From: a virus
Strand: one strand, 5' to 3'
IMG/VR virus record: IMGVR_UViG_3300031576_000005
Coordinates: 1-64,000 of that record
DNA length: 64,000 bases
A model generated the notes under the pieces. That model saw only the letters and a program-made list of their open reading frames with translations. It ran no database searches and had not been told where the DNA came from. Every line of letters starts with the position of its first letter. Position 1 is the stretch's first letter. The position numbers and the translations under genes are program-made. Positions 1 to 64,000 of this stretch are shown here, piece after piece.

Positions 1-155
1 CGCGCGTTCCCAGAAACCTGTGCGTCTTCTCCAACATAAGCAGTATCATCTACTTTTGCTGTGTAAAAAACCCAACCACCCCCGTTGGGGTGTTGGTGCC
101 ATTGGTCGGGGGCGGTAGATGGAAAAAGTTTAATAACTTCTTGGATAGTCTTCAT
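1..155 (-). CDS. Partial CDS, hexapeptide/beta-helix-like protein
   Basis: Minus-strand frame starting at ATG 155 and open for 51 codons to the window edge; the rest lies outside. It begins MKTIQEVIKLF and ends in VDDTAYVGEDAQVSGNA, which resembles the first turns of left-handed beta-helix (hexapeptide) or polymer-forming proteins, where AYVGEDAQVSGNA-like strings are typical. The family assignment rests on this short stretch only. It is the last visible gene of the leftward array. Confidence 0.6.
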   Translation of the reverse strand, partial: MKTIQEVIKLFPSTAPDQWHQHPNGGGWVFYTAKVDDTAYVGEDAQVSGNA

Positions 156-187
156 AATTTATAGATTATTTTATTTTATATCAAATA

Positions 188-349
188 TCAACAAAATAGA
201 ATTACGTGTTTTGTATTATTTATGTTGTTAGTTTCTTCTCTTATAATAGATATATCGCAATACCCACCTAAATCACAATAAAACACTTCCACGTCCCCTA
301 ATTCACTTTGTTGATATTTTAATTGCCGAATTAATTCTGAGATTTTCAT
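188..349 (-). CDS. Small conserved phage protein, 53 aa
   Basis: I place the start at ATG 349 (MKISELIRQL) rather than at a longer frame start at 457, because the longer frame would run through the tRNA-like gene at 376-444. The N-terminus and the later ELGDVEVFY match a common style of small phage proteins (MKISELIxxLxxxxxDxEV) of unknown function; the gene at 3921-4100 is of the same kind. No Shine-Dalgarno sequence; the leader is A/T only. Confidence 0.6.
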   Translation of the reverse strand: MKISELIRQLKYQQSELGDVEVFYCDLGGYCDISIIREETNNINNTKHVILFC

Positions 350-375
350 TTTTATAATTTTAGTTAAATAAGTCA

Positions 376-444
376 AACTGTATATGGGAATTGAACCCAT
401 ATTCCTTGCTTGATTCAAGGTTCTACCATTTGAAATAATACAGT
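376..444 (-). tRNA. tRNA-like gene, apparent anticodon UCA (opal)
   Basis: Reading the minus strand from 444: a perfect 7-bp acceptor stem (ACTGTAT/ATACAGT), a 3-bp D-stem with a GG-containing loop (TTC-AAATGGTA-GAA), a 5-bp anticodon stem (CCTTG/CAAGG) with loop AATCAAG, a 3-base variable loop and a T-arm ATGGG-TTCAATT-CCCAT. No encoded CCA. The central loop triplet is TCA, which would read UGA. Oddities: residue 33 is A rather than the near-universal U, the bases between the D and anticodon stems are missing and the variable loop is short. It may be a divergent suppressor, a decaying tRNA or a tRNA mimic. Confidence 0.55.
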
Positions 445-461
445 TTAACAAAATCATCTAT

Positions 462-767
462 TTAAAATAAGTTTGGTTTGGCATTATCTAAAATTCGTTT
501 AAGTTCCCCAAAAGCCCCGTTAGTGAAATCATGGTTGTTTTTTATATCTACAGAGTGTTTACTTTCTTTATTCTTATTATCTATCAATATTGATTTATTT
601 GCAAGACTTTTTCTATATTTTAAGACTAACTTGGCTGCTTGTTTAAGCTTTTCTCCACTCCACTCTATTGATACCCATTCTAGATAATCTATGGGCAAAA
701 TCTCAAGAGGACAATTTTTATGGTTGCCGTGGGGCATTTTAAATAATCTGGCTTGATTGAGAGTCAT
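462..767 (-). CDS. DUF3820-like small protein
   Basis: 101 residues. The segment MPHGNHKNCPLEILPIDYLE followed by WV resembles the DUF3820 family (MPFGKYKGxPLxxIPxDYLxWL), small proteins often found in phages or fused to exonucleases; biochemical role unknown. The lysine-rich C-terminal half is not recognised. The gene lies just upstream, in transcription, of the tRNA-like gene. The gene at 2052-2255 is a second member. Confidence 0.6.
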   Translation of the reverse strand: MTLNQARLFKMPHGNHKNCPLEILPIDYLEWVSIEWSGEKLKQAAKLVLKYRKSLANKSILIDNKNKESKHSVDIKNNHDFTNGAFGELKRILDNAKPNLF

Positions 768-853
768 ATCAAATTACTACTATAAAAATGTGGTATTCGT
801 CAAATATGAAGAATTGGGGTTAAAAAATAAACTTAATTCGCCATATAAGACGT

Positions 854-973
854 TTAAAATTTACTACAATATTTCACATACACCCCAATAAATAATACAA
901 CAACAGCCCATGCTGAAAGCATGGCTAGGATTGATAGACTTGAGATTATAACTAAAAGTAATAATATGTTCAT
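854..973 (-). CDS. Micro membrane protein, 39 aa
   Basis: Starts at ATG 973 and ends at TAA 854-856. The protein is almost entirely hydrophobic (MNILLLLVIISSLSIL, then AWAVVVLFIGVYV) with a short basic tail KYCSKF, so one or two membrane segments. It lies three bases beyond the stop of the next gene. Tight packing and the clean hydrophobic profile support it; function unknown. Confidence 0.5.
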   Translation of the reverse strand: MNILLLLVIISSLSILAMLSAWAVVVLFIGVYVKYCSKF

Positions 974-975
974 AT

Positions 976-1113
976 TTAAAGGTTTACAGAATTTAGAAAG
1001 CTAATAGTTTGATATAAGAAAACACTAATGAGGCCAAATAGTCCATGAAGGAAAACAGCATATGAAACGGCTAAGCATAATATAACTAATGTAAAATATA
1101 GATATTTATTCAT
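976..1113 (-). CDS. Micro membrane protein, 45 aa
   Basis: ATG 1113 to TAA 976-978. Hydrophobic throughout (YLYFTLVILCLAVSYAVFLH, then LFGLISVFLY), probably two membrane segments. Its start lies 10 bases past the stop of the 1123-1368 gene. No homolog recognised. With the 854-973 gene it forms a pair of micro-membrane genes. Confidence 0.5.
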   Translation of the reverse strand: MNKYLYFTLVILCLAVSYAVFLHGLFGLISVFLYQTISFLNSVNL

Positions 1114-1122
1114 ATTTAATAA

Positions 1123-1368
1123 TTACCATTTTATAATATAACAATTCTCTCCATTTTCTTCCAGCGAATAACCAAGTTGTTTAAATTTTTGGATTAAATA
1201 ATCTCTAACTCCTTTCTTATATTTACCAAAATAACATGAAATATAAAAATTTTCTTCCAAAGCCGCTGTTTTGATATCCCGTAGATAGGAATCTAAGACA
1301 TATTTAGCTCCTACATGGTCTCTAATTAATTTTCTAGCACTATAAGCATTCATTAATACTTTTTTCAT
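1123..1368 (-). CDS. Hypothetical protein, 81 aa
   Basis: Soluble, basic protein beginning MKKVLMNAYSARKLIRDHVG and ending NCYIIKW. Contains FYISCYFGKYKKGVRDYLIQ and a final short beta segment. No family recognised. Starts 12 bases after the upstream stop with only an AT-rich leader. Confidence 0.6.
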   Translation of the reverse strand: MKKVLMNAYSARKLIRDHVGAKYVLDSYLRDIKTAALEENFYISCYFGKYKKGVRDYLIQKFKQLGYSLEENGENCYIIKW

Positions 1369-1380
1369 ATATTAAAAATT

Positions 1381-1614
1381 TCAGTTAATTCCGTCGATTA
1401 AATATTTATCCAAATTCCTTTTGGGTTTTTCAATGATGACGGACCATCTTTCTGCTTTGGTTTCTTTAACTTTCGTGTAGCAACCAGTTCCGTTATCAAA
1501 AACTTCTAGATGTCCTTTGTGGGTATCTATATAAACTATTTCCCAACCAACGCTACTATAATACCAGTATAACCCTTCTTTTTTTGGTAAATGTTTAGCA
1601 AAAGGAATTTTCAT
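1381..1614 (-). CDS. Hypothetical protein, 77 aa
   Basis: Begins MKIPFAKHLPKKEGLYWYY and carries WEIVYIDTHKGHLEVF, a beta-rich aromatic pattern seen in small phage proteins of unknown function. The plus-strand frame over its 5' end and beyond (1591-1857) has no supporting context. No Shine-Dalgarno sequence. Confidence 0.6.
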   Translation of the reverse strand: MKIPFAKHLPKKEGLYWYYSSVGWEIVYIDTHKGHLEVFDNGTGCYTKVKETKAERWSVIIEKPKRNLDKYLIDGIN

Positions 1615-1685
1615 ATATTAAGAATAATATTAAAACTAAAGAAAAGCAAGCATAAAATACAGACATATATTTTAATTTCTTGTAT

Positions 1686-1874
1686 TCATATTTTTGTCCA
1701 AATCCAATATACAAATTTAGAAAGCCAAAGTATTCTTGGTTTTCTATTAGTTGAAGCTAGAACTATTTCTCCATTAGTTTTATTCAAAATAGTAAAAGTC
1801 AATCAGTCCTTAGAAACCGGTGGTAATGTAATATACAAAGGAGATTCGTTGGCTTGATTTTCTTTAGGAGTCAT
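1686..1874 (-). pseudogene. Small ORF with an in-frame TGA at codon 24
   Basis: ATG 1874 lies four bases after the stop of the 1879-2052 gene, the usual spacing here. The frame reads MTPKENQANESPLYITLPPV then SKD, meets TGA at 1803-1805, then stays open for 38 more codons (LTFTILNKTNGEIVLAS, later ILWLSKFVYWIWTKI) to a TGA at 1686-1688. The second part looks protein-like, with an aromatic C-terminus. Either the gene was broken by a nonsense change (TGG to TGA would do it), the product is only 23 residues, or the TGA is sometimes read through. Confidence 0.4.
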
Positions 1875-1878
1875 ATTT

Positions 1879-2052
1879 TTATAAATTTTGCAATTTTATA
1901 ACTTGTTGTCTCAGTTTATTAATGTTTAATTCTGGTTCTATGCCAAACTTATGACCATTTCTTTTTGCCCTTTTTGATAATCTTTTTCTATGTTTGTGAA
2001 ATAAATTTAATAAAAACTTCCTTTCATAAAATTCATTTTCATTCATAGACAT
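1879..2052 (-). CDS. Small basic hypothetical protein, 57 aa
   Basis: Start at ATG 2052, which overlaps the preceding stop codon as TAATG, indicating translational coupling; a second in-frame ATG lies at 2046. Strongly basic (HKHRKRLSKRAKRNGHKF), then a short amphipathic helix (INKLRQQVIKLQNL). Could bind nucleic acid; no family recognised. Confidence 0.55.
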   Translation of the reverse strand: MSMNENEFYERKFLLNLFHKHRKRLSKRAKRNGHKFGIEPELNINKLRQQVIKLQNL

Positions 2053-2255
2053 TATATATTATTCATCTTATTTTTTATAATCCGTCTAACATAAATAGTG
2101 GGGCGAAACCAAGGTACTTTCCTCCACATAAAATCAATATATCCTGGGTCGTTAAATTCATTTATAACATCTCCCACAGAATATCCTTCATATTTTCCTC
2201 TTGTAAAGACATATGACATCGTGCATCGGCCTTTTTTATCCTTATATGGTTCCAT
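2052..2255 (-). CDS. DUF3820-like small protein, 67 aa
   Basis: The core FTRGKYEGYSVGDVINEF then DPGYIDF resembles the small FGKYKGxS...DPxYIxW proteins (DUF3820-like) often associated with phage or exonuclease genes. Function unknown. Stop and downstream start overlap (TAATG). Second member in the window with the gene at 462-767. Confidence 0.55.
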   Translation of the reverse strand: MEPYKDKKGRCTMSYVFTRGKYEGYSVGDVINEFNDPGYIDFMWRKVPWFRPTIYVRRIIKNKMNNI

Positions 2256-2277
2256 TTTTTAATTTAATTGTTAATAT

Positions 2278-2409
2278 TTATTTTGGGTTTATTACTTCTC
2301 TTGGGAAGTTTGGTGGTTCGTGGCTATTCCAATTTTGGTCTATATTTTGATTTGTTGTCTCACATCCTGATAATAGTATTAATGTAAAGATAAGTAAAGT
2401 TATTTTCAT
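2278..2409 (-). CDS. Small lipoprotein, 43 aa
   Basis: ATG 2409 to TAA 2278-2280. The sequence MKITLLIFTLILLSGCETTN is a textbook lipoprotein signal with lipobox LSGC; the mature part is about 29 residues, polar and proline-rich (HEPPNFPREV). Such short phage lipoproteins include Rz1-type outer-membrane spanins and superinfection-exclusion lipoproteins; context here does not decide between them. It suggests a host with lipoprotein sorting, probably diderm. Confidence 0.6.
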   Translation of the reverse strand: MKITLLIFTLILLSGCETTNQNIDQNWNSHEPPNFPREVINPK

Positions 2410-2463
2410 ATATTTAATTTTCCTATAATTTTTTGAACATCATTAAAATCCGTATTTTCCGCA

Positions 2464-2745
2464 TCATTCGCCGTGGTATTGAAAAAGCACCGCGTTACAG
2501 TGGCAATGCACGGCACCTATAGTCATTCCAGTTTTGTGGTTGTGATGTAAATGTATAGGCCATTCAAAAAAATTCTTAGGGAATAACAGTTTATTTATAT
2601 TATTTACCATAACATCATCCGAGGCTTTTTCCGTCAACGGATTGCCACAGTAATAGCATAATCCTTCTTGCAATCGCACATATTCTTCGCGCACTTTCTT
2701 ACGCTCAGTGTAATGAATTTTATTATAGTTTACGGGTAGTTTCAT
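2464..2745 (-). CDS. Small HNH endonuclease-like protein, 93 aa
   Basis: Contains a CYYCGNPL knuckle near residue 31 and a C-terminal IHLHHNHKTGMTIGAVHCHC then NAVLFQYHGE. This CxxC plus HHNHKTG plus HCxCN layout is that of short phage HNH proteins, with a zinc site and a His/Asn nicking centre. Unlike the six NUMOD3-type endonucleases of the late region it has no repeat module. A 5-codon upstream ORF (MKVKQ) lies just before its start. Confidence 0.7.
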   Translation of the reverse strand: MKLPVNYNKIHYTERKKVREEYVRLQEGLCYYCGNPLTEKASDDVMVNNINKLLFPKNFFEWPIHLHHNHKTGMTIGAVHCHCNAVLFQYHGE

Positions 2746-2842
2746 GATTACCTATTGTTTGACTTTCATATTTATATATTTAATTCGAGGCTAAATGTTT
2801 CCGCTGTTAAATTACGTCAAAAAATATCTCTTTAGTATTGAA

Positions 2843-2871
2843 ATATTAGCCTATTTATATACTAATGTCAA
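2843..2871 (-). promoter_or_regulatory. Sigma-70-type promoter, leftward
   Basis: On the minus strand: TTGACA (2871-2866), 17 bases, TAATAT (2848-2843). Predicted start near 2836, about 90 bases before the HNH-like gene that starts at 2745. The element ATTCGAGGCYAA occurs on both sides of it (2877 and 2783 on the plus strand), possibly a regulatory pair. Confidence 0.5.
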
Positions 2872-2894
2872 TATAGATTCGAGGCCAACATTAA

Positions 2895-3164
2895 TTATTT
2901 ATTGATATTTATGTGGTTTCTAATTTTATATACTAATTTAAAACCAAATGGTTTTACCGATTTTCTTGTATCAAAATTAAAGAGAAAATGCTCAACTTTG
3001 GGAGGAATAAAACATTGTATATCATCAACCCATATCCCAAAAGTAAAGACTTCTACATTCTTTGTTTTTACCCGTTCTCCAATAGCTAAAGCTATTGGGC
3101 ATTTTTGACAGTCTCCAATTTTACCTTTAGATATATGTCTATGATTTACCTTGATATATGTCAT
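2895..3164 (-). CDS. Hypothetical protein, paralog of the 3646 gene
   Basis: 89 residues. Shares with the 3646-3882 product the pattern HIS(K/N)G...CP(I/V)A(L/I)...K(T)xN(V/I)EV(F/Y)TFGI and KVKPFxFKL, so the two are tandem paralogs. Conserved Cys pair CQKC here, a single C in the other. Has a Shine-Dalgarno-like GAGG six bases before the ATG, unusual in this region. Function unknown. Confidence 0.6.
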   Translation of the reverse strand: MTYIKVNHRHISKGKIGDCQKCPIALAIGERVKTKNVEVFTFGIWVDDIQCFIPPKVEHFLFNFDTRKSVKPFGFKLVYKIRNHININK

Positions 3165-3186
3165 TTTTCCTCTTTTCTATAGTTTA

Positions 3187-3284
3187 TGGGAGCGCTCTGG
3201 ACTTGCGAGCATTTTACCAAACGATGACTTTACGGATGGAGAGTTGCGCCAGAATTATCACGCTCTAGGTTTTCACCGCTCCCA
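3187..3284. repeat. 98-bp segment closed by an 8-bp inverted repeat
   Basis: TGGGAGCG at 3187-3194 is matched by CGCTCCCA at 3277-3284. The enclosed sequence is visibly richer in G+C than its surroundings and carries further GAGCG/CGCTC pieces (GAGCGCTC is itself palindromic). Interrupted frames cross it on the minus strand and one open frame (part of 3151-3408) on the plus strand. It could be a structured RNA or a small inserted element. Confidence 0.4.
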
Positions 3285-3362
3285 AAAATCAAAGATAATT
3301 CTATACCCTTCTTGCACCACAAAACCATATTCAGAATATTTAACGATTCTTATATTTTTCAT
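3273..3362 (-). CDS. Short ORF, 29 aa, possibly truncated
   Basis: ATG 3362 follows the stop of the 3364-3642 gene immediately, as expected in this operon. The product MKNIRIVKYSEYGFVVQEGY RIIFDFWER ends at a TGA that sits exactly in the right arm of the 3187-3284 inverted repeat. It looks like the N-terminal part of a small beta-rich protein cut short by that element. Low certainty. Confidence 0.35.
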   Translation of the reverse strand: MKNIRIVKYSEYGFVVQEGYRIIFDFWER

Positions 3363-3363
3363 A

Positions 3364-3642
3364 CTATATTCTATATTTTTCCATATTTTTTGGTATTGGT
3401 ACGGTTAATGGTAGTTTTAGAAATTGAGTATGATAATGCCCCATATAACAGCCTATAATCTGAACAAAATAAAATTTTTTGCTTATAGCAAGCTCTAAAT
3501 ATTCATTTACTCCATAAAAAAGTAGCGCATCTCTAAGTATTCGGTCTTCCTTATTTTTATATAAAAACCGCAATGCTTCAATATTATACAAAACCCTATA
3601 TTTATTCTTAAGTGGTGTCTTACTGTATTTGGTTATTTTCAT
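3364..3642 (-). CDS. Hypothetical protein, 92 aa
   Basis: Mixed protein beginning MKITKYSKTPLKNKYRVLYN with RFLYKNKEDRILRDALLFYG and a C-terminus rich in Tyr/His/Pro. No family recognised. Start is three bases after the upstream stop, so likely coupled. It lies between the two paralogs at 2895 and 3646. Confidence 0.55.
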   Translation of the reverse strand: MKITKYSKTPLKNKYRVLYNIEALRFLYKNKEDRILRDALLFYGVNEYLELAISKKFYFVQIIGCYMGHYHTQFLKLPLTVPIPKNMEKYRI

Positions 3643-3645
3643 ATT

Positions 3646-3882
3646 TTATGTATTTAATTTAAAATTAAATGGTTTAACTTTCCTCTTATTATCAAATTCA
3701 AATATAAAGAATTTAACTCTTCTAGGAATGGGATGGTATATACTATCAATATAAATGCCAAATGTATAAACTTCTATATTGTTTGTTTTAAATTTTTCTT
3801 TCAGGGATATTGCCACAGGACAATGAGATGCTTCTCTATGCATACCATTAGATATGTGCTTACTCGTGACATTAATGTTCAT
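3646..3882 (-). CDS. Hypothetical protein, paralog of the 2895 gene
   Basis: 78 residues. The shared pattern with the 2895-3164 product (HISNG, HCPVAISL, NNIEVYTFGIYIDSI, KVKPFNFKL) shows a duplication. Function unknown; beta-rich. Leader is TATATAAAAATAT-like with no Shine-Dalgarno sequence. Confidence 0.6.
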   Translation of the reverse strand: MNINVTSKHISNGMHREASHCPVAISLKEKFKTNNIEVYTFGIYIDSIYHPIPRRVKFFIFEFDNKRKVKPFNFKLNT

Positions 3883-3920
3883 ATATTTTTATATGCTTAA
3901 TCAGTTTAATAGATGTTTTA

Positions 3921-4100
3921 TCATTTTTCTTTCGAAACTTTAATTTCAATTAAACCTTTGTTCCATTTCGTGCTTGGTTTGAAGAAGCTAATTTTATCAA
4001 AGTAAAGCCCGTGATTTTTACCAGTATCCATAACAACAACTACCTCTGGTGTATTATCAAGGCATTTACCTAAAGCATTATACAATTCTTTAATCGTCAT
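3921..4100 (-). CDS. Small conserved phage protein, 59 aa
   Basis: ATG 4100 to TGA 3921-3923. Begins MTIKELYNALGKCLDNTPEV then VVVMDTGKNHG, the MTIKELxxAL...PxxxVVVxD pattern common to small phage proteins of unknown function (compare 188-349). Ends with a lysine-rich tail. Confidence 0.6.
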   Translation of the reverse strand: MTIKELYNALGKCLDNTPEVVVVMDTGKNHGLYFDKISFFKPSTKWNKGLIEIKVSKEK

Positions 4101-4110
4101 TTTTATATAA

Positions 4111-4353
4111 TTATTTATAAATTTCCTCTGAAAAGAAAGACTTTGGTGACTTCCAGAATTTTAAAACTATCAGTAGGAAACTAACCTTTTCAAATTCTTC
4201 ATATCTCCATTTCCATTCTCTATGATTATCAATATCTTCTAAAGATTTAATATGTATAGAGTTTAAAATTTGCATTGTTGCATGATTCACAAGGAAAACT
4301 CGCCAAATACCTAGAAACGGAGTGATTAGGAATAAAAGTTGTAGATAGTTCAT
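4111..4353 (-). CDS. Hypothetical membrane protein, 80 aa
   Basis: Hydrophobic N-terminus (YLQLLFLITPFLGIWRVFLV) predicts one membrane segment, followed by a polar region with DNHREWKWRYEEF and a second hydrophobic patch (VSFLLIVLKFW). No family recognised. Confidence 0.55.
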   Translation of the reverse strand: MNYLQLLFLITPFLGIWRVFLVNHATMQILNSIHIKSLEDIDNHREWKWRYEEFEKVSFLLIVLKFWKSPKSFFSEEIYK

Positions 4354-4373
4354 ATTCTTATATATTTATATAA

Positions 4374-4565
4374 TTATTCAAAGTTATATAATATTCCCTC
4401 GCTCTTTAATTTATTATCTACTATTGTAATACTAATAGAATTCCCGTCTTCATAAGCTTTTGTGAATTCTTCAAGAGAGAAGTTTAATAGCTTTACATTA
4501 TTGTCTTTATTATTAAGGTACTGCAAAGCTAAATCGTTAGTTAATACTAATTCGTTATTATTCAT
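4374..4565 (-). CDS. Hypothetical protein, 63 aa
   Basis: Acidic, soluble: begins MNNNELVLTNDLALQYLNNK, contains EEFTKAYEDG and ends GILYNFE. No family recognised. Leader is an ATTAAATATATAAAAAT-type sequence, as for several neighbours, with no Shine-Dalgarno sequence. Confidence 0.5.
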   Translation of the reverse strand: MNNNELVLTNDLALQYLNNKDNNVKLLNFSLEEFTKAYEDGNSISITIVDNKLKSEGILYNFE

Positions 4566-4594
4566 ATTTTTATATATTTAATTATTCCATGGTT

Positions 4595-4804
4595 TCAGAA
4601 TTTTGTTTCAATAACTTTTTTTGCTTGGTCTGGCATGGTAATAATACATAATCCCACGGAGATTATGAAACAAAAGATAAGCACAATATAAGGGGTTAGT
4701 AATAACATTACATTGTCATATGTCCATTCCTTCAAAACAGCTAAAAAATAAATTAGTGGCGATAATAAAACTATAATACCGAAAACTATGGATAAGATGC
4801 TCAT
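4595..4804 (-). CDS. Hypothetical two-pass membrane protein, 69 aa
   Basis: Two clear membrane segments (residues about 3-24, LSIVFGIIVLLSPLIYFLAV, and 34-55, LLLTPYIVLIFCFIISVGL) separated by a short polar loop, with a basic C-terminal tail. Holin-like in size and shape, but nothing in the context supports a lysis role. Confidence 0.55.
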   Translation of the reverse strand: MSILSIVFGIIVLLSPLIYFLAVLKEWTYDNVMLLLTPYIVLIFCFIISVGLCIITMPDQAKKVIETKF

Positions 4805-4946
4805 ATTGTATGGATTCTATTTTTTTGGAGTTTTTTGTTAATTTTTATCTGCGCTTTTTCTATTTTGATTCATTACCATAATAATATTAAATATATAAAA
4901 TGTCAAATTATTAATTTACATATAATTTATTGCATTAAAACCGTTG

Positions 4947-5030
4947 TTATTCATTATATGCTATGATTAGTGGTATTGTTATTAGTGTTGATATTAATAA
5001 AGATAATATTAAAATAATTGAAAGTATCAT
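4947..5030 (-). CDS. Micro membrane peptide, 27 aa
   Basis: ATG 5030 to TAA 4947-4949: MILSIILILSLLISTLITIP then LIIAYNE. A single hydrophobic helix. Similar micro-membrane ORFs occur at 854, 976, 5340, 9100, 10985 and 11564. Could be a chance ORF in AT-rich DNA. Confidence 0.35.
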   Translation of the reverse strand: MILSIILILSLLISTLITIPLIIAYNE

Positions 5031-5051
5031 AATTTAAATATATTTATTTCA

Positions 5052-5252
5052 TTAACCCCTATGCTCAAGATATGCTAATATAGCTTGGTGTAGCTCGGTG
5101 GCGTCGTCATAATAGAAAGTGAATGGAGTGCTATCATGTTTCATACACACCTCTAAATGTTTAAGTGTACCATTGACTAATTTATAGCGTTGAAAATAAA
5201 TAACGCAAGACAGGTCTAGCATTATTGTTTTATCTTTATTAATGTATGTCAT
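5052..5252 (-). CDS. Hypothetical protein, 66 aa
   Basis: Begins MTYINKDKTIMLDLSCVIYF and ends ELHQAILAYLEHRG; alternating polar/apolar strands followed by a C-terminal helix. No family recognised. Confidence 0.55.
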   Translation of the reverse strand: MTYINKDKTIMLDLSCVIYFQRYKLVNGTLKHLEVCMKHDSTPFTFYYDDATELHQAILAYLEHRG

Positions 5253-5339
5253 AATATTTATTTGTAACTTTAACTTGTGTATCTGCTATAGTGAAAAGGT
5301 TACTATTTTTGGTTCAAATTAGTTTTTATATATTTAGGT

Positions 5340-5450
5340 TCATCTTAAAATATTAAACAGTACAGTTAAATAAACCACAAAAATGATTGTGAGCATAGCT
5401 ATAATTGTATTGTCGTACATATTTGATTGAATGTGTTCCACGTGGAACAT
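5340..5450 (-). CDS. Small membrane peptide overlapping a parS-like site
   Basis: ATG 5450 to TGA 5340-5342. The product begins MFHVEHIQSNMYDNTIIAML and then TIIFVVYLTVLFNILR, a single membrane helix. The first codons MFHVEH are the translation of the palindrome TGTTCCACGTGGAACA. Whether the ORF is expressed is uncertain; the palindrome may be the selected feature. Confidence 0.4.
   Translation of the reverse strand: MFHVEHIQSNMYDNTIIAMLTIIFVVYLTVLFNILR
5434..5449. promoter_or_regulatory. parS: parS-like 16-bp palindrome
   Basis: TGTTCCACGTGGAACA, a perfect palindrome. It differs from the widespread chromosomal parS consensus (TGTTTCACGTGAAACA) only at the symmetrical fifth base of each arm, and is the form I recall for Pseudomonas chromosomal parS. 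It would be expected to bind a host ParB/Spo0J protein. No ParB gene is visible in the window. Confidence 0.65.
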
Positions 5451-5523
5451 TTTATCTTCCAAAACAACAAGCAATAAAGAATGCTATTAATGCTAATAAT
5501 AATAAGTCTATAATATTTAATTG

Positions 5524-5697
5524 TTAAGTTTGGCGTCGGGCTGATAGTTTTACCTGGCCGCGACCAGAAAGTTTACTTATTGCGTTTTTGATTAATCTTT
5601 TTTCTACATAAAATTGAACATTGTGTTTTTTCTCAATCTTTTCAAGCTTGTCAAGTTCTTTTTGTAATTTACTTACGATTTTTTCTAGTGTATTCAT
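5524..5697 (-). CDS. Small coiled-coil protein, 57 aa
   Basis: ATG 5697 to TAA 5524-5526. Lys/Glu/Leu heptads (LEKIVSKLQKELDKLEKIEK) predict a short coiled coil; the C-terminus is basic (GRGQVKLSARRQT). No family recognised. It starts just beyond the stop of the 5705-5989 gene. Confidence 0.55.
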   Translation of the reverse strand: MNTLEKIVSKLQKELDKLEKIEKKHNVQFYVEKRLIKNAISKLSGRGQVKLSARRQT

Positions 5698-5704
5698 ACA
5701 AAAC

Positions 5705-5989
5705 TTAAGAAGTTTTTCTACGTCTTGAGTCCTCTGCTAACATTTCTAATACAATCGAGGCCATAGTTCTATTGAAGTTCCAACCATCGTTGACATCATC
5801 TATTTTATTAATATAGTATTCTAAATCATCTAAATTATATTTAGATAAATTCTTATAATCCTTTATAAAGGGTTTTAATGGCTTTGTGGAGCGTTTTAAT
5901 GGATTGGCGTTGATGCTATAGGATTTTATCTTAAATACTATTTTAGGCTTATCCTGGTGAGAATGTGGGGCTTTCTTATTAGAACTCAT
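5705..5989 (-). CDS. Hypothetical protein, 94 aa
   Basis: I start it at MSSNKKAPHSH (ATG 5989), four bases after the stop of the 5994-6176 gene, rather than at an in-frame ATG at 6028 inside that gene. Lysine/proline-rich N-terminal half, then a helical segment (LDDLEYYINKIDDV, MASIVLEMLAEDSRRR). Function unknown. Confidence 0.55.
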   Translation of the reverse strand: MSSNKKAPHSHQDKPKIVFKIKSYSINANPLKRSTKPLKPFIKDYKNLSKYNLDDLEYYINKIDDVNDGWNFNRTMASIVLEMLAEDSRRRKTS

Positions 5990-5993
5990 AAAT

Positions 5994-6176
5994 CTATCGG
6001 ACAATGGGTTCCTCTTTATATTCCACACATTTAAAAGCTTTTAGCTTTTCCTGGAGTTGCCCCGCATCAAACCACCTTCGTATAATAGACATGTCTGTCT
6101 TATTATATATTTTATCAGCCCCCTCTGTTAAATATTCAAAATATTCATCACTTGTCATTTCGGTTATAGTTTTCAT
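5994..6176 (-). CDS. Hypothetical protein, 60 aa
   Basis: Begins MKTITEMTSDEYFEYLTEGA; helical, with IIRRWFDAGQLQEKLKAF. No family recognised. Starts three bases after the upstream stop. Confidence 0.5.
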   Translation of the reverse strand: MKTITEMTSDEYFEYLTEGADKIYNKTDMSIIRRWFDAGQLQEKLKAFKCVEYKEEPIVR

Positions 6177-6179
6177 AAA

Positions 6180-6452
6180 TTAATATCTATAATAAATATT
6201 ACAAACATTTCCGCAACAATGTAACTCTTCATTAAAACGACACTTATAACTAAATCTATTTAATTGATTCCAAATATAAACGTGTGGTCTTTTTGCCCAA
6301 GGAACATTATCCCCATTAGCAACTCTCGTGTATACCCTAAACTCATGATTGTTTATAAATTCAACCCTTACGGTCGCATCATTATGTTCATTCCTATTAT
6401 ATTCTGCTACCGCTCTACCAACTAAATTTTGAATTGAGTTTTCAGTTTTCAT
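6180..6452 (-). CDS. Hypothetical protein, 90 aa
   Basis: Begins MKTENSIQNLVGRAVAEYNR and shows beta strands (ATVRVEFINNHEFRVYTRV); the C-terminus has CRF...HCCGNVCNIYY, four cysteines and one histidine in about 20 residues, so a metal site is possible. Overlaps the upstream gene by 11 bases. Confidence 0.55.
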   Translation of the reverse strand: MKTENSIQNLVGRAVAEYNRNEHNDATVRVEFINNHEFRVYTRVANGDNVPWAKRPHVYIWNQLNRFSYKCRFNEELHCCGNVCNIYYRY

Positions 6453-6594
6453 ATTTTATTTCTTCTAAATCGAATTTATAGTGTCCCAATAGGGCTTCAG
6501 CTTTATCAACGGCTTCTCTTGTATTGTCGGCCTCCACAATCAATTCTTTGCCTTCATTGTATTCACCGCCCCAACAAACAGCTTTATATTTCAT
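6442..6594 (-). CDS. Small conserved-type protein, 50 aa
   Basis: ATG 6594 to TGA 6442-6444. MKYKAVCWGGEYNEGKELIV then EADNTREAVDKAEALLGHYK: a beta hairpin followed by a helix, the layout of small phage proteins that end with a helix after EAxxxxEAxxxA. Function unknown. First gene left of the non-coding stretch 6595-7161. Confidence 0.55.
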   Translation of the reverse strand: MKYKAVCWGGEYNEGKELIVEADNTREAVDKAEALLGHYKFDLEEIKYEN

Positions 6595-6859
6595 ATGATT
6601 ATATTACTTTCATTTTTATATATTATCAAGCTTTATTTTAGCTTTTGAAATATTATCTTAGATTATGAAGATATTTGAGGGTTTATAAATAGTTGTTGAA
6701 AGTTGAAACATTATCTGCTATCTATTATTTAGGGTCTTCAGGATTTTAATTTCGCGGCTATTGCCATTCTTTGGTAAGAGCTTCGCTTTTTCTATTAAGG
6801 AAAGTTTTTTATTTATTCAATAAGAGTGTTAGCCTCAAAAATATAATTTAAAATAGTAC

Positions 6860-6888
6860 TTGAAAAGTCAGAAATAAAAGACTATATA
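6860..6888 (+). promoter_or_regulatory. Sigma-70-type promoter, rightward, leaderless geometry
   Basis: TTGAAA (6860-6865), 17 bases, TATATA (6883-6888). The seventh base after the -10 box is the A of ATG 6895. It points against the surrounding leftward genes. Confidence 0.5.
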
Positions 6889-6894
6889 TATTAT

Positions 6895-7044
6895 ATGAAG
6901 CCATTAAACAATTATCTTTTTTCTTTAATAATTCTTAATTTGTCGCTCCTGTTTACAAAGCACAAGATGGAAAGTTTGAGTTTCTTGATGTTAAGTTTCT
7001 GTTTGTGTTTTGGAAACATTCCATGTATGACGACAAATGGTAAT
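6895..7044 (+). CDS. Plus-strand hydrophobic ORF, 49 aa
   Basis: ATG 6895 to TAG 7042-7044. MKPLNNYLFSLIILNLSLLF then TKHKMESLSFLMLSFCLCFG, ending NIPCMTTNGN: two hydrophobic segments. It is the only plus-strand frame in this part of the genome with its own good promoter. It may be a micro-membrane protein, or the transcript may act as RNA. Confidence 0.35.
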
Positions 7045-7085
7045 TAGTATTTAGCTTGAGTGAGTGTTATGTTTGTGTTTCCTGG

Positions 7086-7098
7086 TCTCAGTCTGAGA
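7086..7098. repeat. 13-bp palindrome TCTCAGTCTGAGA
   Basis: Perfect 6-bp arms around a central T, in the non-coding stretch upstream of the leftward gene at 6442-6594. Operator-like in size. Its core TCAGTCTGAG also occurs between the -35 and -10 boxes of the promoter at 32793. Confidence 0.35.
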
Positions 7099-7161
7099 TA
7101 TGTTTGTTGATTGTGTGAGATAGTGTGTCTTCATAAGATTATGTTAAACTATATAATATAA

Positions 7162-7404
7162 TTAGTTTCCTAAAATTAGTTGCGCGATTTCGTGCTCCGC
7201 GCAAGCCTTTTCTTCGTCTGTCAATTCGAGGCTAGGGAATTCTTTGCAGGTATGAAAAAGATAAGCGCAATACCAGCCCTTACCTAAAATTTTAGTTTCA
7301 ATTTTTTCTCCCCTATCATACCAAGTTTCACATACAACATCAACTTCAATATCACTAGCAAAGTCTCGATTTAAATATGTGGTAACTGATTTTTGCATTA
7401 TCAT
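7162..7404 (-). CDS. Hypothetical protein, 80 aa
   Basis: Begins MIMQKSVTTYLNRDFASDIE then VDVVCETWYDRGEKIET; contains WYCAYLFHTCKEF and an acidic C-terminal helix (ELTDEEKACAEHEIAQLILG). No family recognised. Last gene before the 6595-7161 gap. Confidence 0.55.
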   Translation of the reverse strand: MIMQKSVTTYLNRDFASDIEVDVVCETWYDRGEKIETKILGKGWYCAYLFHTCKEFPSLELTDEEKACAEHEIAQLILGN

Positions 7405-7416
7405 AAACTTAAGCGT

Positions 7417-7650
7417 TTAATTTTTAGACATCCATTCATTAGCCTCTTCCATATCTTTTGTGATATGCACCACTATTCGATTATGAGAAATTAAATATCC
7501 CATTTTAGATTTATGTACTTCATAGTATCCGTCATCGTCTTTGTGTACCTTCTTAAGATTTGATACGTGTTTAATTGGTTCGGCTTCTTTTCTAAAGAAA
7601 GACAATATCCAATTCCAAAATAATAATAAGTATTTTTTAATAATTTTCAT
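7417..7650 (-). CDS. Membrane-anchored hypothetical protein, 77 aa
   Basis: N-terminal membrane segment (residues 6-18, YLLLFWNWILSFF) flanked by lysines, then a soluble domain with DDDGYYEVHKSKMGYLISHN and ITKDMEEANEWM. Function unknown. Confidence 0.55.
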   Translation of the reverse strand: MKIIKKYLLLFWNWILSFFRKEAEPIKHVSNLKKVHKDDDGYYEVHKSKMGYLISHNRIVVHITKDMEEANEWMSKN

Positions 7651-7662
7651 GTAAGTTACTTA

Positions 7663-7860
7663 TTAATTATCGTGGCTGTCTAACCCACCGAAGTATTCTT
7701 GGTTCGGCGACACTGTATAAACATCTTTATTAACATCATAGTTAATATCCCCGCCAAGCAAATCTTCTGCTAGGCAGGCCAAGTCATCACAATCTAGCTC
7801 CAATATAACATCTTGGATACCTTGTAATAATTGTTTTTCTGTTACTGTAAATTTATGCAT
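7663..7860 (-). CDS. Acidic hypothetical protein, 65 aa
   Basis: MHKFTVTEKQLLQGIQDVIL then ELDCDDLACLAEDLLGGDIN: strongly acidic, helical N-terminal half. Small acidic early phage proteins often bind host proteins, but nothing specific is recognised here. Confidence 0.55.
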   Translation of the reverse strand: MHKFTVTEKQLLQGIQDVILELDCDDLACLAEDLLGGDINYDVNKDVYTVSPNQEYFGGLDSHDN

Positions 7861-7861
7861 A

Positions 7862-8134
7862 TTAATTAAAATCCCCTAATACATTTTTATAGATTTGAAT
7901 AGTGATATATTCTCCACAATCGCTTTTTAAAAGAAAATTATTGCTAATAATTTTCACTTCATTAATAGATTTGTGAGAAAACTTATATATAACATTATTA
8001 ACACTCTCGATTTCTAAAACTACATCTTCATCTTCTGGTGAATCATTGTAGTATAAAACGGTTTGATGTCCCATTTTCATTACTGCGCATTGGTCTAATG
8101 CGTCTAGGAATTTTTCTTTTATATTTTCATTCAT
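7862..8134 (-). CDS. Hypothetical protein, 90 aa
   Basis: Begins MNENIKEKFLDALDQCAVMK; central beta strands (HQTVLYYNDSPEDEDVVLEI) and a C-terminal strand YITIQIYKNVLGDFN. Stop lies one base from the next ATG. No family recognised. Confidence 0.55.
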   Translation of the reverse strand: MNENIKEKFLDALDQCAVMKMGHQTVLYYNDSPEDEDVVLEIESVNNVIYKFSHKSINEVKIISNNFLLKSDCGEYITIQIYKNVLGDFN

Positions 8135-8160
8135 AATTTAAACATATATTAATTATTAAA

Positions 8161-8442
8161 CTAATACAACCTTAATTGCAATGATTCCGTTATCTTTTTA
8201 AACTTCTCCGCCACTTCTAGAAGCTCAGTTTTAAGTAGTTGAGTATCAATACTTTCTCTTAAAACAACCAGAATACTAGCCCTTTTTTCGTCATTGAACG
8301 ATAAAATCTCTGGCTTTCTTCCCGTATAGTCTAATATTTTTTCTCGTTCCAGGCCAATACTATCTGCTATCTTTTTTTCAAGTCTCTTGAGCTTCGAGTA
8401 TCTCTCGAGAGTTTTAACCAAAGTTGGAGTTAGTTGTTTCAT
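8161..8442 (-). CDS. Hypothetical coiled-coil protein, 93 aa
   Basis: Helical throughout: YSKLKRLEKKIADSIGLERE, then TQLLKTELLEVAEKFKKITE. Charged heptads predict a coiled coil. No enzymatic motif seen. Confidence 0.55.
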   Translation of the reverse strand: MKQLTPTLVKTLERYSKLKRLEKKIADSIGLEREKILDYTGRKPEILSFNDEKRASILVVLRESIDTQLLKTELLEVAEKFKKITESLQLRLY

Positions 8443-8443
8443 A

Positions 8444-8632
8444 TTATTTTAGTGTTATTCTTACAGTTGGTCTTAATAATTTTTTCTTTAGTTCGAGACA
8501 ATATTTTAGTCCTTTAGAGTCTACCGCCTCGATAAACTCTTTCTTAGTACACAAGTAGCCCCATTCTTCTCGTGACATAGTTTGAGCAAACACTTTTTGT
8601 GTTTCGCAATCCATTCTAAGGTTTTGTGTCAT
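8444..8632 (-). CDS. Hypothetical protein, 62 aa
   Basis: Begins MTQNLRMDCETQKVFAQTMS; helical with a basic C-terminus (LKKKLLRPTVRITLK). One base separates its stop from the next ATG. No family recognised. Confidence 0.5.
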   Translation of the reverse strand: MTQNLRMDCETQKVFAQTMSREEWGYLCTKKEFIEAVDSKGLKYCLELKKKLLRPTVRITLK

Positions 8633-8664
8633 AATGTATTATTTTTTTAAGTTTAATATTTATT

Positions 8665-9042
8665 TTATCCCAGTACATCCTCAAGGAATTCATTCCAATA
8701 TTGTTTTGATTGTCTTTTTTTACAAGTTTTCTTTCCAAGTCTAGCCCGGATATGATAAGCCGTTAGTATTGTTACATGTAACATCTTTGCCATTACCCAA
8801 TTAGGAACCTCGTTCCAATGTGGATAATCTTTCCAGCCTGAAGCGTCTATCGGTTTTCTTCCTCTACTTAATGGCCTATTCGCTAACACCTTATGTTTTA
8901 ACTGTTGTAATGGTACGCGATAACTATTAGTAGCGCGACAAGCTACATCAAATAGTTTATTATCGTTTATTTGTGTTTTATTAATAATAACACCACACAA
9001 CCCCTGTTTTGATAATTTTACTTGTTGTCCTATAATATTCAT
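8665..9042 (-). CDS. Possible DNA-binding protein, 125 aa
   Basis: An N-terminal beta region (VKLSKQGLCGVIINKTQI) is followed by a basic linker (RPLSRGRKPIDASGW) and a helical segment with WVMAKMLHVTILTAYHIRAR LGKK, where MAKMLHVTILTAYHIRARLG reads like a helix-turn-helix (AxxLxVxxxTAYxxRxxLG). I infer nucleic-acid binding. Preceded by AAGGA, one of few Shine-Dalgarno-like leaders on this strand. Confidence 0.55.
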   Translation of the reverse strand: MNIIGQQVKLSKQGLCGVIINKTQINDNKLFDVACRATNSYRVPLQQLKHKVLANRPLSRGRKPIDASGWKDYPHWNEVPNWVMAKMLHVTILTAYHIRARLGKKTCKKRQSKQYWNEFLEDVLG

Positions 9043-9099
9043 ATATTCCTTATTTTTAATTGTTATTGTGTAATACTGGTTTCCATATATCGTATACTA

Positions 9100-9180
9100 T
9101 TATTTTAATATTCCATCCATTATTTCTACAACCACGCACCAAAATGATAAAAATATAATTATTTTAAAAATTAAATTCAT
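9100..9180 (-). CDS. Micro membrane peptide, 26 aa
   Basis: ATG 9180 overlaps the upstream stop as ATGA, which supports translation. MNLIFKIIIFLSFWCVVVEI then MDGILK: one hydrophobic helix with the pattern FxFW..VV(E/D) shared with the peptides at 11564-11653 and, more loosely, 10985-11071. Confidence 0.5.
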   Translation of the reverse strand: MNLIFKIIIFLSFWCVVVEIMDGILK

Positions 9181-9467
9181 ATTATTGAAGTTTTAATAAA
9201 ACAATCTTCTAATATCACATTCCACTTTAAGTTGTCAATAGCTTCTTCAAAGTCACCGTTTTCAACGGTTTCCTCGAAAACTCTGCCAGTGACATCGTGA
9301 ACACATTCCAAAACAACGTCAATTCTTTTTACGTCATTAGGGTAGTATGTCCCATTGCCTCGCTTTCCCACTTTACGCAAGGCATGACCTAGCGCGTAAT
9401 CTTGTTGCTCATCAAGTAGTGGTAATATTGGTGACAATAGTTGTCTTAATCCATTAGATAGTCTCAT
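9177..9467 (-). CDS. Hypothetical protein, 96 aa
   Basis: Begins MRLSNGLRQLLSPILPLLDE then QQDYALGHALRKVGKRGNGT; the C-terminal half is acidic (VENGDFEEAIDNLKWNVILE). Overlaps both neighbours by a few bases. No family recognised. Confidence 0.55.
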   Translation of the reverse strand: MRLSNGLRQLLSPILPLLDEQQDYALGHALRKVGKRGNGTYYPNDVKRIDVVLECVHDVTGRVFEETVENGDFEEAIDNLKWNVILEDCFIKTSII

Positions 9468-9840
9468 ATTTTTTTCTTTCTAATTTATGTTGATTATTGA
9501 AGTAGTTTTCTAATCTTGGTTTGCATCTACTCCATTCTTCGGAATGGTCTTGATAGTATCCTATAGAGCACGATTCAAGTTGTAAAGGTTTATTTTTATG
9601 TATTAACGAATCATTAGCTTTTATAAATTTATATAAATTAATATTATTCTTTTTGTATATTTTCAATATCCTACGTAAATCACAATTTTTACAGGTAAAG
9701 CTTTCAACGCAACCCTCTGATATTTCGTGATTAAGTAGCCAAGCTAAATTCTCAAAAAGTTTTTTATCATCTTCATTAGGATTATCAAGCATGGAAAGTC
9801 TTGAACGCCTACCTAGTTTTTCTATTCTTAGTGTTGTCAT
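9454..9840 (-). CDS. Hypothetical protein, 128 aa
   Basis: Begins MTTLRIEKLGRRSRLSMLDN. A possible zinc knuckle, CVESFTCKNC, lies near residues 44-53, followed by a lysine-rich helix; the C-terminus is charged. Overlaps the 9837 gene by four bases (ATGA). Function unknown. Confidence 0.55.
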   Translation of the reverse strand: MTTLRIEKLGRRSRLSMLDNPNEDDKKLFENLAWLLNHEISEGCVESFTCKNCDLRRILKIYKKNNINLYKFIKANDSLIHKNKPLQLESCSIGYYQDHSEEWSRCKPRLENYFNNQHKLERKKYETI

Positions 9841-10073
9841 ATTTTATGGTTTATTAATTGTTTTAGCTCATTTTTAATACGTCTCGCCGTTTCACCCCGC
9901 CATGTTGTGGAGTTGCAGAGGAAATAGGACACGACACTTTTAGCATCATCACAACCAAACATGTCATTGGTTGATTTGAGCGATTCCATTGCTTCGAGAT
10001 AAGGCAATGCTCCAAAATAAACTTTTGTCCAATTTAATCTAATTTCGGCAGCGATGACATCAAGTGTTCTCAT
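9837..10073 (-). CDS. Hypothetical protein, 78 aa
   Basis: MRTLDVIAAEIRLNWTKVYF then GALPYLEAMESLKSTNDMFG; helical, ending in RRIKNELKQLINHKI. The MRTLDVIAAEIRxxW start resembles small phage proteins of unknown function. Confidence 0.55.
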   Translation of the reverse strand: MRTLDVIAAEIRLNWTKVYFGALPYLEAMESLKSTNDMFGCDDAKSVVSYFLCNSTTWRGETARRIKNELKQLINHKI

Positions 10074-10099
10074 ATTATTAATTGTTTTTTTAGTTTTTA

Positions 10100-10282
10100 T
10101 TAGTTCTTTAGCTTTCCAACATATCCACTAAATCTTTTCCATCTCTCGGGAAAGTTTTTAATAAGTTGTTTTAAATCTTTATTAGTTAGCGGGTTTACCT
10201 TATCTTTTATTAATTCTATAAAGTGTTCATTCTGTTTGGCTAGTTTATTATGTGAATTATAGAACATTTGGAATTGATTCAT
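10100..10282 (-). CDS. Hypothetical protein, 60 aa
   Basis: MNQFQMFYNSHNKLAKQNEH then FIELIKDKVNPLTNKDLKQL; a helical, basic small protein. Its start (10282) lies four bases inside the end of the GP88-like gene. Function unknown. Confidence 0.5.
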   Translation of the reverse strand: MNQFQMFYNSHNKLAKQNEHFIELIKDKVNPLTNKDLKQLIKNFPERWKRFSGYVGKLKN

Positions 10283-10992
10283 ATGGTTTTTTCTATTTTT
10301 TTATAGCTCGTTCCGTGTGCTTTAAAAGCCACGATTATGTTTCTTTGTTTCGAACACAATTGACAACTTGAGCATGTTGTCTTTTCCCTAGTTTGCGCTG
10401 GGCAAACAATAAATCGATTGCCCTCTGGTGTCAATCCCTTTTCTCCCTTAAAGTCATGAGCAACTACTGCTACAACCGGAGCAATATTTAAAGCTTTTAG
10501 TTTATCGGCATGAATCAAATTATTACCAGACAAATTAATTGTAAATCCCCGTTTATTAGCTTGTTTGATATATTCTCTATTATTACTAGCGAATTTACTT
10601 TGTTCGTCTAAAACCGGTTTATGCGAATATGTATATCCTAGTTTACCTTTATTGACTTTTACAAGACTTTCTAGCATTCTTTTATTAATTCTATTATCTT
10701 TCCCGGCCAAATCCCCGGCAATATTATGACGCCAAAACACTCCTTTTGGAAGACTTTGAACATTTTTGATAAATTCTTTCCAAGATGTTCCATAAGAGAA
10801 TTTTTCTTTTCCTCTTTTCATAAACCCTCTATCTAAAGCTTGCCAAATAAAATTCAACGGCCCTTGTGCAGCATAGCAACCATTATTTTTAAACGGACAA
10901 CTCGAAGGACAAGTCGAACTATTAGACATGCTAACAGGAATTGCTCCAACTTTGACATTAGAACTTTTTAAAGTTAAAGTAAAATTATTCAT
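10279..10992 (-). CDS. GP88-family protein, 237 aa
   Basis: Recognised from KVGAIPVSMSNSSTCPSSCP and NNGCYAAQGPL near the N-terminus, characteristic of the phage GP88 family, and from C-terminal cysteines (IVCPAQ, TTCSSCQLC). Function is not established; the Cys pattern suggests bound metal or an Fe-S cluster. The frame extends upstream to 11025, but I choose ATG 10992 (MNNFTLTLKSSNVK) because the family motif begins soon after, a sigma-70-like promoter places +1 there, and the micro-ORF at 10985-11071 ends across it. Confidence 0.75.
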   Translation of the reverse strand: MNNFTLTLKSSNVKVGAIPVSMSNSSTCPSSCPFKNNGCYAAQGPLNFIWQALDRGFMKRGKEKFSYGTSWKEFIKNVQSLPKGVFWRHNIAGDLAGKDNRINKRMLESLVKVNKGKLGYTYSHKPVLDEQSKFASNNREYIKQANKRGFTINLSGNNLIHADKLKALNIAPVVAVVAHDFKGEKGLTPEGNRFIVCPAQTREKTTCSSCQLCSKQRNIIVAFKAHGTSYKKIEKTI

Positions 10993-11071
10993 TAGACAAA
11001 TATATATAATTCTTAAAGCTGTCAACCATTACATACCAGACAGATAAAGTAAATAATAATTTTGTAATCAT
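10985..11071 (-). CDS. Micro membrane peptide, 28 aa
   Basis: ATG 11071 to TAA 10985-10987, overlapping the GP88 start by 8 bases. MITKLLFTLSVWYVMVDSFK then NYIYLSNE. Similar in layout (LxFxLxxWxxxVD) to the peptides at 9100 and 11564. Could couple translation into the GP88 gene. Confidence 0.45.
   Translation of the reverse strand: MITKLLFTLSVWYVMVDSFKNYIYLSNE
10999..11025 (-). promoter_or_regulatory. Sigma-70-like promoter of the GP88-like gene
   Basis: Minus strand: TTGACA (11025-11020), 15 bases, TATATT (11004-10999). The spacer is shorter than ideal. The seventh base after the -10 box is 10992, the A of the chosen ATG. Confidence 0.4.
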
Positions 11072-11086
11072 ATTAATTTTTATATA

Positions 11087-11533
11087 TTAATTTATTAATA
11101 AACCACTTTCTTTTAAACTTTTATAGCTTTCTCCATTAGAGGAAACTATTACATGGTCAAGCAATGGAATGCCTAAAAGCTTTCCGGCTTCTTGCATATC
11201 TCTTGTAGTGCTAATATCGTCACTACTTGGCGTAGGGTCTCCACTTGGATGATTATGTATTAGGATAATTTGAATGCCAGAATATGCAATCGCTGGTCGA
11301 AAAACTTCTCTGGCATGGCATAATGTTTCATTCACTATGCCTACAGAAACAATACTATGAGCCTTTACCTTTAACTTACTATTAAGGATTAGGACAACCA
11401 AACTTTCTTTTTCCTCGTCAAAGTCTTCTTTTATAGCAATATTTTCTTTCCAATATTTTACTGCAATTTGTGGCATGTCAGCAATATATTCCACACAATT
11501 TTCTCTAATTATTTTAACGATTATTTCTTTCAT
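11087..11533 (-). CDS. radC: RadC/JAMM-domain protein, 148 aa
   Basis: Corresponds to the C-terminal RadC (MPN/JAMM) domain alone, without the usual HhH region. The metal-binding motif HNHPSGDPTPSSDD is at residues 93-106, preceded by LVVLILNSKLKVKAHSIVSV and AREVFRPAI, all typical of RadC. The JAMM residues predict a zinc-dependent hydrolase fold; the cellular role of RadC remains uncertain and phage copies are common near anti-restriction genes. Its promoter (11540-11567) places the predicted transcript start on the ATG. Confidence 0.85.
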   Translation of the reverse strand: MKEIIVKIIRENCVEYIADMPQIAVKYWKENIAIKEDFDEEKESLVVLILNSKLKVKAHSIVSVGIVNETLCHAREVFRPAIAYSGIQIILIHNHPSGDPTPSSDDISTTRDMQEAGKLLGIPLLDHVIVSSNGESYKSLKESGLLIN

Positions 11534-11539
11534 AAGCTT

Positions 11540-11567
11540 ATATTATATAGAATTAGAATTTTGTCAA
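11540..11567 (-). promoter_or_regulatory. Sigma-70-type promoter of radC, leaderless geometry
   Basis: Minus strand: TTGACA (11567-11562), 16 bases, TAATAT (11545-11540). The six bases AAGCTT separate the -10 box from ATG 11533, so +1 is predicted on the A of the start codon. Confidence 0.55.
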
Positions 11568-11653
11568 TATACTTTTATTACAGCATCAAAAACGTCTACT
11601 GCGATAGTCCAGAATCCTATTAGGATAATAATTTTAAATATAAAGTTAGTCAT
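11564..11653 (-). CDS. Micro membrane peptide, 29 aa
   Basis: ATG 11653 to TGA 11564-11566. MTNFIFKIIILIGFWTIAVD then VFDAVIKVY. Clearly similar to the 9100-9180 peptide (NxIFKIII(F/L)xxFW). Its 3' end contains the -35 box of the radC promoter. Confidence 0.5.
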   Translation of the reverse strand: MTNFIFKIIILIGFWTIAVDVFDAVIKVY

Positions 11654-11727
11654 AATCTTTTTTAGTAAAGGTTTTCTATAAAGTAATCTTCTAATCCCAT
11701 TTTTCTATTCTTAATGTAATTTGCATA

Positions 11728-11853
11728 TTAAAAAATGTTAAATTCTTTTAGTTGTTTGGTAGTATAGAGTTTACCTTGTCCATTAGTAAACCTGATTAAA
11801 TGTAAGCTTTCCCATACAAAGCCATAATTATAAACTATATATTTTATTTTCAT
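11728..11853 (-). CDS. Small hypothetical protein, 41 aa
   Basis: ATG 11853 to TAA 11728-11730. MKIKYIVYNYGFVWESLHLI then RFTNGQGKLYTTKQLKEFNI F. Beta-rich, basic. Overlaps the end of the 11828-11953 frame. Function unknown. Confidence 0.45.
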   Translation of the reverse strand: MKIKYIVYNYGFVWESLHLIRFTNGQGKLYTTKQLKEFNIF

Positions 11854-11953
11854 TTTTGGGAGGGTTTTCTAGTTTTTTTGTTTTAGGTTTTTTAAAAAAT
11901 CAATGTAATTTTTCAACGGGATATAATGTTTTTGATATATTAATAGGTTCCAT
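11828..11953 (-). pseudogene. Small ORF with an in-frame TGA at codon 18
   Basis: From ATG 11953 the frame reads MEPINISKTLYPVEKLH, meets TGA at 11900-11902, then remains open for 23 codons (FFKKPKTKKLENPPKNENKI then YSL) to TAA 11828-11830. A single TGG-to-TGA change, or UGA readthrough, would account for it. In AT-rich DNA 23 open codons are not rare, so this is only suggestive. Confidence 0.3.
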
Positions 11954-11982
11954 ATTTTTGTTTTTCTAAGAGACAAAATGTC

Positions 11983-12185
11983 TCAATTTTGCATTACAAT
12001 CTCCTGGATACCGTGATTATAGATACCGGTATTAGGATGCCCGCCGCAAGAATGAGTTAATCGATACAATTTTTTTTCGCCAGCTCAATATTTTTGTGAG
12101 CAGATACAATCCGCGCAATTTCCGGAGTGCCATCCGCAAAATGATTGCCGGTATACACTACTATCCGATATTCAGTTTTATTCAT
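11983..12185 (-). pseudogene. Frameshifted hypothetical gene (A8 tract)
   Basis: From ATG 12185 the frame reads MNKTEYRIVVYTGNHFADGT then PEIARIVSAHKNIELAKKN and stops at TAA 12057. The next frame continues with a convincing sequence (LYRLTHSCGGHPNTGIYNHG, IQEIVMQN) to TGA 11983. The switch coincides with a run of eight A (12077-12070); nine or six A would restore one frame of about 67 residues. It is a decayed gene, a slippage-switched gene, or an indel in the sequence. Confidence 0.5.
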
Positions 12186-12212
12186 ATTTTTTATTTTATT
12201 TATATTCATATT

Positions 12213-12461
12213 TTAATTTTCGTAGTCAAAGCACTGATTAAGTACTTCGTTTTTCAATTCTTTTTGTGTTCCGTGCCAAGGTAAAGAGATTGCAGCATGA
12301 GGGGAAGAGCATCCTTGAAAGTAATCAGAAGAGCAAATATCCATTAGTTGAATTTTACGATTGATATATGCATAAGATTCGCAATAGTGATTGTCTTCTG
12401 TACATCCATTAAGAGAGCAAATCTCTTTGCTACGTTCTTTAAGGTACTTTGATAATGTCAT
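12213..12461 (-). CDS. Cysteine-rich hypothetical protein, 82 aa
   Basis: MTLSKYLKERSKEICSLNGC then TEDNHYCESYAYINRK; six cysteines and several histidines in 82 residues (also DICSSDYFQGCSSPHAA) suggest a metal site. No family recognised. Starts two bases after the upstream stop. Confidence 0.55.
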   Translation of the reverse strand: MTLSKYLKERSKEICSLNGCTEDNHYCESYAYINRKIQLMDICSSDYFQGCSSPHAAISLPWHGTQKELKNEVLNQCFDYEN

Positions 12462-12463
12462 AA

Positions 12464-12988
12464 TTAATTGATAGTTAAGGTTTTACCGTTTAATTTCATA
12501 CTTTCAACTTGCAATGGTGTCAATTCATATTGTCGCATTTTGCCAAGTCTGCCAAGCTTTCGAAGTTTGTTTTTTTCAATAGTCTTTTCAGAAGAGTTGA
12601 CAAGTTTAAACTCCCCTTGCTTAATAGTAGTCTTTTGTATGATATATCCTATTAGGTGAAAATTTCCTGTTTCCTTGTGTCGTTTTAACCCCTTTATGTC
12701 TGTTTCCTCGTATACATCTAAACAAGTATAGTTTTCGTTTTCCCCGGCGGGTTTTTTATACGATTCTATTAGCTCATTACAAGCTACTAGCTTAATGCCA
12801 GATAGTCTAGGTTGAAGGATAAGAAGTTTTTGTAGGTCTTTTTCCTTGGCTTTTTCGTAGGATGCACCAAGTAAAATAGTATGTTTAGCCACTTCCCCGG
12901 TTTTCTTACTCGTATAAGTAAGAGACACGAACCGGGGTTTTTGATTTTTTGCGACTTCTTCTATTGCGTTGAATAATTTTTGATTCAT
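12464..12988 (-). CDS. Conserved phage hypothetical protein, 174 aa
   Basis: MNQKLFNAIEEVAKNQKPRF then VSLTYTSKKTGEVAKHTILL: the pattern PRFxSxTYxSKxTGEVAxHT is familiar from phage proteins of unknown function. The middle is mixed alpha/beta and the C-terminus is basic (EKNKLRKLGRLGKMRQYELT). One of the longer early genes. Confidence 0.6.
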   Translation of the reverse strand: MNQKLFNAIEEVAKNQKPRFVSLTYTSKKTGEVAKHTILLGASYEKAKEKDLQKLLILQPRLSGIKLVACNELIESYKKPAGENENYTCLDVYEETDIKGLKRHKETGNFHLIGYIIQKTTIKQGEFKLVNSSEKTIEKNKLRKLGRLGKMRQYELTPLQVESMKLNGKTLTIN

Positions 12989-13027
12989 TTGATAAATATT
13001 TTAGTTGAAATTTTCTTTCGATGTGAC

Positions 13028-13264
13028 TTAGATAGATTCTCCCGACCGGGAGTTGATACCGAGGCCAAAATAATGTTGTGGCCATTCACGACACACTAAC
13101 CCCATGCTAAACATGGGTTTCTTTTCGTACACTGGAAAAGATAATTTTTTCCCGCCTAACGAGCGGGCAAATGCTATGCTCTCATAATCGGAGCATCCTA
13201 CCTTTTCTCGTATATCCCTAGGGATATACACTAACGATTTTTTTAATATATCTATATAATTCAT
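13028..13264 (-). CDS. Hypothetical protein, 78 aa
   Basis: MNYIDILKKSLVYIPRDIRE then KVGCSDYESIAFARSLGGKK; compact, C-terminal SGESI. No family recognised. First gene left of the non-coding region 13265-14027. Its 3' end contains CTCCCGACCGGGAG, a near match to the palindromes at 14720 and 14769. Confidence 0.55.
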   Translation of the reverse strand: MNYIDILKKSLVYIPRDIREKVGCSDYESIAFARSLGGKKLSFPVYEKKPMFSMGLVCREWPQHYFGLGINSRSGESI

Positions 13265-13439
13265 ATTTTTTTCATTTTATTTTATTAATCCCTCTGACAC
13301 CATGACTCTACCATATCCAGATGAGCACTCAAGATATTTTTTAATTAATTTGTATATATATTTTTATCATTTTCATTTATTTGTTTGACATCTCGGAATC
13401 AATTCAGGTAATCCCAAAGCGATTTTAAAAAAATAAATC

Positions 13440-13468
13440 TTGACAACCCTACCCTATTTTTATATAAT
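13440..13468 (+). promoter_or_regulatory. Perfect sigma-70 promoter, rightward
   Basis: TTGACA (13440-13445), 17 bases, TATAAT (13463-13468), an exact consensus. Predicted start near 13475. No gene follows directly; the next plus-strand ATG of a long frame is at 14028. The promoter may drive a non-coding RNA or a long leader. Confidence 0.65.
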
Positions 13469-13654
13469 TTCAAAAAAATTTTTGTTGAATTTAGGGCGGG
13501 GAGCTTAACATACAACCAAAAAACAAAATTCAAATATATATATTTATTCAAACTAACAAATAAAAAACCCTCCCTATAATCTCTATCAATTTATAACTAT
13601 TTATATCCACTTATACTCCAAACCATGTATAAATCACTATAATGCCTTATATAT

Positions 13655-13679
13655 CTGACGCTATCCTATATAGTGTCAG
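13655..13679. repeat. Hairpin/palindrome CTGACGCTA...TAGTGTCAG
   Basis: Nine-base arms (one G-T wobble) around TCCTATA, with TATA repeated on both flanks. Either an operator or an RNA hairpin 180 bases into the transcript predicted from the promoter at 13440. Confidence 0.45.
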
Positions 13680-13758
13680 GTATACCAGACTTTGTAAACA
13701 AAGCCACCCTATTAATCGTAAAATTTTGAAATACCGATTCAAAGCTATTAAACTGATT

Positions 13759-13787
13759 AAAAAAAATCACCCACCACTATAGGTGGT
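13759..13787 (-). terminator. Hairpin with U-tract, leftward (first of a pair)
   Basis: On the minus strand CCACC-TATAGT-GGTGG is followed by GTGA and eight T. The hairpin shares ACCACTATAGGT with the one at 13875. Could stop leftward transcription from the 15-16 kb genes before it meets the 13440 promoter. Confidence 0.4.
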
Positions 13788-13874
13788 AGTATATTTTAAT
13801 CTATCAAAAAATATATAAAATTAAAATCAAACTAAAAAAGTGTGTTTTTCACATATAGGAACATCAATTTTAAT

Positions 13875-13903
13875 AAAAACTGAACACCACTATAGGTAGT
13901 GGT
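13875..13903 (-). terminator. Hairpin with U-tract, leftward (second of a pair)
   Basis: Minus strand: ACCACTA-CCTA-TAGTGGT (7-bp perfect stem) followed by GTTCAGTTTTTATT. Near copy of the hairpin at 13759. Confidence 0.4.
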
Positions 13904-14009
13904 TTATAATGACACCCACGCTATTAATTAAGAAAATTTCATCAGGCCGAGGCCAAATTATAAAAGTCTCAAAAAATACCCCACTAACTATTTATTATAG
14001 ACATATTTT

Positions 14010-14023
14010 TTTAGTGTAAATAT
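14010..14023 (+). promoter_or_regulatory. AGTGTAA motif before the FkbM-like gene
   Basis: TTAGTGTAAATATT; gtgtaa begins at 14014, 14 bases before ATG 14028. Same motif as the putative late promoters further right; here the distance to the start codon is short, as for the leftward copy at 16235. Confidence 0.5.
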
Positions 14024-14027
14024 TAAC

Positions 14028-14661
14028 ATGAATATAATTCAGATTGGGTCAAATAATGGGAAAGACCATGTTTTTGATTTTGTAAGCAAAAATGCTAATA
14101 AAATTAATAAATTAATTCTCGTAGATGCCCTACAAGAATGTATAGAAGAGACAAAAATACAATACAAAGATTTTCCTTTCGCCCAATTTATTCATTGTTG
14201 CGTTTCTAATCATAACGAAGAATTTCAAACCTTTTTTAAACCAAATAACCAACGAACTAATGTTAGTTCTACTAATCGCGACCAATTAATTAAACATTGC
14301 GAAAATGATATTTTAGAAATCAAAGTCCCATCTCAACATATTAATGATATAATTAAGATGGCCGCGGATTCAGAGAGAGAGAGAGAGAGTAGATAGGCTT
14401 TATATTGACGCAGAGGGGTTGGATTGCGATATAATATTAGCAATTGATTTTGATTTATATAATATAGATTATATTCAATTCGAAGGGGGACATTGTGATG
14501 GACCTCATGCTAATGGAGGTTCAAAATATGATTCAATAATAAAACTATTAATTTCTCATGGTTTTAAAATACAAAATATTCCACATCACGACACAATTGC
14601 TATAAAAAATCATTTAGACTGGAAAGATTTTGTCGACGAATTAAAAGTAATTGTTCTCTAA
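14028..14661 (+). pseudogene. FkbM-family methyltransferase, frame-off at an (AG)9 tract
   Basis: Two consecutive frames form one protein. The first (ATG 14028) begins MNIIQIGSNNGKDHVFDFVS, an SAM-binding start, and stops at TAG 14394-14396 after SERERESR. The second frame carries LYIDAEGLDCDIILAIDFD and DYIQFEGGHCDG, the FkbM (Methyltransf_21) signature, and ends at 14661. They join within (AG)9 at 14372-14389; ten or seven AG units would give one 210-residue protein. Likely role: O-methylation of a sugar or surface glycan. As sequenced the gene is off. Confidence 0.7.
14372..14389 (+). repeat. (AG)9 dinucleotide repeat, candidate phase switch
   Basis: Eighteen bases of uninterrupted AG inside the FkbM-like gene, encoding alternating Glu/Arg. 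It sits exactly where the reading frame changes. Short tandem repeats of this kind act as contingency loci through slipped-strand mispairing. Confidence 0.7.
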
Positions 14662-14719
14662 TTTTTAATTTATCACATATTAGCACAAGGGGAGATAGAG
14701 CATCTCTTTTTGAAATCAC

Positions 14720-14781
14720 TCCCGAACGGGAAGTATTTGACCAAAAGGACGTTAAATCTCTAATTTATTCCCGAACGGGAA
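14720..14781. promoter_or_regulatory. Two operator-like palindromes TCCCGAACGGGA
   Basis: Identical 12-bp palindromes at 14720-14731 and 14769-14780, the second extended to TTCCCGAACGGGAA, with starts 49 bp apart. The second ends 11 bp before the -35 box at 14793. This arrangement is that of a repressor or activator site pair. A related CTCCCGACCGGGAG lies inside the gene at 13028. Confidence 0.5.
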
Positions 14782-14792
14782 AATTTTAATAG

Positions 14793-14821
14793 TTGACAAC
14801 AACGAAGTATCGTGATATATT
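14793..14821 (+). promoter_or_regulatory. Sigma-70 promoter, leaderless geometry
   Basis: TTGACA (14793-14798), 17 bases, TATATT (14816-14821). The seventh base downstream is the A of ATG 14828. Confidence 0.6.
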
Positions 14822-14827
14822 GAATAT

Positions 14828-14905
14828 ATGAATAATTACGACGAACTTAATAAAAAATTAGATGAACTAAAAAAACACATTGGTTCATATGCAGAACGAT
14901 ATTAA
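14828..14905 (+). CDS. Leaderless micro-ORF, 25 aa
   Basis: MNNYDELNKKLDELKKHIGS then YAERY, a charged helix/coiled coil, directly at the predicted transcript start of the promoter at 14793. It overlaps the ORF at 14889-14996; an indel near 14889 would fuse the two into one coiled-coil protein. Real but short gene, or the first half of a broken one. Confidence 0.45.
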   Translation: MNNYDELNKKLDELKKHIGSYAERY

Positions 14906-14996
14906 GGATTTACATAATAAAATAGATACCATATATCCACCGGCACCGGTGGGATGTAAGCGGATAAAAAAGATTTTACAACCATCAACTATTTGA
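14889..14996 (+). CDS. Overlapping micro-ORF, 35 aa
   Basis: MQNDIKDLHNKIDTIYPPAP then VGCKRIKKILQPSTI; helical start, proline-rich middle, basic end. It overlaps the end of 14828-14905 in another frame. Expression would depend on the promoter at 14793. Confidence 0.35.
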   Translation: MQNDIKDLHNKIDTIYPPAPVGCKRIKKILQPSTI

Positions 14997-15049
14997 TTAG
15001 AAATAATAAAATAGATTAAACGTAACTTAATCTGTCTATCGTCTTTCAA

Positions 15050-15253
15050 TCAATTGCGATTAGCTCCAAAGTCAGTCTTAATTTCTTCTACAGTTTCTTT
15101 CTCACTAATTATTCTTATTTTTTTAGCCCCCGGATGTAACCTTTTTATTGCGGCTATACAAGATTTCTTATTTTTTGAAGACGTAATACCTTCTACTAAA
15201 TTTGTCTTATCTTTCGGGCTACCCTTCCAGAAACAAAAATAATAGAACTTCAT
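15050..15253 (-). CDS. Hypothetical protein, 67 aa
   Basis: MKFYYFCFWKGSPKDKTNLV then EGITSSKNKKSCIAAIKRLH, PGAKKIRIISEKE: alternating strands and one helix, basic. Last gene of the leftward group that begins at 16221. No family recognised. Confidence 0.55.
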   Translation of the reverse strand: MKFYYFCFWKGSPKDKTNLVEGITSSKNKKSCIAAIKRLHPGAKKIRIISEKETVEEIKTDFGANRN

Positions 15254-15266
15254 AAATCTTACATAA

Positions 15267-15449
15267 TTAAATTCTTTGTAAATCTTTAGAATAAATAGCT
15301 GCGCCCCAATAATTTATATATAAGAAGCAATAAACTCCCTCTTTTTCTTTTATAGTTTCGGGTATATTTTCTAAAACAATATATCTGCTAGTGCGGCAGA
15401 TTACTCCCCCGCATATTCTATATATTAAATAATTAAAAAATGCCTTCAT
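15267..15449 (-). CDS. Hypothetical protein, 60 aa
   Basis: MKAFFNYLIYRICGGVICRT then SRYIVLENIPETIKEKEGVY: an amphipathic start and a Cys pair, followed by a beta/aromatic region. Possibly membrane associated. No family recognised. Confidence 0.5.
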   Translation of the reverse strand: MKAFFNYLIYRICGGVICRTSRYIVLENIPETIKEKEGVYCFLYINYWGAAIYSKDLQRI

Positions 15450-15454
15450 TCTAT

Positions 15455-15706
15455 CTATTTTCTTTTCTTAAGATTTTTAACCTTCTTCCTTGGTTTGCGG
15501 CTTTTCTTTTCTAAATCTTTAAATGTTTTCACGATATTATCTTTCGTTTCTTGGGTAAAGTCCAAATCAGTAATTATACTTTGTTCGTCCATCTTTTGGA
15601 ACTCTAATTCTCTTTTATACATATCATATAAATCCCCCCACCACTTAAGCGGTAGCCCAGATTTAATTTCTTGAAAACAAAACCGACCAAATTTAAATAT
15701 ATTCAT
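15455..15706 (-). CDS. Basic hypothetical protein, 83 aa
   Basis: MNIFKFGRFCFQEIKSGLPL then KWWGDLYDMYKRELEFQKMD; the C-terminus is extremely lysine/arginine-rich (KKSRKPRKKVKNLKKRK), which suggests nucleic-acid binding. AAAGGA lies before the ATG. Confidence 0.55.
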   Translation of the reverse strand: MNIFKFGRFCFQEIKSGLPLKWWGDLYDMYKRELEFQKMDEQSIITDLDFTQETKDNIVKTFKDLEKKSRKPRKKVKNLKKRK

Positions 15707-15731
15707 TTTAATCCTTTTAATTTATTTACTA

Positions 15732-15926
15732 TTACATCCAAAATTTCTTTTTATCTCCATTTTCCCATCTTTGGTATTTATGATTTTTAACCTCTTCTTT
15801 AGGAGGTTCTTCCACTTCGGGATACCCTAGATGACTTGCAGTACAGTCTTCGTAACAACGTGCGTTGTGTATATGTCCAGTTTCGGTATCCTCACAATAT
15901 GTTCTTGTGTATCCGTTAGATACCAT
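15732..15926 (-). CDS. Cys/His-containing small protein, 64 aa
   Basis: MVSNGYTRTYCEDTETGHIH then NARCYEDCTASHLGYPEVEE: three Cys and several His in 35 residues suggest a small metal site. C-terminus charged. Preceded by AAGGAATAAT. No family recognised. Confidence 0.55.
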   Translation of the reverse strand: MVSNGYTRTYCEDTETGHIHNARCYEDCTASHLGYPEVEEPPKEEVKNHKYQRWENGDKKKFWM

Positions 15927-15927
15927 A

Positions 15928-16221
15928 TTATTCCTTATTTGGCTTCTTTTTAAACGTTTCCTTCGGAATCACATACATACCTTTGAAAACATCGCTAATG
16001 TATACATTCGGCGTTCCACGCCATTCTTCTAGTTCTGGTATTTCTTTCATGGTATCTTCCCCGACAAAAATCCAATCCCCCGCTTCTAAATCATATCCCT
16101 GGTCTTTAGCCAGCCAAACAAAGAAATTAATATCCGAACTAATCTCCAAGTCATTATTTGTTAATAATTTTTGTGGCTTTCCAGACATGCAATCTTTTAA
16201 GAATTTTAGTCGATTTACCAT
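15928..16221 (-). CDS. Hypothetical protein, 97 aa
   Basis: MVNRLKFLKDCMSGKPQKLL then INFFVWLAKDQGYDLEAGDW; mixed fold with WIFVGEDTMKEIPELEEWRG. First leftward gene of the divergent region. Its ATG is 14 bases from the start of an AGTGTAA motif on its own strand. Confidence 0.55.
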   Translation of the reverse strand: MVNRLKFLKDCMSGKPQKLLTNNDLEISSDINFFVWLAKDQGYDLEAGDWIFVGEDTMKEIPELEEWRGTPNVYISDVFKGMYVIPKETFKKKPNKE

Positions 16222-16225
16222 AATA

Positions 16226-16239
16226 TATCTTACACTCTA
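16226..16239 (-). promoter_or_regulatory. AGTGTAA motif, leftward
   Basis: Minus strand AGAGTGTAAGATAT; gtgtaa begins at 16235, 14 bases before ATG 16221. The only copy I found on the minus strand. With the rightward copy at 16300 it forms a divergent pair. Confidence 0.45.
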
Positions 16240-16295
16240 ATATAATAGCAGAAATATTCTATAAAATCAATGAAGAAAATAATTAAATATATAAA

Positions 16296-16309
16296 AATAG
16301 TGTAAAAGC
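16296..16309 (+). promoter_or_regulatory. AGTGTAA motif upstream of the late operon
   Basis: AATAGTGTAAAAGC; gtgtaa begins at 16300, 99 bases before the first gene (16399) of the rightward operon that includes the sigma-like gene. This would allow autoregulation. Confidence 0.5.
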
Positions 16310-16327
16310 ATATACGGATAATTATTG

Positions 16328-16356
16328 TTGAAAAGTACGACCATACCTGATAGTAT
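16328..16356 (+). promoter_or_regulatory. Sigma-70 promoter with operator-like inverted repeat
   Basis: TTGAAA (16328-16333), 17 bases, TAGTAT (16351-16356); predicted start near 16363. CATACCT (16342-16348) and AGGTATG (16365-16371) form an inverted repeat around the -10 box and start site, suited to a repressor. Confidence 0.6.
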
Positions 16357-16398
16357 AAAGGTAAAGGTATGTTAAGATAAATTTAAATTAGGAGTTTT

Positions 16399-16866
16399 AT
16401 GGATATAAAGTATTGTAATTCATGTGGACAGGATAATGTTTTATCTGCCAAATTCTGTATGGCCTGTCGTTTAGGATTCCCAGATATCATAGTTAAGGTT
16501 TCAAATAAGCCACATCTAAAAAAGCAGGTAAGTAAATATAATAAAATAGAAGTAGATGATTCTGAAAAGTTAGGAGAGGGGGATGAATCAGATGCGGATA
16601 TTGATTTAGTTTGTGGATATTTCGACGACCCAAATGCTCAAATGGATTTTGCTAGCAGTTTGATTGATAGGGTTATTAGCGATAATGTCCCTTCTATTAG
16701 AGAACGTGCTATAAAAATTCAAGATGTTATAGCTACCGCCAAAAAGACAGAGGGCAAAAGAGATTCAGGATTAGGAAAAATTTCAACACAAAAAGATGCT
16801 AAGAAAATAGCTGAACAAATGTTTAAATCAACAGAATCTACTAGAATTATTGAAGGCAAAGAATAA
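16399..16866 (+). CDS. Zinc-ribbon protein, 155 aa
   Basis: N-terminal zinc ribbon C6-x2-C9 and C20-x2-C23 (YCNSCGQDN, FCMACRLGF), then an acidic linker (SEKLGEGDESDADIDLV) and a helical C-terminal part. AGGAG lies five bases before the ATG. First gene of the rightward operon, two bases ahead of a homing endonuclease and before the sigma-like gene. Function unknown; the ribbon and position would suit a transcription or packaging accessory role, which is inference only. Confidence 0.65.
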   Translation: MDIKYCNSCGQDNVLSAKFCMACRLGFPDIIVKVSNKPHLKKQVSKYNKIEVDDSEKLGEGDESDADIDLVCGYFDDPNAQMDFASSLIDRVISDNVPSIRERAIKIQDVIATAKKTEGKRDSGLGKISTQKDAKKIAEQMFKSTESTRIIEGKE

Positions 16867-16868
16867 TT

Positions 16869-17474
16869 ATGATACTTTGTCTTGATTTTTTAAATACATA
16901 CGACGAAAAGCCAAGTGTTATTAAAAGTTTGGTAAAATGTGATGATTGTAGTAAAGAGAGAGTTATAAAAAAAATTAATGCCGTTAGGGGAAGTAACTTT
17001 TGCACTTCTTGTCGTCAAAAAGGAGAAAGACATGGTCTTTATGGCAAACGTGGAGAAAAAAGTCCTAACTACGGTTCTCATCGCTCCGAAGAAACTTGCG
17101 AAAGAATACGCCTATCTCTCGTTGGTCTTTATATTGGAGAAAAACATCCTCGTTGGCGTAAGGATTTAACAAAAGAGGAACGTCAACTCAATAAAGACAG
17201 AAATTATAATCCTAAAAATCGAGAATTTAGAGAAGAGGTATATCTACGCGATAACAATACATGCTGTATTAGCGGTAGAAGAGGCGGTGATTTAGTTGTC
17301 CATCGTCTCTACAACTGGGCTAAATATCCAGAGCTTCGTTTTGATATAAATAACGGTATCACGATTTGTAAAGAGCTTCATCAAATTTTTCATAAAATTT
17401 ATGGAAATCACAACAATACGCCAGAACAGTTTGAGGAATTCAGAAAATATATTTTAGACATCTTAATATGGTAA
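16869..17474 (+). CDS. NUMOD3/HNH homing endonuclease, 201 aa (copy 1)
   Basis: Layout: N-terminal CDDC...CTSC zinc ribbon, two NUMOD3-type blocks (GERHGLYGKRGEKSPNYG, HRSEETCERIRLSL), then the HNH domain (RWRKDLTKEERQLNKDR, VVHRLYNWAKYPELRF, NNGITICKELHQIFHKIYG, NTPEQFEEF). Nicks DNA and promotes its own spread. One of six similar genes in the window. The first HNH histidine is followed by Arg (VHRL) where the others have HHL or HHI/HHF. Overlaps the sigma gene start by 7 bases. Confidence 0.85.
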   Translation: MILCLDFLNTYDEKPSVIKSLVKCDDCSKERVIKKINAVRGSNFCTSCRQKGERHGLYGKRGEKSPNYGSHRSEETCERIRLSLVGLYIGEKHPRWRKDLTKEERQLNKDRNYNPKNREFREEVYLRDNNTCCISGRRGGDLVVHRLYNWAKYPELRFDINNGITICKELHQIFHKIYGNHNNTPEQFEEFRKYILDILIW

Positions 17475-18118
17475 CATTCGAGGAAAGCATACCTAAAATT
17501 AATAAAGTGATTTCGTTATATCGTAGCCGCTGGACATTACAACATTATAGCTATGAAGATATTTCTCAAGACATTTTATTACACATATATCATAAGTGGC
17601 ATCTTTACAATCAGGAGAAAAATTTGGAACCATGGATAGCTCGCCTAACTCAAAATTTTCTAAAAAACGAGATGAGGAATAAATATTATATCCATCAAAA
17701 GCCTTGCCTCCGTTGCCCAATGTATACTCAAGACGATGGTTGCAAATTATACGGGACTGTTTCTTCCAAATGCCGTCTGTATAAAAAATTTATTGAACAA
17801 AAATCAGAAGCATCAAATATTAATTTTCCCGTCTCCTATGAAACTTCCAGTTATGACTCATCTCAACCATTTAGTTGTACTCCTACTGAATTTACTCAAG
17901 GTCTAAATTTGATAATCTCCGGAATAGATAAAGAAGTATTTAATTTATTTTTTGCCTCCGGATTTTCAACTACAAAAATAGCAAGACACATACATATCAG
18001 CGGCCAGAATTTTAACGAACGATTTGAAATTGTTGAGGAGAGCCTAAAAAATACTCAACTCTTAGCAAGAGATGTTATAGAAGATAAGAAAATTTCGATG
18101 GGATTAAATTATGTCTAA
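17468..18118 (+). CDS. Sigma-70-family-like factor, 216 aa
   Basis: Residues 26-73 match sigma region 2: YSYEDISQDILLHIYHKWHL then EPWIARLTQNFLKNEMRNKY, closely following the ECF pattern (xxEDIxQDxFLxxWxx...PWLxxIARNxxxDxxR). Residues 153-200 (ISGIDKEVFNLFFASGF, TTKIARHIHIS) look like region 4 with a helix-turn-helix. A four-cysteine insert (C80, C83, C92, C102) between the regions may bind zinc. Expected role: redirect host RNA polymerase to phage promoters, probably the AGTGTAA motifs. I assign this from motifs only. Confidence 0.65.
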   Translation: MVTFEESIPKINKVISLYRSRWTLQHYSYEDISQDILLHIYHKWHLYNQEKNLEPWIARLTQNFLKNEMRNKYYIHQKPCLRCPMYTQDDGCKLYGTVSSKCRLYKKFIEQKSEASNINFPVSYETSSYDSSQPFSCTPTEFTQGLNLIISGIDKEVFNLFFASGFSTTKIARHIHISGQNFNERFEIVEESLKNTQLLARDVIEDKKISMGLNYV

Positions 18119-19058
18119 CGAAAAAGAAATCCTAACAGAAGAAGATAAAAAGTTCATAATCGACAATTATTCTAAGATGTCTGTTTATCAACTGGCTATT
18201 CGTCTTAATATCAAAACAGAGAATAGGAAGTGTCCTATTATTCTTGATTTTATTAAGAACTCCGGACTACAAATTACGCCAAACTCTCAACCCGTCTCTG
18301 CCGATGTTAAAGCCACGCCACTATCTCCAGAAGAAATCGTCAAATCAATCATTGAAGAAAAAAATATAGATGTAGACAATCCCGATGCAGAAATTGATTA
18401 TCAACAAGTAAGTATCGAAGAGTTTGCTAATGTTTTAAAAGAACTGCATATTTTTGTTAGGACTCCAATAAGTGAAAAAGAAAAGAAAGATATTACTTTT
18501 CTAATCAATCAAATGCAATCTAGGCGATATCTTTATAATTATAAGAGCTATAAGAAGAGGGAATACAAAGATTTATTTCGAGAGGAGTTCGTTCGCGCCC
18601 TTTATGGAAAAGGTGATATGCCGCAAGACGAGGTAAATGATTACATTGACGTATGCAATGAAATAGTTTTTCAATATGATATAAAATGTAAAATTCGTGA
18701 AATAGAAAAAATGAAAGACTCCCCCGGAAATAGCGTAGCACAAATTGTTGCATTTGATAGCTTAATTTTAAATCTAAATGACCAAAACACAAATTCAACA
18801 AAGCGAGCTGGTGAAATTAAAAAGACTCTTGGTGTTAATCGAGAGCAGAGATTAAAAGATAGTCGCCCACAAGGTCTGACCGTTTTAGCTCTTATTGAAG
18901 CCTTTCAGGATAATGAGAAACGAGCCGCGTTAATGAAACTTCAGGAAAATAAAGACAAAGAAATACGAGATACAATGCAAGTCTTAGATGAAATGGATGC
19001 AACCAAAGCCCTAATTCTTGGTGTGGGCATTGATGAAATTTTACAGGGTGGCTTATGA
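18111..19058 (+). CDS. HTH protein upstream of terminase, 315 aa
   Basis: N-terminal helix-turn-helix-like segment (residues 11-33, DKKFIIDNYSKMSVYQLAIR) followed by acidic linkers and a helical C-terminal half with LIEAFQDNEKRAALMKLQEN. An HTH protein ahead of the large terminase could be the small terminase subunit, but no conserved motif proves it. Overlaps the sigma gene by 8 bases and the next gene by 4 (ATGA). Confidence 0.45.
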   Translation: MSNEKEILTEEDKKFIIDNYSKMSVYQLAIRLNIKTENRKCPIILDFIKNSGLQITPNSQPVSADVKATPLSPEEIVKSIIEEKNIDVDNPDAEIDYQQVSIEEFANVLKELHIFVRTPISEKEKKDITFLINQMQSRRYLYNYKSYKKREYKDLFREEFVRALYGKGDMPQDEVNDYIDVCNEIVFQYDIKCKIREIEKMKDSPGNSVAQIVAFDSLILNLNDQNTNSTKRAGEIKKTLGVNREQRLKDSRPQGLTVLALIEAFQDNEKRAALMKLQENKDKEIRDTMQVLDEMDATKALILGVGIDEILQGGL

Positions 19059-20032
19059 TAGTTTGTAAAGAATGTAATACGGCCTTCGAGAGCGAGAAAT
19101 CATTTCACGGACACTTACGTAAGCACAAGTTGCGAGTGAAGGATTATTATGAGAAATACTATCCAAAGATTTGTCTTTATACGGGTAAGAAATTAAATTG
19201 GAAGGAAGGTGATTCTCTAGAGAACTATCTGTTACGGGATTTTATAGATAAGACATCTTTAAATTTATATTTTGAAAATAAAGACAATTTAGAAGATAAG
19301 AAAAAACAATTGGTTAAAGAGTTAGATAAAGATTATTTAAAGCATAACATTCTTCCGTGTCAGGCTGAATTAGCATCGTTATCTTGCTCACCAAATTTTC
19401 TACATGTTCAAAATTATTTTGATATTCAAGATTTGATTAAAGAAAAAAAATATAAATCAAGATTCGAATATTTTTTCGATTATAACTCTAAACTTCCTTT
19501 AGAAAAAATAGATATTGATAGTTTTTGTATAAATATTGATAGTCGTGAAAAAAGTCCCTACAGATTCTATAATAGCATCGTTGGAAAATTAAATTTCGGG
19601 GATTATTGCATCGCGGGTTCCGGCTTTAACAATATATTTGTTGAGAGAAAGGCAGTCGGAGATTTTGGTTCCACGTTAGTTAGTGGTTATGAAAGATTTT
19701 GTCGTGAGTTAGACAGAGTAAGAGCAGAGAATAGCTATTTAATTATTTTGGTTGAATTTAATTTGCACGAACTCCATCGCCACCGATTTTTTGGTTACGC
19801 TAATAGCGCGATGATATCTCATCAGATGAGGAATATTTATAGGAATTATAGCGACGTTTGTCAATTTACTTTTGGTGGTACTAGAGAACAATGTGTTCAA
19901 TATGTTGTTGAATTTTTGGTTTGTGGGGATAGTTGCCGAAAATTAGATTTACAATTTTATATTGATTGTCACAAGAATAAATTTTGTAGCGTTGAGTTTA
20001 CAAAAAATGATTTAATTAAATTATATGAATGA
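19055..20032 (+). CDS. C2H2 zinc-finger plus ERCC4-family nuclease, 325 aa
   Basis: Residues 4-24 form a C2H2 finger (C4-x2-C7-x12-H20-x3-H24). Residues 158-250 carry the XPF/Mus81 nuclease signature: INIDSREKSPYRF, GDY (182-184), VERK (196-199) and D203F. These residues bind metal and cut branched DNA in the ERCC4 family. The middle has FDIQDLIKEKKYKSR. Position just before terminase suggests a role in trimming branched replication DNA before packaging, by analogy with phage resolvases. Confidence 0.8.
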   Translation: MIVCKECNTAFESEKSFHGHLRKHKLRVKDYYEKYYPKICLYTGKKLNWKEGDSLENYLLRDFIDKTSLNLYFENKDNLEDKKKQLVKELDKDYLKHNILPCQAELASLSCSPNFLHVQNYFDIQDLIKEKKYKSRFEYFFDYNSKLPLEKIDIDSFCINIDSREKSPYRFYNSIVGKLNFGDYCIAGSGFNNIFVERKAVGDFGSTLVSGYERFCRELDRVRAENSYLIILVEFNLHELHRHRFFGYANSAMISHQMRNIYRNYSDVCQFTFGGTREQCVQYVVEFLVCGDSCRKLDLQFYIDCHKNKFCSVEFTKNDLIKLYE

Positions 20033-20864
20033 CATGAATAATAAAAAAAATTGTACGTGTTGTAAATTAGAAAAGGATTTAGAGATGTTTTCTTTAAATA
20101 AAGGAAAAAAAACTGGTAGAAACTGTACTTGTAAAAAATGTGTTAGAGAAAAATTTCACATTAAATACGAAACTGACCCAGTTTATAAAGAAAAAGTTGA
20201 TAGATATAAAAGAGAATATTATATTCGACGTAAGAAACATATTTTAAATAAAGCTAAAAAACATTTTAAAAAAAATAAAAAAGAGATTAAATTAAAACAA
20301 AAAAAATATTATTTAAAAAATAGAGAAAGATTTTTAGATATATCTAAAGAATATAGGCTAGAGAATAAAGAAAAAATAAAACAACGAGATAAAAAATATC
20401 GAAAGAAAAACAGAAAAAAACTTCTTTTACAAGCCGCAAAATATCGTGAAAATAATAGAGAAAAGCTTAGAGCCGGATATAAAATATATAAGATTAATAA
20501 TAAAGAAAAAGTTAAAAAACGAAACAAAATATATAAACAGAAAAATCGAAAGCGTTTAAATAAATATGCTGTAAATAAAAGAAAAACAGATATTCAATTT
20601 TGTTTAAAATGTCGTCTTCGACAACAAGTATGTAAGGCATTAAGAGGTAATTCTAAATCAAAAACAACTTTAGAATTATTGGGATGTACTATCCAAGAAT
20701 TTAAAAAATATTTAGAATCTAAATTTCAACCAGGAATGACATGGGAAAATCGCGGACTTTTTGGTTGGCATATTGACCATATCCGGCCATGTAGTTCCTT
20801 CCTTCTAGAAAAACCATCCGAACAACGCAAATGTTTTCATTATACAAATTTACAACCTCTATAG
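20025..20864 (+). CDS. HNH endonuclease, amber-truncated, 279 aa
   Basis: N-terminal cysteine cluster (CTCCKLEKDLEMF, CTCKKC), a long lysine-rich helical region, and a C-terminal HNH core (WHIDHIRPCSSFLLEKPSEQ RKCFHYTNLQPL). The family normally continues NLQPLWAEENLxK. Here TAG (20862-20864) replaces the Trp codon, and the frame then reads AEENLSKSNKIL to TAA 20901-20903, one base before the terminase ATG. A TGG-to-TAG nonsense change is the simplest reading. Other genes also end in TAG, so TAG is a normal stop. A second possible start is ATG 20034. Confidence 0.7.
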   Translation: MNDMNNKKNCTCCKLEKDLEMFSLNKGKKTGRNCTCKKCVREKFHIKYETDPVYKEKVDRYKREYYIRRKKHILNKAKKHFKKNKKEIKLKQKKYYLKNRERFLDISKEYRLENKEKIKQRDKKYRKKNRKKLLLQAAKYRENNREKLRAGYKIYKINNKEKVKKRNKIYKQKNRKRLNKYAVNKRKTDIQFCLKCRLRQQVCKALRGNSKSKTTLELLGCTIQEFKKYLESKFQPGMTWENRGLFGWHIDHIRPCSSFLLEKPSEQRKCFHYTNLQPL

Positions 20865-20904
20865 GCCGAAGAAAATTTATCTAAAAGTAATAAAATTTTA
20901 TAAC

Positions 20905-22710
20905 ATGTTAATACATTCAAACTTCCAGATTTCTCCTTTTCGAAATAAGAAATATGACGTTCTTCTTAGAACCCCAGTGTTAGAACGCTCTGAAGCTGAA
21001 AGCGTATTATGTTATTATTTATTAAGAAATATAGATGCTTTTTGTTATTTTGTTTTGGGTTGTGAGATGTTACCTTTTCAATCTATAATTTTACGAACAT
21101 TGATTCGAAAGCCCTTTCCAATGTTAATTTTATCGCGTGGTGGAAGCAAAACCTGGAGTTTGGGAATTTATTCAGTGATTCGAGCTTGTATTACAAGTGG
21201 TTCTAAGGTGGTAATGGTCGGTTCTTCAAGGCGTCAAAGTAGATTTATATTCGAGGAGGCAAAAAAAGTTTATTATAATCCTAAAGCCTCCTTATTTCGA
21301 GAACTTGTTCCTAAGCCACCCACAGATTTGCCAGAGGCTTCAACTATGATAGTAAGAGGTACGGATAAACAATCTTTGATTGCCGCCTACCCTTTGGGTG
21401 CTGGTGAAAAAATTAGAGGGATTCGTAGTAGCCATTTAATAGTCGATGAATTCAACGTGGTCCCAAACGACATCTTTAACACTGTACTTAAACCCACTTC
21501 TGCTGTTTCTATTAATCCTGTCGATAAAGTAAAAAGAATAAAAAGAGAAAAAGAGCTAATAGATGCTGGCATTATTAGTTCTGATGACGCAACGGAATTT
21601 GATGATAACCAAATTATTATATCAAGTAGCGCTTCATATCAATTTACTTTTATGTACCAGCTTTATAAGGAATATAAGAAAATAATTTTAGAAGGAGCCG
21701 AATCACATGATAAAAAAGTAATAAAAAATGCTTCTAAATATTGTATAATACAGCTTGGCTGTGATAGTATAACAAAAGTAGCTCCGGGATATTTAGATGA
21801 ATCTAATTTAGAAAATGCTAGGTCGATGTTACCTTCGGACCGTTTCGATACAGAATATGGTGCTCAGTTCGTTAGCGATAGCGGTGGATTTATTAAGAGG
21901 TCTTTAATTGATTCTAGAAGTTTGAAGATTAATGAAGCCCCTATTGTTGAAATTAGTGCACAATCTGGTTATGTGTATATATTGTCCGCCGACCCTAGTT
22001 CAGGCGAAAACGAAAAAAATGATTTCTTTGGAATTGTTGTGATAAAATTAGATATGACCACACGCACGTCCTATATCGTTAACGCTTCCGCTTCATCTGG
22101 CAAAGGCTGGCCCTACTACGTCGCCCTAGTAAAAGAATATATGAATAATTTTAACCCCGTATACATAATCTCCGATGCTTTTGGTGGCGGGAGTCAAATG
22201 GCCTCGCTATTATGTAGTCCTGACTTCGCCAACAAAGAAAAAGGGGAGCGCCCACTTGTTTCTATAGATAAAGATGATATAAAAACCTATTGCCATGCTT
22301 CAAATAGAATCTTAAGGATGAACACCCCGACTAACCAATTTAACGAAGCCAGCAATACACATTTAAAATCTCTATTAGAACATAAAAAAATATGGTTTGC
22401 CGCGCCGATTGATGAAGCCACATATACTAAACATGATTCTAAATCTATAGAAAAGCTTGAAGAAGCTTCTGAAATGATAGAATTAGCAAAAAATCAAATA
22501 AGTTTAATTGTCGGAAGTCAAGGTTCAAATGGGCTAACGACCTTCAATATGCCAGAAAGTTTGGGTAAAATACATAAAAAAGAAAGAATGAGAAAAGATT
22601 TATATTCAGCCGCCTTGTTAGGAGCTTGGGGCGTAAAAGAATATCTTGATATTGTAGATGGGGGTAATCAGAAAACCACTACTTATTGCCCGGTTGTTCT
22701 TACAAGCTAA
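20905..22710 (+). CDS. terL: Terminase large subunit, 601 aa
   Basis: ATPase: Walker A-like SRGGSKT (residues 77-83) and Walker B LIVDEFN (178-184). Nuclease: LSADPSSGENEKND near residue 362 and SDAFGGGSQ near 422, matching the RNase H-like terminase nuclease acidic residues. Translocates DNA into the prohead and cuts it. The Walker A has GGSKT where many terminases have xxGKT. Start one base after the end of the disrupted HNH frame. Confidence 0.88.
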   Translation: MLIHSNFQISPFRNKKYDVLLRTPVLERSEAESVLCYYLLRNIDAFCYFVLGCEMLPFQSIILRTLIRKPFPMLILSRGGSKTWSLGIYSVIRACITSGSKVVMVGSSRRQSRFIFEEAKKVYYNPKASLFRELVPKPPTDLPEASTMIVRGTDKQSLIAAYPLGAGEKIRGIRSSHLIVDEFNVVPNDIFNTVLKPTSAVSINPVDKVKRIKREKELIDAGIISSDDATEFDDNQIIISSSASYQFTFMYQLYKEYKKIILEGAESHDKKVIKNASKYCIIQLGCDSITKVAPGYLDESNLENARSMLPSDRFDTEYGAQFVSDSGGFIKRSLIDSRSLKINEAPIVEISAQSGYVYILSADPSSGENEKNDFFGIVVIKLDMTTRTSYIVNASASSGKGWPYYVALVKEYMNNFNPVYIISDAFGGGSQMASLLCSPDFANKEKGERPLVSIDKDDIKTYCHASNRILRMNTPTNQFNEASNTHLKSLLEHKKIWFAAPIDEATYTKHDSKSIEKLEEASEMIELAKNQISLIVGSQGSNGLTTFNMPESLGKIHKKERMRKDLYSAALLGAWGVKEYLDIVDGGNQKTTTYCPVVLTS

Positions 22711-22714
22711 GCTG

Positions 22715-22728
22715 AAAAGTGTAAAATT
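22715..22728 (+). promoter_or_regulatory. AGTGTAA motif before fibre gene 1
   Basis: AAAAGTGTAAAATT, 28 bases before ATG 22747. The block from AAAAGTGTAAAATTTAATG through TAAAAAT is identical to that at 27324. Confidence 0.6.
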
Positions 22729-22746
22729 TAATGTAAAAATTTTTTT

Positions 22747-25476
22747 ATGCGTGAACCGTTGCTTTCTTCAACAGGGAAGTTTTTCCCAATTTGGTCTGGT
22801 TTCGTTGACCCTTCATTAAGACCCGCTTTGATGATTGCAAGGGATGGGTCTGGATACAGACCCGTTGATATTGGTGAATTAGGTACTACGGCTATTGCTA
22901 GTGGTCTTAATGTTAATATTACCGGAATAGTTAATAATGAACAAGTTACACAAATTGCTGGCTCTGGAAATGTTGATACAGCTAATAAAGTTTTTGTTGA
23001 TTCTCAAGGTCGTTTCTTTACATTATCTTCGCAAACCGGAATTTGGTCTGTTGGTTTAACCGGTACTAATAATGTTACCTTAACCAATCCAGTTTCACAA
23101 GTTTCAATTACTGGTCAACCAATTAATGTAAACGCAGGACAAAGTGGAGCGTGGACAGTTTCTTTAACTGGTTCTAATAGTATAACCATTTCAAACCCAC
23201 AGACCCAGGTCGGAATCACAGGTCAACCCATAAATGTCAACGCGGGTCAAAGTGGTTCTTGGGGAGTTTTAGCGGCTCAAAGCGGAGCATTTACAGCCTC
23301 AGTTGCACAAAGTGGCGCGTGGTCATTTACAGAACTTAATCCTACAACAAAAGTAGGAATTACTGGAGTCACGGGTTTGGGTGCAGATGTAGTTCTCGCG
23401 GGCGGGTATAATTCGATTTCTACGATTATTACATCTGGAACATTAACCGCAACCATTAGCAATCCTATAAGTCAAGTTGGAATAACAGGGCAACCCATCA
23501 ACGTTAACGCCGGACAAAGCGGAGCTTGGAATGTGTTAGCCGCGCAAAGTGGCGCTTGGAGCACTACAAATTTAAACCCACAAACGATTGTTGGAATTAG
23601 TGGCACGACTGGCCTCGCCATACAAGTAATTTCTTCTAACGGATATAATTCGATTCCAGTAATGATTACGTCGGGAGATATTGAGCTTGGTTCTTTATCC
23701 GTCGCTCAAAGTGGTGCATGGTCTGTCTTAGCAGCGCAGAGTGGCACTTGGAATATAACAGATTTAAGCCCTCAAACGAAGGTGGGTATAACTGGCGTTA
23801 CTGGTCTAGGAGTAGATGTAGTTTCTGCTGGTGGATATAATTCTATACCAACTATCATTACGTCAGGAACTGTAACCGCAACACTCTCTAACGGGGCTAC
23901 TAAAGTTGGAATTACTGGTGTAACGGGATTGGGTGTAGATGTGACTTTAGCCGGCGGATACAATTCTTTGGCCTCGATTGTAACGTCTGGTTCTGTAACG
24001 GCTACAATTTCGAATCCCGTTTCTCAAGTTAGCATAACTGGTCAGCCAATAAACGTCAATGCTGGGCAGAGTGGAGCATGGAATGTCCTTGCCGCACAAA
24101 GTGGCGCTTTCAATGCTTTGGTAGCTCAAAGTGGAGCATGGAGCGTCACAACACTCAACCCACAAACAAAAGTTGGAATTACGGGGACAACCGGTTTAGG
24201 TGCTGATGTTGTGCTCGCAGGCGGATATAATTCTATTTCAACTATCGTTACTTCTGGAAATATTGATGCAAATCAAAAAGGCGCGTGGAATGTATCTTCC
24301 GCTCAAAGTGGAACATGGGGAGTTTTAGCGAGACAAAGCGGAGAATTTACGGCGTTAGTTGCACAAAGCGGCGCATGGTCTACTACGACATTGAATCCTC
24401 AAACGAAAGTGGGAATAACCGGAGTTACTGGTCTTGGAGTTGATTCAGCACTTACCAATGGATACAACTCTTTAGCTGTAATGATAACTTCTGGTAGTAC
24501 TACTGCCACAATTTCAAATCCACAGACTCAGGTCGGAATCACCGGTCAACCTATAAATGTTAACGCTGGACAATCTGGGACTTGGACAGTAAGTTTAACG
24601 GGTTCTAACTCTATAACGATTTCTAACCCTGGTACAAAAGTTGGAATAACTGGCGTCACTGGATTAGGTGCAGATGTCGTTTTAGCGGGGGGATACAATT
24701 CATTATCAGTTATTGTTCCTTCTGGAGCTGTTAATTCTACTCAACAAGGAGCTTGGAATGTTTCCTCTGCACAAAGCGGAGGATGGAACGTATTAGCCAA
24801 ACAAAGTGGAGAATTTACAGCTTTGGTGGCTCAGAGTGGCGCTTGGTCTTTCACACAACTTAATCCCCAAACTAAAGTCGGTATTACTGGGGCGAACGGT
24901 TCTGGAATAGATTCTCTTTTGGTTGGCAACTATAATTCTCTAACAGTTGCTATAACTTCTGGAGCTAGTAATACTACAAATTTTGGAATTACTGGAGTGA
25001 CTGGACTTGGTACAGATGTTGTCTTAGCTGGTGGATATAACTCTATTCCTGTAATAATTACATCAGGCTTACCTTCCCTAGCGTCTGGAATTTTATCTTC
25101 AGTTGGTATTAGTGGTTCGACTGGTTTGCTAGCTACAGTAACCGGAGCATACGGAACTAACGCATTATGTGTCGCCATAACCTCTGGCAATTCTTTTGTT
25201 CGTGGTAGTGGTGCTAATAGGGGTCACAGAATTACCACTAGTGGTGTTTCACAGCAAGTTGCCGCTGCGAATGCTAATCGAAGATATTTAAAAGTTCAAA
25301 ACATTGACGATACAAACATGTGGGTTAATTATGGTAGTGTAGCAAGTAGTGGAAGCGGTTCATTTATCATTTATCCAGCCGGTTCAGATGTTTATGAAGC
25401 GGGATTTATCGAAACAGGAAGTGTTAATGTTTTTGGGTTAGTTGCAGGAAAACAATATACAATAAAAGAAGCTTAA
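22747..25476 (+). CDS. Repetitive fibre protein 1, 909 aa
   Basis: Residues 1-55 (PLLSSTGKFFPIWSGFVDPS LRP, ARDGSGYRPVDI) are nearly the same as the start of the 27352 product, so a shared attachment domain. The middle consists of about ten blocks of the type QTKVGITGVTGLGxDVVLAG GYNSIxxIxTSG and about five of ITGQPINVNAGQSG with AQSGAW spacers. The last about 100 residues form a separate domain ending VAGKQYTIKEA. Probably a trimeric fibre; its place between terminase and portal genes suggests a head or neck fibre, but a tail fibre cannot be excluded. Confidence 0.75.
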   Translation: MREPLLSSTGKFFPIWSGFVDPSLRPALMIARDGSGYRPVDIGELGTTAIASGLNVNITGIVNNEQVTQIAGSGNVDTANKVFVDSQGRFFTLSSQTGIWSVGLTGTNNVTLTNPVSQVSITGQPINVNAGQSGAWTVSLTGSNSITISNPQTQVGITGQPINVNAGQSGSWGVLAAQSGAFTASVAQSGAWSFTELNPTTKVGITGVTGLGADVVLAGGYNSISTIITSGTLTATISNPISQVGITGQPINVNAGQSGAWNVLAAQSGAWSTTNLNPQTIVGISGTTGLAIQVISSNGYNSIPVMITSGDIELGSLSVAQSGAWSVLAAQSGTWNITDLSPQTKVGITGVTGLGVDVVSAGGYNSIPTIITSGTVTATLSNGATKVGITGVTGLGVDVTLAGGYNSLASIVTSGSVTATISNPVSQVSITGQPINVNAGQSGAWNVLAAQSGAFNALVAQSGAWSVTTLNPQTKVGITGTTGLGADVVLAGGYNSISTIVTSGNIDANQKGAWNVSSAQSGTWGVLARQSGEFTALVAQSGAWSTTTLNPQTKVGITGVTGLGVDSALTNGYNSLAVMITSGSTTATISNPQTQVGITGQPINVNAGQSGTWTVSLTGSNSITISNPGTKVGITGVTGLGADVVLAGGYNSLSVIVPSGAVNSTQQGAWNVSSAQSGGWNVLAKQSGEFTALVAQSGAWSFTQLNPQTKVGITGANGSGIDSLLVGNYNSLTVAITSGASNTTNFGITGVTGLGTDVVLAGGYNSIPVIITSGLPSLASGILSSVGISGSTGLLATVTGAYGTNALCVAITSGNSFVRGSGANRGHRITTSGVSQQVAAANANRRYLKVQNIDDTNMWVNYGSVASSGSGSFIIYPAGSDVYEAGFIETGSVNVFGLVAGKQYTIKEA

Positions 25477-25477
25477 T

Positions 25478-27295
25478 ATGTCAAATAAAAAGCGACATAA
25501 TCAAAAAAATAATCACAGTATTACTAACTACGAGCCACAAACTCTTTTAGATATTGAGGGTTCTAATAATGATATAGAGTTAGCTAGAAAAATGTATCAA
25601 AAAGTTGCGGCTTCTTGTCTGCCCACCGGTTCTACTAGTTTTCGTGGTAACGCCGCCTATCGAGGTCAAGATATGGATAAGTATGGCGCTCTTGAAAATA
25701 GTTTCATGACGCCTAAAATGGCGATAAGATTATCTCAGGTTGTATATTATAAATTCGGATTAATTCGTCATGCCATAGACACTATGGCAGAATTCACGGT
25801 GAGTGAAGTAGACTTTCTTTCAAAGAAAAAGGCTGCTCGTGATGCTATGTTAGGATGGGCGTCGGGAGTTGGATTAAAGTCATTTTTAGACCAAGTTGCT
25901 CTTGAGTATTATCGCTCTGGAAACGTATATATCTATCGCTTCGAAAGTAGGATAAAAGATTCTGCTGTACGCGACCTAAATAATCTTTTCGGATTAAAAA
26001 CAAATAGTTCGGTGATGATTCCTACTAAATATACAATCATCGACCCAAATTTAGTAAATTTTGTTTCTGGGAATCTGTTTAATAATTATCTTTATCAGAT
26101 AGTGATTCCAGCTTCGGAGGCAAAACTAATTATCCAACAATATAAAAGCAAGCCAGAAGAACTACAACAGCTTCCTGTTGAATTTTCTGATGCTATTAAA
26201 AAATATCTTGGAGGAAATAGTTCTAGGGCGGGTGATTTAGTTGTCGCATTGAAGCCAGAAAATATTATTGTTTTATATCGAAAAAAACAACCATATGAAC
26301 CATATGCTTGGCCATTTTTATCTGGGGCATTTGACGATTTGGAATTTCGTCAAGAATTAAGAAATATGGATAAAGCTCTCTCTAGGGTAATTGCCAAAAT
26401 CCTTATTCATGTGGCGGTTGGTGATAAAGACCATATTCCTTCTCCAGAAGCTTTAGATGCAATTAGAAATAAACTTTCTAATGCTTCGACTAGTACATAT
26501 TTAATTACTGATGGCGCTGTAAAAATCAATCAATATTATCCTGATATTGCTAATATGCTAGACCCAAAGAAATACGAAGCAGTGAATAAAGATATATTAA
26601 CGGCGTTAGGGATTTCCGATGCGGTTTATGGCAACGGGGCTGGCAGTTTTTCTAATAATTTTCTTGGTATTAAAGTTTTGGTTGAAAGAATCGTTGATGG
26701 CCGCGACAAGATTTTAAAAGAATTTCTCATTCCAGAATGCAAAAGGATGAGCAAACTATTTAATTTTAAAACCGAAGTGAAGCCAGAAATTAAGGGAGCG
26801 GATTTAAATGATGAGAAAGAAATGGCTAAAATATATACTCGTCTTTATGAAGATGGAGTATTTTCTCCACAAAGTGTTATCGAAAGCATTCGAGATAGCC
26901 GGCTTCCTACTTACGACGAAGAAGTTGAACGACAACAAGAGGCAAAGGAACTCAAAGACCAAGGATTATTTGTTCCTTCGGCTAATCGTGGAGGCGATAG
27001 TCAGAAAAGCGGTCGTCCAACTGGCGAAAGTAATAAATCTCAAACGGGGCCTAAATCAACCACACCAAATGGTTCAAATGCTGTAATAATCCGTTCCTTT
27101 ACAAAAGAGGAACACGCGACTACAATTAATGAGGCGTTAAGCTATCTAAAATCAGAATTAAATATAAACAAATTCTCTAAAGAACAGAAAAAATTTGTAG
27201 AAAATGCTTGTACTGATTTTCTTTTAAAACAATCTTACAATCACAAAGATTTAACAGAATTTTTGAATCAAATCTATAACAAGACTACAAAATAG
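25478..27295 (+). CDS. Portal protein, 605 aa
   Basis: Called from position after terminase, length, and sequence style: YYKFGLIRHAIDTMAEFTVS near residue 90, IIDPNLVNFVSG, a long helical wing, DILTALGISDAVYGNGAGSF near residue 370 and a polar C-terminus. Forms the dodecameric ring at the capsid vertex for DNA passage and terminase docking. Ends in TAG. The C-terminal 100 residues are Ser/Gly/Lys-rich then helical. Confidence 0.75.
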   Translation: MSNKKRHNQKNNHSITNYEPQTLLDIEGSNNDIELARKMYQKVAASCLPTGSTSFRGNAAYRGQDMDKYGALENSFMTPKMAIRLSQVVYYKFGLIRHAIDTMAEFTVSEVDFLSKKKAARDAMLGWASGVGLKSFLDQVALEYYRSGNVYIYRFESRIKDSAVRDLNNLFGLKTNSSVMIPTKYTIIDPNLVNFVSGNLFNNYLYQIVIPASEAKLIIQQYKSKPEELQQLPVEFSDAIKKYLGGNSSRAGDLVVALKPENIIVLYRKKQPYEPYAWPFLSGAFDDLEFRQELRNMDKALSRVIAKILIHVAVGDKDHIPSPEALDAIRNKLSNASTSTYLITDGAVKINQYYPDIANMLDPKKYEAVNKDILTALGISDAVYGNGAGSFSNNFLGIKVLVERIVDGRDKILKEFLIPECKRMSKLFNFKTEVKPEIKGADLNDEKEMAKIYTRLYEDGVFSPQSVIESIRDSRLPTYDEEVERQQEAKELKDQGLFVPSANRGGDSQKSGRPTGESNKSQTGPKSTTPNGSNAVIIRSFTKEEHATTINEALSYLKSELNINKFSKEQKKFVENACTDFLLKQSYNHKDLTEFLNQIYNKTTK

Positions 27296-27323
27296 AAAAC
27301 TATATATTTCGAACTAATTCCCA

Positions 27324-27337
27324 AAAAGTGTAAAATT
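27324..27337 (+). promoter_or_regulatory. AGTGTAA motif before fibre base gene
   Basis: AAAAGTGTAAAATT, 24 bases before ATG 27352, same extended block as at 22715. Confidence 0.6.
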
Positions 27338-27351
27338 TAATGTAAAAATAT

Positions 27352-27822
27352 ATGCATTCTCCATTTATATCTAGCACTAGTCTATTTTTCCCTGTTTGGT
27401 CCGGTTTTTCCGACCCCTCTCTTAGACCAACCCTTATGGTCGCAAGGGATGGCTCTGGCTATCGACCGGTTGAAATTGCGGAATTTGGTGGCGATATCTT
27501 AATTAGTGGAATTACAGTCAGTAATAAGCCAGCGCTTCCCGTTTCTCAAGGAACCTACGGAATTTCTTTAACCGGAACTGGTAGTTTTAGCAATTATTCC
27601 AGCTCAATCCCAACCGCTACCGGCGCGGTTGTAAGTTTAAGTGTTGAACCACATTCTGATAATAATGATATTATATATTATGCGTTTAGTGGAAATGCTA
27701 CAACGGGTAATGCTTGGGAAATTAGGGGCGATAGAACATTTGAGATTGTTAATAACTCAAGTCTATTTTTTGCACAACGGACTTCTGGCCAAATAGTAAT
27801 GGTTCATTTTCAGACATTTTAA
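27352..27822 (+). CDS. Fibre attachment-domain protein, 156 aa
   Basis: Residues 1-50 (SSTSLFFPVWSGFSDPSLRP, ARDGSGYRPVEIAEFGG) duplicate the N-terminus of the 22747 product. The C-terminal part (STGAVVSLSVEPHSDNNDII to MVHFQTF) is a small beta domain. It resembles fibre 1 with the repeat shaft removed. Start chosen from the shared N-terminus and the shared upstream motif. Confidence 0.7.
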   Translation: MHSPFISSTSLFFPVWSGFSDPSLRPTLMVARDGSGYRPVEIAEFGGDILISGITVSNKPALPVSQGTYGISLTGTGSFSNYSSSIPTATGAVVSLSVEPHSDNNDIIYYAFSGNATTGNAWEIRGDRTFEIVNNSSLFFAQRTSGQIVMVHFQTF

Positions 27823-27825
27823 TGT

Positions 27826-28335
27826 ATGCAAGGTTCTATAATTCCTACGACGGTTAATGCCGCAAAGGGCTTAAGAGTAAGCGGGACAACTGTTACTGTT
27901 TCGTCTGCCGCGCCTCCGTCGGCTGGACAAGTTTTAACAGCTTTAACATCTACTACGGCAAATTGGCAGACCCCATCGGCTGGCGGCGGTGGTTCTAGTT
28001 TTGCTAGCGGAATTAATGTTACTGGAAATGCTATTTTTAATAGCGGCGTTCAGTTTCATATTAATACGGTTACCGGAACTCCTTATACCGGTACGCAGAA
28101 TGATTATATTATTGCCGCAGCATTTCCTTCTGGTACATCTGGAGTGATTGTTTTGCCAAGCACACTAAATAATGGAACATTTTTTATTATTAAAGATGAT
28201 GTTGGTAGTGGATTAAGTTATAATATAACTATTAGCGGTTCTCCCAATATTGATGGAAGTGGTAATTTTATTATAAATTCTGACTATGAATCTATAAATG
28301 TTTACAAATCTACCAATGGATGGCGAATTGTTTAA
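27826..28335 (+). CDS. Fibre-tip-type protein, 169 aa
   Basis: Gly/Ser/Thr-rich beta protein: TTVNAAKGLRVSGTTVTVSS, an ASGINVTGNAIFNSGVQF segment and a C-terminal domain with GVIVLPSTLNNGTFFIIKDD and STNGWRIV. That last domain (LPxxxxNGxxxxIKxD...NGWxIV) is common at the ends of phage fibres and is shared with the products at 28348 and 31037. Confidence 0.65.
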   Translation: MQGSIIPTTVNAAKGLRVSGTTVTVSSAAPPSAGQVLTALTSTTANWQTPSAGGGGSSFASGINVTGNAIFNSGVQFHINTVTGTPYTGTQNDYIIAAAFPSGTSGVIVLPSTLNNGTFFIIKDDVGSGLSYNITISGSPNIDGSGNFIINSDYESINVYKSTNGWRIV

Positions 28336-28347
28336 ATATAAAATTTT

Positions 28348-31032
28348 ATGGCATTTAATAGAAAATTAGTTAAACAAGGTTCTTCTAATGGAGTATCTAT
28401 AGGAACTTCTTCAAGCGGAAGCGGCTCTTATTCTGTCTCAGTTGGTGCTAGCTCAGTTGCTTCTGCTGCTAGGACTATTGCAATTGGTGATACCGCTACA
28501 GCTTCCGCACAGCGAAGTACTGCAATTGGTCATACGGCAACTGCATCTGCCGCTTATTCTCTTGCGATTGGCTTTAGTACTACGGCAAGTTCTAATAATA
28601 ACATTGCTATAGGAAGGGGCGCATCTGCAACAACTAGTAGTGAGAATATTGCGATTGGTTTTTCTGCGAGTTGTGCTGGAGCAAATTCTTTAACAATAGG
28701 TGTATTATCAACTTGTGTTGCCAGTAACTCTATTTCAATTGGCCGCAATTCTTCCACCGGGAGTAATTCTTACAATATAGCATTAGGAGCATATAATACC
28801 ACCGCCGGCTCCTATGGGGTAGCTATTGGACATAAGAATGCCGCCGGTAGTCTTAATTCTATAGAAGTTGGTCGATATAATTTTTCTTCTTCAACATCTT
28901 TTGCGAATGTTGCCTTTGGGTTACTTAACAACCAAACAGGTGGTACGATTAATACATCAACCGGTGCTATTACGGGGTCTCCAGTTGTTGCTACAACTAT
29001 TGGCGTTCTTTCTATGGCCTTTGGTATTAACAATAGCGCTCAGGGTAATAGAAGTTTAGTAATGGGATATGCAAATACAGCGAGTAGTTATGATTCTGTT
29101 ACTATTGGTCAAAGTAATACTAATTCCCAATATAATTCTGTGATGATTGGCAGGCTGAACACTAATAGTGGAGCTGGTGGTAGCAATGAAGTTGTTATTG
29201 GAAATAGCAATACTTGGGGTGCGGTATCCACAAGTGTCGTAATAGGATATAGTAATACTAACACTGGAGCTGGAAATAATTCAATAACTATTGGAAATTC
29301 TAATACCACAACAGCAAGTAAGGTTCGTATTTTTGGTCTAAGTAATACGGGTGGAGGATTAGAATCCTTTACCTTCGGAAAAAGTAATGCGAATGATTCT
29401 ACGAGTTCTATAGTCGCTGGAACATCCAATACGGCAACTAGCAACGGAAATAAAAATAATATTTTCGGATATTCAAATTCTGTTAATAATGGAGATATTA
29501 ATACCGTCTGTGGAAGCTACAATAATGTTAATACTAAAAATAGCCAAATTTTTGGTATATATAATTTTGGCACATCAACCTCGCATTCAATTGTATCTAT
29601 TGGTATTTTGAATAACCAAACCGGTGGAACGATTAATACCAGTACTGGAGCTATTACTGGTGTTCCAGCCGTTGCTACTACAATCGGAAAACTTTCCATG
29701 GCTTTTGGTATTAACAATGATTCCGAGGGTGATAGAAGTTTAACTGTCGGCTATGCAAACTCATGTAGTAATTATGATTCTATAGCAATTGGCCAAGGAA
29801 ACGTAAGTACCGCCATTCAAAGCGTAATGATGGGGAGAAATAATACCGGTGGTGGAACGACAAATGTTGTTATTGGGGATACAAATGTTGGTGGCGTTGG
29901 TACGGGGGTAACAATCGTTGGGCGAACTAATAATATGAACGGATTCAATCGTTCTACTATTATTGGAAATAGTAATACAGACGCTGGAGGCGGTACAAAT
30001 TTACTACTTGGCTTTACGAACACATGTAGTGGTAATTATTCTCATGCGGTTGGAAATAATAACACCATAAATAGTGTTAACGGTGGTAATCATGCGTTTG
30101 GTGCTCTTAACGTTATTACCGCCGGTAATAATAATTCATTATTTGGTCGTGGTAATTCAATCGCTGCTGGTAACGCTTCTACTATTATTGGATTTGCTAA
30201 TACGGCAGATACTGCAAATAGTAATATTTTTGGAAATCAGAATATTGTTACCAACGGTCCATCTGTAGTAGCCGGCTATAGTAATTCTTCAGACGGAAAT
30301 CGTTCTTGTATTTTTGGGGGCAATAATAATAATGATGGTACAGATAATCTTTTAATGGGTTATTTTAATACTGGAATTTCGGCCGCTGGACAAGGTACGG
30401 CTATAGGGCAAGCAAATAAAATAGGGGGTAACCAAAATTCGATTGCTTTGGGTCGATTTAATTTCGCTACTAAAAATGCTTGTATTGCTATTGGTATAAT
30501 GAACAATATCAATAGCGCTAGTAATTATATGACCGAAAATGGTCTTATTGCTAGCGGTGCTTCAAGCGAAGCTGCTACAATTGGCCAACGTTCGGTGGCC
30601 ATCGGGATAAACAACAACGTTCAAGCAAACAGATGTTGTGTTTTTGGTCAAGATATTACGGGTGACGTATCTGGAAGCATTCATATTGGTACAAACAATT
30701 TTGGAAAAATACAAATTAGTAATAGCGGTGTATTGGCGGCAAGTGGAACAATTGTTGCTTTAACTACAAAGACCGGCGCATATACTTTAACAGCAAGCGA
30801 TACTATTATTTTAGCTAACTCATCCGGCGCGGCTTTTGTTATTACCCTTCCTAGCACCACTGGAATTAATGGCAGAAAATATACTGTTAAGAAAATTGAT
30901 AGTAGTGCAAATGCAGTTACATTGAGTGGAATTCTTGGACAAACAATTGATGGGAATCCCACTTATGCAATTAGTGGGCAGTATGTTTCAACAGATATAG
31001 TATCAGATAATAACAATTGGTGGATAGTCTAA
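28348..31032 (+). CDS. YadA-like repetitive fibre protein, 894 aa
   Basis: Mostly repeats of the YadA-head type (14-16 residues, SxxIGxxNTxxGxxS, with many Asn/Gly/Ser), predicted to form a trimeric left-handed beta roll. A longer block around LNNQTGGTINTSTGAITG to AIGQ is present twice (DNA about 28920-29110 and 29609-29795). The C-terminal domain (VITLPSTTGINGRKYTVKKI to NNNWWIV) is shared with the neighbours. Host-contact or capsid-decorating fibre. Confidence 0.75.
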   Translation: MAFNRKLVKQGSSNGVSIGTSSSGSGSYSVSVGASSVASAARTIAIGDTATASAQRSTAIGHTATASAAYSLAIGFSTTASSNNNIAIGRGASATTSSENIAIGFSASCAGANSLTIGVLSTCVASNSISIGRNSSTGSNSYNIALGAYNTTAGSYGVAIGHKNAAGSLNSIEVGRYNFSSSTSFANVAFGLLNNQTGGTINTSTGAITGSPVVATTIGVLSMAFGINNSAQGNRSLVMGYANTASSYDSVTIGQSNTNSQYNSVMIGRLNTNSGAGGSNEVVIGNSNTWGAVSTSVVIGYSNTNTGAGNNSITIGNSNTTTASKVRIFGLSNTGGGLESFTFGKSNANDSTSSIVAGTSNTATSNGNKNNIFGYSNSVNNGDINTVCGSYNNVNTKNSQIFGIYNFGTSTSHSIVSIGILNNQTGGTINTSTGAITGVPAVATTIGKLSMAFGINNDSEGDRSLTVGYANSCSNYDSIAIGQGNVSTAIQSVMMGRNNTGGGTTNVVIGDTNVGGVGTGVTIVGRTNNMNGFNRSTIIGNSNTDAGGGTNLLLGFTNTCSGNYSHAVGNNNTINSVNGGNHAFGALNVITAGNNNSLFGRGNSIAAGNASTIIGFANTADTANSNIFGNQNIVTNGPSVVAGYSNSSDGNRSCIFGGNNNNDGTDNLLMGYFNTGISAAGQGTAIGQANKIGGNQNSIALGRFNFATKNACIAIGIMNNINSASNYMTENGLIASGASSEAATIGQRSVAIGINNNVQANRCCVFGQDITGDVSGSIHIGTNNFGKIQISNSGVLAASGTIVALTTKTGAYTLTASDTIILANSSGAAFVITLPSTTGINGRKYTVKKIDSSANAVTLSGILGQTIDGNPTYAISGQYVSTDIVSDNNNWWIV

Positions 31033-31036
31033 GTTT

Positions 31037-32248
31037 ATGGCACTTAATAATTATCCGATAATTCCGGGACAAAAAACAAATAATAACGCCCTGGTAATGA
31101 CAGATGTTGGTGGCGATAAAAGAGGGGACAATGCTATCGATATACAGAGTTCCCACATATCATCAAGAGTTGCTGCCGGTACTAATTCTATTTGTCTTGG
31201 GGTAGATAATCTAGCCAAATCGGAAGGTTCAATTTCTATTGGTGTCAATAATATTTCAACTGGTAATTATTCATTAGTTATAGGTGCTGGAAATACATGC
31301 TCTGGGGTTTATTCTCTAGTGTGTGGAAACTTCAATTCTACTAGTAACGATGTAGCTATTGCTTATGGACATGGTAATATCATCAACGGTATTCAATCAT
31401 CATGCTTTGGGGTTTCTAATACCGCGTCTGGAAGCTATTCGGTCTCTATTGGCAGAACAAACTCTACTGATTTTAGCTCCGCCGTAGCGATTGGACTCGG
31501 TAATATTTCGGCATCAGCATATAGTGCAGCCATTGGTGTCTCCAATACTTCTACCGGACCACAGTTAGCCGCATCTATTGGTTTAGCTAATTCGGCGGCA
31601 GGCGTTTACTCCGCCGCTTTTGGTGGTAGGAATAAAACCGCCGCAGATACACAACAAAAATTTGGATATTATAATTTTGGGTCGTCAACCTCAATATCTT
31701 CTATAGGTATTGGTATTGGTAATAATAGCCAACAAGTATCTGTCGATAAAAATACCGGAGTTGTTACTGTTGGGACTCCTGTTGCAGCTAGTAGCGTTGG
31801 AATTCGTTCAGTTGCTGTTGGTATTAATAATAATCCTAGTTCAAATAATTGTTCTGTTTTCGGCCAAGATATATCGGGAAATATAAGCGGATGTTGCATG
31901 ATTGGTCCAAATAATAATAGTAGAATGGTAATTTCTGGTAGTGGAACTGTTATTATGAGTGGAATGGCTTTGGCCACCACAACCGAGACCCTTAATTATA
32001 ACGCTAAAGCAAGCGATAGTTTAATTATAATGGATATTAATACGAGTCGTACTCTCCAACTACCCAATGCTATTGGCAATAAAGGACGTGTATATATAGT
32101 AAAAAATATTGGCACTTCTACAAGAACGGTAACCGTTAGTAGCGTAATTGGAGGTCAAACAATCGATGGAGCCGCATCAGATGTTATTAGCGGAAATTAT
32201 TTAGTCCGAACGTATATTTCAGATAATAGCAATTGGTTCACAATTTAA
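31037..32248 (+). CDS. YadA-like repetitive fibre protein, 403 aa
   Basis: Shorter relative of the 28348 product: YadA-type repeats (SISIGVNNISTGNYSLVIGA and similar) followed by the same C-terminal domain (LQLPNAIGNKGRVYIVKNIG to DNSNWFTI). Starts four bases after the preceding stop. Probably arose by duplication. Confidence 0.72.
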   Translation: MALNNYPIIPGQKTNNNALVMTDVGGDKRGDNAIDIQSSHISSRVAAGTNSICLGVDNLAKSEGSISIGVNNISTGNYSLVIGAGNTCSGVYSLVCGNFNSTSNDVAIAYGHGNIINGIQSSCFGVSNTASGSYSVSIGRTNSTDFSSAVAIGLGNISASAYSAAIGVSNTSTGPQLAASIGLANSAAGVYSAAFGGRNKTAADTQQKFGYYNFGSSTSISSIGIGIGNNSQQVSVDKNTGVVTVGTPVAASSVGIRSVAVGINNNPSSNNCSVFGQDISGNISGCCMIGPNNNSRMVISGSGTVIMSGMALATTTETLNYNAKASDSLIIMDINTSRTLQLPNAIGNKGRVYIVKNIGTSTRTVTVSSVIGGQTIDGAASDVISGNYLVRTYISDNSNWFTI

Positions 32249-32270
32249 TTCAACAAAAAAAGGAAATAAA

Positions 32271-32507
32271 ATGATTAATATAATTCAACAAAAAGAAACT
32301 ATTCTAACAGTAGATGAGATTACGGTAGAAAGAACTGTAGATATGCCTAGTAATAGAATATGCCACGCATATATCGTAGGATATCCTCGACCCATAGTTC
32401 TATGGTCCGACGCCGATTATGACGCCATTGGTCAATGGACTGATATCGACGTAACTAATAGGCTTAATGCTTTTGCGACAAGCGGGATAACCCCTTTCAA
32501 ACTCTAA
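32271..32507 (+). CDS. Hypothetical protein in fibre cluster, 78 aa
   Basis: MINIIQQKETILTVDEITVE then RTVDMPSNRICHAYIVGYPR; AAAGGA lies six bases before the ATG. Beta-rich; the GYPRPIVLWSDADYDAIGQW segment is seen in small proteins of phage fibre loci. Could be a fibre chaperone or a cap; no direct evidence. Confidence 0.55.
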   Translation: MINIIQQKETILTVDEITVERTVDMPSNRICHAYIVGYPRPIVLWSDADYDAIGQWTDIDVTNRLNAFATSGITPFKL

Positions 32508-32508
32508 T

Positions 32509-32781
32509 ATGTCGTACATCAATCCTTCTATTGGGAGGGTTAATATTCCTGATGGTTCGGGGAAAGGTATGGGACTAGCTACTTTAGTGAGCGGAGGAGC
32601 TACTGTAATTCATAGTCTTATAACCAATAATACTCGAATTATGGTTACTCCACAAACAGGAGTTCTTAATTCTGGATTTGTTTGGGTGGACAATAGAACA
32701 GCCGGAGTATCTTTTCATATTGCGTCGTCAAATCCATCGGACGGTAGAGAGGTGGCTTGGTTTCTATTCGAGCCAGTCTAA
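32509..32781 (+). CDS. Fibre C-terminal-like domain protein, 90 aa
   Basis: GLATLVSGGATVIHSLITNN then TRIMVTPQTG, TAGVSFHIASSNPSDGREVA WFLFEP: the pattern of a widespread C-terminal domain of phage tail fibres (xxxTVxxxxVTxxSRIFLTxQ ... TAGTSFxIxSxxxxDxxxVxWxIxEP), here as an independent gene. Confidence 0.65.
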   Translation: MSYINPSIGRVNIPDGSGKGMGLATLVSGGATVIHSLITNNTRIMVTPQTGVLNSGFVWVDNRTAGVSFHIASSNPSDGREVAWFLFEPV

Positions 32782-32792
32782 AAAAATAGTTG

Positions 32793-32821
32793 TTGCAATC
32801 AGTCTGAGTATCTGATATAGT
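32793..32821 (+). promoter_or_regulatory. Sigma-70 promoter of the sulfotransferase gene
   Basis: TTGCAA (32793-32798), 17 bases, TATAGT (32816-32821); predicted start near 32828, 21 bases before ATG 32849. The gene could thus be expressed independently of the late motif. Confidence 0.6.
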
Positions 32822-32848
32822 ATATTTGAACACTATAAATATATTTAT

Positions 32849-33676
32849 ATGAAAATTATCTTTAATTCTTCTCTTCCACGCAGCGGTTCAACTTTGGTTC
32901 AAAATATTTTAGGCCAGAATCCCGCATTCTATGTATCTCCAACCAGCGGTACGCTGGAGTTGCTTTATGGAGCTAGAGCTAATTATACCGACTGCCAAGA
33001 ATTCAAGGCGCAGGATAGTGATTTAATGGCTAAAGGATTCTCTGGATTCTGTCTTGGTGGTTTAGAAGGATGGTACAAAAATATTACAGACAAACAAGTT
33101 ATAATTGACAAAAGCCGTGGGTGGATTGGATATTGTGAATTTATTGAAAAATTTATAAAAAACCCAAAGTATATCGTATGCGTTAGAGATTTACGTTCAA
33201 TTTTAGCTAGTATGGAACGACTTTATCGAGAAAATATGGATAAAGTCGATAAAATGGAGGTACCCGCGCAACTTGAGGGAATCACCGTGCACCAAAGGAT
33301 AGCAAAATGGATGAGTTCTCCGCCCGTCGGACTTGCGACACTTCGAATTTATGATGCCATTCATAGAGGAAACATAAAAAATATGTGTGTGATTCGCTAC
33401 GAGGATTTGTTAAGCGAGCCAGAGAAGGTACTTGCCCATCTTTATGAATATTTAGAAGAACCTCTTTTTTTACATGACTTAAAAAATATTCCTCAAATTA
33501 CTCAAGAGCGTGATTCGGAATATGGCGTGTATGGGAATCATGTGATTCGTAATACTCTTTCTAAGCCAGAAACCGACCATTATAAACTTCTTGGAGAAAC
33601 GGCTGGAGCAAATATCATTTCTCAAAATAAGTGGTTTTTCGATTATTTTTATGCTGCGGGTAGCCGATTTTACTAA
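32849..33676 (+). CDS. Sulfotransferase, 275 aa
   Basis: Residues 9-21 LPRSGSTLVQNIL form the 5'-phosphosulfate loop (PAPS binding) and residues 110-122 (VCVRDLRSILASM) the 3'-phosphate binding motif; IIDKSRGW is at 85-92. Family: PAPS-dependent sulfotransferases, moving sulfate to a glycan, tyrosine or small molecule. A likely substrate is a cell-surface or virion glycan. Its own sigma-70 promoter and position between fibre and head genes make it a moron-like cargo gene. Confidence 0.85.
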   Translation: MKIIFNSSLPRSGSTLVQNILGQNPAFYVSPTSGTLELLYGARANYTDCQEFKAQDSDLMAKGFSGFCLGGLEGWYKNITDKQVIIDKSRGWIGYCEFIEKFIKNPKYIVCVRDLRSILASMERLYRENMDKVDKMEVPAQLEGITVHQRIAKWMSSPPVGLATLRIYDAIHRGNIKNMCVIRYEDLLSEPEKVLAHLYEYLEEPLFLHDLKNIPQITQERDSEYGVYGNHVIRNTLSKPETDHYKLLGETAGANIISQNKWFFDYFYAAGSRFY

Positions 33677-33678
33677 AA

Positions 33679-34449
33679 ATGTCTATAGTTTCTTTAAATT
33701 ATATTTTAAATTTTATAGATAAAAACGGAATACGTCATCACTCAAAAAGCCTGGTTTCATGCGAGCATCCTTCTCATGTAGGCGAAAAAGAAAGACTGAT
33801 ATATAAAAGTGATGCTGTTAAGGGTTTGGGAATAAAATATTGTCGTTCGTGTTGTGTTAAAGGCAAGAGTCCTTCGGAGGAATCTCGTAAGAAAATGAGT
33901 CTAGCTCAAAGAGGAAAGATAGTCTCTCAAGAAGCTCGTGATAAAATGTCAAAATCTCATATTGGAAAACATGACGGAGAAAAGAATAGTTTTTATGGTA
34001 AACATCATTCGGAAGAAACTAAACGAAAGATTAGAGAATCTAATAAAGGTGAGAAAAGCTCTCTTTACGGGACGCATCATTCAGTTGAATGGCGTGAAAA
34101 AATAGGTTTATCGCAAAAAGGAGAGAAAAATCATCGATGGCGTCAAGATTTAACACAAGCAGAAAGAGAAGACAATAAAAATAGAACTCGAAATCCCAAA
34201 ACTTTAGAATTTCGACAATTAATTTACAAACGCGACAATTGGACTTGTCAAATTACGGGACCGAAAAATATTAAACTAGCAGTTCACCATCTCTACAATT
34301 GGGCAGACCATCCAGACAAACGTTTCGACCCCAACAACGGTATCACCATCTCCGAAGCCTATCACAAGCTCTTCCACAAGATTTACGGTAAACGCCACAA
34401 TACCCCAGAACAATTCGAAGAATTTAAACGTAATATATTAAGTCTTTAA
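33679..34449 (+). CDS. NUMOD3/HNH homing endonuclease, 256 aa (copy 2)
   Basis: N-terminal zinc-binding C...H...C...CRSCC segment, about four NUMOD3-type repeats (SEESRKKMSLAQRG, SQEARDKMSKSHIG, SEETKRKIRESNKG, SVEWREKIGLSQKG), then HNH (RWRQDLTQAEREDNKNRTRN, AVHHLYNWADHPDKRFDPNN, GITISEAYHKLFHKIYG, NTPEQFEEF). The DNA for the last 45 codons is richer in C-ending codons than the rest, suggesting a mosaic origin. Follows the sulfotransferase gene by two bases. Confidence 0.85.
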   Translation: MSIVSLNYILNFIDKNGIRHHSKSLVSCEHPSHVGEKERLIYKSDAVKGLGIKYCRSCCVKGKSPSEESRKKMSLAQRGKIVSQEARDKMSKSHIGKHDGEKNSFYGKHHSEETKRKIRESNKGEKSSLYGTHHSVEWREKIGLSQKGEKNHRWRQDLTQAEREDNKNRTRNPKTLEFRQLIYKRDNWTCQITGPKNIKLAVHHLYNWADHPDKRFDPNNGITISEAYHKLFHKIYGKRHNTPEQFEEFKRNILSL

Positions 34450-34498
34450 TATATATAAATTCTTTAGTGTCGCTATAGTTCCGCCGGTCAGTGTCTAA

Positions 34499-34512
34499 AA
34501 AAGTGTAATATC
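34499..34512 (+). promoter_or_regulatory. AGTGTAA motif before the 34532 gene
   Basis: AAAAGTGTAATATC; gtgtaa at 34503, 29 bases before ATG 34532. It restarts transcription of the head genes after the sulfotransferase/endonuclease insertion. Confidence 0.55.
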
Positions 34513-34531
34513 TATCAGAGATATTGCGCTT

Positions 34532-34837
34532 ATGTCATCCAAGGGTACTAAAAATATAATTACTGATGCGGAAACGTTAAAAGACCTCATTTATGAGGTT
34601 CATAGCCCATCTTTAAAGAAGATTTCGCGTACTTTGATATTAGGTAATCTTGGCATCATCTTGGCCATGTCCTGGGGAATAATTACAGACCATTTCGTAG
34701 TAAAAAACCTAGTATCTATCACAAGTATTCATTCAACGCAAATTGATGGATTAAATAATAGAACTACTAGTAACGAAAAAGCCCTTGCTGCGGATGATGC
34801 TCGCATTAAGAATATAGAAAATAATAGAAAAAGATAA
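34532..34837 (+). CDS. Single-pass membrane protein, 101 aa
   Basis: Membrane segment at residues about 35-53 (TLILGNLGIILAMSWGIIT) after a basic/polar N-terminus; the C-terminal 45 residues form a polar coiled coil (QIDGLNNRTTSNEKALAADD). Shape is that of a holin, spanin or membrane-anchored head accessory. No lysin is found beside it, so no lysis role is claimed. Confidence 0.55.
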   Translation: MSSKGTKNIITDAETLKDLIYEVHSPSLKKISRTLILGNLGIILAMSWGIITDHFVVKNLVSITSIHSTQIDGLNNRTTSNEKALAADDARIKNIENNRKR

Positions 34838-34838
34838 T

Positions 34839-35279
34839 ATGAAAAAAATTGAAGCTAACTTTAAAAAACTTGAACTAAAAGATTTAAATTTAATTATTGC
34901 CGAGGCTTTACCAGTTAAGCTTCCCGTCCCTGATTCGGCTCAATCTAAGCCAACCGATTATTATTATACTAAAGATGAACTTGAAGGTGTTTTTCGAAAA
35001 TTATACACCGATGTAACCGATGTTATTCATAATGTTCACGCCAATCATATGAGTGATTATCAAAATTTAATAGACCAAATTAATGATTGTATGGAAACAC
35101 ACGATACCGGCCACCTTCCAGCAATGCATAAAGGACAAATTAAAGCAATGTTAAAATCTGCTGGTATTTGTGACGACTTTGATGATGAAAAACAACCAAT
35201 ATCTCGCGCTCCCGCTCGCGTATATTCGAGCGATTCAGACAAAACTTCTTTCGCAAAGATTGAAATTAAAGTTAAGTAA
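34839..35279 (+). CDS. Hypothetical protein in head module, 146 aa
   Basis: MKKIEANFKKLELKDLNLII then TDYYYTKDELEGVFRKLYTD, helical centre with two His-rich spots (HNVHANHMSDYQ, HDTGHLPAMHKGQ) and a basic C-terminus. One base separates its stop from the protease ATG. Function unknown. Confidence 0.55.
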   Translation: MKKIEANFKKLELKDLNLIIAEALPVKLPVPDSAQSKPTDYYYTKDELEGVFRKLYTDVTDVIHNVHANHMSDYQNLIDQINDCMETHDTGHLPAMHKGQIKAMLKSAGICDDFDDEKQPISRAPARVYSSDSDKTSFAKIEIKVK

Positions 35280-35280
35280 T

Positions 35281-36777
35281 ATGGAGAAGAAGCAAAGAGT
35301 TATTCATATAGAAGGTAGTGACTTAAAACTCATTCGTCATCCGAAGAGAGAGTTGGTGGCTTGTGCTAGCGAAATAGGAATACAAGAAGCCTATGCAAAA
35401 TTATTCCCTAAAGACCCTAAAAAAGATATTCTCTATTTTAGTGGGATTAGCTTCACTATAGGCAATATCAACAAAAATGATTGTATTATCCTTCCAGACG
35501 AAGGTATGTCAATGTATAAGACAGGGATTTCCTCTCCTCTTGATATAGAGCATGAACGAGAGCGAATAGTTGGTTTTTGTGTTAATACATACTTATCAAA
35601 CATAAACAATAATAAAATCTTAGACGAAGAGCAAGCACAGGAAATTCTTGGCGGTAAAGGTATGGTGAATGTTGGCGTTGTTATGGGAGCGTGGAAAATT
35701 AATGCACAAGAAGCTACTGAATTATTACTCGAAAATTTTGACGAAAACTCTGCCAATTTTAATAAAATTAAACTTTCTTTCGAATGTTACTTTAGTGATT
35801 TTTCTTTCTTTTTATCCAATGGACGAGCTAATTATCCAGATGGACAATTAATATCTAGCGGCGAAGATAATATTGACGCTGACAAAATGTTCGATGCCTT
35901 AAAAATAAACGGTGGAAATGGTGTCTGGCAAGGTAATCGTATATCAATAGCCCCCCATAAATCCTTTATCGGCGGTAATGCAATTACCCTTGCTCCAGCC
36001 AACGAATTTAGTCATTTGGTATCAAAAAAGGAAGATGAAAGCATTTTAATCCATGTTTCTACCGAATCTAAAACTACAGAAATAGAAAAAAGTGTAAATA
36101 TAAACACAGGAGACATTATTATGCCCGAACCCCTTAAAGATACAAAAAGTGAAATTGCAGTTGAAGCAGCCGTCGCTCCAATATTAGTTGATAAAGACAT
36201 GGCTGATAAACTTCAATCTGAACTGAATATTAAGCTTTCTGAGCTTAGCGCAAAAGAGAACAAAGTCACAGAACTTACAGCAAGTGTTGATGCACTGAAA
36301 AAAGAAAATGAAGAGATTAAAGAAAAACTTATCAAAGCCGAAGAAATGGCTAAAAAGATTCAAGAGTTTCTTGACAAAGAAATTGAAGCTCGTAAAATCG
36401 CTGAAGCAAAAGAAGTCGCCATGGCACAAAAACAATTGGTAGCATCTAGGCTTGGTAAAATTAGTGAATTCATTGAAATCACAGATAATAACCGAGCATT
36501 GCTTGAAAAAGAATGCGCCGATGCTTCTGATGAAGATTTTAATAGGAAACTTGATTTTTATAAGAGTATTTCAAAGAGCGTTCAAGCTAGCATAGAACCT
36601 TCTAATGATAAAGATGTTAAGGCAACTATTGAAGATGTAGTGGCTGATACAGGGAAAGACACAAAAAGTGTAAATATTCATGCGGCAGCACCAAGTGAAT
36701 CATTAAAAGACCAATTTGCGAGGGCATTTAATATTAAAGCTCTCGGATATACAGATAAAAGATTAGTTAACGAGTAA
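35281..36777 (+). CDS. Prohead protease fused to scaffold, 498 aa
   Basis: Start at MEKKQRVIHIEGSDLKLIRH (ATG 35281); a longer frame begins at 35170 inside the previous gene but has no support. Residues 1-280 look like a capsid maturation protease, with candidate catalytic His91 (LDIEHERERIVGF) and Ser166 (KIKLSFECYF). Residues 281-498 form a charged coiled coil (about 300-410), typical of scaffold. Position ahead of decoration and capsid genes fits. A second start for the scaffold alone lies at 36121. Confidence 0.75.
   Translation: MEKKQRVIHIEGSDLKLIRHPKRELVACASEIGIQEAYAKLFPKDPKKDILYFSGISFTIGNINKNDCIILPDEGMSMYKTGISSPLDIEHERERIVGFCVNTYLSNINNNKILDEEQAQEILGGKGMVNVGVVMGAWKINAQEATELLLENFDENSANFNKIKLSFECYFSDFSFFLSNGRANYPDGQLISSGEDNIDADKMFDALKINGGNGVWQGNRISIAPHKSFIGGNAITLAPANEFSHLVSKKEDESILIHVSTESKTTEIEKSVNINTGDIIMPEPLKDTKSEIAVEAAVAPILVDKDMADKLQSELNIKLSELSAKENKVTELTASVDALKKENEEIKEKLIKAEEMAKKIQEFLDKEIEARKIAEAKEVAMAQKQLVASRLGKISEFIEITDNNRALLEKECADASDEDFNRKLDFYKSISKSVQASIEPSNDKDVKATIEDVVADTGKDTKSVNIHAAAPSESLKDQFARAFNIKALGYTDKRLVNE
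36088..36101 (+). promoter_or_regulatory. Internal AGTGTAA motif for the scaffold
   Basis: AAAAGTGTAAATAT inside the protease coding region; gtgtaa at 36092, 29 bases before the internal ATG 36121. The codons encode KSVNINTGD. Confidence 0.6.
36121..36777 (+). CDS. Nested scaffold protein, 218 aa
   Basis: In-frame internal gene of the protease gene: ATG 36121 with AGGAG nine bases upstream (CACAGGAGACATTATT) and an AGTGTAA motif 29 bases before. The product MPEPLKDTKSEIAVEAAVAP begins exactly where the protease domain ends and contains the whole coiled-coil part. Mirrors lambda C/Nu3, where scaffold is made from an internal start in the protease gene. It would give excess scaffold over protease. 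Confidence 0.7.
   Translation: MPEPLKDTKSEIAVEAAVAPILVDKDMADKLQSELNIKLSELSAKENKVTELTASVDALKKENEEIKEKLIKAEEMAKKIQEFLDKEIEARKIAEAKEVAMAQKQLVASRLGKISEFIEITDNNRALLEKECADASDEDFNRKLDFYKSISKSVQASIEPSNDKDVKATIEDVVADTGKDTKSVNIHAAAPSESLKDQFARAFNIKALGYTDKRLVNE
36664..36677 (+). promoter_or_regulatory. AGTGTAA motif before decoration/capsid genes
   Basis: AAAAGTGTAAATAT; gtgtaa at 36668 within the 3' end of the scaffold gene, 129 bases before ATG 36797. Confidence 0.5.
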
Positions 36778-36796
36778 TATAAACAGGAGAAAATAA

Positions 36797-37336
36797 ATGA
36801 ATTTAAAGCCATTTCGTAGTTACGAAGAAGCAAGTGTAATTAACCTATATTCCCTTGCAGAAGCCTCTGGTAATGCTGGAGATATGGTACAGTTCCAATC
36901 TTGGAATCCAACCGATTCTGATGGTTATGATTCTAATCAGAACTTAGCACCATTTGCAGGAATGACAATTCCTCGATATGTCGACAAAGCCAAAGTCGCT
37001 CTTGTCACATCTGGAAATACAGCAATCGCGGCCGGTGCATTACTGTGGGATGTTCGTGCTAACGACGCTCTTGGCCGACCTCTAATTTATGACGCACAAC
37101 GTTGGAATGAATTGCAAGTTGTCTATTCTGGACAAACTGTACCAATTCTCAAACGTGGTATTGTGATAGTAAGTGGCTACGAAGGAACAGCGGCTGCTGG
37201 TTCAGGCATTGCTGCTGGAGATAGTACCGCTGGCGCATGGAAAGTTGTTGGACCCGCCGTTACCCCAAATTGTGGTAAATGGCTCTCTCAATCTGGCTCG
37301 GATGGATATGCCGTAGCATTCTTAGATGTACGATAA
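36797..37336 (+). CDS. Probable head decoration protein, 179 aa
   Basis: Directly precedes the major capsid gene, with AGGAG before the ATG. Beta-rich and Gly/Ala/Ser-rich: SGNAGDMVQFQSWNPTDS, VALVTSGNTAIAAGALLWD, VIVSGYEGTAAAGSGIAAGD. This is the position and composition of capsid decoration/cement proteins. Family match not proven. Confidence 0.65.
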   Translation: MNLKPFRSYEEASVINLYSLAEASGNAGDMVQFQSWNPTDSDGYDSNQNLAPFAGMTIPRYVDKAKVALVTSGNTAIAAGALLWDVRANDALGRPLIYDAQRWNELQVVYSGQTVPILKRGIVIVSGYEGTAAAGSGIAAGDSTAGAWKVVGPAVTPNCGKWLSQSGSDGYAVAFLDVR

Positions 37337-37358
37337 TTTATAAAATAAAGGATATCAA

Positions 37359-38438
37359 ATGAAAGTAGTTATTAACGCAACTCCCGAACAAATTGAGCTT
37401 TTAAAGCTAACTGGTTCTCGTGACCGCAGTAAAGCATGGCCAGCGATGGAAGCCTTCGCTGCTATTCTATCACCTGTAGTCCAAGTTGTGCTTGATAAGC
37501 TTTCTACAGTTCGTAGCATGTACACTGTAAAAACTCTCGGAGAAAATGACAATGCGGAATTCCCATTGGACATCTTCTTCAATGAAAAAGATAACGATAT
37601 TCGAGTGCATTTTCAACCTCGTCCAGGTGGAATGCCTTCTTCGTTTCTTTCAGACCTTCAAACAGCTATCGTGCCTACAGCAATGTATCAAGCCGAAGTT
37701 TCTTGGCAGAATAAGTTTGCCCGAAATGGTCGCTTAGATGTAATTGCTTCCTATATCCATAAATTAGGTCAGGCTTTAATTCGTAAAGAGGAAATTAATG
37801 GTTGGGGCGTTGCTCTTAATGCTGCTGCTGTTGGTAGCACGAACGGTTTGTCACACACCGTTACTTCTACCACAACTGATGGTATATTCCATTTAGACCT
37901 TCTCAATCAAATGTTGAATCGCGCAAAACGCATCAATACTTCGATTGACCAAGGAACAGCTTCTAATGCTCCACAAGGACTAACGGATATTTTCCTTTCT
38001 GTTGAAGCTATGTCAGATGTTCGCTCATTTAGTTATAATGGTATCAACGTTCGAGGTGCGATTGTTACTACTCCAGCCGCTGGAGATTCGACCATCGCAT
38101 TACCAGACGACCTTCGTAAACAAATCTTAGCTGGTGCCGGAATGCCTAGCTTATTTGGTTTAAATCTCCATGAGATGAACGAATTCGGTGTTAACTTCAG
38201 TTATAACATTCTCTTCAAGAGTTTCTATACTGGAACATTCGTTCAAACCGCCGATGAAGTTGTTATCGGTGTTGATATGTCTCGTGATTCTAACGTAATG
38301 CCCGCTAAAGGTGACTTACAAATCGTAAATGACATATTTAATAACCGTAGCGATAAATCTGGTGTTCTTGCACAGGAAGATATTGGTTTCGCTGTGCTTG
38401 ATAATCGCGCGTTAATCGCAGGAATTATCGATGGTTAA
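37359..38438 (+). CDS. Major capsid protein, 359 aa
   Basis: Called from position (protease/scaffold, decoration, then this), length, AAGGA ribosome site, strong codon regularity and the terminator right after it. HK97-type MCPs are usually 300-400 residues with a long N-terminal helix; here ATPEQIELLKLTGSRDRSKA then WPAMEAFAAILSPVVQVVLD. The C-terminal part (VNFSYNILFKSFYTGTFVQT, GVDMSRDSNVMPAKGDLQIV) suits the A domain. No single diagnostic motif. Confidence 0.75.
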   Translation: MKVVINATPEQIELLKLTGSRDRSKAWPAMEAFAAILSPVVQVVLDKLSTVRSMYTVKTLGENDNAEFPLDIFFNEKDNDIRVHFQPRPGGMPSSFLSDLQTAIVPTAMYQAEVSWQNKFARNGRLDVIASYIHKLGQALIRKEEINGWGVALNAAAVGSTNGLSHTVTSTTTDGIFHLDLLNQMLNRAKRINTSIDQGTASNAPQGLTDIFLSVEAMSDVRSFSYNGINVRGAIVTTPAAGDSTIALPDDLRKQILAGAGMPSLFGLNLHEMNEFGVNFSYNILFKSFYTGTFVQTADEVVIGVDMSRDSNVMPAKGDLQIVNDIFNNRSDKSGVLAQEDIGFAVLDNRALIAGIIDG

Positions 38439-38460
38439 TAATATCTAATAAAATATAAAA

Positions 38461-38494
38461 AAAAGAGCCGCATTCGCAGGTTTGCGGCTTTTTT
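38461..38494 (+). terminator. Rho-independent terminator after the capsid gene
   Basis: AGCCGCA (38466-38472) and TGCGGCT (38483-38489) form a 7-bp stem extended by A-T pairs, loop of 10, followed by TTTTTTG. Confidence 0.8.
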
Positions 38495-38503
38495 GTTTTC
38501 TAG

Positions 38504-38532
38504 TTGAAACATATCAATAAAACTGCTATAAT
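38504..38532 (+). promoter_or_regulatory. Sigma-70 promoter after the capsid terminator
   Basis: TTGAAA (38504-38509), 17 bases, TATAAT (38527-38532), near perfect. Start near 38539, ten bases from the terminator to the -35 box. Confidence 0.7.
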
Positions 38533-38549
38533 AAGGTAAAAGGAATAAT

Positions 38550-38876
38550 ATGGAAAAAAATAAAGTAGTATCTATTACAGGAAAAGAAGACAAAGAAGTC
38601 GAGGCTAAGGATTTGAACGAAGTAATCAGTGGGAAAAAGGCTAATAAATTTTCTAAATACCCCACTAAAGAAATTTATAAAAAGGCTTTATATGAAATGA
38701 CTCATATTGAGCTTTGCGATGAATTGATGCGTTTGGGACATCATGCTAGTTGCGAAAAGGAATTTTGTCGAAATAAATGTCTGGCTTTATATGAAGCCGC
38801 TCAGAAGCCAAGAACAGTAACATATCCCGCTCAAAAGAATGTGAGCTTGGAAGATATTATTAGAGAGAACAAATAA
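38550..38876 (+). CDS. Hypothetical protein with own promoter, 108 aa
   Basis: MEKNKVVSITGKEDKEVEAK then a basic helical region and a Cys/His-rich C-terminal part (HIELCDELMRLGHHASCEKE, FCRNKCLALYEAAQ), possibly zinc binding. It is isolated between the capsid terminator and an AGTGTAA motif and driven by a host-type promoter, so it is probably expressed early or constantly. Function unknown. Confidence 0.6.
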   Translation: MEKNKVVSITGKEDKEVEAKDLNEVISGKKANKFSKYPTKEIYKKALYEMTHIELCDELMRLGHHASCEKEFCRNKCLALYEAAQKPRTVTYPAQKNVSLEDIIRENK

Positions 38877-38909
38877 GTTGGTACGTCTAGAAAAAGGTGG
38901 AAGAGGGAT

Positions 38910-38923
38910 TATAGTGTAATATT
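38910..38923 (+). promoter_or_regulatory. AGTGTAA motif before neck genes
   Basis: TATAGTGTAATATT; gtgtaa at 38914, 71 bases before ATG 38985. Restarts late transcription after the 38550 gene. Confidence 0.55.
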
Positions 38924-38984
38924 AATGGAATACCGCGTATTTTTTATGCGTGATATATTATTTAAATATTAACATTTCTATATT

Positions 38985-39479
38985 ATGTGTAGCGATACTT
39001 CTGGATACATTTCGAACATTCTTCTCGCGGTTGGCGATGAAGCAAATTTGGTTTATACGTCAGGAACTGTCAATCAACTCATTTTTGCTAAACTGCCTAT
39101 GCTCAATGGTCTCATGGGGACATGTTTTTCTGGTGACTCTACCGTTGGTTGCATAACTCCCTCTATTTCGGGAACCGTATATCAATCGATATTGGAGCTT
39201 TTAATTTCTAAAGAATTGACTAAACGCTCTATGTATACGGCAAGCAGAACATTCACCCTAACTTCGTTCAAAGAAGGGGATAGTTCAGTAAATGTGTCAG
39301 ACCAATCAAAATATTTACATGAATTATACAAACAATTACAAAGCGAATTCGATAGGATTGTGAATCAAACAAAATATTCAATAGCGTCTAATGCGGTTAC
39401 TACAGTTATTGGAACAGACGCCAGTATTCAAGAAACTATTCCATATATTCAATATGGGCGTTATTATCCGAACTATTAG
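38985..39479 (+). CDS. Probable head-tail connector protein, 164 aa
   Basis: First gene of the neck/tail module. Hydrophobic start (ISNILLAVGDEANLVYT), then GTVYQSILELLISKELTKRS and a helical region (YLHELYKQLQSEFDRIVNQ). Size and position suit an adaptor; no motif proves it. An overlapping frame at 38950 is a shadow. Ends in TAG. Confidence 0.5.
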   Translation: MCSDTSGYISNILLAVGDEANLVYTSGTVNQLIFAKLPMLNGLMGTCFSGDSTVGCITPSISGTVYQSILELLISKELTKRSMYTASRTFTLTSFKEGDSSVNVSDQSKYLHELYKQLQSEFDRIVNQTKYSIASNAVTTVIGTDASIQETIPYIQYGRYYPNY

Positions 39480-39493
39480 ACCGAGATTAGATT

Positions 39494-40291
39494 ATGATAT
39501 TGAAAATTGAATTCGAACGAAGAAAATCTGGGGTAGAAAAACATAAGAGATGGTTCTCTTTGGTAAAATGTGATGATTGTGGAGAGGAAAGGACAATATT
39601 AAAACGTGATGCGATTGCGGGAAAAGGCGATGAATTTTGTGCTAATTGTTCTAGAAAAGGAAAAAGAAATGCTAATTATGGGAAAACACATTCCATAGAA
39701 ATTCGTCAAAAAATAAGCGAATCTCTAGCTGGGGAAAATCATCCAATGTTTGGTAAACGTCACAGTAAAGAAACATGCGAAAAAATAGCCAAATCTTTAA
39801 TTGGAAAAAATTGCGGAGAGGAAAATCATAATTTCGGTAAAAATTTTTCTGAAGAATGGCGTGAAAAAATAGGTGCATCCCATAGGGGGGAAAAGTGTTA
39901 TAATTACGGAAAACATCTTTCCGAAGAAACTCGTCAAAAGCTAAGTTTATGCCACAAAGGAGAAAAAAATTATAATTGGAGATTCGATTTAACTCAGGAA
40001 GAAAGAGAAAATAATAAAAATAGACGATATAATCCCAAAACCCAAGAATTCCGAAAATTAGTTTTAGCACGAGATAATTATACCGACCAAATTACTGGGA
40101 AAAGAGGCGGAAAATTAATTGTTCATCATCTTTACAATTGGGAGGATTATCCCGACAAAAGATTTAACATAAACAACGGTGTTACAATCTCCGAGGCTTA
40201 CCATATTTTATTTCATAAAATCTATGGATATAGATATAATACACCCGAACAGTTCGAGGAATTCAAACAAAATATTTTAAACTTTAATTAA
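39494..40291 (+). CDS. NUMOD3/HNH homing endonuclease, 265 aa (copy 3)
   Basis: Zinc ribbon CDDC...CANC, then about five NUMOD3-type repeats (KRNANYGKTHSIEIRQKISE, NHPMFGKRHSKETCEKIAKS, and others) and HNH (WRFDLTQEERENNKNRRYNP, IVHHLYNWEDYPDKRFNINN, HILFHKIYG, NTPEQFEEF). Ends one base before the next neck gene. Inserted between two structural genes. Confidence 0.85.
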   Translation: MILKIEFERRKSGVEKHKRWFSLVKCDDCGEERTILKRDAIAGKGDEFCANCSRKGKRNANYGKTHSIEIRQKISESLAGENHPMFGKRHSKETCEKIAKSLIGKNCGEENHNFGKNFSEEWREKIGASHRGEKCYNYGKHLSEETRQKLSLCHKGEKNYNWRFDLTQEERENNKNRRYNPKTQEFRKLVLARDNYTDQITGKRGGKLIVHHLYNWEDYPDKRFNINNGVTISEAYHILFHKIYGYRYNTPEQFEEFKQNILNFN

Positions 40292-40852
40292 ATGAGTTAT
40301 CCCGCTATCCCTATAAATGCGATTGTTTCTAAATACAAAGAAGCTTTTGACTGGCTGCATTCGGGAACATCCAGACAAATCATAGTTATGGTTGAGCCGC
40401 TACGTAGCGGTTGTTTAAATCACTCAGGCTGGGACCCGATTCTTAAAAAGGCTTTTCCGGTTTATAACTCTGGTAATCCGTTTTCTCAAACATCACCAAC
40501 CGTCATTCCTTCATTCAATATCAGTGGCACACTCAACATACCCTTCAGCGGAGGTGTAGAATGTCCAGTCTGTAATGGAAATGGATTTTTGTTATCTCCA
40601 TCTTCGGGTATAATAAATGCAAGAATCCAATGGAGAAACCAAGATACAGATTTTGATGTAGAAAAAGCAAAATTAAAATCAGATGAATTTTCTGTCCGCA
40701 TAAAAGTTACTGGTTCCGTTGATGCAGCACTTGTAGATAGGAATACTCGCGTAATTATTGATGGTCGTTCTTGCCTAATGGTGAAACAAGGAGTCCCTGT
40801 AGGACTCAGAGATATTCATTCGTATTATTATTACTTTAAAGATTTACAATAA
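40292..40852 (+). CDS. Neck/head-completion-like protein, 186 aa
   Basis: MSYPAIPINAIVSKYKEAFD; the middle has a CPVCNGNGF zinc-knuckle-like motif (near residue 90), followed by beta strands (FSVRIKVTGSVDAALVDRNT). The gene order (connector, this, HK97-gp10-like, next) suggests a head-closure protein, by inference from order only. Confidence 0.45.
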   Translation: MSYPAIPINAIVSKYKEAFDWLHSGTSRQIIVMVEPLRSGCLNHSGWDPILKKAFPVYNSGNPFSQTSPTVIPSFNISGTLNIPFSGGVECPVCNGNGFLLSPSSGIINARIQWRNQDTDFDVEKAKLKSDEFSVRIKVTGSVDAALVDRNTRVIIDGRSCLMVKQGVPVGLRDIHSYYYYFKDLQ

Positions 40853-40853
40853 T

Positions 40854-41528
40854 ATGGGAAGCATCAACACAGTATCAATATCAAGAAAAGCTCGTGCGGC
40901 CTTGGACAAGGGCACAAAAGTAAACGAGATAAAATCTTTATTAAAAGATAAAGCTTTTGTCGCGGCACAACGAATTACGAAAGACCTTCAAGCAGAATTT
41001 AATGAACATGTAGTAACCCAAGAGCTAAAAAATCCTGGAAATAATCAAAGTGATATTCCTGGTTTTCCAAAAAGTAGCCTTGGAGTATATGGAAATTTAG
41101 CATCTTTTCTAGGTCTTCCGCCATCGAAAGTAAGTCGGGAGCTAGAAGTAATGAGAGCGTTATTTTCTTCATTTACAATTAATGTAATAAGAAAACAAAC
41201 CGGGCAATTTGAAGTTAATATTTCTTATCCTCCTTTAAAAACTTTTTATGGAGTCACTCCTCCGCCAGAAGGAGCTTACCCAATATCTTGGCTCCAAGGA
41301 ATAGAAAAGGCGGCTATTCAAAATTTTAGCCAATTTATTTTTAAGAAAAAAGGCAGTTCAAGTTCTAGAAGTGGTAAAGGATTTCAGGTTGATGATAGAA
41401 TTACTTTAAGAAAAACCCCTAGCATGATGCCAGAAATTCCTTATATCAAAGATATATACCAAAGAATATTAGAAGACACGGGCCGAGCTAAGTCAACACT
41501 TGGGAAAATTATAAAAAGCAAATTCTAA
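40854..41528 (+). CDS. Tail-completion-like protein, 224 aa
   Basis: Begins MGSINTVSISRKARAALDKG, basic helical N-terminus (AAQRITKDLQAEFNEH), then IPGFPKSSLGVYGNLASFLG and TPPPEGAYPISWLQGIEKAA, ending with KSTLGKIIKSKF. The composition and position match HK97 gp10-like neck or tail-completion proteins. Confidence 0.5.
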   Translation: MGSINTVSISRKARAALDKGTKVNEIKSLLKDKAFVAAQRITKDLQAEFNEHVVTQELKNPGNNQSDIPGFPKSSLGVYGNLASFLGLPPSKVSRELEVMRALFSSFTINVIRKQTGQFEVNISYPPLKTFYGVTPPPEGAYPISWLQGIEKAAIQNFSQFIFKKKGSSSSRSGKGFQVDDRITLRKTPSMMPEIPYIKDIYQRILEDTGRAKSTLGKIIKSKF

Positions 41529-42398
41529 ATGAGAACAAGCTATTGGGAAGACATAAAGCAAAGTTTATATAATTTATATGACCATAAATTATTAGAGCAA
41601 GGCGCTTATGTTAATATAACGGGTGGCCAAAAGGACTTTAAAGGGAGAAATATTTCTAAATTCTATCCAGTTATAGACAATGAATTATATTCTGTTTCTG
41701 GACATATTTGGCAGTCGGCATTTCATAATTTTGTGTATGAAAGTGGTGTTGTTAATAAACCAACCCCGATTGTCGCATCGGGCGTATATGTTAATGGCGT
41801 CTTTACACCAAAAAGCAATTCTTTACATATAGACTATATAAACGGACGAGTAATATTTGATACGGCTATTTCAACCTCAAGTACCGTACAAGGTGATTTT
41901 AGTTATAAGGAATATAGTTTTGTTCGACCTGATAATGATAGAGCATTTAAAAATCAAACTAAATATAGTATTAATTCTAATGTAGATGTTGACCCATTTC
42001 CAGCTATTCCCTATTCTATATATTTACCAGCTATTATTATAGAAATAGAAGGAGCAGATGAAAAGGGGTTCCAATTTGGCGGGACTACAGAAACACTACC
42101 AACCCTTAAATTAACCGTTATTGGCGACCATCAAGGACAGGTCGAAAACATAGCTAGCGTGCTTTCTTCTACCTCTACAAAGGATTTACCAGTAGTTGCG
42201 GCCAACCTGGGGCCAAAGTTTAATTTTTTCTATGATTTAACTGATAATTACTCATTTTATCAATGGTGCAAGCTAAGTGAGAACTTTGCCCTTATAAAAA
42301 GTGTAAAATATACTAGGATTTTTAACTCTACAACAGAAAAAGAGGAACCCTCTCTATTTGGTGGGAGTATAATAATAGAAATTTCAGCAATTAGATAA
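41529..42398 (+). CDS. Tail-terminator/neck-region protein, 289 aa
   Basis: MRTSYWEDIKQSLYNLYDHK; mixed beta protein with SGVYVNGVFTPKSNSLHIDY INGRVIFD and TLKLTVIGDHQGQVENIASV. Lies between the gp10-like and tail-tube genes. Contains the AGTGTAA motif for the tail-tube gene in its 3' part. Confidence 0.45.
   Translation: MRTSYWEDIKQSLYNLYDHKLLEQGAYVNITGGQKDFKGRNISKFYPVIDNELYSVSGHIWQSAFHNFVYESGVVNKPTPIVASGVYVNGVFTPKSNSLHIDYINGRVIFDTAISTSSTVQGDFSYKEYSFVRPDNDRAFKNQTKYSINSNVDVDPFPAIPYSIYLPAIIIEIEGADEKGFQFGGTTETLPTLKLTVIGDHQGQVENIASVLSSTSTKDLPVVAANLGPKFNFFYDLTDNYSFYQWCKLSENFALIKSVKYTRIFNSTTEKEEPSLFGGSIIIEISAIR
42297..42310 (+). promoter_or_regulatory. AGTGTAA motif before the tail-tube gene
   Basis: AAAAGTGTAAAATA; gtgtaa at 42301, 111 bases before ATG 42412, within the preceding gene. 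Confidence 0.55.
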
Positions 42399-42411
42399 CA
42401 GGAGAACTACC

Positions 42412-43461
42412 ATGGCACGTAATCGTATTATATATCAATCTCAGGGGCTTTTCGTAGGACCAACGGGAGCTTTACCATCTGGAGTATCACTTTCTGGAAT
42501 TCAACGAGTTCAGTCCATTACACATACTGAAACTATTAATCGAACAGATGTTAACCAATTTGGTAAATTAGCTCGTATTGATAGCGTTCAAATTGCTCCG
42601 CCTACTGTTAGTCTAAATTTTGAGTGTTTGCTTGTTAATGCTATTAATGCTAATAGACTTGGTTTTATTACTGATGGTAGCGTGTCTTGTATTTCTAACA
42701 TTTTGTCTGGTGTTACGGATGTTAAAAATTATTACATCGCTCTAGCCGCCGAAGGTTCTGATTTAGTTGGAACAACTGGCGCTGGCGCATTTGGTTTTGG
42801 CAATGGGTTTATCTCAAATGCAACTTACCGTGGTGCTGTTGGTGCTTTGGCTACAGAAGCCTATACTGTTGATGCTTTGAATTATCGTACCTACTTATTA
42901 AGTTCTGGTAATGTTCCAACCGTGGACCAAAGCACAGGATTAAATGTCACGGGCGTTAACTTTATTATTCCTACCGCAACAACTGGTACAACTACTAGCG
43001 TTTCTGCATTACAACCAGGCGATATTTCCTTAGCCTTGACAGATACTCTTGGTTTTGCTTCTGGTAATTTGCATATTCAAAATTTTGAAGTAACCGTTCC
43101 TCTCGCGCGAGAAGATATTAGCCAGCTTGGAACACGTTTTGCATTTGCTAAAGTTATTACATTTCCAGTAAATGTAACGGCAACGTTTAGTTGTGTTGCT
43201 GGTGATATCGCGGCATCAAACCTAGCCGATAAACTTTGTGCAGATAATCCTATTGATTTAACTATTACTCTAAAAAATCCTGATTGTAGTGGGCTTGGTG
43301 CTACAGCTATTAAATTTACCCTTAAAGGGACTAAATTAGATAGCTCAAACTATAATTCTACGATAGGAGCAAATAGTACCGTAGATTTCAACTATAGTAC
43401 ACAAATAGGTGGGCCGGAAGATGTTACAATAGGCCTCTTTGTTTCTGGCGTTTCAGTATAA
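42412..43461 (+). CDS. Probable major tail (tube) protein, 349 aa
   Basis: Good ribosome site (AGGAGAACTACC), own AGTGTAA motif, terminator behind it: the pattern of a highly expressed structural gene. Beta-rich: IQRVQSITHTETINRTDVNQ, IQNFEVTVPLAREDISQLG, VTATFSCVAGDIAASNLAD, FNYSTQIGGPEDVTIGLFVS. The last pattern (duplicated tube fold) and the position upstream of putative chaperones and tape measure support the call. Confidence 0.65.
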   Translation: MARNRIIYQSQGLFVGPTGALPSGVSLSGIQRVQSITHTETINRTDVNQFGKLARIDSVQIAPPTVSLNFECLLVNAINANRLGFITDGSVSCISNILSGVTDVKNYYIALAAEGSDLVGTTGAGAFGFGNGFISNATYRGAVGALATEAYTVDALNYRTYLLSSGNVPTVDQSTGLNVTGVNFIIPTATTGTTTSVSALQPGDISLALTDTLGFASGNLHIQNFEVTVPLAREDISQLGTRFAFAKVITFPVNVTATFSCVAGDIAASNLADKLCADNPIDLTITLKNPDCSGLGATAIKFTLKGTKLDSSNYNSTIGANSTVDFNYSTQIGGPEDVTIGLFVSGVSV

Positions 43462-43490
43462 AGCAAAATTAATTCACAAATATAAAAGAG

Positions 43491-43520
43491 ACCCTCCAAT
43501 CGAAAGATTGGGGGTTTTTT
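43491..43520 (+). terminator. Rho-independent terminator after the tail-tube gene
   Basis: ACCCTCCAATC-GAAA-GATTGGGGGT followed by TTTTT; long GC stem with GAAA tetraloop. Confidence 0.8.
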
Positions 43521-43525
43521 ATTTG

Positions 43526-43554
43526 TTGAAAATTACAATCAATCATGATATAAT
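43526..43554 (+). promoter_or_regulatory. Near-perfect sigma-70 promoter for endonuclease copy 4
   Basis: TTGAAA (43526-43531), 17 bases, TATAAT (43549-43554). ATG 43562 lies seven bases after the -10 box, so the transcript is essentially leaderless. Confidence 0.7.
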
Positions 43555-43561
43555 ATAAAAC

Positions 43562-44206
43562 ATGAGCGTTATTTTTTTAGATTATTGTAGAGGACATATA
43601 AAGGGAAGAAATCTAATAATGTCATTAGTTAGATGCGATAATTGTTTTAGGGATAGGTTAGTTGAGAAACATAATATATTAAAGAATCATGGCGTTAATC
43701 ATTGTCGTGATTGTTCTAGGATTATTCTTTTTAAATATAGAAATCCATCTACTATTAATCCAAAATTTGGTAAACACAATCCAATGTTTGGTAGGGTGGG
43801 AATAGAACATCCGGGACATCGTTTGAATAGAACTAAAGAAAGTTTAGAGAAAATGGCCAAAAATAGAAGTGGTAGTAAAAATTGGAGATGGGATGAAACT
43901 ATATCCGACCAAGATAGACTTAAAAATAATTACGGAAGAGATAAGAACAAATTAAGGTTTTGGAGAGTGGATGTTTTTATTAAAGATGGTTATACTTGTC
44001 AAATCTCTAACATCAAAGGATGCCGTTTGGTGGCTCATCATATTTTTAACTATAAAGATTATCCCGAAAAAAGATTTGATGTTAATAATGGCATGGCTAT
44101 CGCACGAGAATTACATGAGTTATTTCATATGATTTATGGCAAAAGACACAACAATTTAGAACAATTCCTAGAATTTAAACAATATATCCAAGAAATTTTA
44201 GCATAA
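43562..44206 (+). CDS. NUMOD3/HNH homing endonuclease, 214 aa (copy 4)
   Basis: Zinc ribbon CDNC...CRDC, one or two NUMOD3-type blocks (KFGKHNPMFGRVGIEHPGH, TKESLEKMAKNRSG), HNH (WRWDETISDQDRLKNNYGR, VAHHIFNYKDYPEKRFDVNN, LFHMIYG, NNLEQFLEF). The most divergent of the six: it lacks the RDDLT and NTPEQFEEF forms seen in the others. It alone has a full terminator-promoter unit in front of it. Confidence 0.82.
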   Translation: MSVIFLDYCRGHIKGRNLIMSLVRCDNCFRDRLVEKHNILKNHGVNHCRDCSRIILFKYRNPSTINPKFGKHNPMFGRVGIEHPGHRLNRTKESLEKMAKNRSGSKNWRWDETISDQDRLKNNYGRDKNKLRFWRVDVFIKDGYTCQISNIKGCRLVAHHIFNYKDYPEKRFDVNNGMAIARELHELFHMIYGKRHNNLEQFLEFKQYIQEILA

Positions 44207-44220
44207 TATAGTGTAATATA
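44207..44220 (+). promoter_or_regulatory. AGTGTAA motif before chaperone-like genes
   Basis: TATAGTGTAATATA; gtgtaa at 44211, 30 bases before ATG 44241, immediately after the endonuclease stop. Confidence 0.6.
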
Positions 44221-44240
44221 TATAAAGGAATAAGGCAATA

Positions 44241-44555
44241 ATGGATAACACATCAGCAAAAATCTTTCTCTCTAAAGATGTACAAGATTCTTTTAAAGAG
44301 ATACAAAAAGCTTTTTTTGGAATCATAGATGATTTACGCGCGAGCGATGCAGACCATTTAGAACATCTTAAAACCATATTACAAGATGATACACTAGCAA
44401 ATACTTTTCAACTCTTTCAAGAAAATCGCAATAAATCTATTAGAAAAAAAGTATTAGATACAATGGGTGATGAGGGAAGAAAATTAGCAACAAAGCTAGA
44501 CGACTATCAAATTAATTTTGCTCAAGATATTGAGATAAAGGCAACAATAAAATAA
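44241..44555 (+). CDS. Probable tail assembly chaperone, 104 aa
   Basis: Helical, acidic protein (DVQDSFKEIQKAFFGIIDDL, ADHLEHLKTILQDDTLANTF) between tail-tube and tape-measure genes, where tail assembly chaperones lie. Two AAGG-like boxes precede the ATG. No programmed frameshift into the next gene is apparent: both are in the same frame with a stop between. Confidence 0.5.
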   Translation: MDNTSAKIFLSKDVQDSFKEIQKAFFGIIDDLRASDADHLEHLKTILQDDTLANTFQLFQENRNKSIRKKVLDTMGDEGRKLATKLDDYQINFAQDIEIKATIK

Positions 44556-44567
44556 AGGAAAAGGAAT

Positions 44568-45206
44568 ATGAAAGTAGTACATACATTTAAAATTAAAAAT
44601 GGCGATAAGGAACTAGAATTTAGTTTCATCGAGGCGTCTAAAGGCGTAATCCGTGAAGGAGAGATGGTATACGCAAAAAAATATGCCGAATGCTTGCGAG
44701 CAGGACTTCTGTCAAATGCAGAGGCTTTAAAACTTTCCAATCAAAATGGCGGTGTGTTTACAGACGAGGAAAAAGATGATTACGTAAAATCGCTTGGAGA
44801 ATTTTTATCTAAGGACAAGGAGATGCAAGATTTAAAGGCCAAAAACGAGGATACTAAATTAGTCGAGGAACAAATAAAAGTTATTAAAGATAAAATACTT
44901 TTTTATCAAAACAAAAATGACTCAATTTTTGAATTTTGTTCAGAATCAAAATCTAGAGATGCGGTACTGTTGCACTATGCATTTTCATTAACTATGTTAG
45001 ATGGTAAACCCTATTTCCCCGGTAAAAATCACGCAGAACGAACTAAGTCTTATGATGAAAATTCGGATGCTATTAAAGATGAAATTTTGAAACGTAGTAT
45101 CTGGTATGCTACGGCTTTATTTTATAATATTCAAGATATCGATGCAAAATACCCAGAGGATACTTTGGAGATTGCATCCACCGCTCCAGAAACACAAAAA
45201 GCTTAA
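44568..45206 (+). CDS. Probable tail assembly chaperone, 212 aa
   Basis: MKVVHTFKIKNGDKELEFSF begins with a beta hairpin, followed by helices (VKSLGEFLSKDKEMQDLKAK, VEEQIKVIKDKILFYQNKND) and a C-terminal acidic part. AAAGGAAAAGGA before the ATG. Position fits a chaperone that covers the tape measure; no signature motif is visible. Confidence 0.45.
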   Translation: MKVVHTFKIKNGDKELEFSFIEASKGVIREGEMVYAKKYAECLRAGLLSNAEALKLSNQNGGVFTDEEKDDYVKSLGEFLSKDKEMQDLKAKNEDTKLVEEQIKVIKDKILFYQNKNDSIFEFCSESKSRDAVLLHYAFSLTMLDGKPYFPGKNHAERTKSYDENSDAIKDEILKRSIWYATALFYNIQDIDAKYPEDTLEIASTAPETQKA

Positions 45207-45230
45207 TTTTATTTAAGTTAGAAACTGGAG

Positions 45231-45257
45231 AAAAACCCCCGCGATAGGGGGTTTTAT
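45231..45257 (+). terminator. Terminator-like hairpin before endonuclease copy 5
   Basis: AAAACCCCC-GCGATA-GGGGGTTTT followed by ATTTTTAT. It ends seven bases before ATG 45264, with no recognisable promoter between, so it must be partly read through or act in mRNA processing. Confidence 0.65.
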
Positions 45258-45263
45258 TTTTAT

Positions 45264-45878
45264 ATGTCAATTATTATTGAAAAATATGAGAAAAGAGTAT
45301 CTAGTAAGAGAGAGGTATGGTTTTCTTTAGTTGAGTGTGAACACCCTTTGCACGTAGGAGAGAGGAAAAGAATAATAAGAAAAGATAATGCTTTAAAATG
45401 CGGCGGGATTAAATACTGTGGTTCTTGTAGTCGGGGTGGAGAAAAACATCCGTGTTTCGGTAAACATCTTTCTAAAGAAATGCGTGAAAAATTAAGTTTA
45501 GCGAATAGTGGGGAAAAAAATTGTCATTATGGAAAGCGTGGCAAAGAAACGTCTCGATGGCGAGACGATTTAACGCAAGAAGAACGGGAATTAAACAAGG
45601 ATAGAAGTTATAATCCTAAAAATCGTGAGTGGCGAGAAATGGTTTTTAAGCGGGATAATTGGAGATGTCTTTTCTCCGGACGAAAAGGCGTTAAACTTGA
45701 AGCTCATCATCTATATAACTGGGCGGATTATCCAGAAAAAAGATTCGATATAAAGAATGGTATCACATTATGTAAGGAGATACATAAATTATTCCATAAA
45801 AGATACAGATATCGCAACAACACACCCGAACAATTCGAAGAATTTAAATTATGGTATACATATGATTACCAAATCTAG
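45264..45878 (+). CDS. NUMOD3/HNH homing endonuclease, 204 aa (copy 5)
   Basis: N-terminal CEHPLHVGERKRI...CGSC zinc segment (as in copy 2), two NUMOD3 blocks (GEKHPCFGKHLSKEMREKLS, GEKNCHYGKRG), HNH (RWRDDLTQEERELNKDRSYN, EAHHLYNWADYPEKRFDIKN, LFHKRYR, NTPEQFEEF). Sits between two structural genes; stop is three bases before the next ATG. Confidence 0.85.
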   Translation: MSIIIEKYEKRVSSKREVWFSLVECEHPLHVGERKRIIRKDNALKCGGIKYCGSCSRGGEKHPCFGKHLSKEMREKLSLANSGEKNCHYGKRGKETSRWRDDLTQEERELNKDRSYNPKNREWREMVFKRDNWRCLFSGRKGVKLEAHHLYNWADYPEKRFDIKNGITLCKEIHKLFHKRYRYRNNTPEQFEEFKLWYTYDYQI

Positions 45879-45881
45879 TAT

Positions 45882-46805
45882 ATGGAATATAACGCCGAAG
45901 TTATAGATTTTACCTATAATAACATCCTTAACAACTTCACCCCTTTTGTCCTTGACGGAGTCTTGTATCTCGGTAAACATGTCTCTTCCGCCGATTTATT
46001 TTCTGCTAATTCGCATCTTCTATTGATAAAAAAAAATCTACAGTCTAATGGAGTTTTAAGCGAGTATGACATCATGAAAGATGCCATAGAAAAAGGTGTC
46101 TGGAGTCATGCTAAGAATCTAGAAATTCAAAATCTTAGAAATGATATTAAAAGAAAAGCTGAGGTTGTACCAAAATTAGTTCTTCCTAGTCAAAAAAAGC
46201 AGGTCGAGGCTGAGATTAAAATATTATCTAAAAAAATTTCTGATATAGAAAATGAAAAATCGGGATTTCTTACCCATTCCTTAGAAAGACAGTTACAATC
46301 AGAAAAATTAGATTATATTTGTTTTTTATCTATATATAAAGAAAATAAAGAAAGATTATGGCGTTCTTATGAAGATTTCTTAAATGAATCAACTGATTTT
46401 TCAAATAAGATTACCAAATTATATTTCTCTGTAATAAATGAAATGTCTAACTCTCTTATTCGGGCTATAGCCAGAGTTACTGATGCTCGATATAAATTAA
46501 AGATAGCTGGTACCAAATCTCCCGAAGATATTTCTATAGTTTTTCTAGAACTCCGTCAATGGTGTGACTTTTATAACTCTATTTATGAGTTAGATGACCG
46601 ACCCGCCCCTAATATTATCGAAGACGACATTAAACTAGATGGTTGGCTTTCAGCTAGGAAAGCTAAAAACGATATTATGAAAAGTGTAAATACCAGTGAA
46701 GGTGCGACTTCTTTTGGTGGTATTGTAGGTACAAAAGAAGATGTAGAAGCCTTTGGCGGGGTTTCTAGAGACCAGATTATAAGTTTAGCAAAGGAACAAG
46801 GATAA
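45882..46805 (+). CDS. Coiled-coil protein before the tape measure, 307 aa
   Basis: Long helical region with heptads (VEAEIKILSKKISDIENEKS, LSIYKENKERLWRSYEDFLN) and a C-terminal flexible tail (TSEGATSFGGIVGTKEDVEA FGG) of the kind found at the ends of tail assembly chaperones. One base separates it from the tape-measure ATG. May be a chaperone; not proven. Confidence 0.5.
   Translation: MEYNAEVIDFTYNNILNNFTPFVLDGVLYLGKHVSSADLFSANSHLLLIKKNLQSNGVLSEYDIMKDAIEKGVWSHAKNLEIQNLRNDIKRKAEVVPKLVLPSQKKQVEAEIKILSKKISDIENEKSGFLTHSLERQLQSEKLDYICFLSIYKENKERLWRSYEDFLNESTDFSNKITKLYFSVINEMSNSLIRAIARVTDARYKLKIAGTKSPEDISIVFLELRQWCDFYNSIYELDDRPAPNIIEDDIKLDGWLSARKAKNDIMKSVNTSEGATSFGGIVGTKEDVEAFGGVSRDQIISLAKEQG
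46680..46693 (+). promoter_or_regulatory. AGTGTAA motif before the tape measure
   Basis: GAAAAGTGTAAATA (offset by one base); gtgtaa at 46684, 123 bases before ATG 46807. Confidence 0.5.
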
Positions 46806-46806
46806 T

Positions 46807-49800
46807 ATGGCAGAAGGAGATTTAAGGTTATCGGTCGTTTATGATGTAAATGATTCAGACCTCCAACGGAAGGTCGCCCAATCTCGCGCCCTTGCCGAAA
46901 GAACTTTTGGTTCACTTAAGGTTGGTTCCCCTAATTTAACAGATTTTAATCGTGGTATCTCTAACGCAAGAGGTAACTTTAATCAGCTCACCGAAGCCTC
47001 AGATGACTTCGGAGACAGCTTAGAACGTGGTTTACGTCGTATTACAGCCCTTTCCATAGCGAGTGCCGCTCTCTTTGGTATTGCGAGAGCTTTTACAGCG
47101 TCTATCACCGCCGCCAAAGAATTAGAGAAGAATTTACAGAATATTAATGTTATTTTGAATTTGCCAAGCGACCAATTAGCCAAATTTGGTAATGATTTAT
47201 TTAATGTTGCTAGAAATACCAAACAATCTTTTGAAGACGTGGCTAAAGCCGCAACAGAATTTTCTCGCCAGGGTTTGGGAGTAGAGGAAACATTAAAACG
47301 TACTCAAGCCGCCCTTATTCTTGTTAATTTGGCTGGCGTTAGCGCGACCCAGGGTACGGAAGCTATTACCGCCGCCATTAACTCCTTTTCTAAAGAAAGT
47401 CTTTCGGCTATTGATATTGTTAATAAGTTAGTTGCTGTTGATGCTAAGTTTGCAGTAAGTTCAGCGGATTTGGCCGAAGCTATTACTCGCGTAGGTTCAA
47501 CGGCTCAAGATGCTGGTGTTGATTTTAATCGTTTGCTCTCGATTGTAACGTCTACACAACAAATTACTCAACGTGGTGGCGCTGTTATTGGTAACGCATT
47601 AAAAACAATCTTTCAAAGAATTCAAAGACCCGAAGTTCTCGAACAATTAGAGCGATTAGGTATTCAAGTTAGAGAAACCGATAGAGTTACAGGGCAATAT
47701 ACCGGAAATCTTTTGTCTGCCGATAAAGTATTAAGACAACTTGGTGTCACTTTTAAGGATTTAAATCAAGAACAAAGGGCACAAGTATCAGAACTAGTTG
47801 GTGGTGTCCTTCAAGGCAACATTTTAAGAGGTGTTTTAAATGGACTCGCTTTTGACCAAGCAGCCTACGAGACAGCATTAAAATCAACCGACGAGGCCAT
47901 TCGACGAAATGCTCTTTTATTAGAAACTCAAGACGCAAAACTCAAACAAGTAGGAACTAGCCTCCAACAACTTGGCGCTAACGTAGGTAAAGTTGGTCTT
48001 GGTGATTTTATCAATGATTTATTAGGTGGTTTAACAACTCAAACAGGTGGAATAACCTCAAATTTACTTGGGGGATTATTAAAGAATTTGTCTGGCCAGG
48101 GTAGTGAAATTGGCAATGAATTTGGCAAAGTATTTATTAAGGGTTTTTCTGATATTTTACTTGGACCTGGCTTACTTACTGTTGGCATTATTGGAATTAG
48201 AATAGTCCAACAACTAAAGAAGTTTACAGAAAAAAGCCTTGGCGGGCTTTCTCCCTTTAGTGAAAAAGATGCTGCCATCCAGCAACAAATTGGTAAATTT
48301 ATCGGTGACCAATTTCAAAAAATCCAGGCTATTAACGCATCTACCGCTGATAAGATTACTAAAGAAGAACAAATACTTAATCTATTTAGGGCACAGAATG
48401 TTCAACTAGCAGAACAGAATGCTTTAGCAGCCTCTACAGCCGCGATATTAACAAAAGGAGGCGTTGGTAGAACTATCGTCAGGTCTACTGGTGGACCAAA
48501 AATTCGTAATGCCGCAGATGGCGTTACAGAAGCTTTTGTAAGAGAAAATAATGCAATTTCAAAAGGTGTCGGTGGTGCGACATCAAGTGCTAAGCCAGTT
48601 TTTTTACCCAATTTTAAATTTAATGCAGGAATGGGTATTGTTGCGAATACTGATGAATTTTTAGTGCCAAATCACGCGGGGTCTGGAATGCCAGCCATAT
48701 TTAATAAGGATATGGTTCGGAAGTTTGGACTTCCAAACGGCGCGAGAAGAATAAGCGCTGCGGAAGGAGTTGCGGCACCCCCACCGGAACTAACTGGATT
48801 ATTCACTCCAGAAGGCGGGGCATTTCTTAATGTTAGAGCCTCAACAACCGCTGGTTTTGCTCTAAGAGCTTTAATAGGTCAAAAAATAGAAAACATTACT
48901 CCCGAAAATAATCCATTCGAAGGCACTCTTCAAGATGTATTAAAAAGAAACAAAAAAATAATAAGAGAAATTCTTAAAGAAAAGAAATCCTTATTTTCTT
49001 TTGTTCGTGGTAAACCCCGTATGATACGTGGCTTAGCTTCTGGTTTTATCCCTAATTTTCCAACCGGTTTGGAAGGATTAACTGGCTTATTTACTCCAGA
49101 ACCAACTGATTTTGGTGGGAAGATTGGTTTGGGAAATATTAGGGACAAAAGAATATTGGCTACCCCATTAAGAAAAATATTAAGAGAAAGAGGGGTTAAA
49201 GACCCATTTGAAGGTAGTATTCAAGATGTTTTAAAAAGAAATAAACCCATCGCTAGACAATTATTAAGAGAGGGAAAGGGTTTATTTTCTCTTGTCCGTG
49301 GAAGACCTCAAATTATACAAGATTTAGCGCATGGATATATTCCAAATACGGCGGATGGTTTTCCTCTTACAAAAGAGCAAATCGCACAATTGGATGCTCT
49401 TTTAAAACAAGTTCAACAGAAAGGGACACAAGGACAAACATTCACAGGCTCACAACAAATAATTCCACGAACCGTTACATTACAAAGTAAGCCGGTCGGC
49501 GGTCCTATAAAACCCTTAACTCCCGCAACGGTACAAATTCCTACAATAGCAAGCGTCAAACAACAACAATTTGGACCACAAGGAATTACGTTAGGAAGTT
49601 TGCCAAATCAACCATCTGGATTACCACTACCCAACCTACCACAATTATCACAAATACGTGCTACCAGCAAGGAAGTATTATCTGGAACAGGGCTGGCTAC
49701 AGTCAAAAAAGCGACTAAAGCCTTTGGTGAAGTCGGCGATGTAAGTCAAGAATTAAAAAGAACGATTGAACTCCAGACAAGAACAATCCATAATAGTATA

Positions 49801-52800
49801 GATGTTTTAAATAGCAGTAATACTTCCGAAAAACAAAAAGCCGCCGCTACAAGAGTTTTGACGCGCACTACAACATCGCTTAAAGAAAACATCTCAAAAA
49901 CAAAAACAATTGGCGGCACAGAATCTTTTCAACAATTAATAAGCTCTCGTTCCACCGCTCCAGTAGAGAAAGAATCTTTAAAAGGGGTTGAAAATGCGTT
50001 AATTTCTAATACCAATGCTCAAAAACTTCAGGCTAGTATACAGAGAAGCAGAGACGTTAAAGAAATAACCGCCACTAGAATTGATGAAATCAATGCAACT
50101 CTAGCAAGAAATGCCGAAGCTAGAAATTTAGGGAGAACTCCCTCTAATTTTGCTAAAACAATTGAGACCGCAGTAAATAATCCTATTTTACGTTTAGAAA
50201 AAGCTTTAATTAGTAAAGGTCTAACTCTTTCTCCATCAACTATAAGTAAATTTGGTGGGGCTGGGACAGCCTTAGCATTTGCCGCTCCTTTTGCAATTGA
50301 AGGGGCTGGTGCTTTGCTTACATCGGGTGAGCGAGACCAAGTGACACGAGAAAGAAAACAAAGAGGTTTTAGTACTGCCGCGACAGCCGCATCTACAGCG
50401 GGTCTATTAGCAAGCGTTGCTCCCGCATTAGGCCCAATCGGTGGAACCGTCGCATTGGGAGCCGCTGGTATTGTTGCGGCTGGTGGAGCACTTAAAGGTT
50501 TTTTTGAAGGGACTACCGATAGTGCCGAAGACACCGCTAAAAGAGTAAACAATCTAGCGAGCGAAACACAACAACGAATTCAAGCGGCACAAAGTTCTTT
50601 GGGTGGACTAGCAAGAATTCAACAATTAAGAGAAGAAAAAGCGAGACCAGAAGATATTACGGGATTTATCAAAGAAGCTTTACGAGCGGCTCAAACTATA
50701 GAAAGCCCAGGAGTTCGGGGTCAAGTAAAAAATTTATTGTTACAGCCAAGCTTTGCACAAGCCGATTTAGATAAATTAAATACAAGCATACAAAAATTTA
50801 GCGAATCAGAACAAAGAAAATTAGTAACAAGCGCACCTAATGTTACAGATGTTTTTAATAAAGTTTTTGACGAACTAAAAACAACTAGAACGTTTTTGCC
50901 TCGGCTTGGAAAAACCGTTGAAGCCAGAGAGGGTTTAAATCAAGCCACCGTTAATGCGCTTACAGAAATAGCTCAAGCGAATTTAGAGAGAGGAACTCCG
51001 GAAGAAACAGCTAAAGCAATTGGAGGCCAGATAGCAAAAATTCAAGGTGTTTCTCCTCAAATTAGTAAACTTTTAAGCGGCGCTCAAATTGGACAATTTC
51101 AAGCATTAGGTGGGCCGGCAGATGAATTTGTTATTCAGGCCAACGAACAACAACAACAATTAAGAGAAGATATCATAAGCGCCCTTTCTCAAGGATTGAC
51201 GAAAGGCCAAGTTCAAGGGGCGCAAAAGGGATTCGATATTATACGAACTTCACAAGATATTCAGGAAGTTAATGATGCTATTTTCAATGTTGGAGAAGTT
51301 GCTAAAGCTACAGTTCCAGGACTTCAAAATGCGGCTGAAGCCAACTTAAAGCTTAAGAAATCTCAACAAGAATATGTTAAATCTATCGATTTGGGAAACG
51401 TAATTCTGGAAAGAAGCACAAAACTTCAATTAGAAAATTTAAAAGCTCGTGGCCAGTTTGATGTATCTAGAGTTCAGGCATTATCAGCACAACAAGGAGT
51501 CATACAATTAAGAAGACAGGCTGGTGCTGGCGAAAGCGAACTACAAAATAGAGCACTTCAAGACGCAATAAAAAATTTACCAATCGATATAGCTCAAGAA
51601 CAAAAAGAGGCCGCTCAATCTCAAGCCGCTTCGTTCGCCAAATTTGCAGACTCTCAATCCACTCTTACAACCTTTAAAACAAAATTAAACGACCCAAATG
51701 CTGAAAAACTTCTAAAAATTATAAAGAGTCTTAACGGCGCCAACAACCTTGATGAAACAAGCGCGACAATTCAAAGTCTTATTAAAGAACTTACTGTTTT
51801 AGCTGGAAAAAGTGGTATTACAGATAATGAGTTAGCTGATTTAACCAAAGGATTGGGCAAGTTTAATTCGGACGTTGAACTCATCAATGAAACACTTAAA
51901 AACAACGCCGCGCTACAAGGAGCAAAACTTCAGGCTGAACAAGAACAAGGGGTTAACGCTCGATTGTCTTTTCTGTCTCCTGAGTTCGCTAATATTGCTA
52001 AACTTCAAAGTCAAGCTCGATTTGTTGGAGGTCAACCTGCGTTTGGTCCAGAAGAAAGAGGCCAAAGGTCTCAGGAAACATTGGGAATATTGAATGCCGT
52101 TAGTGAGTTGGCTGCAAAAACTAAAGTTGAAACTCCAGGAGTAGCTAAAGCTATAGAAGAAGTAACCAAACAAGGAAGGGCAATAGATGTTGAATTAGTG
52201 GATAAACTTATAACACAGATTTCTACGGGTGGGGCATTTCAAGGTTCTGAAGAAGCTCTTAAAACTTTAAGAGAGATTAGAGACGCTCAACTCAATCAAC
52301 AAAAAATACAAAATAATTTACCACAAGTTGAACAAATTCAAGCGGCTGGAAAAGCTAGAGGAATAGATATTTCGGTAGAGGATGCTATTAAATTATTAGA
52401 TGCAAAAACTCAAGAGCTTGAATCCGCTGCAACGAAAGCATTATCCGAACGACTTAATGTGCAACGTGGCGGAGAAATTAATTTTAGCACACCAACACCA
52501 ACCGAACTTGCCATAGAAGATATTAAAAAATTAGACATATTTAAACCATTCACTACGGCCACAGAGCTAGTTTCAAAAACAGCCGAAGATTTTAATACCG
52601 GAAGATTTGTAGAATCTGTAGATAGACTTAGTGTTTTAGCAACAGATGGTATTCCCCTTACTATTAAAGGTGAAAAAATTGAAATAGGTTCTAATTTTGC
52701 GATTAAAGTCGAAGGAAGTGATGAATTATCAAAAACCGTGGCTGAAATAGTTAATAATACTGTAATAGATGCTTTGGGCGCATCCGATATTAATCAAAAG

Positions 52801-52872
52801 CTTTCTGATATTTTTGCTCGCATTGTTTTATTAGAAAATGGTTTAGGGAAACCACGACCACCAACTACCTAA
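46807..52872 (+). CDS. Tail tape measure protein, 2021 aa
   Basis: By far the longest gene of the window, in the expected place. N-terminal region (about residues 60-330) matches the PhageMin_Tail style (AAKELEKNLQNINVILNLPS, FEDVAKAATEFSRQGLGVEE). Hydrophobic/Ala-Gly segments near 1130-1250. GFIPNF/GYIPNT motifs and VPNHAGSGMPAIFNKDMVR appear near residues 617-850, where a block of about 95 residues (GLTGLFTPE to ASGFIPNF / AHGYIPNT) is repeated in tandem (about 661-756 and 757-848). At roughly 0.15 nm per residue the tail would be near 300 nm. Confidence 0.88.
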   Translation: MAEGDLRLSVVYDVNDSDLQRKVAQSRALAERTFGSLKVGSPNLTDFNRGISNARGNFNQLTEASDDFGDSLERGLRRITALSIASAALFGIARAFTASITAAKELEKNLQNINVILNLPSDQLAKFGNDLFNVARNTKQSFEDVAKAATEFSRQGLGVEETLKRTQAALILVNLAGVSATQGTEAITAAINSFSKESLSAIDIVNKLVAVDAKFAVSSADLAEAITRVGSTAQDAGVDFNRLLSIVTSTQQITQRGGAVIGNALKTIFQRIQRPEVLEQLERLGIQVRETDRVTGQYTGNLLSADKVLRQLGVTFKDLNQEQRAQVSELVGGVLQGNILRGVLNGLAFDQAAYETALKSTDEAIRRNALLLETQDAKLKQVGTSLQQLGANVGKVGLGDFINDLLGGLTTQTGGITSNLLGGLLKNLSGQGSEIGNEFGKVFIKGFSDILLGPGLLTVGIIGIRIVQQLKKFTEKSLGGLSPFSEKDAAIQQQIGKFIGDQFQKIQAINASTADKITKEEQILNLFRAQNVQLAEQNALAASTAAILTKGGVGRTIVRSTGGPKIRNAADGVTEAFVRENNAISKGVGGATSSAKPVFLPNFKFNAGMGIVANTDEFLVPNHAGSGMPAIFNKDMVRKFGLPNGARRISAAEGVAAPPPELTGLFTPEGGAFLNVRASTTAGFALRALIGQKIENITPENNPFEGTLQDVLKRNKKIIREILKEKKSLFSFVRGKPRMIRGLASGFIPNFPTGLEGLTGLFTPEPTDFGGKIGLGNIRDKRILATPLRKILRERGVKDPFEGSIQDVLKRNKPIARQLLREGKGLFSLVRGRPQIIQDLAHGYIPNTADGFPLTKEQIAQLDALLKQVQQKGTQGQTFTGSQQIIPRTVTLQSKPVGGPIKPLTPATVQIPTIASVKQQQFGPQGITLGSLPNQPSGLPLPNLPQLSQIRATSKEVLSGTGLATVKKATKAFGEVGDVSQELKRTIELQTRTIHNSIDVLNSSNTSEKQKAAATRVLTRTTTSLKENISKTKTIGGTESFQQLISSRSTAPVEKESLKGVENALISNTNAQKLQASIQRSRDVKEITATRIDEINATLARNAEARNLGRTPSNFAKTIETAVNNPILRLEKALISKGLTLSPSTISKFGGAGTALAFAAPFAIEGAGALLTSGERDQVTRERKQRGFSTAATAASTAGLLASVAPALGPIGGTVALGAAGIVAAGGALKGFFEGTTDSAEDTAKRVNNLASETQQRIQAAQSSLGGLARIQQLREEKARPEDITGFIKEALRAAQTIESPGVRGQVKNLLLQPSFAQADLDKLNTSIQKFSESEQRKLVTSAPNVTDVFNKVFDELKTTRTFLPRLGKTVEAREGLNQATVNALTEIAQANLERGTPEETAKAIGGQIAKIQGVSPQISKLLSGAQIGQFQALGGPADEFVIQANEQQQQLREDIISALSQGLTKGQVQGAQKGFDIIRTSQDIQEVNDAIFNVGEVAKATVPGLQNAAEANLKLKKSQQEYVKSIDLGNVILERSTKLQLENLKARGQFDVSRVQALSAQQGVIQLRRQAGAGESELQNRALQDAIKNLPIDIAQEQKEAAQSQAASFAKFADSQSTLTTFKTKLNDPNAEKLLKIIKSLNGANNLDETSATIQSLIKELTVLAGKSGITDNELADLTKGLGKFNSDVELINETLKNNAALQGAKLQAEQEQGVNARLSFLSPEFANIAKLQSQARFVGGQPAFGPEERGQRSQETLGILNAVSELAAKTKVETPGVAKAIEEVTKQGRAIDVELVDKLITQISTGGAFQGSEEALKTLREIRDAQLNQQKIQNNLPQVEQIQAAGKARGIDISVEDAIKLLDAKTQELESAATKALSERLNVQRGGEINFSTPTPTELAIEDIKKLDIFKPFTTATELVSKTAEDFNTGRFVESVDRLSVLATDGIPLTIKGEKIEIGSNFAIKVEGSDELSKTVAEIVNNTVIDALGASDINQKLSDIFARIVLLENGLGKPRPPTT

Positions 52873-52874
52873 TT

Positions 52875-54467
52875 ATGGCTACTATTAAATATGGTGCTTT
52901 AAATTTGGTGCCATCACCAGAACTCGGATTAACTCTTGAATCCAAATTTGTTGGAGCAGATATTCGATATTCTTTAAGTAAAGTCTATTCACTTAGAGGA
53001 ACGATTCTTTCTAATCAAACTAGTGGCTTTTCCGGTATCTATATCAAACAAAATGATATTATTACTGGCTTCCAACCAAACTATCTGCCATTTGAAGTTA
53101 ATGGTGTTATAGTTGGATACCCACAAATAAAGTCAATTGCTTTTGATAATAGTAATTATTTACTCAAGAATGCTTATAACATTCAGTTGGAAATCCTTGA
53201 TAGCGGAAATCCCTTTCAGTTTACAGGAGCGAACTATGGATTTACTGGAGTTACGGGGTTATTTCATAATATAGAATCGATAAGCGAAAGCCTAGATTAT
53301 TCGACAGACTTCAGAACCTATAGCTATACCCATTCCGTTGATTTAACATATCGTAGTGGATTTAATATTGACCCATTATTAAATGCGAAATTGATATCAT
53401 CGGGTATTTTAAATAATAAAACAGCTTTTCCGTTTATAACATCGGGTGGTATTTCGGGCGTTAAGACATATGAAGAAAGAACGGATGTGTTTGGTGGAGA
53501 ATACAGTGTTACTGAAAAATTCCAAGGAACTACTGGGAACCTGGCTTATACTCATCTTTTTTCTCTTGCGTTGAATCTTGACAATAATGGGATTACTACT
53601 GTTTCTCAGAACGGCGAAGTGGTTGGTTATGACCCAAATAAATACCTTCAGGCGAAGTCTGGATATACAATAGAAATTACGGGGGCTTATAATAATTGTA
53701 ACACTTTATATGCTAGAAGTTCTCCTTTTAACTTAAACACAACATATCTTACTGACAATAGGATAGATGATATAAACCTTGGTAAAATCACTTATAGTCG
53801 TTCATTTAGTGATGAGACGGGTGTATCAAATTTTAGATGGCAATACTCGCACTCTATGGAGCTTGATGAAAATTATATTAGGCTTTCTGAGAATGGGAAT
53901 ATTTTAGGATTAGACCATGCGAGCACCAGATTTGCTACTTCAAGCGGTGGATGGAATACTGTGAAAACTGGTATATCAGAACGACTTTTCGCACAGTACT
54001 CAGGGTATAACCAGACGGGAATAATTTACCCCATAAGTCGCACGCAAACTTTCGACCGTTTCAATGGTGGAATCACATACAATTATGAGTACTCTAATAA
54101 GGGAATTTTCAATCAAACAAGTGGAATAAAATCACATAATACCACAATATCAGATAGCGTCGTGACTCACGCCGTCGCGAGTTTTAATATCGTAAATTCA
54201 TCCGTGATAGTCCAAGACCTAGAAACCACGAGGCCCGGTACTAGAAGCGTGTCCTCAGACATCGTATATTTAAGAGAAACACCTACTACAGGGTTTTTAC
54301 AATTTACTACTAATCTTTTGAATTCTCACCGTCCTACAGGTGTAGATTTTATAGACCCATTTCTCGAAAGATTGAGCTTGAATCATTCTCCATTATCGAA
54401 TAATATAAGGGTGGATGCTAGCTATAATTTTAGGGGTCTCCGCACAATTTCAGGTTTCGACCTTTAA
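52875..54467 (+). CDS. Distal tail/baseplate-region protein, 530 aa
   Basis: First gene after the tape measure, where distal tail proteins lie. Beta-rich with SG-ending strands (SGFSGIYIKQNDIITGFQPN, TGVTGLFHNIESISESLDYS) and a repeated module with NNGITTVSQNGEVVGYDP, LDENYIRLSENGNILGLD and GGITYNYEYSNKG. The same module occurs in the 55368 product, so the two are paralogs. Confidence 0.6.
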   Translation: MATIKYGALNLVPSPELGLTLESKFVGADIRYSLSKVYSLRGTILSNQTSGFSGIYIKQNDIITGFQPNYLPFEVNGVIVGYPQIKSIAFDNSNYLLKNAYNIQLEILDSGNPFQFTGANYGFTGVTGLFHNIESISESLDYSTDFRTYSYTHSVDLTYRSGFNIDPLLNAKLISSGILNNKTAFPFITSGGISGVKTYEERTDVFGGEYSVTEKFQGTTGNLAYTHLFSLALNLDNNGITTVSQNGEVVGYDPNKYLQAKSGYTIEITGAYNNCNTLYARSSPFNLNTTYLTDNRIDDINLGKITYSRSFSDETGVSNFRWQYSHSMELDENYIRLSENGNILGLDHASTRFATSSGGWNTVKTGISERLFAQYSGYNQTGIIYPISRTQTFDRFNGGITYNYEYSNKGIFNQTSGIKSHNTTISDSVVTHAVASFNIVNSSVIVQDLETTRPGTRSVSSDIVYLRETPTTGFLQFTTNLLNSHRPTGVDFIDPFLERLSLNHSPLSNNIRVDASYNFRGLRTISGFDL

Positions 54468-54481
54468 ATAAAAATAAACAT

Positions 54482-55375
54482 ATGATAATTTGTTTAAATT
54501 TTTTGAGTACATACGAAGAAGGGAAAAGGCATTATACAAAGAGTCTCGTTAAGTGTGATGACTGTGGCACCGAGAGAACAATAAGTAAGAGTCATGTTAA
54601 TGAAGGAATTGGCGTAAAATATTGCCGTATTTGTTCGCAAAGGGGAGATAGAAGTTGTCATAAAGGAAAACATCTAACCGAAGAACATAGAAAAAAAATA
54701 TCAAATTCTACCAAAGGAGAAAATCACTCATTTTTTGGAAAGCATCATTCTGAAGAAACTAAACAAAAACTCAGAGAAGCTAATCTTAATAAAGAAGTTT
54801 CCGAAGAAACTCGAAAAAAATTAAGTTTGGCATCCAGCGGAGAGAAAAATCCTAATTATGGTAAGAAACATTCTGAAGCGACTAAAGCAAAAATATCTTT
54901 AACCCACAAAGGGAAAATTATATCAGAAGAAAGCAAAAGAAAAATGTCTTTGGCAGCAAAAGGAAGGATATTTACAGAGGAACATAAACGCAAACTATCT
55001 ATTGCTCTTTCTAGCACTAACAATCCGAACTATGGGAAATATGGTGAAGAAAGTCCGAACTGGAACGAAAATTTAACGAAACAAGACAGAAAGGATAGAA
55101 GGGGTATTTTTGAATATAAAGATTGGTGCTTAAAAATTAAGCAGCGAGATAACTGGAAATGTCAAATTACCGAAGATGATATTGGCGGAAATTTAATAGC
55201 ACATCATTTTTATAATTGGACTTATTATCCAGAAAAACGCTTCGATATAAATAATGGCATTACGCTTAGAGAAGACATTCATATACTTTTTCATATGATT
55301 TTTGGTTGGAGACATAATACTACAGAACAATTCGAAATATTTAAACAATATATGGCGGAGGTATTAAATGTCTAA
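54482..55375 (+). CDS. NUMOD3/HNH homing endonuclease, 297 aa (copy 6)
   Basis: The longest copy. Zinc ribbon CDDC...CRIC, then about six NUMOD3-type repeats (TEEHRKKISNSTKG, SEETKQKLREANLN, SEETRKKLSLASSG, SEATKAKISLTHKG, SEESKRKMSLAAKG, TEEHKRKLSIALSS) and HNH (WNENLTKQDRKDRRGIFEYK, IAHHFYNWTYYPEKRFDINN, LFHMIFG, NTTEQFEIF). It separates the two paralogous tail genes and overlaps the second by 8 bases. Confidence 0.85.
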   Translation: MIICLNFLSTYEEGKRHYTKSLVKCDDCGTERTISKSHVNEGIGVKYCRICSQRGDRSCHKGKHLTEEHRKKISNSTKGENHSFFGKHHSEETKQKLREANLNKEVSEETRKKLSLASSGEKNPNYGKKHSEATKAKISLTHKGKIISEESKRKMSLAAKGRIFTEEHKRKLSIALSSTNNPNYGKYGEESPNWNENLTKQDRKDRRGIFEYKDWCLKIKQRDNWKCQITEDDIGGNLIAHHFYNWTYYPEKRFDINNGITLREDIHILFHMIFGWRHNTTEQFEIFKQYMAEVLNV

Positions 55376-56981
55376 AATTTTTTACAACGGAATAAATATT
55401 TTTACGTCTCAACCCACGCCATTGGTATCTCGCACAATCGAGCCAATTTTTAGGAAAGATGGCAGACAGCTTGCTATGGTAGAAAAAATTTCTTTGGTGG
55501 GACAAATTACGGGATGCGATTTTTCCACCATATCAGGATTCCAGTCTGTTATTAGTTCTGGATTTAACAGAGACTTCGGGGATTTGCGTTTTGAAGATTA
55601 TAATTTTACTGGGACGGCATCTGGATGTAAAGTTTTAAGCGTTGATTTTCAGCAAGGCACAATGGTCGGCATCCAAAATTATACGATAAATCTCCAGTCT
55701 TATAATGAGTCGTTTTACGAGACAATCGGGATAATAGAAAAGAAAAATTCTTGGTCAATATCGCAAGAAGAAAATGGAAACACCAACATAACCCATGAAA
55801 TCTTCGCAAAGGGAGCGAATACAGGACCACAATATAACAATGCCTTCGATAAAGCAAAGAGCTTTGTTCTCTCACTAACTGGATTTAATCCACCGTCTTT
55901 ATTTCCTTTTTTTATTTCGGGGTTTTCAGGTTCCTTGGATTCGAGGTCAGAAAATATAAATCGCTTGGAGGGTACATACGGAATATCAGAATCTTATGTT
56001 GGTAGTAGTGGAAATAAAATCTCGCAAGAAACAACTATTAATTTAACCTCCGGAAATGATGGAATTATACAAGTAGATGTTAACGGAACTTTTCGTGGTG
56101 GAAAAAACGAAAATTTCGATATAGTTCGTACAGCATATTCGGGATTTGATGCTTTTGCCTACGTGACTGGAATGTATTTTGATTATAGAAAAGTCACGGG
56201 ACTTTTTTCGTTGCCACTTTCAAGCGGTTATACAGAGAATATACGCGACGGCTCAATCGATTTCAATATAAGTTTTAATGATTATCCGACTGTCAGATTT
56301 AAACACGTTCCCAGCATCCAAATCACATCAGGACAAGACGGTATTATCACAGCGTCATTAAACGGCGAAGTTCAAGGCTTGGGACGCCAACGGCCACTAA
56401 GATATGATAATGCATATAATTTTTTCACCGGTTTAAATATCTTCAATCTCGCCAATGAAGAATATAATATTTATGTAGGCACTGGCTATGGATATTCCCT
56501 CAATACATTTCCGCTATCTTCCGGTATTGGTATAGACCGATTCGGTGGTAAGATTACTTATAATGTAACATTTAATGATAAGCCGCTTGGCCTGAACTGT
56601 TCCGGAATTAAAAACTTTGACTATTCCGTTCGTAAAGAGTATGCCATGAGAGCACTAAGATTTGGGATGGTTCCGTATTCTGAATCAGGCGGATGCGTTC
56701 AAGATTTAAATTATGCCTCAAGAGCTACGATTTCCGTAAATGGAAATGTCTTATCAAATCCCTCGGTATTAAGAGCAAAAACCGCCGCACAACAATTTGT
56801 TAATTATAAATTTCGGTTGCAGTATATGCAAGGAAGAGATAATATGATATTAGACGGGGGTTCTATATCTGAAAATATAGATTCAAATTCAGCCACATTC
56901 GATTATAATATTTCATTTGATGAAGCCGCGCCAATTAATGCCGATGTGAGCTATACATTTATTACGGGGTTGACAATTTAA
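55368..56981 (+). CDS. Distal tail/baseplate-region protein, 537 aa
   Basis: Paralog of 52875-54467: LTSGNDGIIQVDVNGTFRGG, ITSGQDGIITASLNGEVQGL and SGIGIDRFGGKITYNVTFND belong to the same repeated module. N-terminus VSRTIEPIFRKDGRQLAMVE resembles the start of a distal tail protein. Beta-rich, Ser/Gly-rich. Confidence 0.6.
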   Translation: MSKIFYNGINIFTSQPTPLVSRTIEPIFRKDGRQLAMVEKISLVGQITGCDFSTISGFQSVISSGFNRDFGDLRFEDYNFTGTASGCKVLSVDFQQGTMVGIQNYTINLQSYNESFYETIGIIEKKNSWSISQEENGNTNITHEIFAKGANTGPQYNNAFDKAKSFVLSLTGFNPPSLFPFFISGFSGSLDSRSENINRLEGTYGISESYVGSSGNKISQETTINLTSGNDGIIQVDVNGTFRGGKNENFDIVRTAYSGFDAFAYVTGMYFDYRKVTGLFSLPLSSGYTENIRDGSIDFNISFNDYPTVRFKHVPSIQITSGQDGIITASLNGEVQGLGRQRPLRYDNAYNFFTGLNIFNLANEEYNIYVGTGYGYSLNTFPLSSGIGIDRFGGKITYNVTFNDKPLGLNCSGIKNFDYSVRKEYAMRALRFGMVPYSESGGCVQDLNYASRATISVNGNVLSNPSVLRAKTAAQQFVNYKFRLQYMQGRDNMILDGGSISENIDSNSATFDYNISFDEAAPINADVSYTFITGLTI

Positions 56982-56982
56982 T

Positions 56983-58533
56983 ATGAGTTCACAGGGGCTA
57001 CAATACATATTTAATAAGTTTGGCGGGGATTTAAACACCCTTCCAGTTCTTTATGATTTTTCCGTTTCTGGTAATTACGTCAACAATGTATCACAACAAG
57101 GTACAGGAAATCATCTTGGAATAATCAGTGGGTCTCAATCTCAATTCTGGGCAACTTCTGGCTCTGGCACTTTTTCTAATCACGTAGTCACAATTTCTGG
57201 AACTAGTGGATTAGTATTAAATGATTTCGCGGTTTTCTTGTGGGGCAATCGACAAAACAATGCAAGAGATAATGTTCTTTTCTCTTCAATAGAGGATTAT
57301 ATTTCGGGAATCGCTAGCGGCGGCCATGTTTTCATTAACCCCGCTAATAAATTAGTATTTCTATTCAAAACCTGCGTGGGAACGCAAAGTTATATCTCTG
57401 ATTTTAATGTAATTTCAGATTTTGCCGTTGGTGTTTCAAAAAGCAATAGCGTTTTAAATCTATATCAATATGATTATTACAACCAATCAATTGCCACTAA
57501 TAGTTTTACAATAAATAGATTCGCCGACTATTTTCCTATTAATCATTTTTCTATTGGATATGGGCCAAGTGGCGCAAACTTGATTAATAACCAATTTTAT
57601 AGCGGGTCTTTAAATACATTTTTATTAGTTTCGGGTGGAGTGAATAGCAATAATGCTCAATTAATCTTTTCTGGTCGATATGTTGAGACTCAAACCACAT
57701 CCCCCGCCACTATCTCTGGGAACGAATGTACGGGGCTTGTAACGCTTGGGGGTAGTACGACAGTGGTTAATCAATCCGTCATTCCCAGTGGAATGTTCTT
57801 TAAACAAGGTATCCTAATCTTTTCACAACCTCTTATTGCGACAGATTTAGTTCTTTTAGACTGTGCAACGACGGGGCAAAACCTTTTTAATCAAAAAACG
57901 CTAACAAATCCTGGTAATAGCTACAGTTTGGGTACATCCGTTTCTGCTAATATCGGTCTCTATCTTAATGGACAGAGGTTAATCAGTGGGGCAAGTAGCG
58001 TGACTGGGTCATTTTGTACCACTGGGACATTATTTCCCAAAGACTACGATATTGCAAATAAAATCAGTATTATTGGAATAAATAACTTAATTGCAACAGA
58101 TGTGTTGAAATATGATGTACAAAATGCTAATATACTGTTACAGACAGTATTAAGCAGCGGAACAGGGACATTTGCCGTTAGTAGTGCCTCTGGGATAGGA
58201 TACTATGTAAATGGAATAAGGAATTTAAACTTTGACCAAGTAGGGACTGGAATAACGCCACAAAGTAATTTAAACAATGGTGATGTTATACTAGTTGATT
58301 ATTTTAATAATGGATATATAAAAAACAATGTTATAGCAAGTACCAACCCCTATTTGGTTAGCGGGGGTTTCGTTGCAAATACTTCAATGGTTTATTTAAA
58401 TGGACAAAGGTTGTCTCTAAATGTAGATTATATAGAAATAAATTCTGGCGAATTCCCAGCTTTTACCTTTAAACCGATTTCATCAACTGCAATTTTTGAT
58501 GCATCAAACATAAATAATACTTGGAATATTTAG
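56983..58533 (+). CDS. Tail/adsorption protein, 516 aa
   Basis: Beta-rich with a LamG-like N-terminal region (NTLPVLYDFSVSGNYVNNVS, FAVFLWGNRQNNARDNVLFS, GHVFINPANKLVFLF) and two VYLNGQRLS/LYLNGQRLIS segments in the C-terminal half, a motif frequent in phage fibre and receptor-binding proteins. Probably carbohydrate-binding. One base from the preceding stop. Confidence 0.55.
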   Translation: MSSQGLQYIFNKFGGDLNTLPVLYDFSVSGNYVNNVSQQGTGNHLGIISGSQSQFWATSGSGTFSNHVVTISGTSGLVLNDFAVFLWGNRQNNARDNVLFSSIEDYISGIASGGHVFINPANKLVFLFKTCVGTQSYISDFNVISDFAVGVSKSNSVLNLYQYDYYNQSIATNSFTINRFADYFPINHFSIGYGPSGANLINNQFYSGSLNTFLLVSGGVNSNNAQLIFSGRYVETQTTSPATISGNECTGLVTLGGSTTVVNQSVIPSGMFFKQGILIFSQPLIATDLVLLDCATTGQNLFNQKTLTNPGNSYSLGTSVSANIGLYLNGQRLISGASSVTGSFCTTGTLFPKDYDIANKISIIGINNLIATDVLKYDVQNANILLQTVLSSGTGTFAVSSASGIGYYVNGIRNLNFDQVGTGITPQSNLNNGDVILVDYFNNGYIKNNVIASTNPYLVSGGFVANTSMVYLNGQRLSLNVDYIEINSGEFPAFTFKPISSTAIFDASNINNTWNI

Positions 58534-58537
58534 ATTT

Positions 58538-60607
58538 ATGAGTATAATTAAGGCTGGTAAAATATTAATTAATGGTTCGACCAACGTATTTGGTGGATTT
58601 GTTTATTCCGCGAGTTTTAACCATGAATATGGCCAAAGCCCATCTACTTTGAATTTGTCTGTAATTTCAAAAAGTAAAGAATATATTCCCGTTCAACTAT
58701 CCGCCACAATCCCCTACTCCATTAAAATCGGCGACGAAATAACGCTAAAGATGTATGCTACGGACTGGAGCATCAGCGATGGAACAGATGGTAGAACTCT
58801 TAGTATTGTTTTTGTTGATGGTCGGATTAAGATGAATAGAATTTGGGTGGCTCTGGTTGACTTTCCATGTGGAAGAAGTACTCTTGTAAGTCCTTCTTCT
58901 AGATTTGAAGGATTATCAAATCCAAGTATTGCCGATAATCCCAATATTATATTGCTTGGTGGTAAATTTAATCCATCCGCCGAACAGATTAATCAGTTTA
59001 CTGGTGTTAAAGAAGGCACTTCTCCAACGTTAACAAGCCCTACTAATCCATCTAATGGTGAACAGTTATTTTTATCTTATTCTTATGATGCTCTTCGTGA
59101 GAAATCTCCAATTACATTGCCGGTTATTCCAAATTCTACAAATATTTTTAGATTGAATACGGAAGCAACACTTTCAGAAGTATTCAGCCAATTTTGTGTG
59201 GCTTATGGTTTTACATGGTATTGGGATTATGATACCGATACACCATTATTACTAGATTTAAGAACACAAATAGATTTAGACGCTAACCTTTCAAATCAAT
59301 TAAGAGATATTCATTGTTTGAAATCTATATCTTTTGGAGAAAGCATTAAAGACCTAGAAACTCAAGGGGTTGTATTCTATAATGATACAAGTGTAGCCGT
59401 AGAAGAAACACAAATACCACAAAAGGTAATTTTTCCAGTTAAAAATTTTCTTACAGCGGGGGATTTCTTAACCTTTCCGTTAATTAGTAAATCTACGGTT
59501 GCTGGTGTAACAGTAGACCATATAGAAGCGGCTATTATGGCTACATGGGGAGAAGCTATTTACGAATCATATATTTTTGATAAATATTCCGGGGAAGATA
59601 TTAAAGCTGCAATTGAAATTTACGGATATAATATAATATCTAATCAGACCTTTGTTCAGATGAATAGCGCACAACAAGCAGCCGTTAAAACCAAATCAGA
59701 AAAAGATGTCTTTTTAAATGATGTAAGACTTATCCGTGTTCATCCTATTAATCAACAAAATTCTTTAAAAGACGCTCATTTTAGGATGGCGGATATTATA
59801 AAATCAAAACAAATTGGATTTTTATTCGCCCCATATAAAATAGAAGTAGAAGGAATCGACGTAAGTTTTATTAATCCAGATTTTGCAATAGATGAAACTC
59901 CTGGTGTTAGTGCTTTTTTAGAGGGTGGCAAAGCGGCTGATAGTTTTGGTTTAACTAAATTTGATGGGACGCGCAATTCTACGAGAATAAAAAGTCGAAC
60001 ATCATTATTTCTTCATATCGTAACATTTCCAAATTTAAAATTTACATTTGATGCTTTTGATAGCGCAAGCCCCCAAAGTTCTAGTCCGACTTTCAAACAA
60101 CAAAGAGATTGGCTAAGCAACGGACATGAATTTGACCCAGGCGGAGACCCAACCGATAGATTTTTTATGATTTATGGACAACCAAATACCCCGCCCGTTC
60201 CAAGGGTACAAGGCTTAATTGGATATGTAGCTGCTAATCCTCCAGATATTCAATCTAGTCCCTCCACAATAGCAGATAGCTATTCTTCAAAATATAAAAA
60301 ATCAATTTGCAATATTCCCGTGGTGAATGATTTATCTACAAGTTTTAGGATTTTGAGTTTAAGTAATGATGGTATATTATCCCCCGTTTCTGCCGTTGTA
60401 AATTCTGCCGTATCTCCAACAGTTCCATTTCGGACATTTTCTGTAGAAATTTATGGTCTCAACACCGGTCTAAATCTTACCCCACAAAAGGGGTTAGATA
60501 GTTTTAAAGTTGTAATGGGGGATGGTGGATATGAATCTTCGTATACGCTATCTTCTAAAAAAAGAATTCCATTAGATAATCGTATAGTAAAACAATTATT
60601 TATTTAA
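58538..60607 (+). CDS. Tail hub-like protein, 689 aa
   Basis: MSIIKAGKILINGSTNVFGG starts with a beta domain; further on TEATLSEVFSQFCVAYGFTW YWDYDTDTPLLLDLRT and LRDIHCLKSISFGESIKDLE resemble the phage hub/tail-protein layout that precedes a central-fibre or receptor gene. Position (third after the tape measure) supports a baseplate hub. No enzymatic motif seen. Confidence 0.5.
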   Translation: MSIIKAGKILINGSTNVFGGFVYSASFNHEYGQSPSTLNLSVISKSKEYIPVQLSATIPYSIKIGDEITLKMYATDWSISDGTDGRTLSIVFVDGRIKMNRIWVALVDFPCGRSTLVSPSSRFEGLSNPSIADNPNIILLGGKFNPSAEQINQFTGVKEGTSPTLTSPTNPSNGEQLFLSYSYDALREKSPITLPVIPNSTNIFRLNTEATLSEVFSQFCVAYGFTWYWDYDTDTPLLLDLRTQIDLDANLSNQLRDIHCLKSISFGESIKDLETQGVVFYNDTSVAVEETQIPQKVIFPVKNFLTAGDFLTFPLISKSTVAGVTVDHIEAAIMATWGEAIYESYIFDKYSGEDIKAAIEIYGYNIISNQTFVQMNSAQQAAVKTKSEKDVFLNDVRLIRVHPINQQNSLKDAHFRMADIIKSKQIGFLFAPYKIEVEGIDVSFINPDFAIDETPGVSAFLEGGKAADSFGLTKFDGTRNSTRIKSRTSLFLHIVTFPNLKFTFDAFDSASPQSSSPTFKQQRDWLSNGHEFDPGGDPTDRFFMIYGQPNTPPVPRVQGLIGYVAANPPDIQSSPSTIADSYSSKYKKSICNIPVVNDLSTSFRILSLSNDGILSPVSAVVNSAVSPTVPFRTFSVEIYGLNTGLNLTPQKGLDSFKVVMGDGGYESSYTLSSKKRIPLDNRIVKQLFI

Positions 60608-60608
60608 T

Positions 60609-61058
60609 ATGCCACTATCCTCATCACCCACTCCTTTATCAAACACTATATCTCTTGGTGGAACGGGGGGGAATCCTTCTTTTAAAGTATCTAACTATAA
60701 TAAAACAACGACAGAAGCTACTATATTATATGGGACTTTAAATATAAACAGTCAATTTGTTGCTTCTAGTAAAACGATTGGTGCAGAATCTAAAATTTTT
60801 GCAGCATTAGGTAGCTTTATATATTTACAGATTAATAAAATTTTCAGTAGAACGGAAACGCCGACTATAGAATTTTTTAATTCTTTTGATTCTCCAGACC
60901 AACAGACAAAGGCTGATGGAACACCAACTGGAAAAAAAATTGAAGTTCCCGCGGCTCCATTTCCAAGTATTATCTGCCTCGCTTTTATTGACAATGACGG
61001 CAAAATATTTGACTTGAGGCCAGCCTGGGTTATTAATGTATTTTCATTTTTAGGATAA
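60609..61058 (+). CDS. Tail-region hypothetical protein, 149 aa
   Basis: MPLSSSPTPLSNTISLGGTG then FKVSNYNKTTTEATILYGTL; beta-rich, C-terminal RPAWVINVFSFLG. Separated by one base from the hub gene. Function unknown; probably a small virion protein. Confidence 0.5.
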   Translation: MPLSSSPTPLSNTISLGGTGGNPSFKVSNYNKTTTEATILYGTLNINSQFVASSKTIGAESKIFAALGSFIYLQINKIFSRTETPTIEFFNSFDSPDQQTKADGTPTGKKIEVPAAPFPSIICLAFIDNDGKIFDLRPAWVINVFSFLG

Positions 61059-61074
61059 TGCAATTTAAAATAAT

Positions 61075-63810
61075 ATGATAGCTATAGGTACTAACACATC
61101 ATTAAATAGATATATTCCTGTTCAAAGTGGGAATTACAGTGTTAGCACGCAATTCAATGTAAATAATACAAATACTAAATTTGATATCTTATTGTCTGGA
61201 CGCGGAAAAATCAGTCTTGGCCTCGGCTTTGAAAGTGGTAATATTTACTCCTCTGGAAATAATAAAGTATATTTTGACGGCATCTCAAGTAATACCAATT
61301 CTAACGTTGTTTCGTTAATTGTCAGTTCCACCGGTTTTGATGTTTATGTGAATAGTTCTCCCGTTTTAGTTTCTCAAGCGAAATCTACGGGTAATCTAGA
61401 AAAAATATTTTTTATAGGAAATTCCGGAACTTTTACGGGAACATGTGCTACCACAATATTTGGAAATCCTCCAAATGTTATTATTGCAGATGTGCTACAG
61501 AATTTTGTTTTACCTAGACAATCTCTTATTAATACTGGGCTTACTTTAATTAATACATCAAATGTGGATTCTAGAATTTTAGCCGCCACAATATATAGTT
61601 TGCAAAGTGGCAGTATAATTCAATCGCTTCTACCAGTTCTAATAAAAGGCGGAGAACAAAAAGTAGTTCCCTTTTCTGGTCAATATTTAATATCGGGGAC
61701 GCAACAACCACTTTTGCTAAGTTATTCTACAGATTTTGATGTTGATTTTATTAACTCAACAATTATTCCTACAGAGTTCTCTGGTAAAGGAATTAGGGTT
61801 ACACAACAAACGGCGGCAACTTCTTTAAATTCTAGCGGCGAAGGAACTGTTCTAGTTGAAAATACTGGAACTGTATCTTCTCCTATAACTCCAGTTATAT
61901 TATCCAGCGGTATTTTAATTGGATTTTCGGGATATAACCTTAGAGCTTTCAGAAATATCATTGGTGGTTCGGGAATTGCTTCTGATATTGTAACTGGGGA
62001 TTTCAATACAAAAAAATTCTTTAATCTTCAAACAACTTATCCATTCTTTTTTTCTGATAGACTTACGTCTTCTAAGAGCGATTTTTATTTAGTTCAGAAT
62101 AATATATCTAGTGTCCCAACTTTTGGTATTAGTGGCTCTGGTGCTCACGATGCTTTTAGCACAATTATTAATCCTAATCACGCGGGGCGAGCTTTAGGAT
62201 TTTTTAAATCTACGGCATTGGGACATTCATTTAAAGCTCCTTATGATTTTATAACGACCTATGTTAAACTTCCGTTGCGAGGACAAGGCGACCATTTTTA
62301 TCAGGAATCTGGCAGTCATATTTTTTGGCAGAAGCATCTTAATTTTAGCCCCGCCGATAGAGTCGGAGTTTACATTATAAGTGGCACCGGAATTAATACA
62401 TCCGGAGCACTAGCCAATGGTTGGATAAATTGTTCTGGTAATATTCGTAATTTTGGCTTTTGGAGTCATGCAAGGCAAGCAAATAATCAGGGTAATTTTT
62501 CTAGTACATTTGCAACTGGTTTTGATATACAGCATTTTGAGCTTGATAAGCCAGTTCTTTTTCAGTCGGGAATTAGCTATACAATTTTATTAAGTGGTAG
62601 CGGCACCTGGATGAATCAGGAGGTAAGTGGCCAGCGATATATTACGTGGCAAGGACTATATAGCCATCCGAATGTTGGTTATTACCTAAATGTACCGATA
62701 GGACCATTTCATTCTGGTAATGGAACGGGGTTTTGTGTTTCTAATACTATCCACGCTCCTTATTATAGGGGAATGGGATATCAAACATATCAACCCAACT
62801 CAGCGGCAGAAGCACCGATTGGTGATGATAATTTTGGTGGAACCGCGCCGATAACTGGCGTTCTATATTCGGGAATAATGAATGTACAACGATTTCGCGT
62901 TGCAGAAGATTTTATGCCAAATCAAGTAAGTCTAAATTTTGTGGCAGACGACACGACTGGGACATACGGAGGACAGCTTTATTCTTTTAGGGGTTATGAT
63001 GCTAGATTAGTCACTTTTATATGTACTTCCTCTGGAACTCACGATGATTTTCCTGATTTTACCGCGATTATTTGTAGTGGAAGCAGAGCACATAGCGGAT
63101 TTTATCAACACGATATTACGACAAATGTAAATAGAAATGTTTCTTGGGTACAAGAAAGAATGTTTGAGCTTAATAAAACAGCTCTTCTATCTGGTAATAA
63201 AAATTATTGGTTGGTTTTGAGTGGATTGAATTATCCCACGATTAAAGATTCTGGTGTTCAGGCCGATTACATTCCGGTGGTAAGATTTAGTCATAATTTT
63301 GTAGAGCCAGATGTTTATTACGGATTTAATCTTATTAGTGGCAAAAAACTTATTGCGCTTCGTGATGCTGGAATTTTTTATAGCGGAAACCCAAGTTTAT
63401 CTTCGGGAAATTTATTCAGTACACAGCGATTAACTTTTGATAATTGGATTCAACACAGAATATTTGGTGATGCGGTAAGCGCTTCTGGAATAAGACGCCA
63501 AGAATACGAACTTCCAATGACTATGTGCTTTGAATTTGGAATTAATACGATAAAATATAAGATATGGGACACAAATCCCGTTTCTGGTGTAATTAACGAA
63601 TTTCTTCCAGGGCTTGGATATCAATATAATAAATATCAAACAAGTCAACTTTTCACTATACAGGAAGATTTACCAATCGACCTTCCGGCTGGCGAAGGGG
63701 TGGTTCTAAATCTTACTTATAATGGATTACAGGGATATTTAGATTATGGATTACTTTCTATTCCAGAATTTAACTTTACTGGCTTTGTTTCTGGTTTTAC
63801 ATCTGTCTAA
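61075..63810 (+). CDS. Large tail/receptor-binding candidate, 911 aa
   Basis: Beta-rich throughout with many SG strand ends. N-terminal LamG-like region (GNYSVSTQFNVNNTNTKFDI LLSGRGKISLGLGFESG). Middle modules contain DHFYQESGSHIFWQKHLNF, YTILLSGSGTWMNQEVSGQ and WLVLSGLNYPTI. Likely a large adsorption protein. It repeats the pattern of hub, small protein, then fibre. Confidence 0.55.
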   Translation: MIAIGTNTSLNRYIPVQSGNYSVSTQFNVNNTNTKFDILLSGRGKISLGLGFESGNIYSSGNNKVYFDGISSNTNSNVVSLIVSSTGFDVYVNSSPVLVSQAKSTGNLEKIFFIGNSGTFTGTCATTIFGNPPNVIIADVLQNFVLPRQSLINTGLTLINTSNVDSRILAATIYSLQSGSIIQSLLPVLIKGGEQKVVPFSGQYLISGTQQPLLLSYSTDFDVDFINSTIIPTEFSGKGIRVTQQTAATSLNSSGEGTVLVENTGTVSSPITPVILSSGILIGFSGYNLRAFRNIIGGSGIASDIVTGDFNTKKFFNLQTTYPFFFSDRLTSSKSDFYLVQNNISSVPTFGISGSGAHDAFSTIINPNHAGRALGFFKSTALGHSFKAPYDFITTYVKLPLRGQGDHFYQESGSHIFWQKHLNFSPADRVGVYIISGTGINTSGALANGWINCSGNIRNFGFWSHARQANNQGNFSSTFATGFDIQHFELDKPVLFQSGISYTILLSGSGTWMNQEVSGQRYITWQGLYSHPNVGYYLNVPIGPFHSGNGTGFCVSNTIHAPYYRGMGYQTYQPNSAAEAPIGDDNFGGTAPITGVLYSGIMNVQRFRVAEDFMPNQVSLNFVADDTTGTYGGQLYSFRGYDARLVTFICTSSGTHDDFPDFTAIICSGSRAHSGFYQHDITTNVNRNVSWVQERMFELNKTALLSGNKNYWLVLSGLNYPTIKDSGVQADYIPVVRFSHNFVEPDVYYGFNLISGKKLIALRDAGIFYSGNPSLSSGNLFSTQRLTFDNWIQHRIFGDAVSASGIRRQEYELPMTMCFEFGINTIKYKIWDTNPVSGVINEFLPGLGYQYNKYQTSQLFTIQEDLPIDLPAGEGVVLNLTYNGLQGYLDYGLLSIPEFNFTGFVSGFTSV

Positions 63811-63813
63811 TTT

Positions 63814-64000
63814 ATGGGACTACCAATAGGCTCTTCCGGATATATTTTAGCACAAAGTAGATTATCTGATTTTCAGGCAAATGTTGGTTCTGAAACCGAT
63901 AGCGAATTTCGAAATTACGACCTTTATTTTCTTTCTGGCATTATAGAAGGATTAAACGAAAGACGAAGTTTCATAAAAAATGCCGGTGTTGTAACTCGTT
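63814..64000 (+). CDS. Partial CDS at right edge, tail-region protein
   Basis: ATG 63814, three bases after the preceding stop, open to the window end for 62 codons: MGLPIGSSGYILAQSRLSDF then QANVGSETDSEFRNYDLYFL SGIIEGLNERRSFIKNAGVV. Continues the tail module; no family recognised from this part. Confidence 0.6.
   Translation, partial: MGLPIGSSGYILAQSRLSDFQANVGSETDSEFRNYDLYFLSGIIEGLNERRSFIKNAGVVTR

Follow-up and report, generated by a model that had tools for sequence, protein, structure and literature searches.

A phage sigma factor homolog and a lone GTGTA(A/T) promoter-like motif that co-occur in a clade of uncultivated phages

Detailed knowledge exists for few phage sigma systems, and the textbook case of promoters without a -35 box is late transcription in phage T4, where the sigma gp55, with gp33 and the gp45 clamp, reads lone TATAAATA promoters; gp55 needs both gp33 and the clamp. 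The ECF (group 4) sigma factors, e.g. SigR, SigH, SigW and E. coli sigma-E, normally read both a -35 and a -10 element. The phage described here shares features with each of these systems. As in T4, a small phage sigma (P0001) is found together with what is, at the sequence level, a lone -10-like promoter having structural operons among its targets; however, the motif differs from that of T4, and P0001 has an ECF-type region 2 and a Cys4 insert. While the sequence and predicted fold of region 2 are those of ECF sigmas, P0001 departs from that group in having no visible -35 element, a Cys4 insert in the linker and a region 4 that is degenerate or shortened. The first-pass annotation regarded the system as analogous to gp55 but unrelated in sequence; the likeness stands, and, since no homology was found, we keep P0001 out of the gp55 family, allowing that a very remote homology is possible. 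No gp55-named match to P0001 appeared in PHROGs, Pfam, NCBIfam or a PDB sequence search. Taken as a whole, the data are best explained by a phage sigma that would redirect the host polymerase to promoters consisting of GTGTA(A/T) alone, a reading to which we assign a probability of roughly 0.8.

The stretch of DNA analysed (hereafter the window) makes up the first 64,000 bases of a phage record 159,142 bases long. The interval of roughly 16.3-85 kb carries late-type genes on the plus strand, whereas the minus strand holds most of the small genes (1-16 kb) and of the replication or metabolism genes (86-159 kb); because gene calling followed a simple ORF rule, a few starts may be off. The features that matter for the argument are as follows.

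13440-13468, plus strand: host-type sigma-70 promoter, perfect TTGACA-17-TATAAT, in contrast with the lone AGTGTAA
14013-14019, plus strand: AGTGTAA; the ATG of 14028-14396 begins 8 nt on, predicted leaderless
16230-16236, minus strand: AGTGTAA, divergent; the ATG of 15928-16221 begins 8 nt on, predicted leaderless
16299-16305, plus strand: AGTGTAA preceding the gene run 16399-22710, which contains the sigma gene
16399-16866, plus strand: first gene of that run, 155-aa protein with an N-terminal zinc ribbon (Pfam Zn_Ribbon_1, 7.6e-4, under its cut-off)
17468-18118, plus strand: phage sigma factor P0001 (region 2; PHROG, Pfam and NCBIfam matches), with homologs upstream of the relatives' terminase
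20905-22710, plus strand: terminase large subunit (PHROG 2, 2e-21), about 30% identical in relatives and the landmark for locating them
22718-22724, plus strand: AGTGTAA 22 nt ahead of 22747-25476 (909 aa, without a named family)
27327-27333, plus strand: AGTGTAA directly past the portal gene, 18 nt ahead of 27352-27822
34502-34508, plus strand: AGTGTAA 23 nt ahead of 34532-34837
36091-36097, plus strand: AGTGTAA within a gene, next gene 699 nt on; probably a coding coincidence or an internal promoter
36667-36673, plus strand: AGTGTAA within a gene, 123 nt ahead of 36797; weaker candidate promoter, with flanks like those of the intergenic copies
38913-38919, plus strand: AGTGTAA 65 nt ahead of 38985-39479
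42300-42306, plus strand: AGTGTAA within a gene, 105 nt ahead of 42412; weaker candidate
44210-44216, plus strand: AGTGTAA 24 nt ahead of 44241-44555
46683-46689, plus strand: AGTGTAA within a gene, 117 nt ahead of the tape-measure gene 46807-52872; weaker candidate

The 216-aa ORF at 17468-18118 is intact and matches sigma factors and no other family. It is made up of an ECF-like region 2 (residues ~3-72), a Cys4 insert (C80, C83, C92 and C102) and a degenerate region-4-like C-terminus. Region 2, one of the two sigma segments that had been proposed for this protein, is well borne out by profiles and fold: P0001 matches PHROG 1740 (sigma) at 3e-8, NCBIfam at 5.3e-7 and Pfam Sigma70_r2 at 3.6e-5 (23.9 bits, 0.1 bit under the cut-off of 24.0), and a profile of its family matches ECF sigma chains in the PDB, SigR among them at 6.6e-5. 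Predicting the structure from P0001 alone gave nothing usable (pLDDT 37); AlphaFold with eight homologs returned a model that is reliable for region 2 alone (N-terminal pLDDT mostly 80-90), for which Foldseek placed ECF sigmas on top (best E 4.9e-3, probability 0.99). The other proposed segment, region 4, is weak (Sigma70_r4_2, E 0.14), and in the relatives' sigmas the C-terminus is some 20 residues shorter than in P0001. The cysteines of the insert, which lies between regions 2 and 4, are invariant in P0001 and in the sigmas of loci L014, L016 and L017, and are also present in L084; the insert is absent from the sigmas of L015, L081 and the L018-L030 clade.

Relatives of this phage were located through terminase alone and not through the sigma. 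Homolog searches with P0001 by itself returned nothing in named phages or IMG/VR, and neither did single-protein IMG/VR searches with the terminase, the tape measure and the capsid candidate; a terminase alignment search yielded 46 loci, of which 17 encode a terminase with about 30% identity to the one studied here. In 16 of these 17 closest IMG/VR loci (L014-L028 and L030) a sigma-family ORF lies 3.4-5.2 kb upstream of the terminase gene (3.4-5.3 kb when the assembly loci below are included), in the same arrangement as in this phage, the exception (L029) being a 4.5 kb fragment with no upstream room. A terminase scan of genome assemblies provided four further loci; as none of them had gone into the sigma profile, they make a fair out-of-sample test. 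Three of the four carry the sigma (profile E 2.4e-27 for L081, 6.9e-25 for L084 and 1e-14 for L082), and none was found in the remaining one (L083, just 8.6 kb). The organism names attached to these assemblies (SAR202, Hydrogenophaga, an archaeon, Nitrospirales) are bin labels and no proof of host. At 16-23%, the identity of the relatives' sigmas to P0001 is low, and this, like the weak region 4, counts against the sigma reading. The members of the group have terminase, portal, capsid candidate and a number of replication proteins in common, and we therefore treat it as one broad phage clade.

A comparable layout exists further afield. Slashvirus has a sigma annotated as ECF (Stills gp24, Slash gp25), with a homolog in the Microcystis phage MaeS, and these genes lie about 5 kb upstream of a terminase that is distantly homologous to the one of this phage, but these sigmas show no significant similarity to P0001 (hhalign probability 2%). 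We considered whether Slashvirus and MaeS share the P0001 sigma and motif and rejected it: the sigmas do not align, the upstream words are different and GTGTAW is not enriched.

With regard to the motif, all 12 GTGTAA positions reported in the first-pass annotation are present, each with an A before it, and the window holds two more AGTGTAA copies, at 2707 (antisense, in a gene) and 36833 (in a gene). As promoters, however, the reported copies differ in standing, since those at 36092, 36668, 42301 and 46684 fall within genes and are weaker candidates, one in-gene copy being without any start within 130 nt; measured from the motif's final base, the distances to the next start are corrected to 8, 18-24 and 65-123 nt. 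The raw count in the window (14 copies versus 9.0 +/- 2.9 in shuffled sequence, with 6 of 100 shuffles reaching 14) is unremarkable, and enrichment by raw count is rejected. It is by placement that the word exceeds shuffled sequence. Upstream intergenic segments of the window contain 8 copies, where 2000 dinucleotide shuffles give 0.32 on average and never more than 3. Of the 33 copies in the whole record, 16 are intergenic, even though coding sequence makes up about 92% of it. For 15 of these 16, a start in the same direction follows within 130 nt, the highest number among all 210 anagrams; the best anagram that does not overlap AGTGTAA reaches 5 upstream copies, and the overlapping GTGTAAA alone comes close. 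A blind scan of every heptamer in the upstream intergenic DNA of the genome ranks AGTGTAA first (15 versus 0.77, p 7.8e-15), an enrichment that survives correction over all 16,384 heptamers. The word is also nearly invariant, as its 21 one-base variants jointly give just 12 upstream copies against 15 of the exact word.

An alignment of 17 sites (the 16 intergenic copies and 67152, whose TAA doubles as the stop codon of the upstream gene) gives the consensus WAGTGTAAWAT, with the motif oriented toward the next gene. No -35 column is conserved across these sites, in agreement with the initial impression that a common -35 box is missing. An ATG follows the motif by exactly 8 nt at four sites (14013 and 155812 on the plus strand, 16230 and 96890 on the minus strand), in each case opening an ORF of 94-307 codons, and further ATGs follow by 9, 10 and 12 nt; 15 of the 17 sites carry a purine at position 9 counted from the end of the motif. 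Some of the more distant copies are then followed by ordinary AGGA-type ribosome sites. The 8-nt spacing fits a -10-type element from which some mRNAs are predicted to be leaderless and others to bear an ordinary leader.

The genes so preceded had been described as a late regulon. Head and tail genes are indeed among them, but the motif is not limited to structural genes: outside the window AGTGTAA precedes a ribonucleotide reductase gene (site 140886) and genes of the opposite arm, so that "late" is too narrow a term. Small genes are likewise preceded by it outside the window, and site 96890 precedes an oxidoreductase gene. Among the functions assigned to motif-preceded genes, that of the tape measure is retained, whereas scaffold, decoration, neck and chaperone are unconfirmed by family matches.

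Blind word searches of the relatives, run genome by genome, recovered a sister form of the motif. In G001 the word is GTGTATTT (10 versus 0.29, 9e-13), and in G002 and G003 it is GTGTAT (21 versus 1.9, 3e-15, and 27 versus 2.4, 1e-19, respectively); a 157,945-base contig of 53% GC gives AGTGTATT (7 versus 0.12, 6e-11), and a 93,671-base contig gives TGTGTATA (4 versus 0.14, 1e-5) along with GTGTAT (6 versus 0.94). GTGTAT is unenriched in our phage (1 upstream copy) and GTGTAA is unenriched in G001-G003 (0-2 upstream copies), from which it follows that only one of the two forms is in use in any one genome. Lineages thus differ in the final base of the GTGTAW core, as would be expected if sigma and promoter had diverged together. 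The relatives without the sigma (MaeS, Stills and eight IMG/VR loci) have neither GTGTAA nor GTGTAT as their leading word, and the 175,863-base contig of L082, in which a sigma homolog is recognisable, shows no clear GTGTAW enrichment, which speaks against the sigma reading. L014-L016, being too short, are left out of this comparison, and, since a single clade unites G002, G003 and the close L018-L030 loci, we count five motif-bearing lineages including this phage; the phages that bear the motif span 34-53% GC. Their sites also agree with ours in architecture: the spacing from motif to start peaks at 8 nt in the relatives too (11 of 58 sites), they have no conserved -35 columns (10, 21 and 27 sites), and in 67 sites pooled from five genomes a preference for purines sets in at position 9 past the core (78% at that position), T being the commonest base directly before it, i.e. 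a T-then-purine step at the predicted start. In the L018-L030 clade the motif often stands directly 3' of a terminator-like hairpin, which fills the space that a -35 box would need.

That P0001 reads AGTGTAA is something we infer from their co-occurrence, and other explanations of the same observations have to be weighed against it. Chance, by which an AT-rich word would simply recur in AT-rich intergenic DNA, could appeal to a window total within the shuffle range; it is refuted by the placement statistics together with independent rediscovery in relatives, the 53% GC genome included, and we consider its probability negligible. A more serious contender would have the motif be an extended -10 element read by the host sigma-70, with or without a phage activator, while the sigma-like gene does something else. 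TG-extended -10 promoters can work without a -35 box, the GTG-TATWWT of the relatives resembles them, canonical TTGACA-17-TATAAT promoters in the phage genome suggest an ordinary host sigma-70, and the 3' half of the motif (TATWWT or TAAWAT) is close enough to an ordinary -10 hexamer that host sigma-70 could contribute. However, the TG abuts the hexamer directly instead of lying one base off, this genome has TAAWAT, and one-base variants of AGTGTAA are unenriched; moreover, synteny between a sigma gene and terminase holds across the group. Because the GTG is invariant, the motif absent where the sigma is absent, and its occurrence spread over genomes of differing GC, we consider this explanation unlikely.

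Still less probable, to the point of being improbable outright, is that the motif is no promoter core but an operator or RNA-level element (a repressor site, a translation signal or an RNA processing site). Some copies do sit 8 nt before an ATG, near the ribosome-binding position, yet the distances to the start vary (8, 18-24 and more than 60 nt) with no fixed value, and some distant copies precede ribosome sites of the ordinary AGGA type; the strict orientation, the T-purine step at the expected start and the relatives' copies, often placed directly after terminator-like hairpins as operon promoters are, argue in the same direction. A refinement of the preferred reading, compatible with it, is that the sigma reads the motif only with another phage protein, as its C-terminus, short in the relatives and weakly region-4-like, might suggest, and as might the zinc-ribbon protein that heads its gene run here; since no homolog of the latter was found in five compared relatives and no dedicated co-activator was identified, we hold this to be possible but doubtful.

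Returning to the proposed action of the sigma at the motif, the product of 17468-18118 would bind the core of the host RNA polymerase (no phage-encoded RNA polymerase was found among the large proteins of the record) and guide it to promoters that consist of an extended -10-type element alone, lacking a -35 box, with the consensus WAGTGTAAWAT in this phage and TAGTGTATWW or GTGTATTT in relatives; transcription is predicted to start ~9 nt after AGTGTAA. The first genes would be driven by host sigma-70 promoters, canonical copies of which are present in the phage genome, with weak candidates only ahead of the sigma genes themselves. The phage sigma would then activate the structural operons together with certain small genes and genes of nucleotide metabolism, several targets presumably being made as leaderless mRNAs. 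It would probably also activate its own operon via the 16299 copy, as had been proposed initially, and such positive feedback is plausible because this copy precedes the gene run that holds the sigma gene.

These results point to a way for phages to take over transcription that has not been described before: the literature searched yielded no previous account of AGTGTAA as a phage promoter, and a search for GTGTAT gave no paper of evident bearing, as judged by title. We see slightly better than even odds for the broader proposition, namely an undescribed phage sigma family in a widespread uncultivated clade, perhaps with hosts in several phyla, that independently uses T4-style lone -10 transcription, frequently makes leaderless mRNAs and diverged in step with its promoter, the latter at one base. 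If true, this would be a second, sequence-unrelated lone-element solution, showing that one short element can define the promoter of a minimal sigma; the GTGTAA/GTGTAT pair would be a natural test of which region 2 residues read which base, and the motif a simple predictor of operons and start sites in a large uncultivated phage clade. As a minor observation on the gene content of the window, the gene at 42412 gives a weak match to a tail tube family.

Around a dozen HNH/NUMOD3 homing-endonuclease-like genes are carried by this phage, all of which match one and the same ORF of relatives, and beyond those listed here further copies occur as far as 142 kb of the record:

window 16869-17474, HNH/NUMOD3 homing-endonuclease-like gene
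window 33679-34449, same type
window 39494-40291, same type
window 43562-44206, same type
window 45264-45878, same type
window 54482-55375, same type
L002 2493-3158 (L002, the stretch of the record beyond the window, has its own numbering; 3158 is record position 67158), same type

Several of these genes have their 3' end at a copy of AGTGTAA, the candidate promoter motif, or within about 55 nt of one: the gene ending at 44206 is followed by a copy from 44210, that ending at 34449 by a copy from 34502, and the stop codon of the gene ending at record position 67158 is itself the TAA of a copy. Elsewhere in L002, the gene for DNA polymerase III alpha is apparently divided between two ORFs that flank a gene for a D12-class adenine methyltransferase (9867-14205), and an intein with a LAGLIDADG domain interrupts a glycosyltransferase-like ORF (14490-17765).

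A coding-poor stretch of some 750 bases, with divergent gene blocks on either side, contains two repeats built around CCACTATAGGTGG that form hairpins (window 13770-13905) and is a possible origin or control region. Gene 14028-14396, which is predicted to be leaderless, has an AG dinucleotide run close to its 3' end (near window 14376-14391) that may be a slippage tract linking the gene to 14419-14661.

The word scan of upstream intergenic DNA across the whole record also returned second enriched words, namely TTGATTTT (7 observed versus 0.62 expected) and AAACCCTC (4 versus 0.07). As for the comparison phages, many genes of Microcystis phage MaeS are preceded by paired direct repeats, GTTATAA-N6-GTTATAA, possibly a regulatory element of MaeS itself, whose copies lie 13 bp apart, for example:

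MaeS 6918/6931, GTTATAA repeat pair
MaeS 10137/10150, GTTATAA repeat pair
MaeS 25567/25580, GTTATAA repeat pair
MaeS 32631/32644, GTTATAA repeat pair

In Bacillus phage Stills, TGTATTAATG is repeated 34-52 nt upstream of several genes around the structural region and is a candidate element for the ECF-annotated sigma of that phage:

Stills 9626, TGTATTAATG
Stills 14197, TGTATTAATG
Stills 26805, TGTATTAATG
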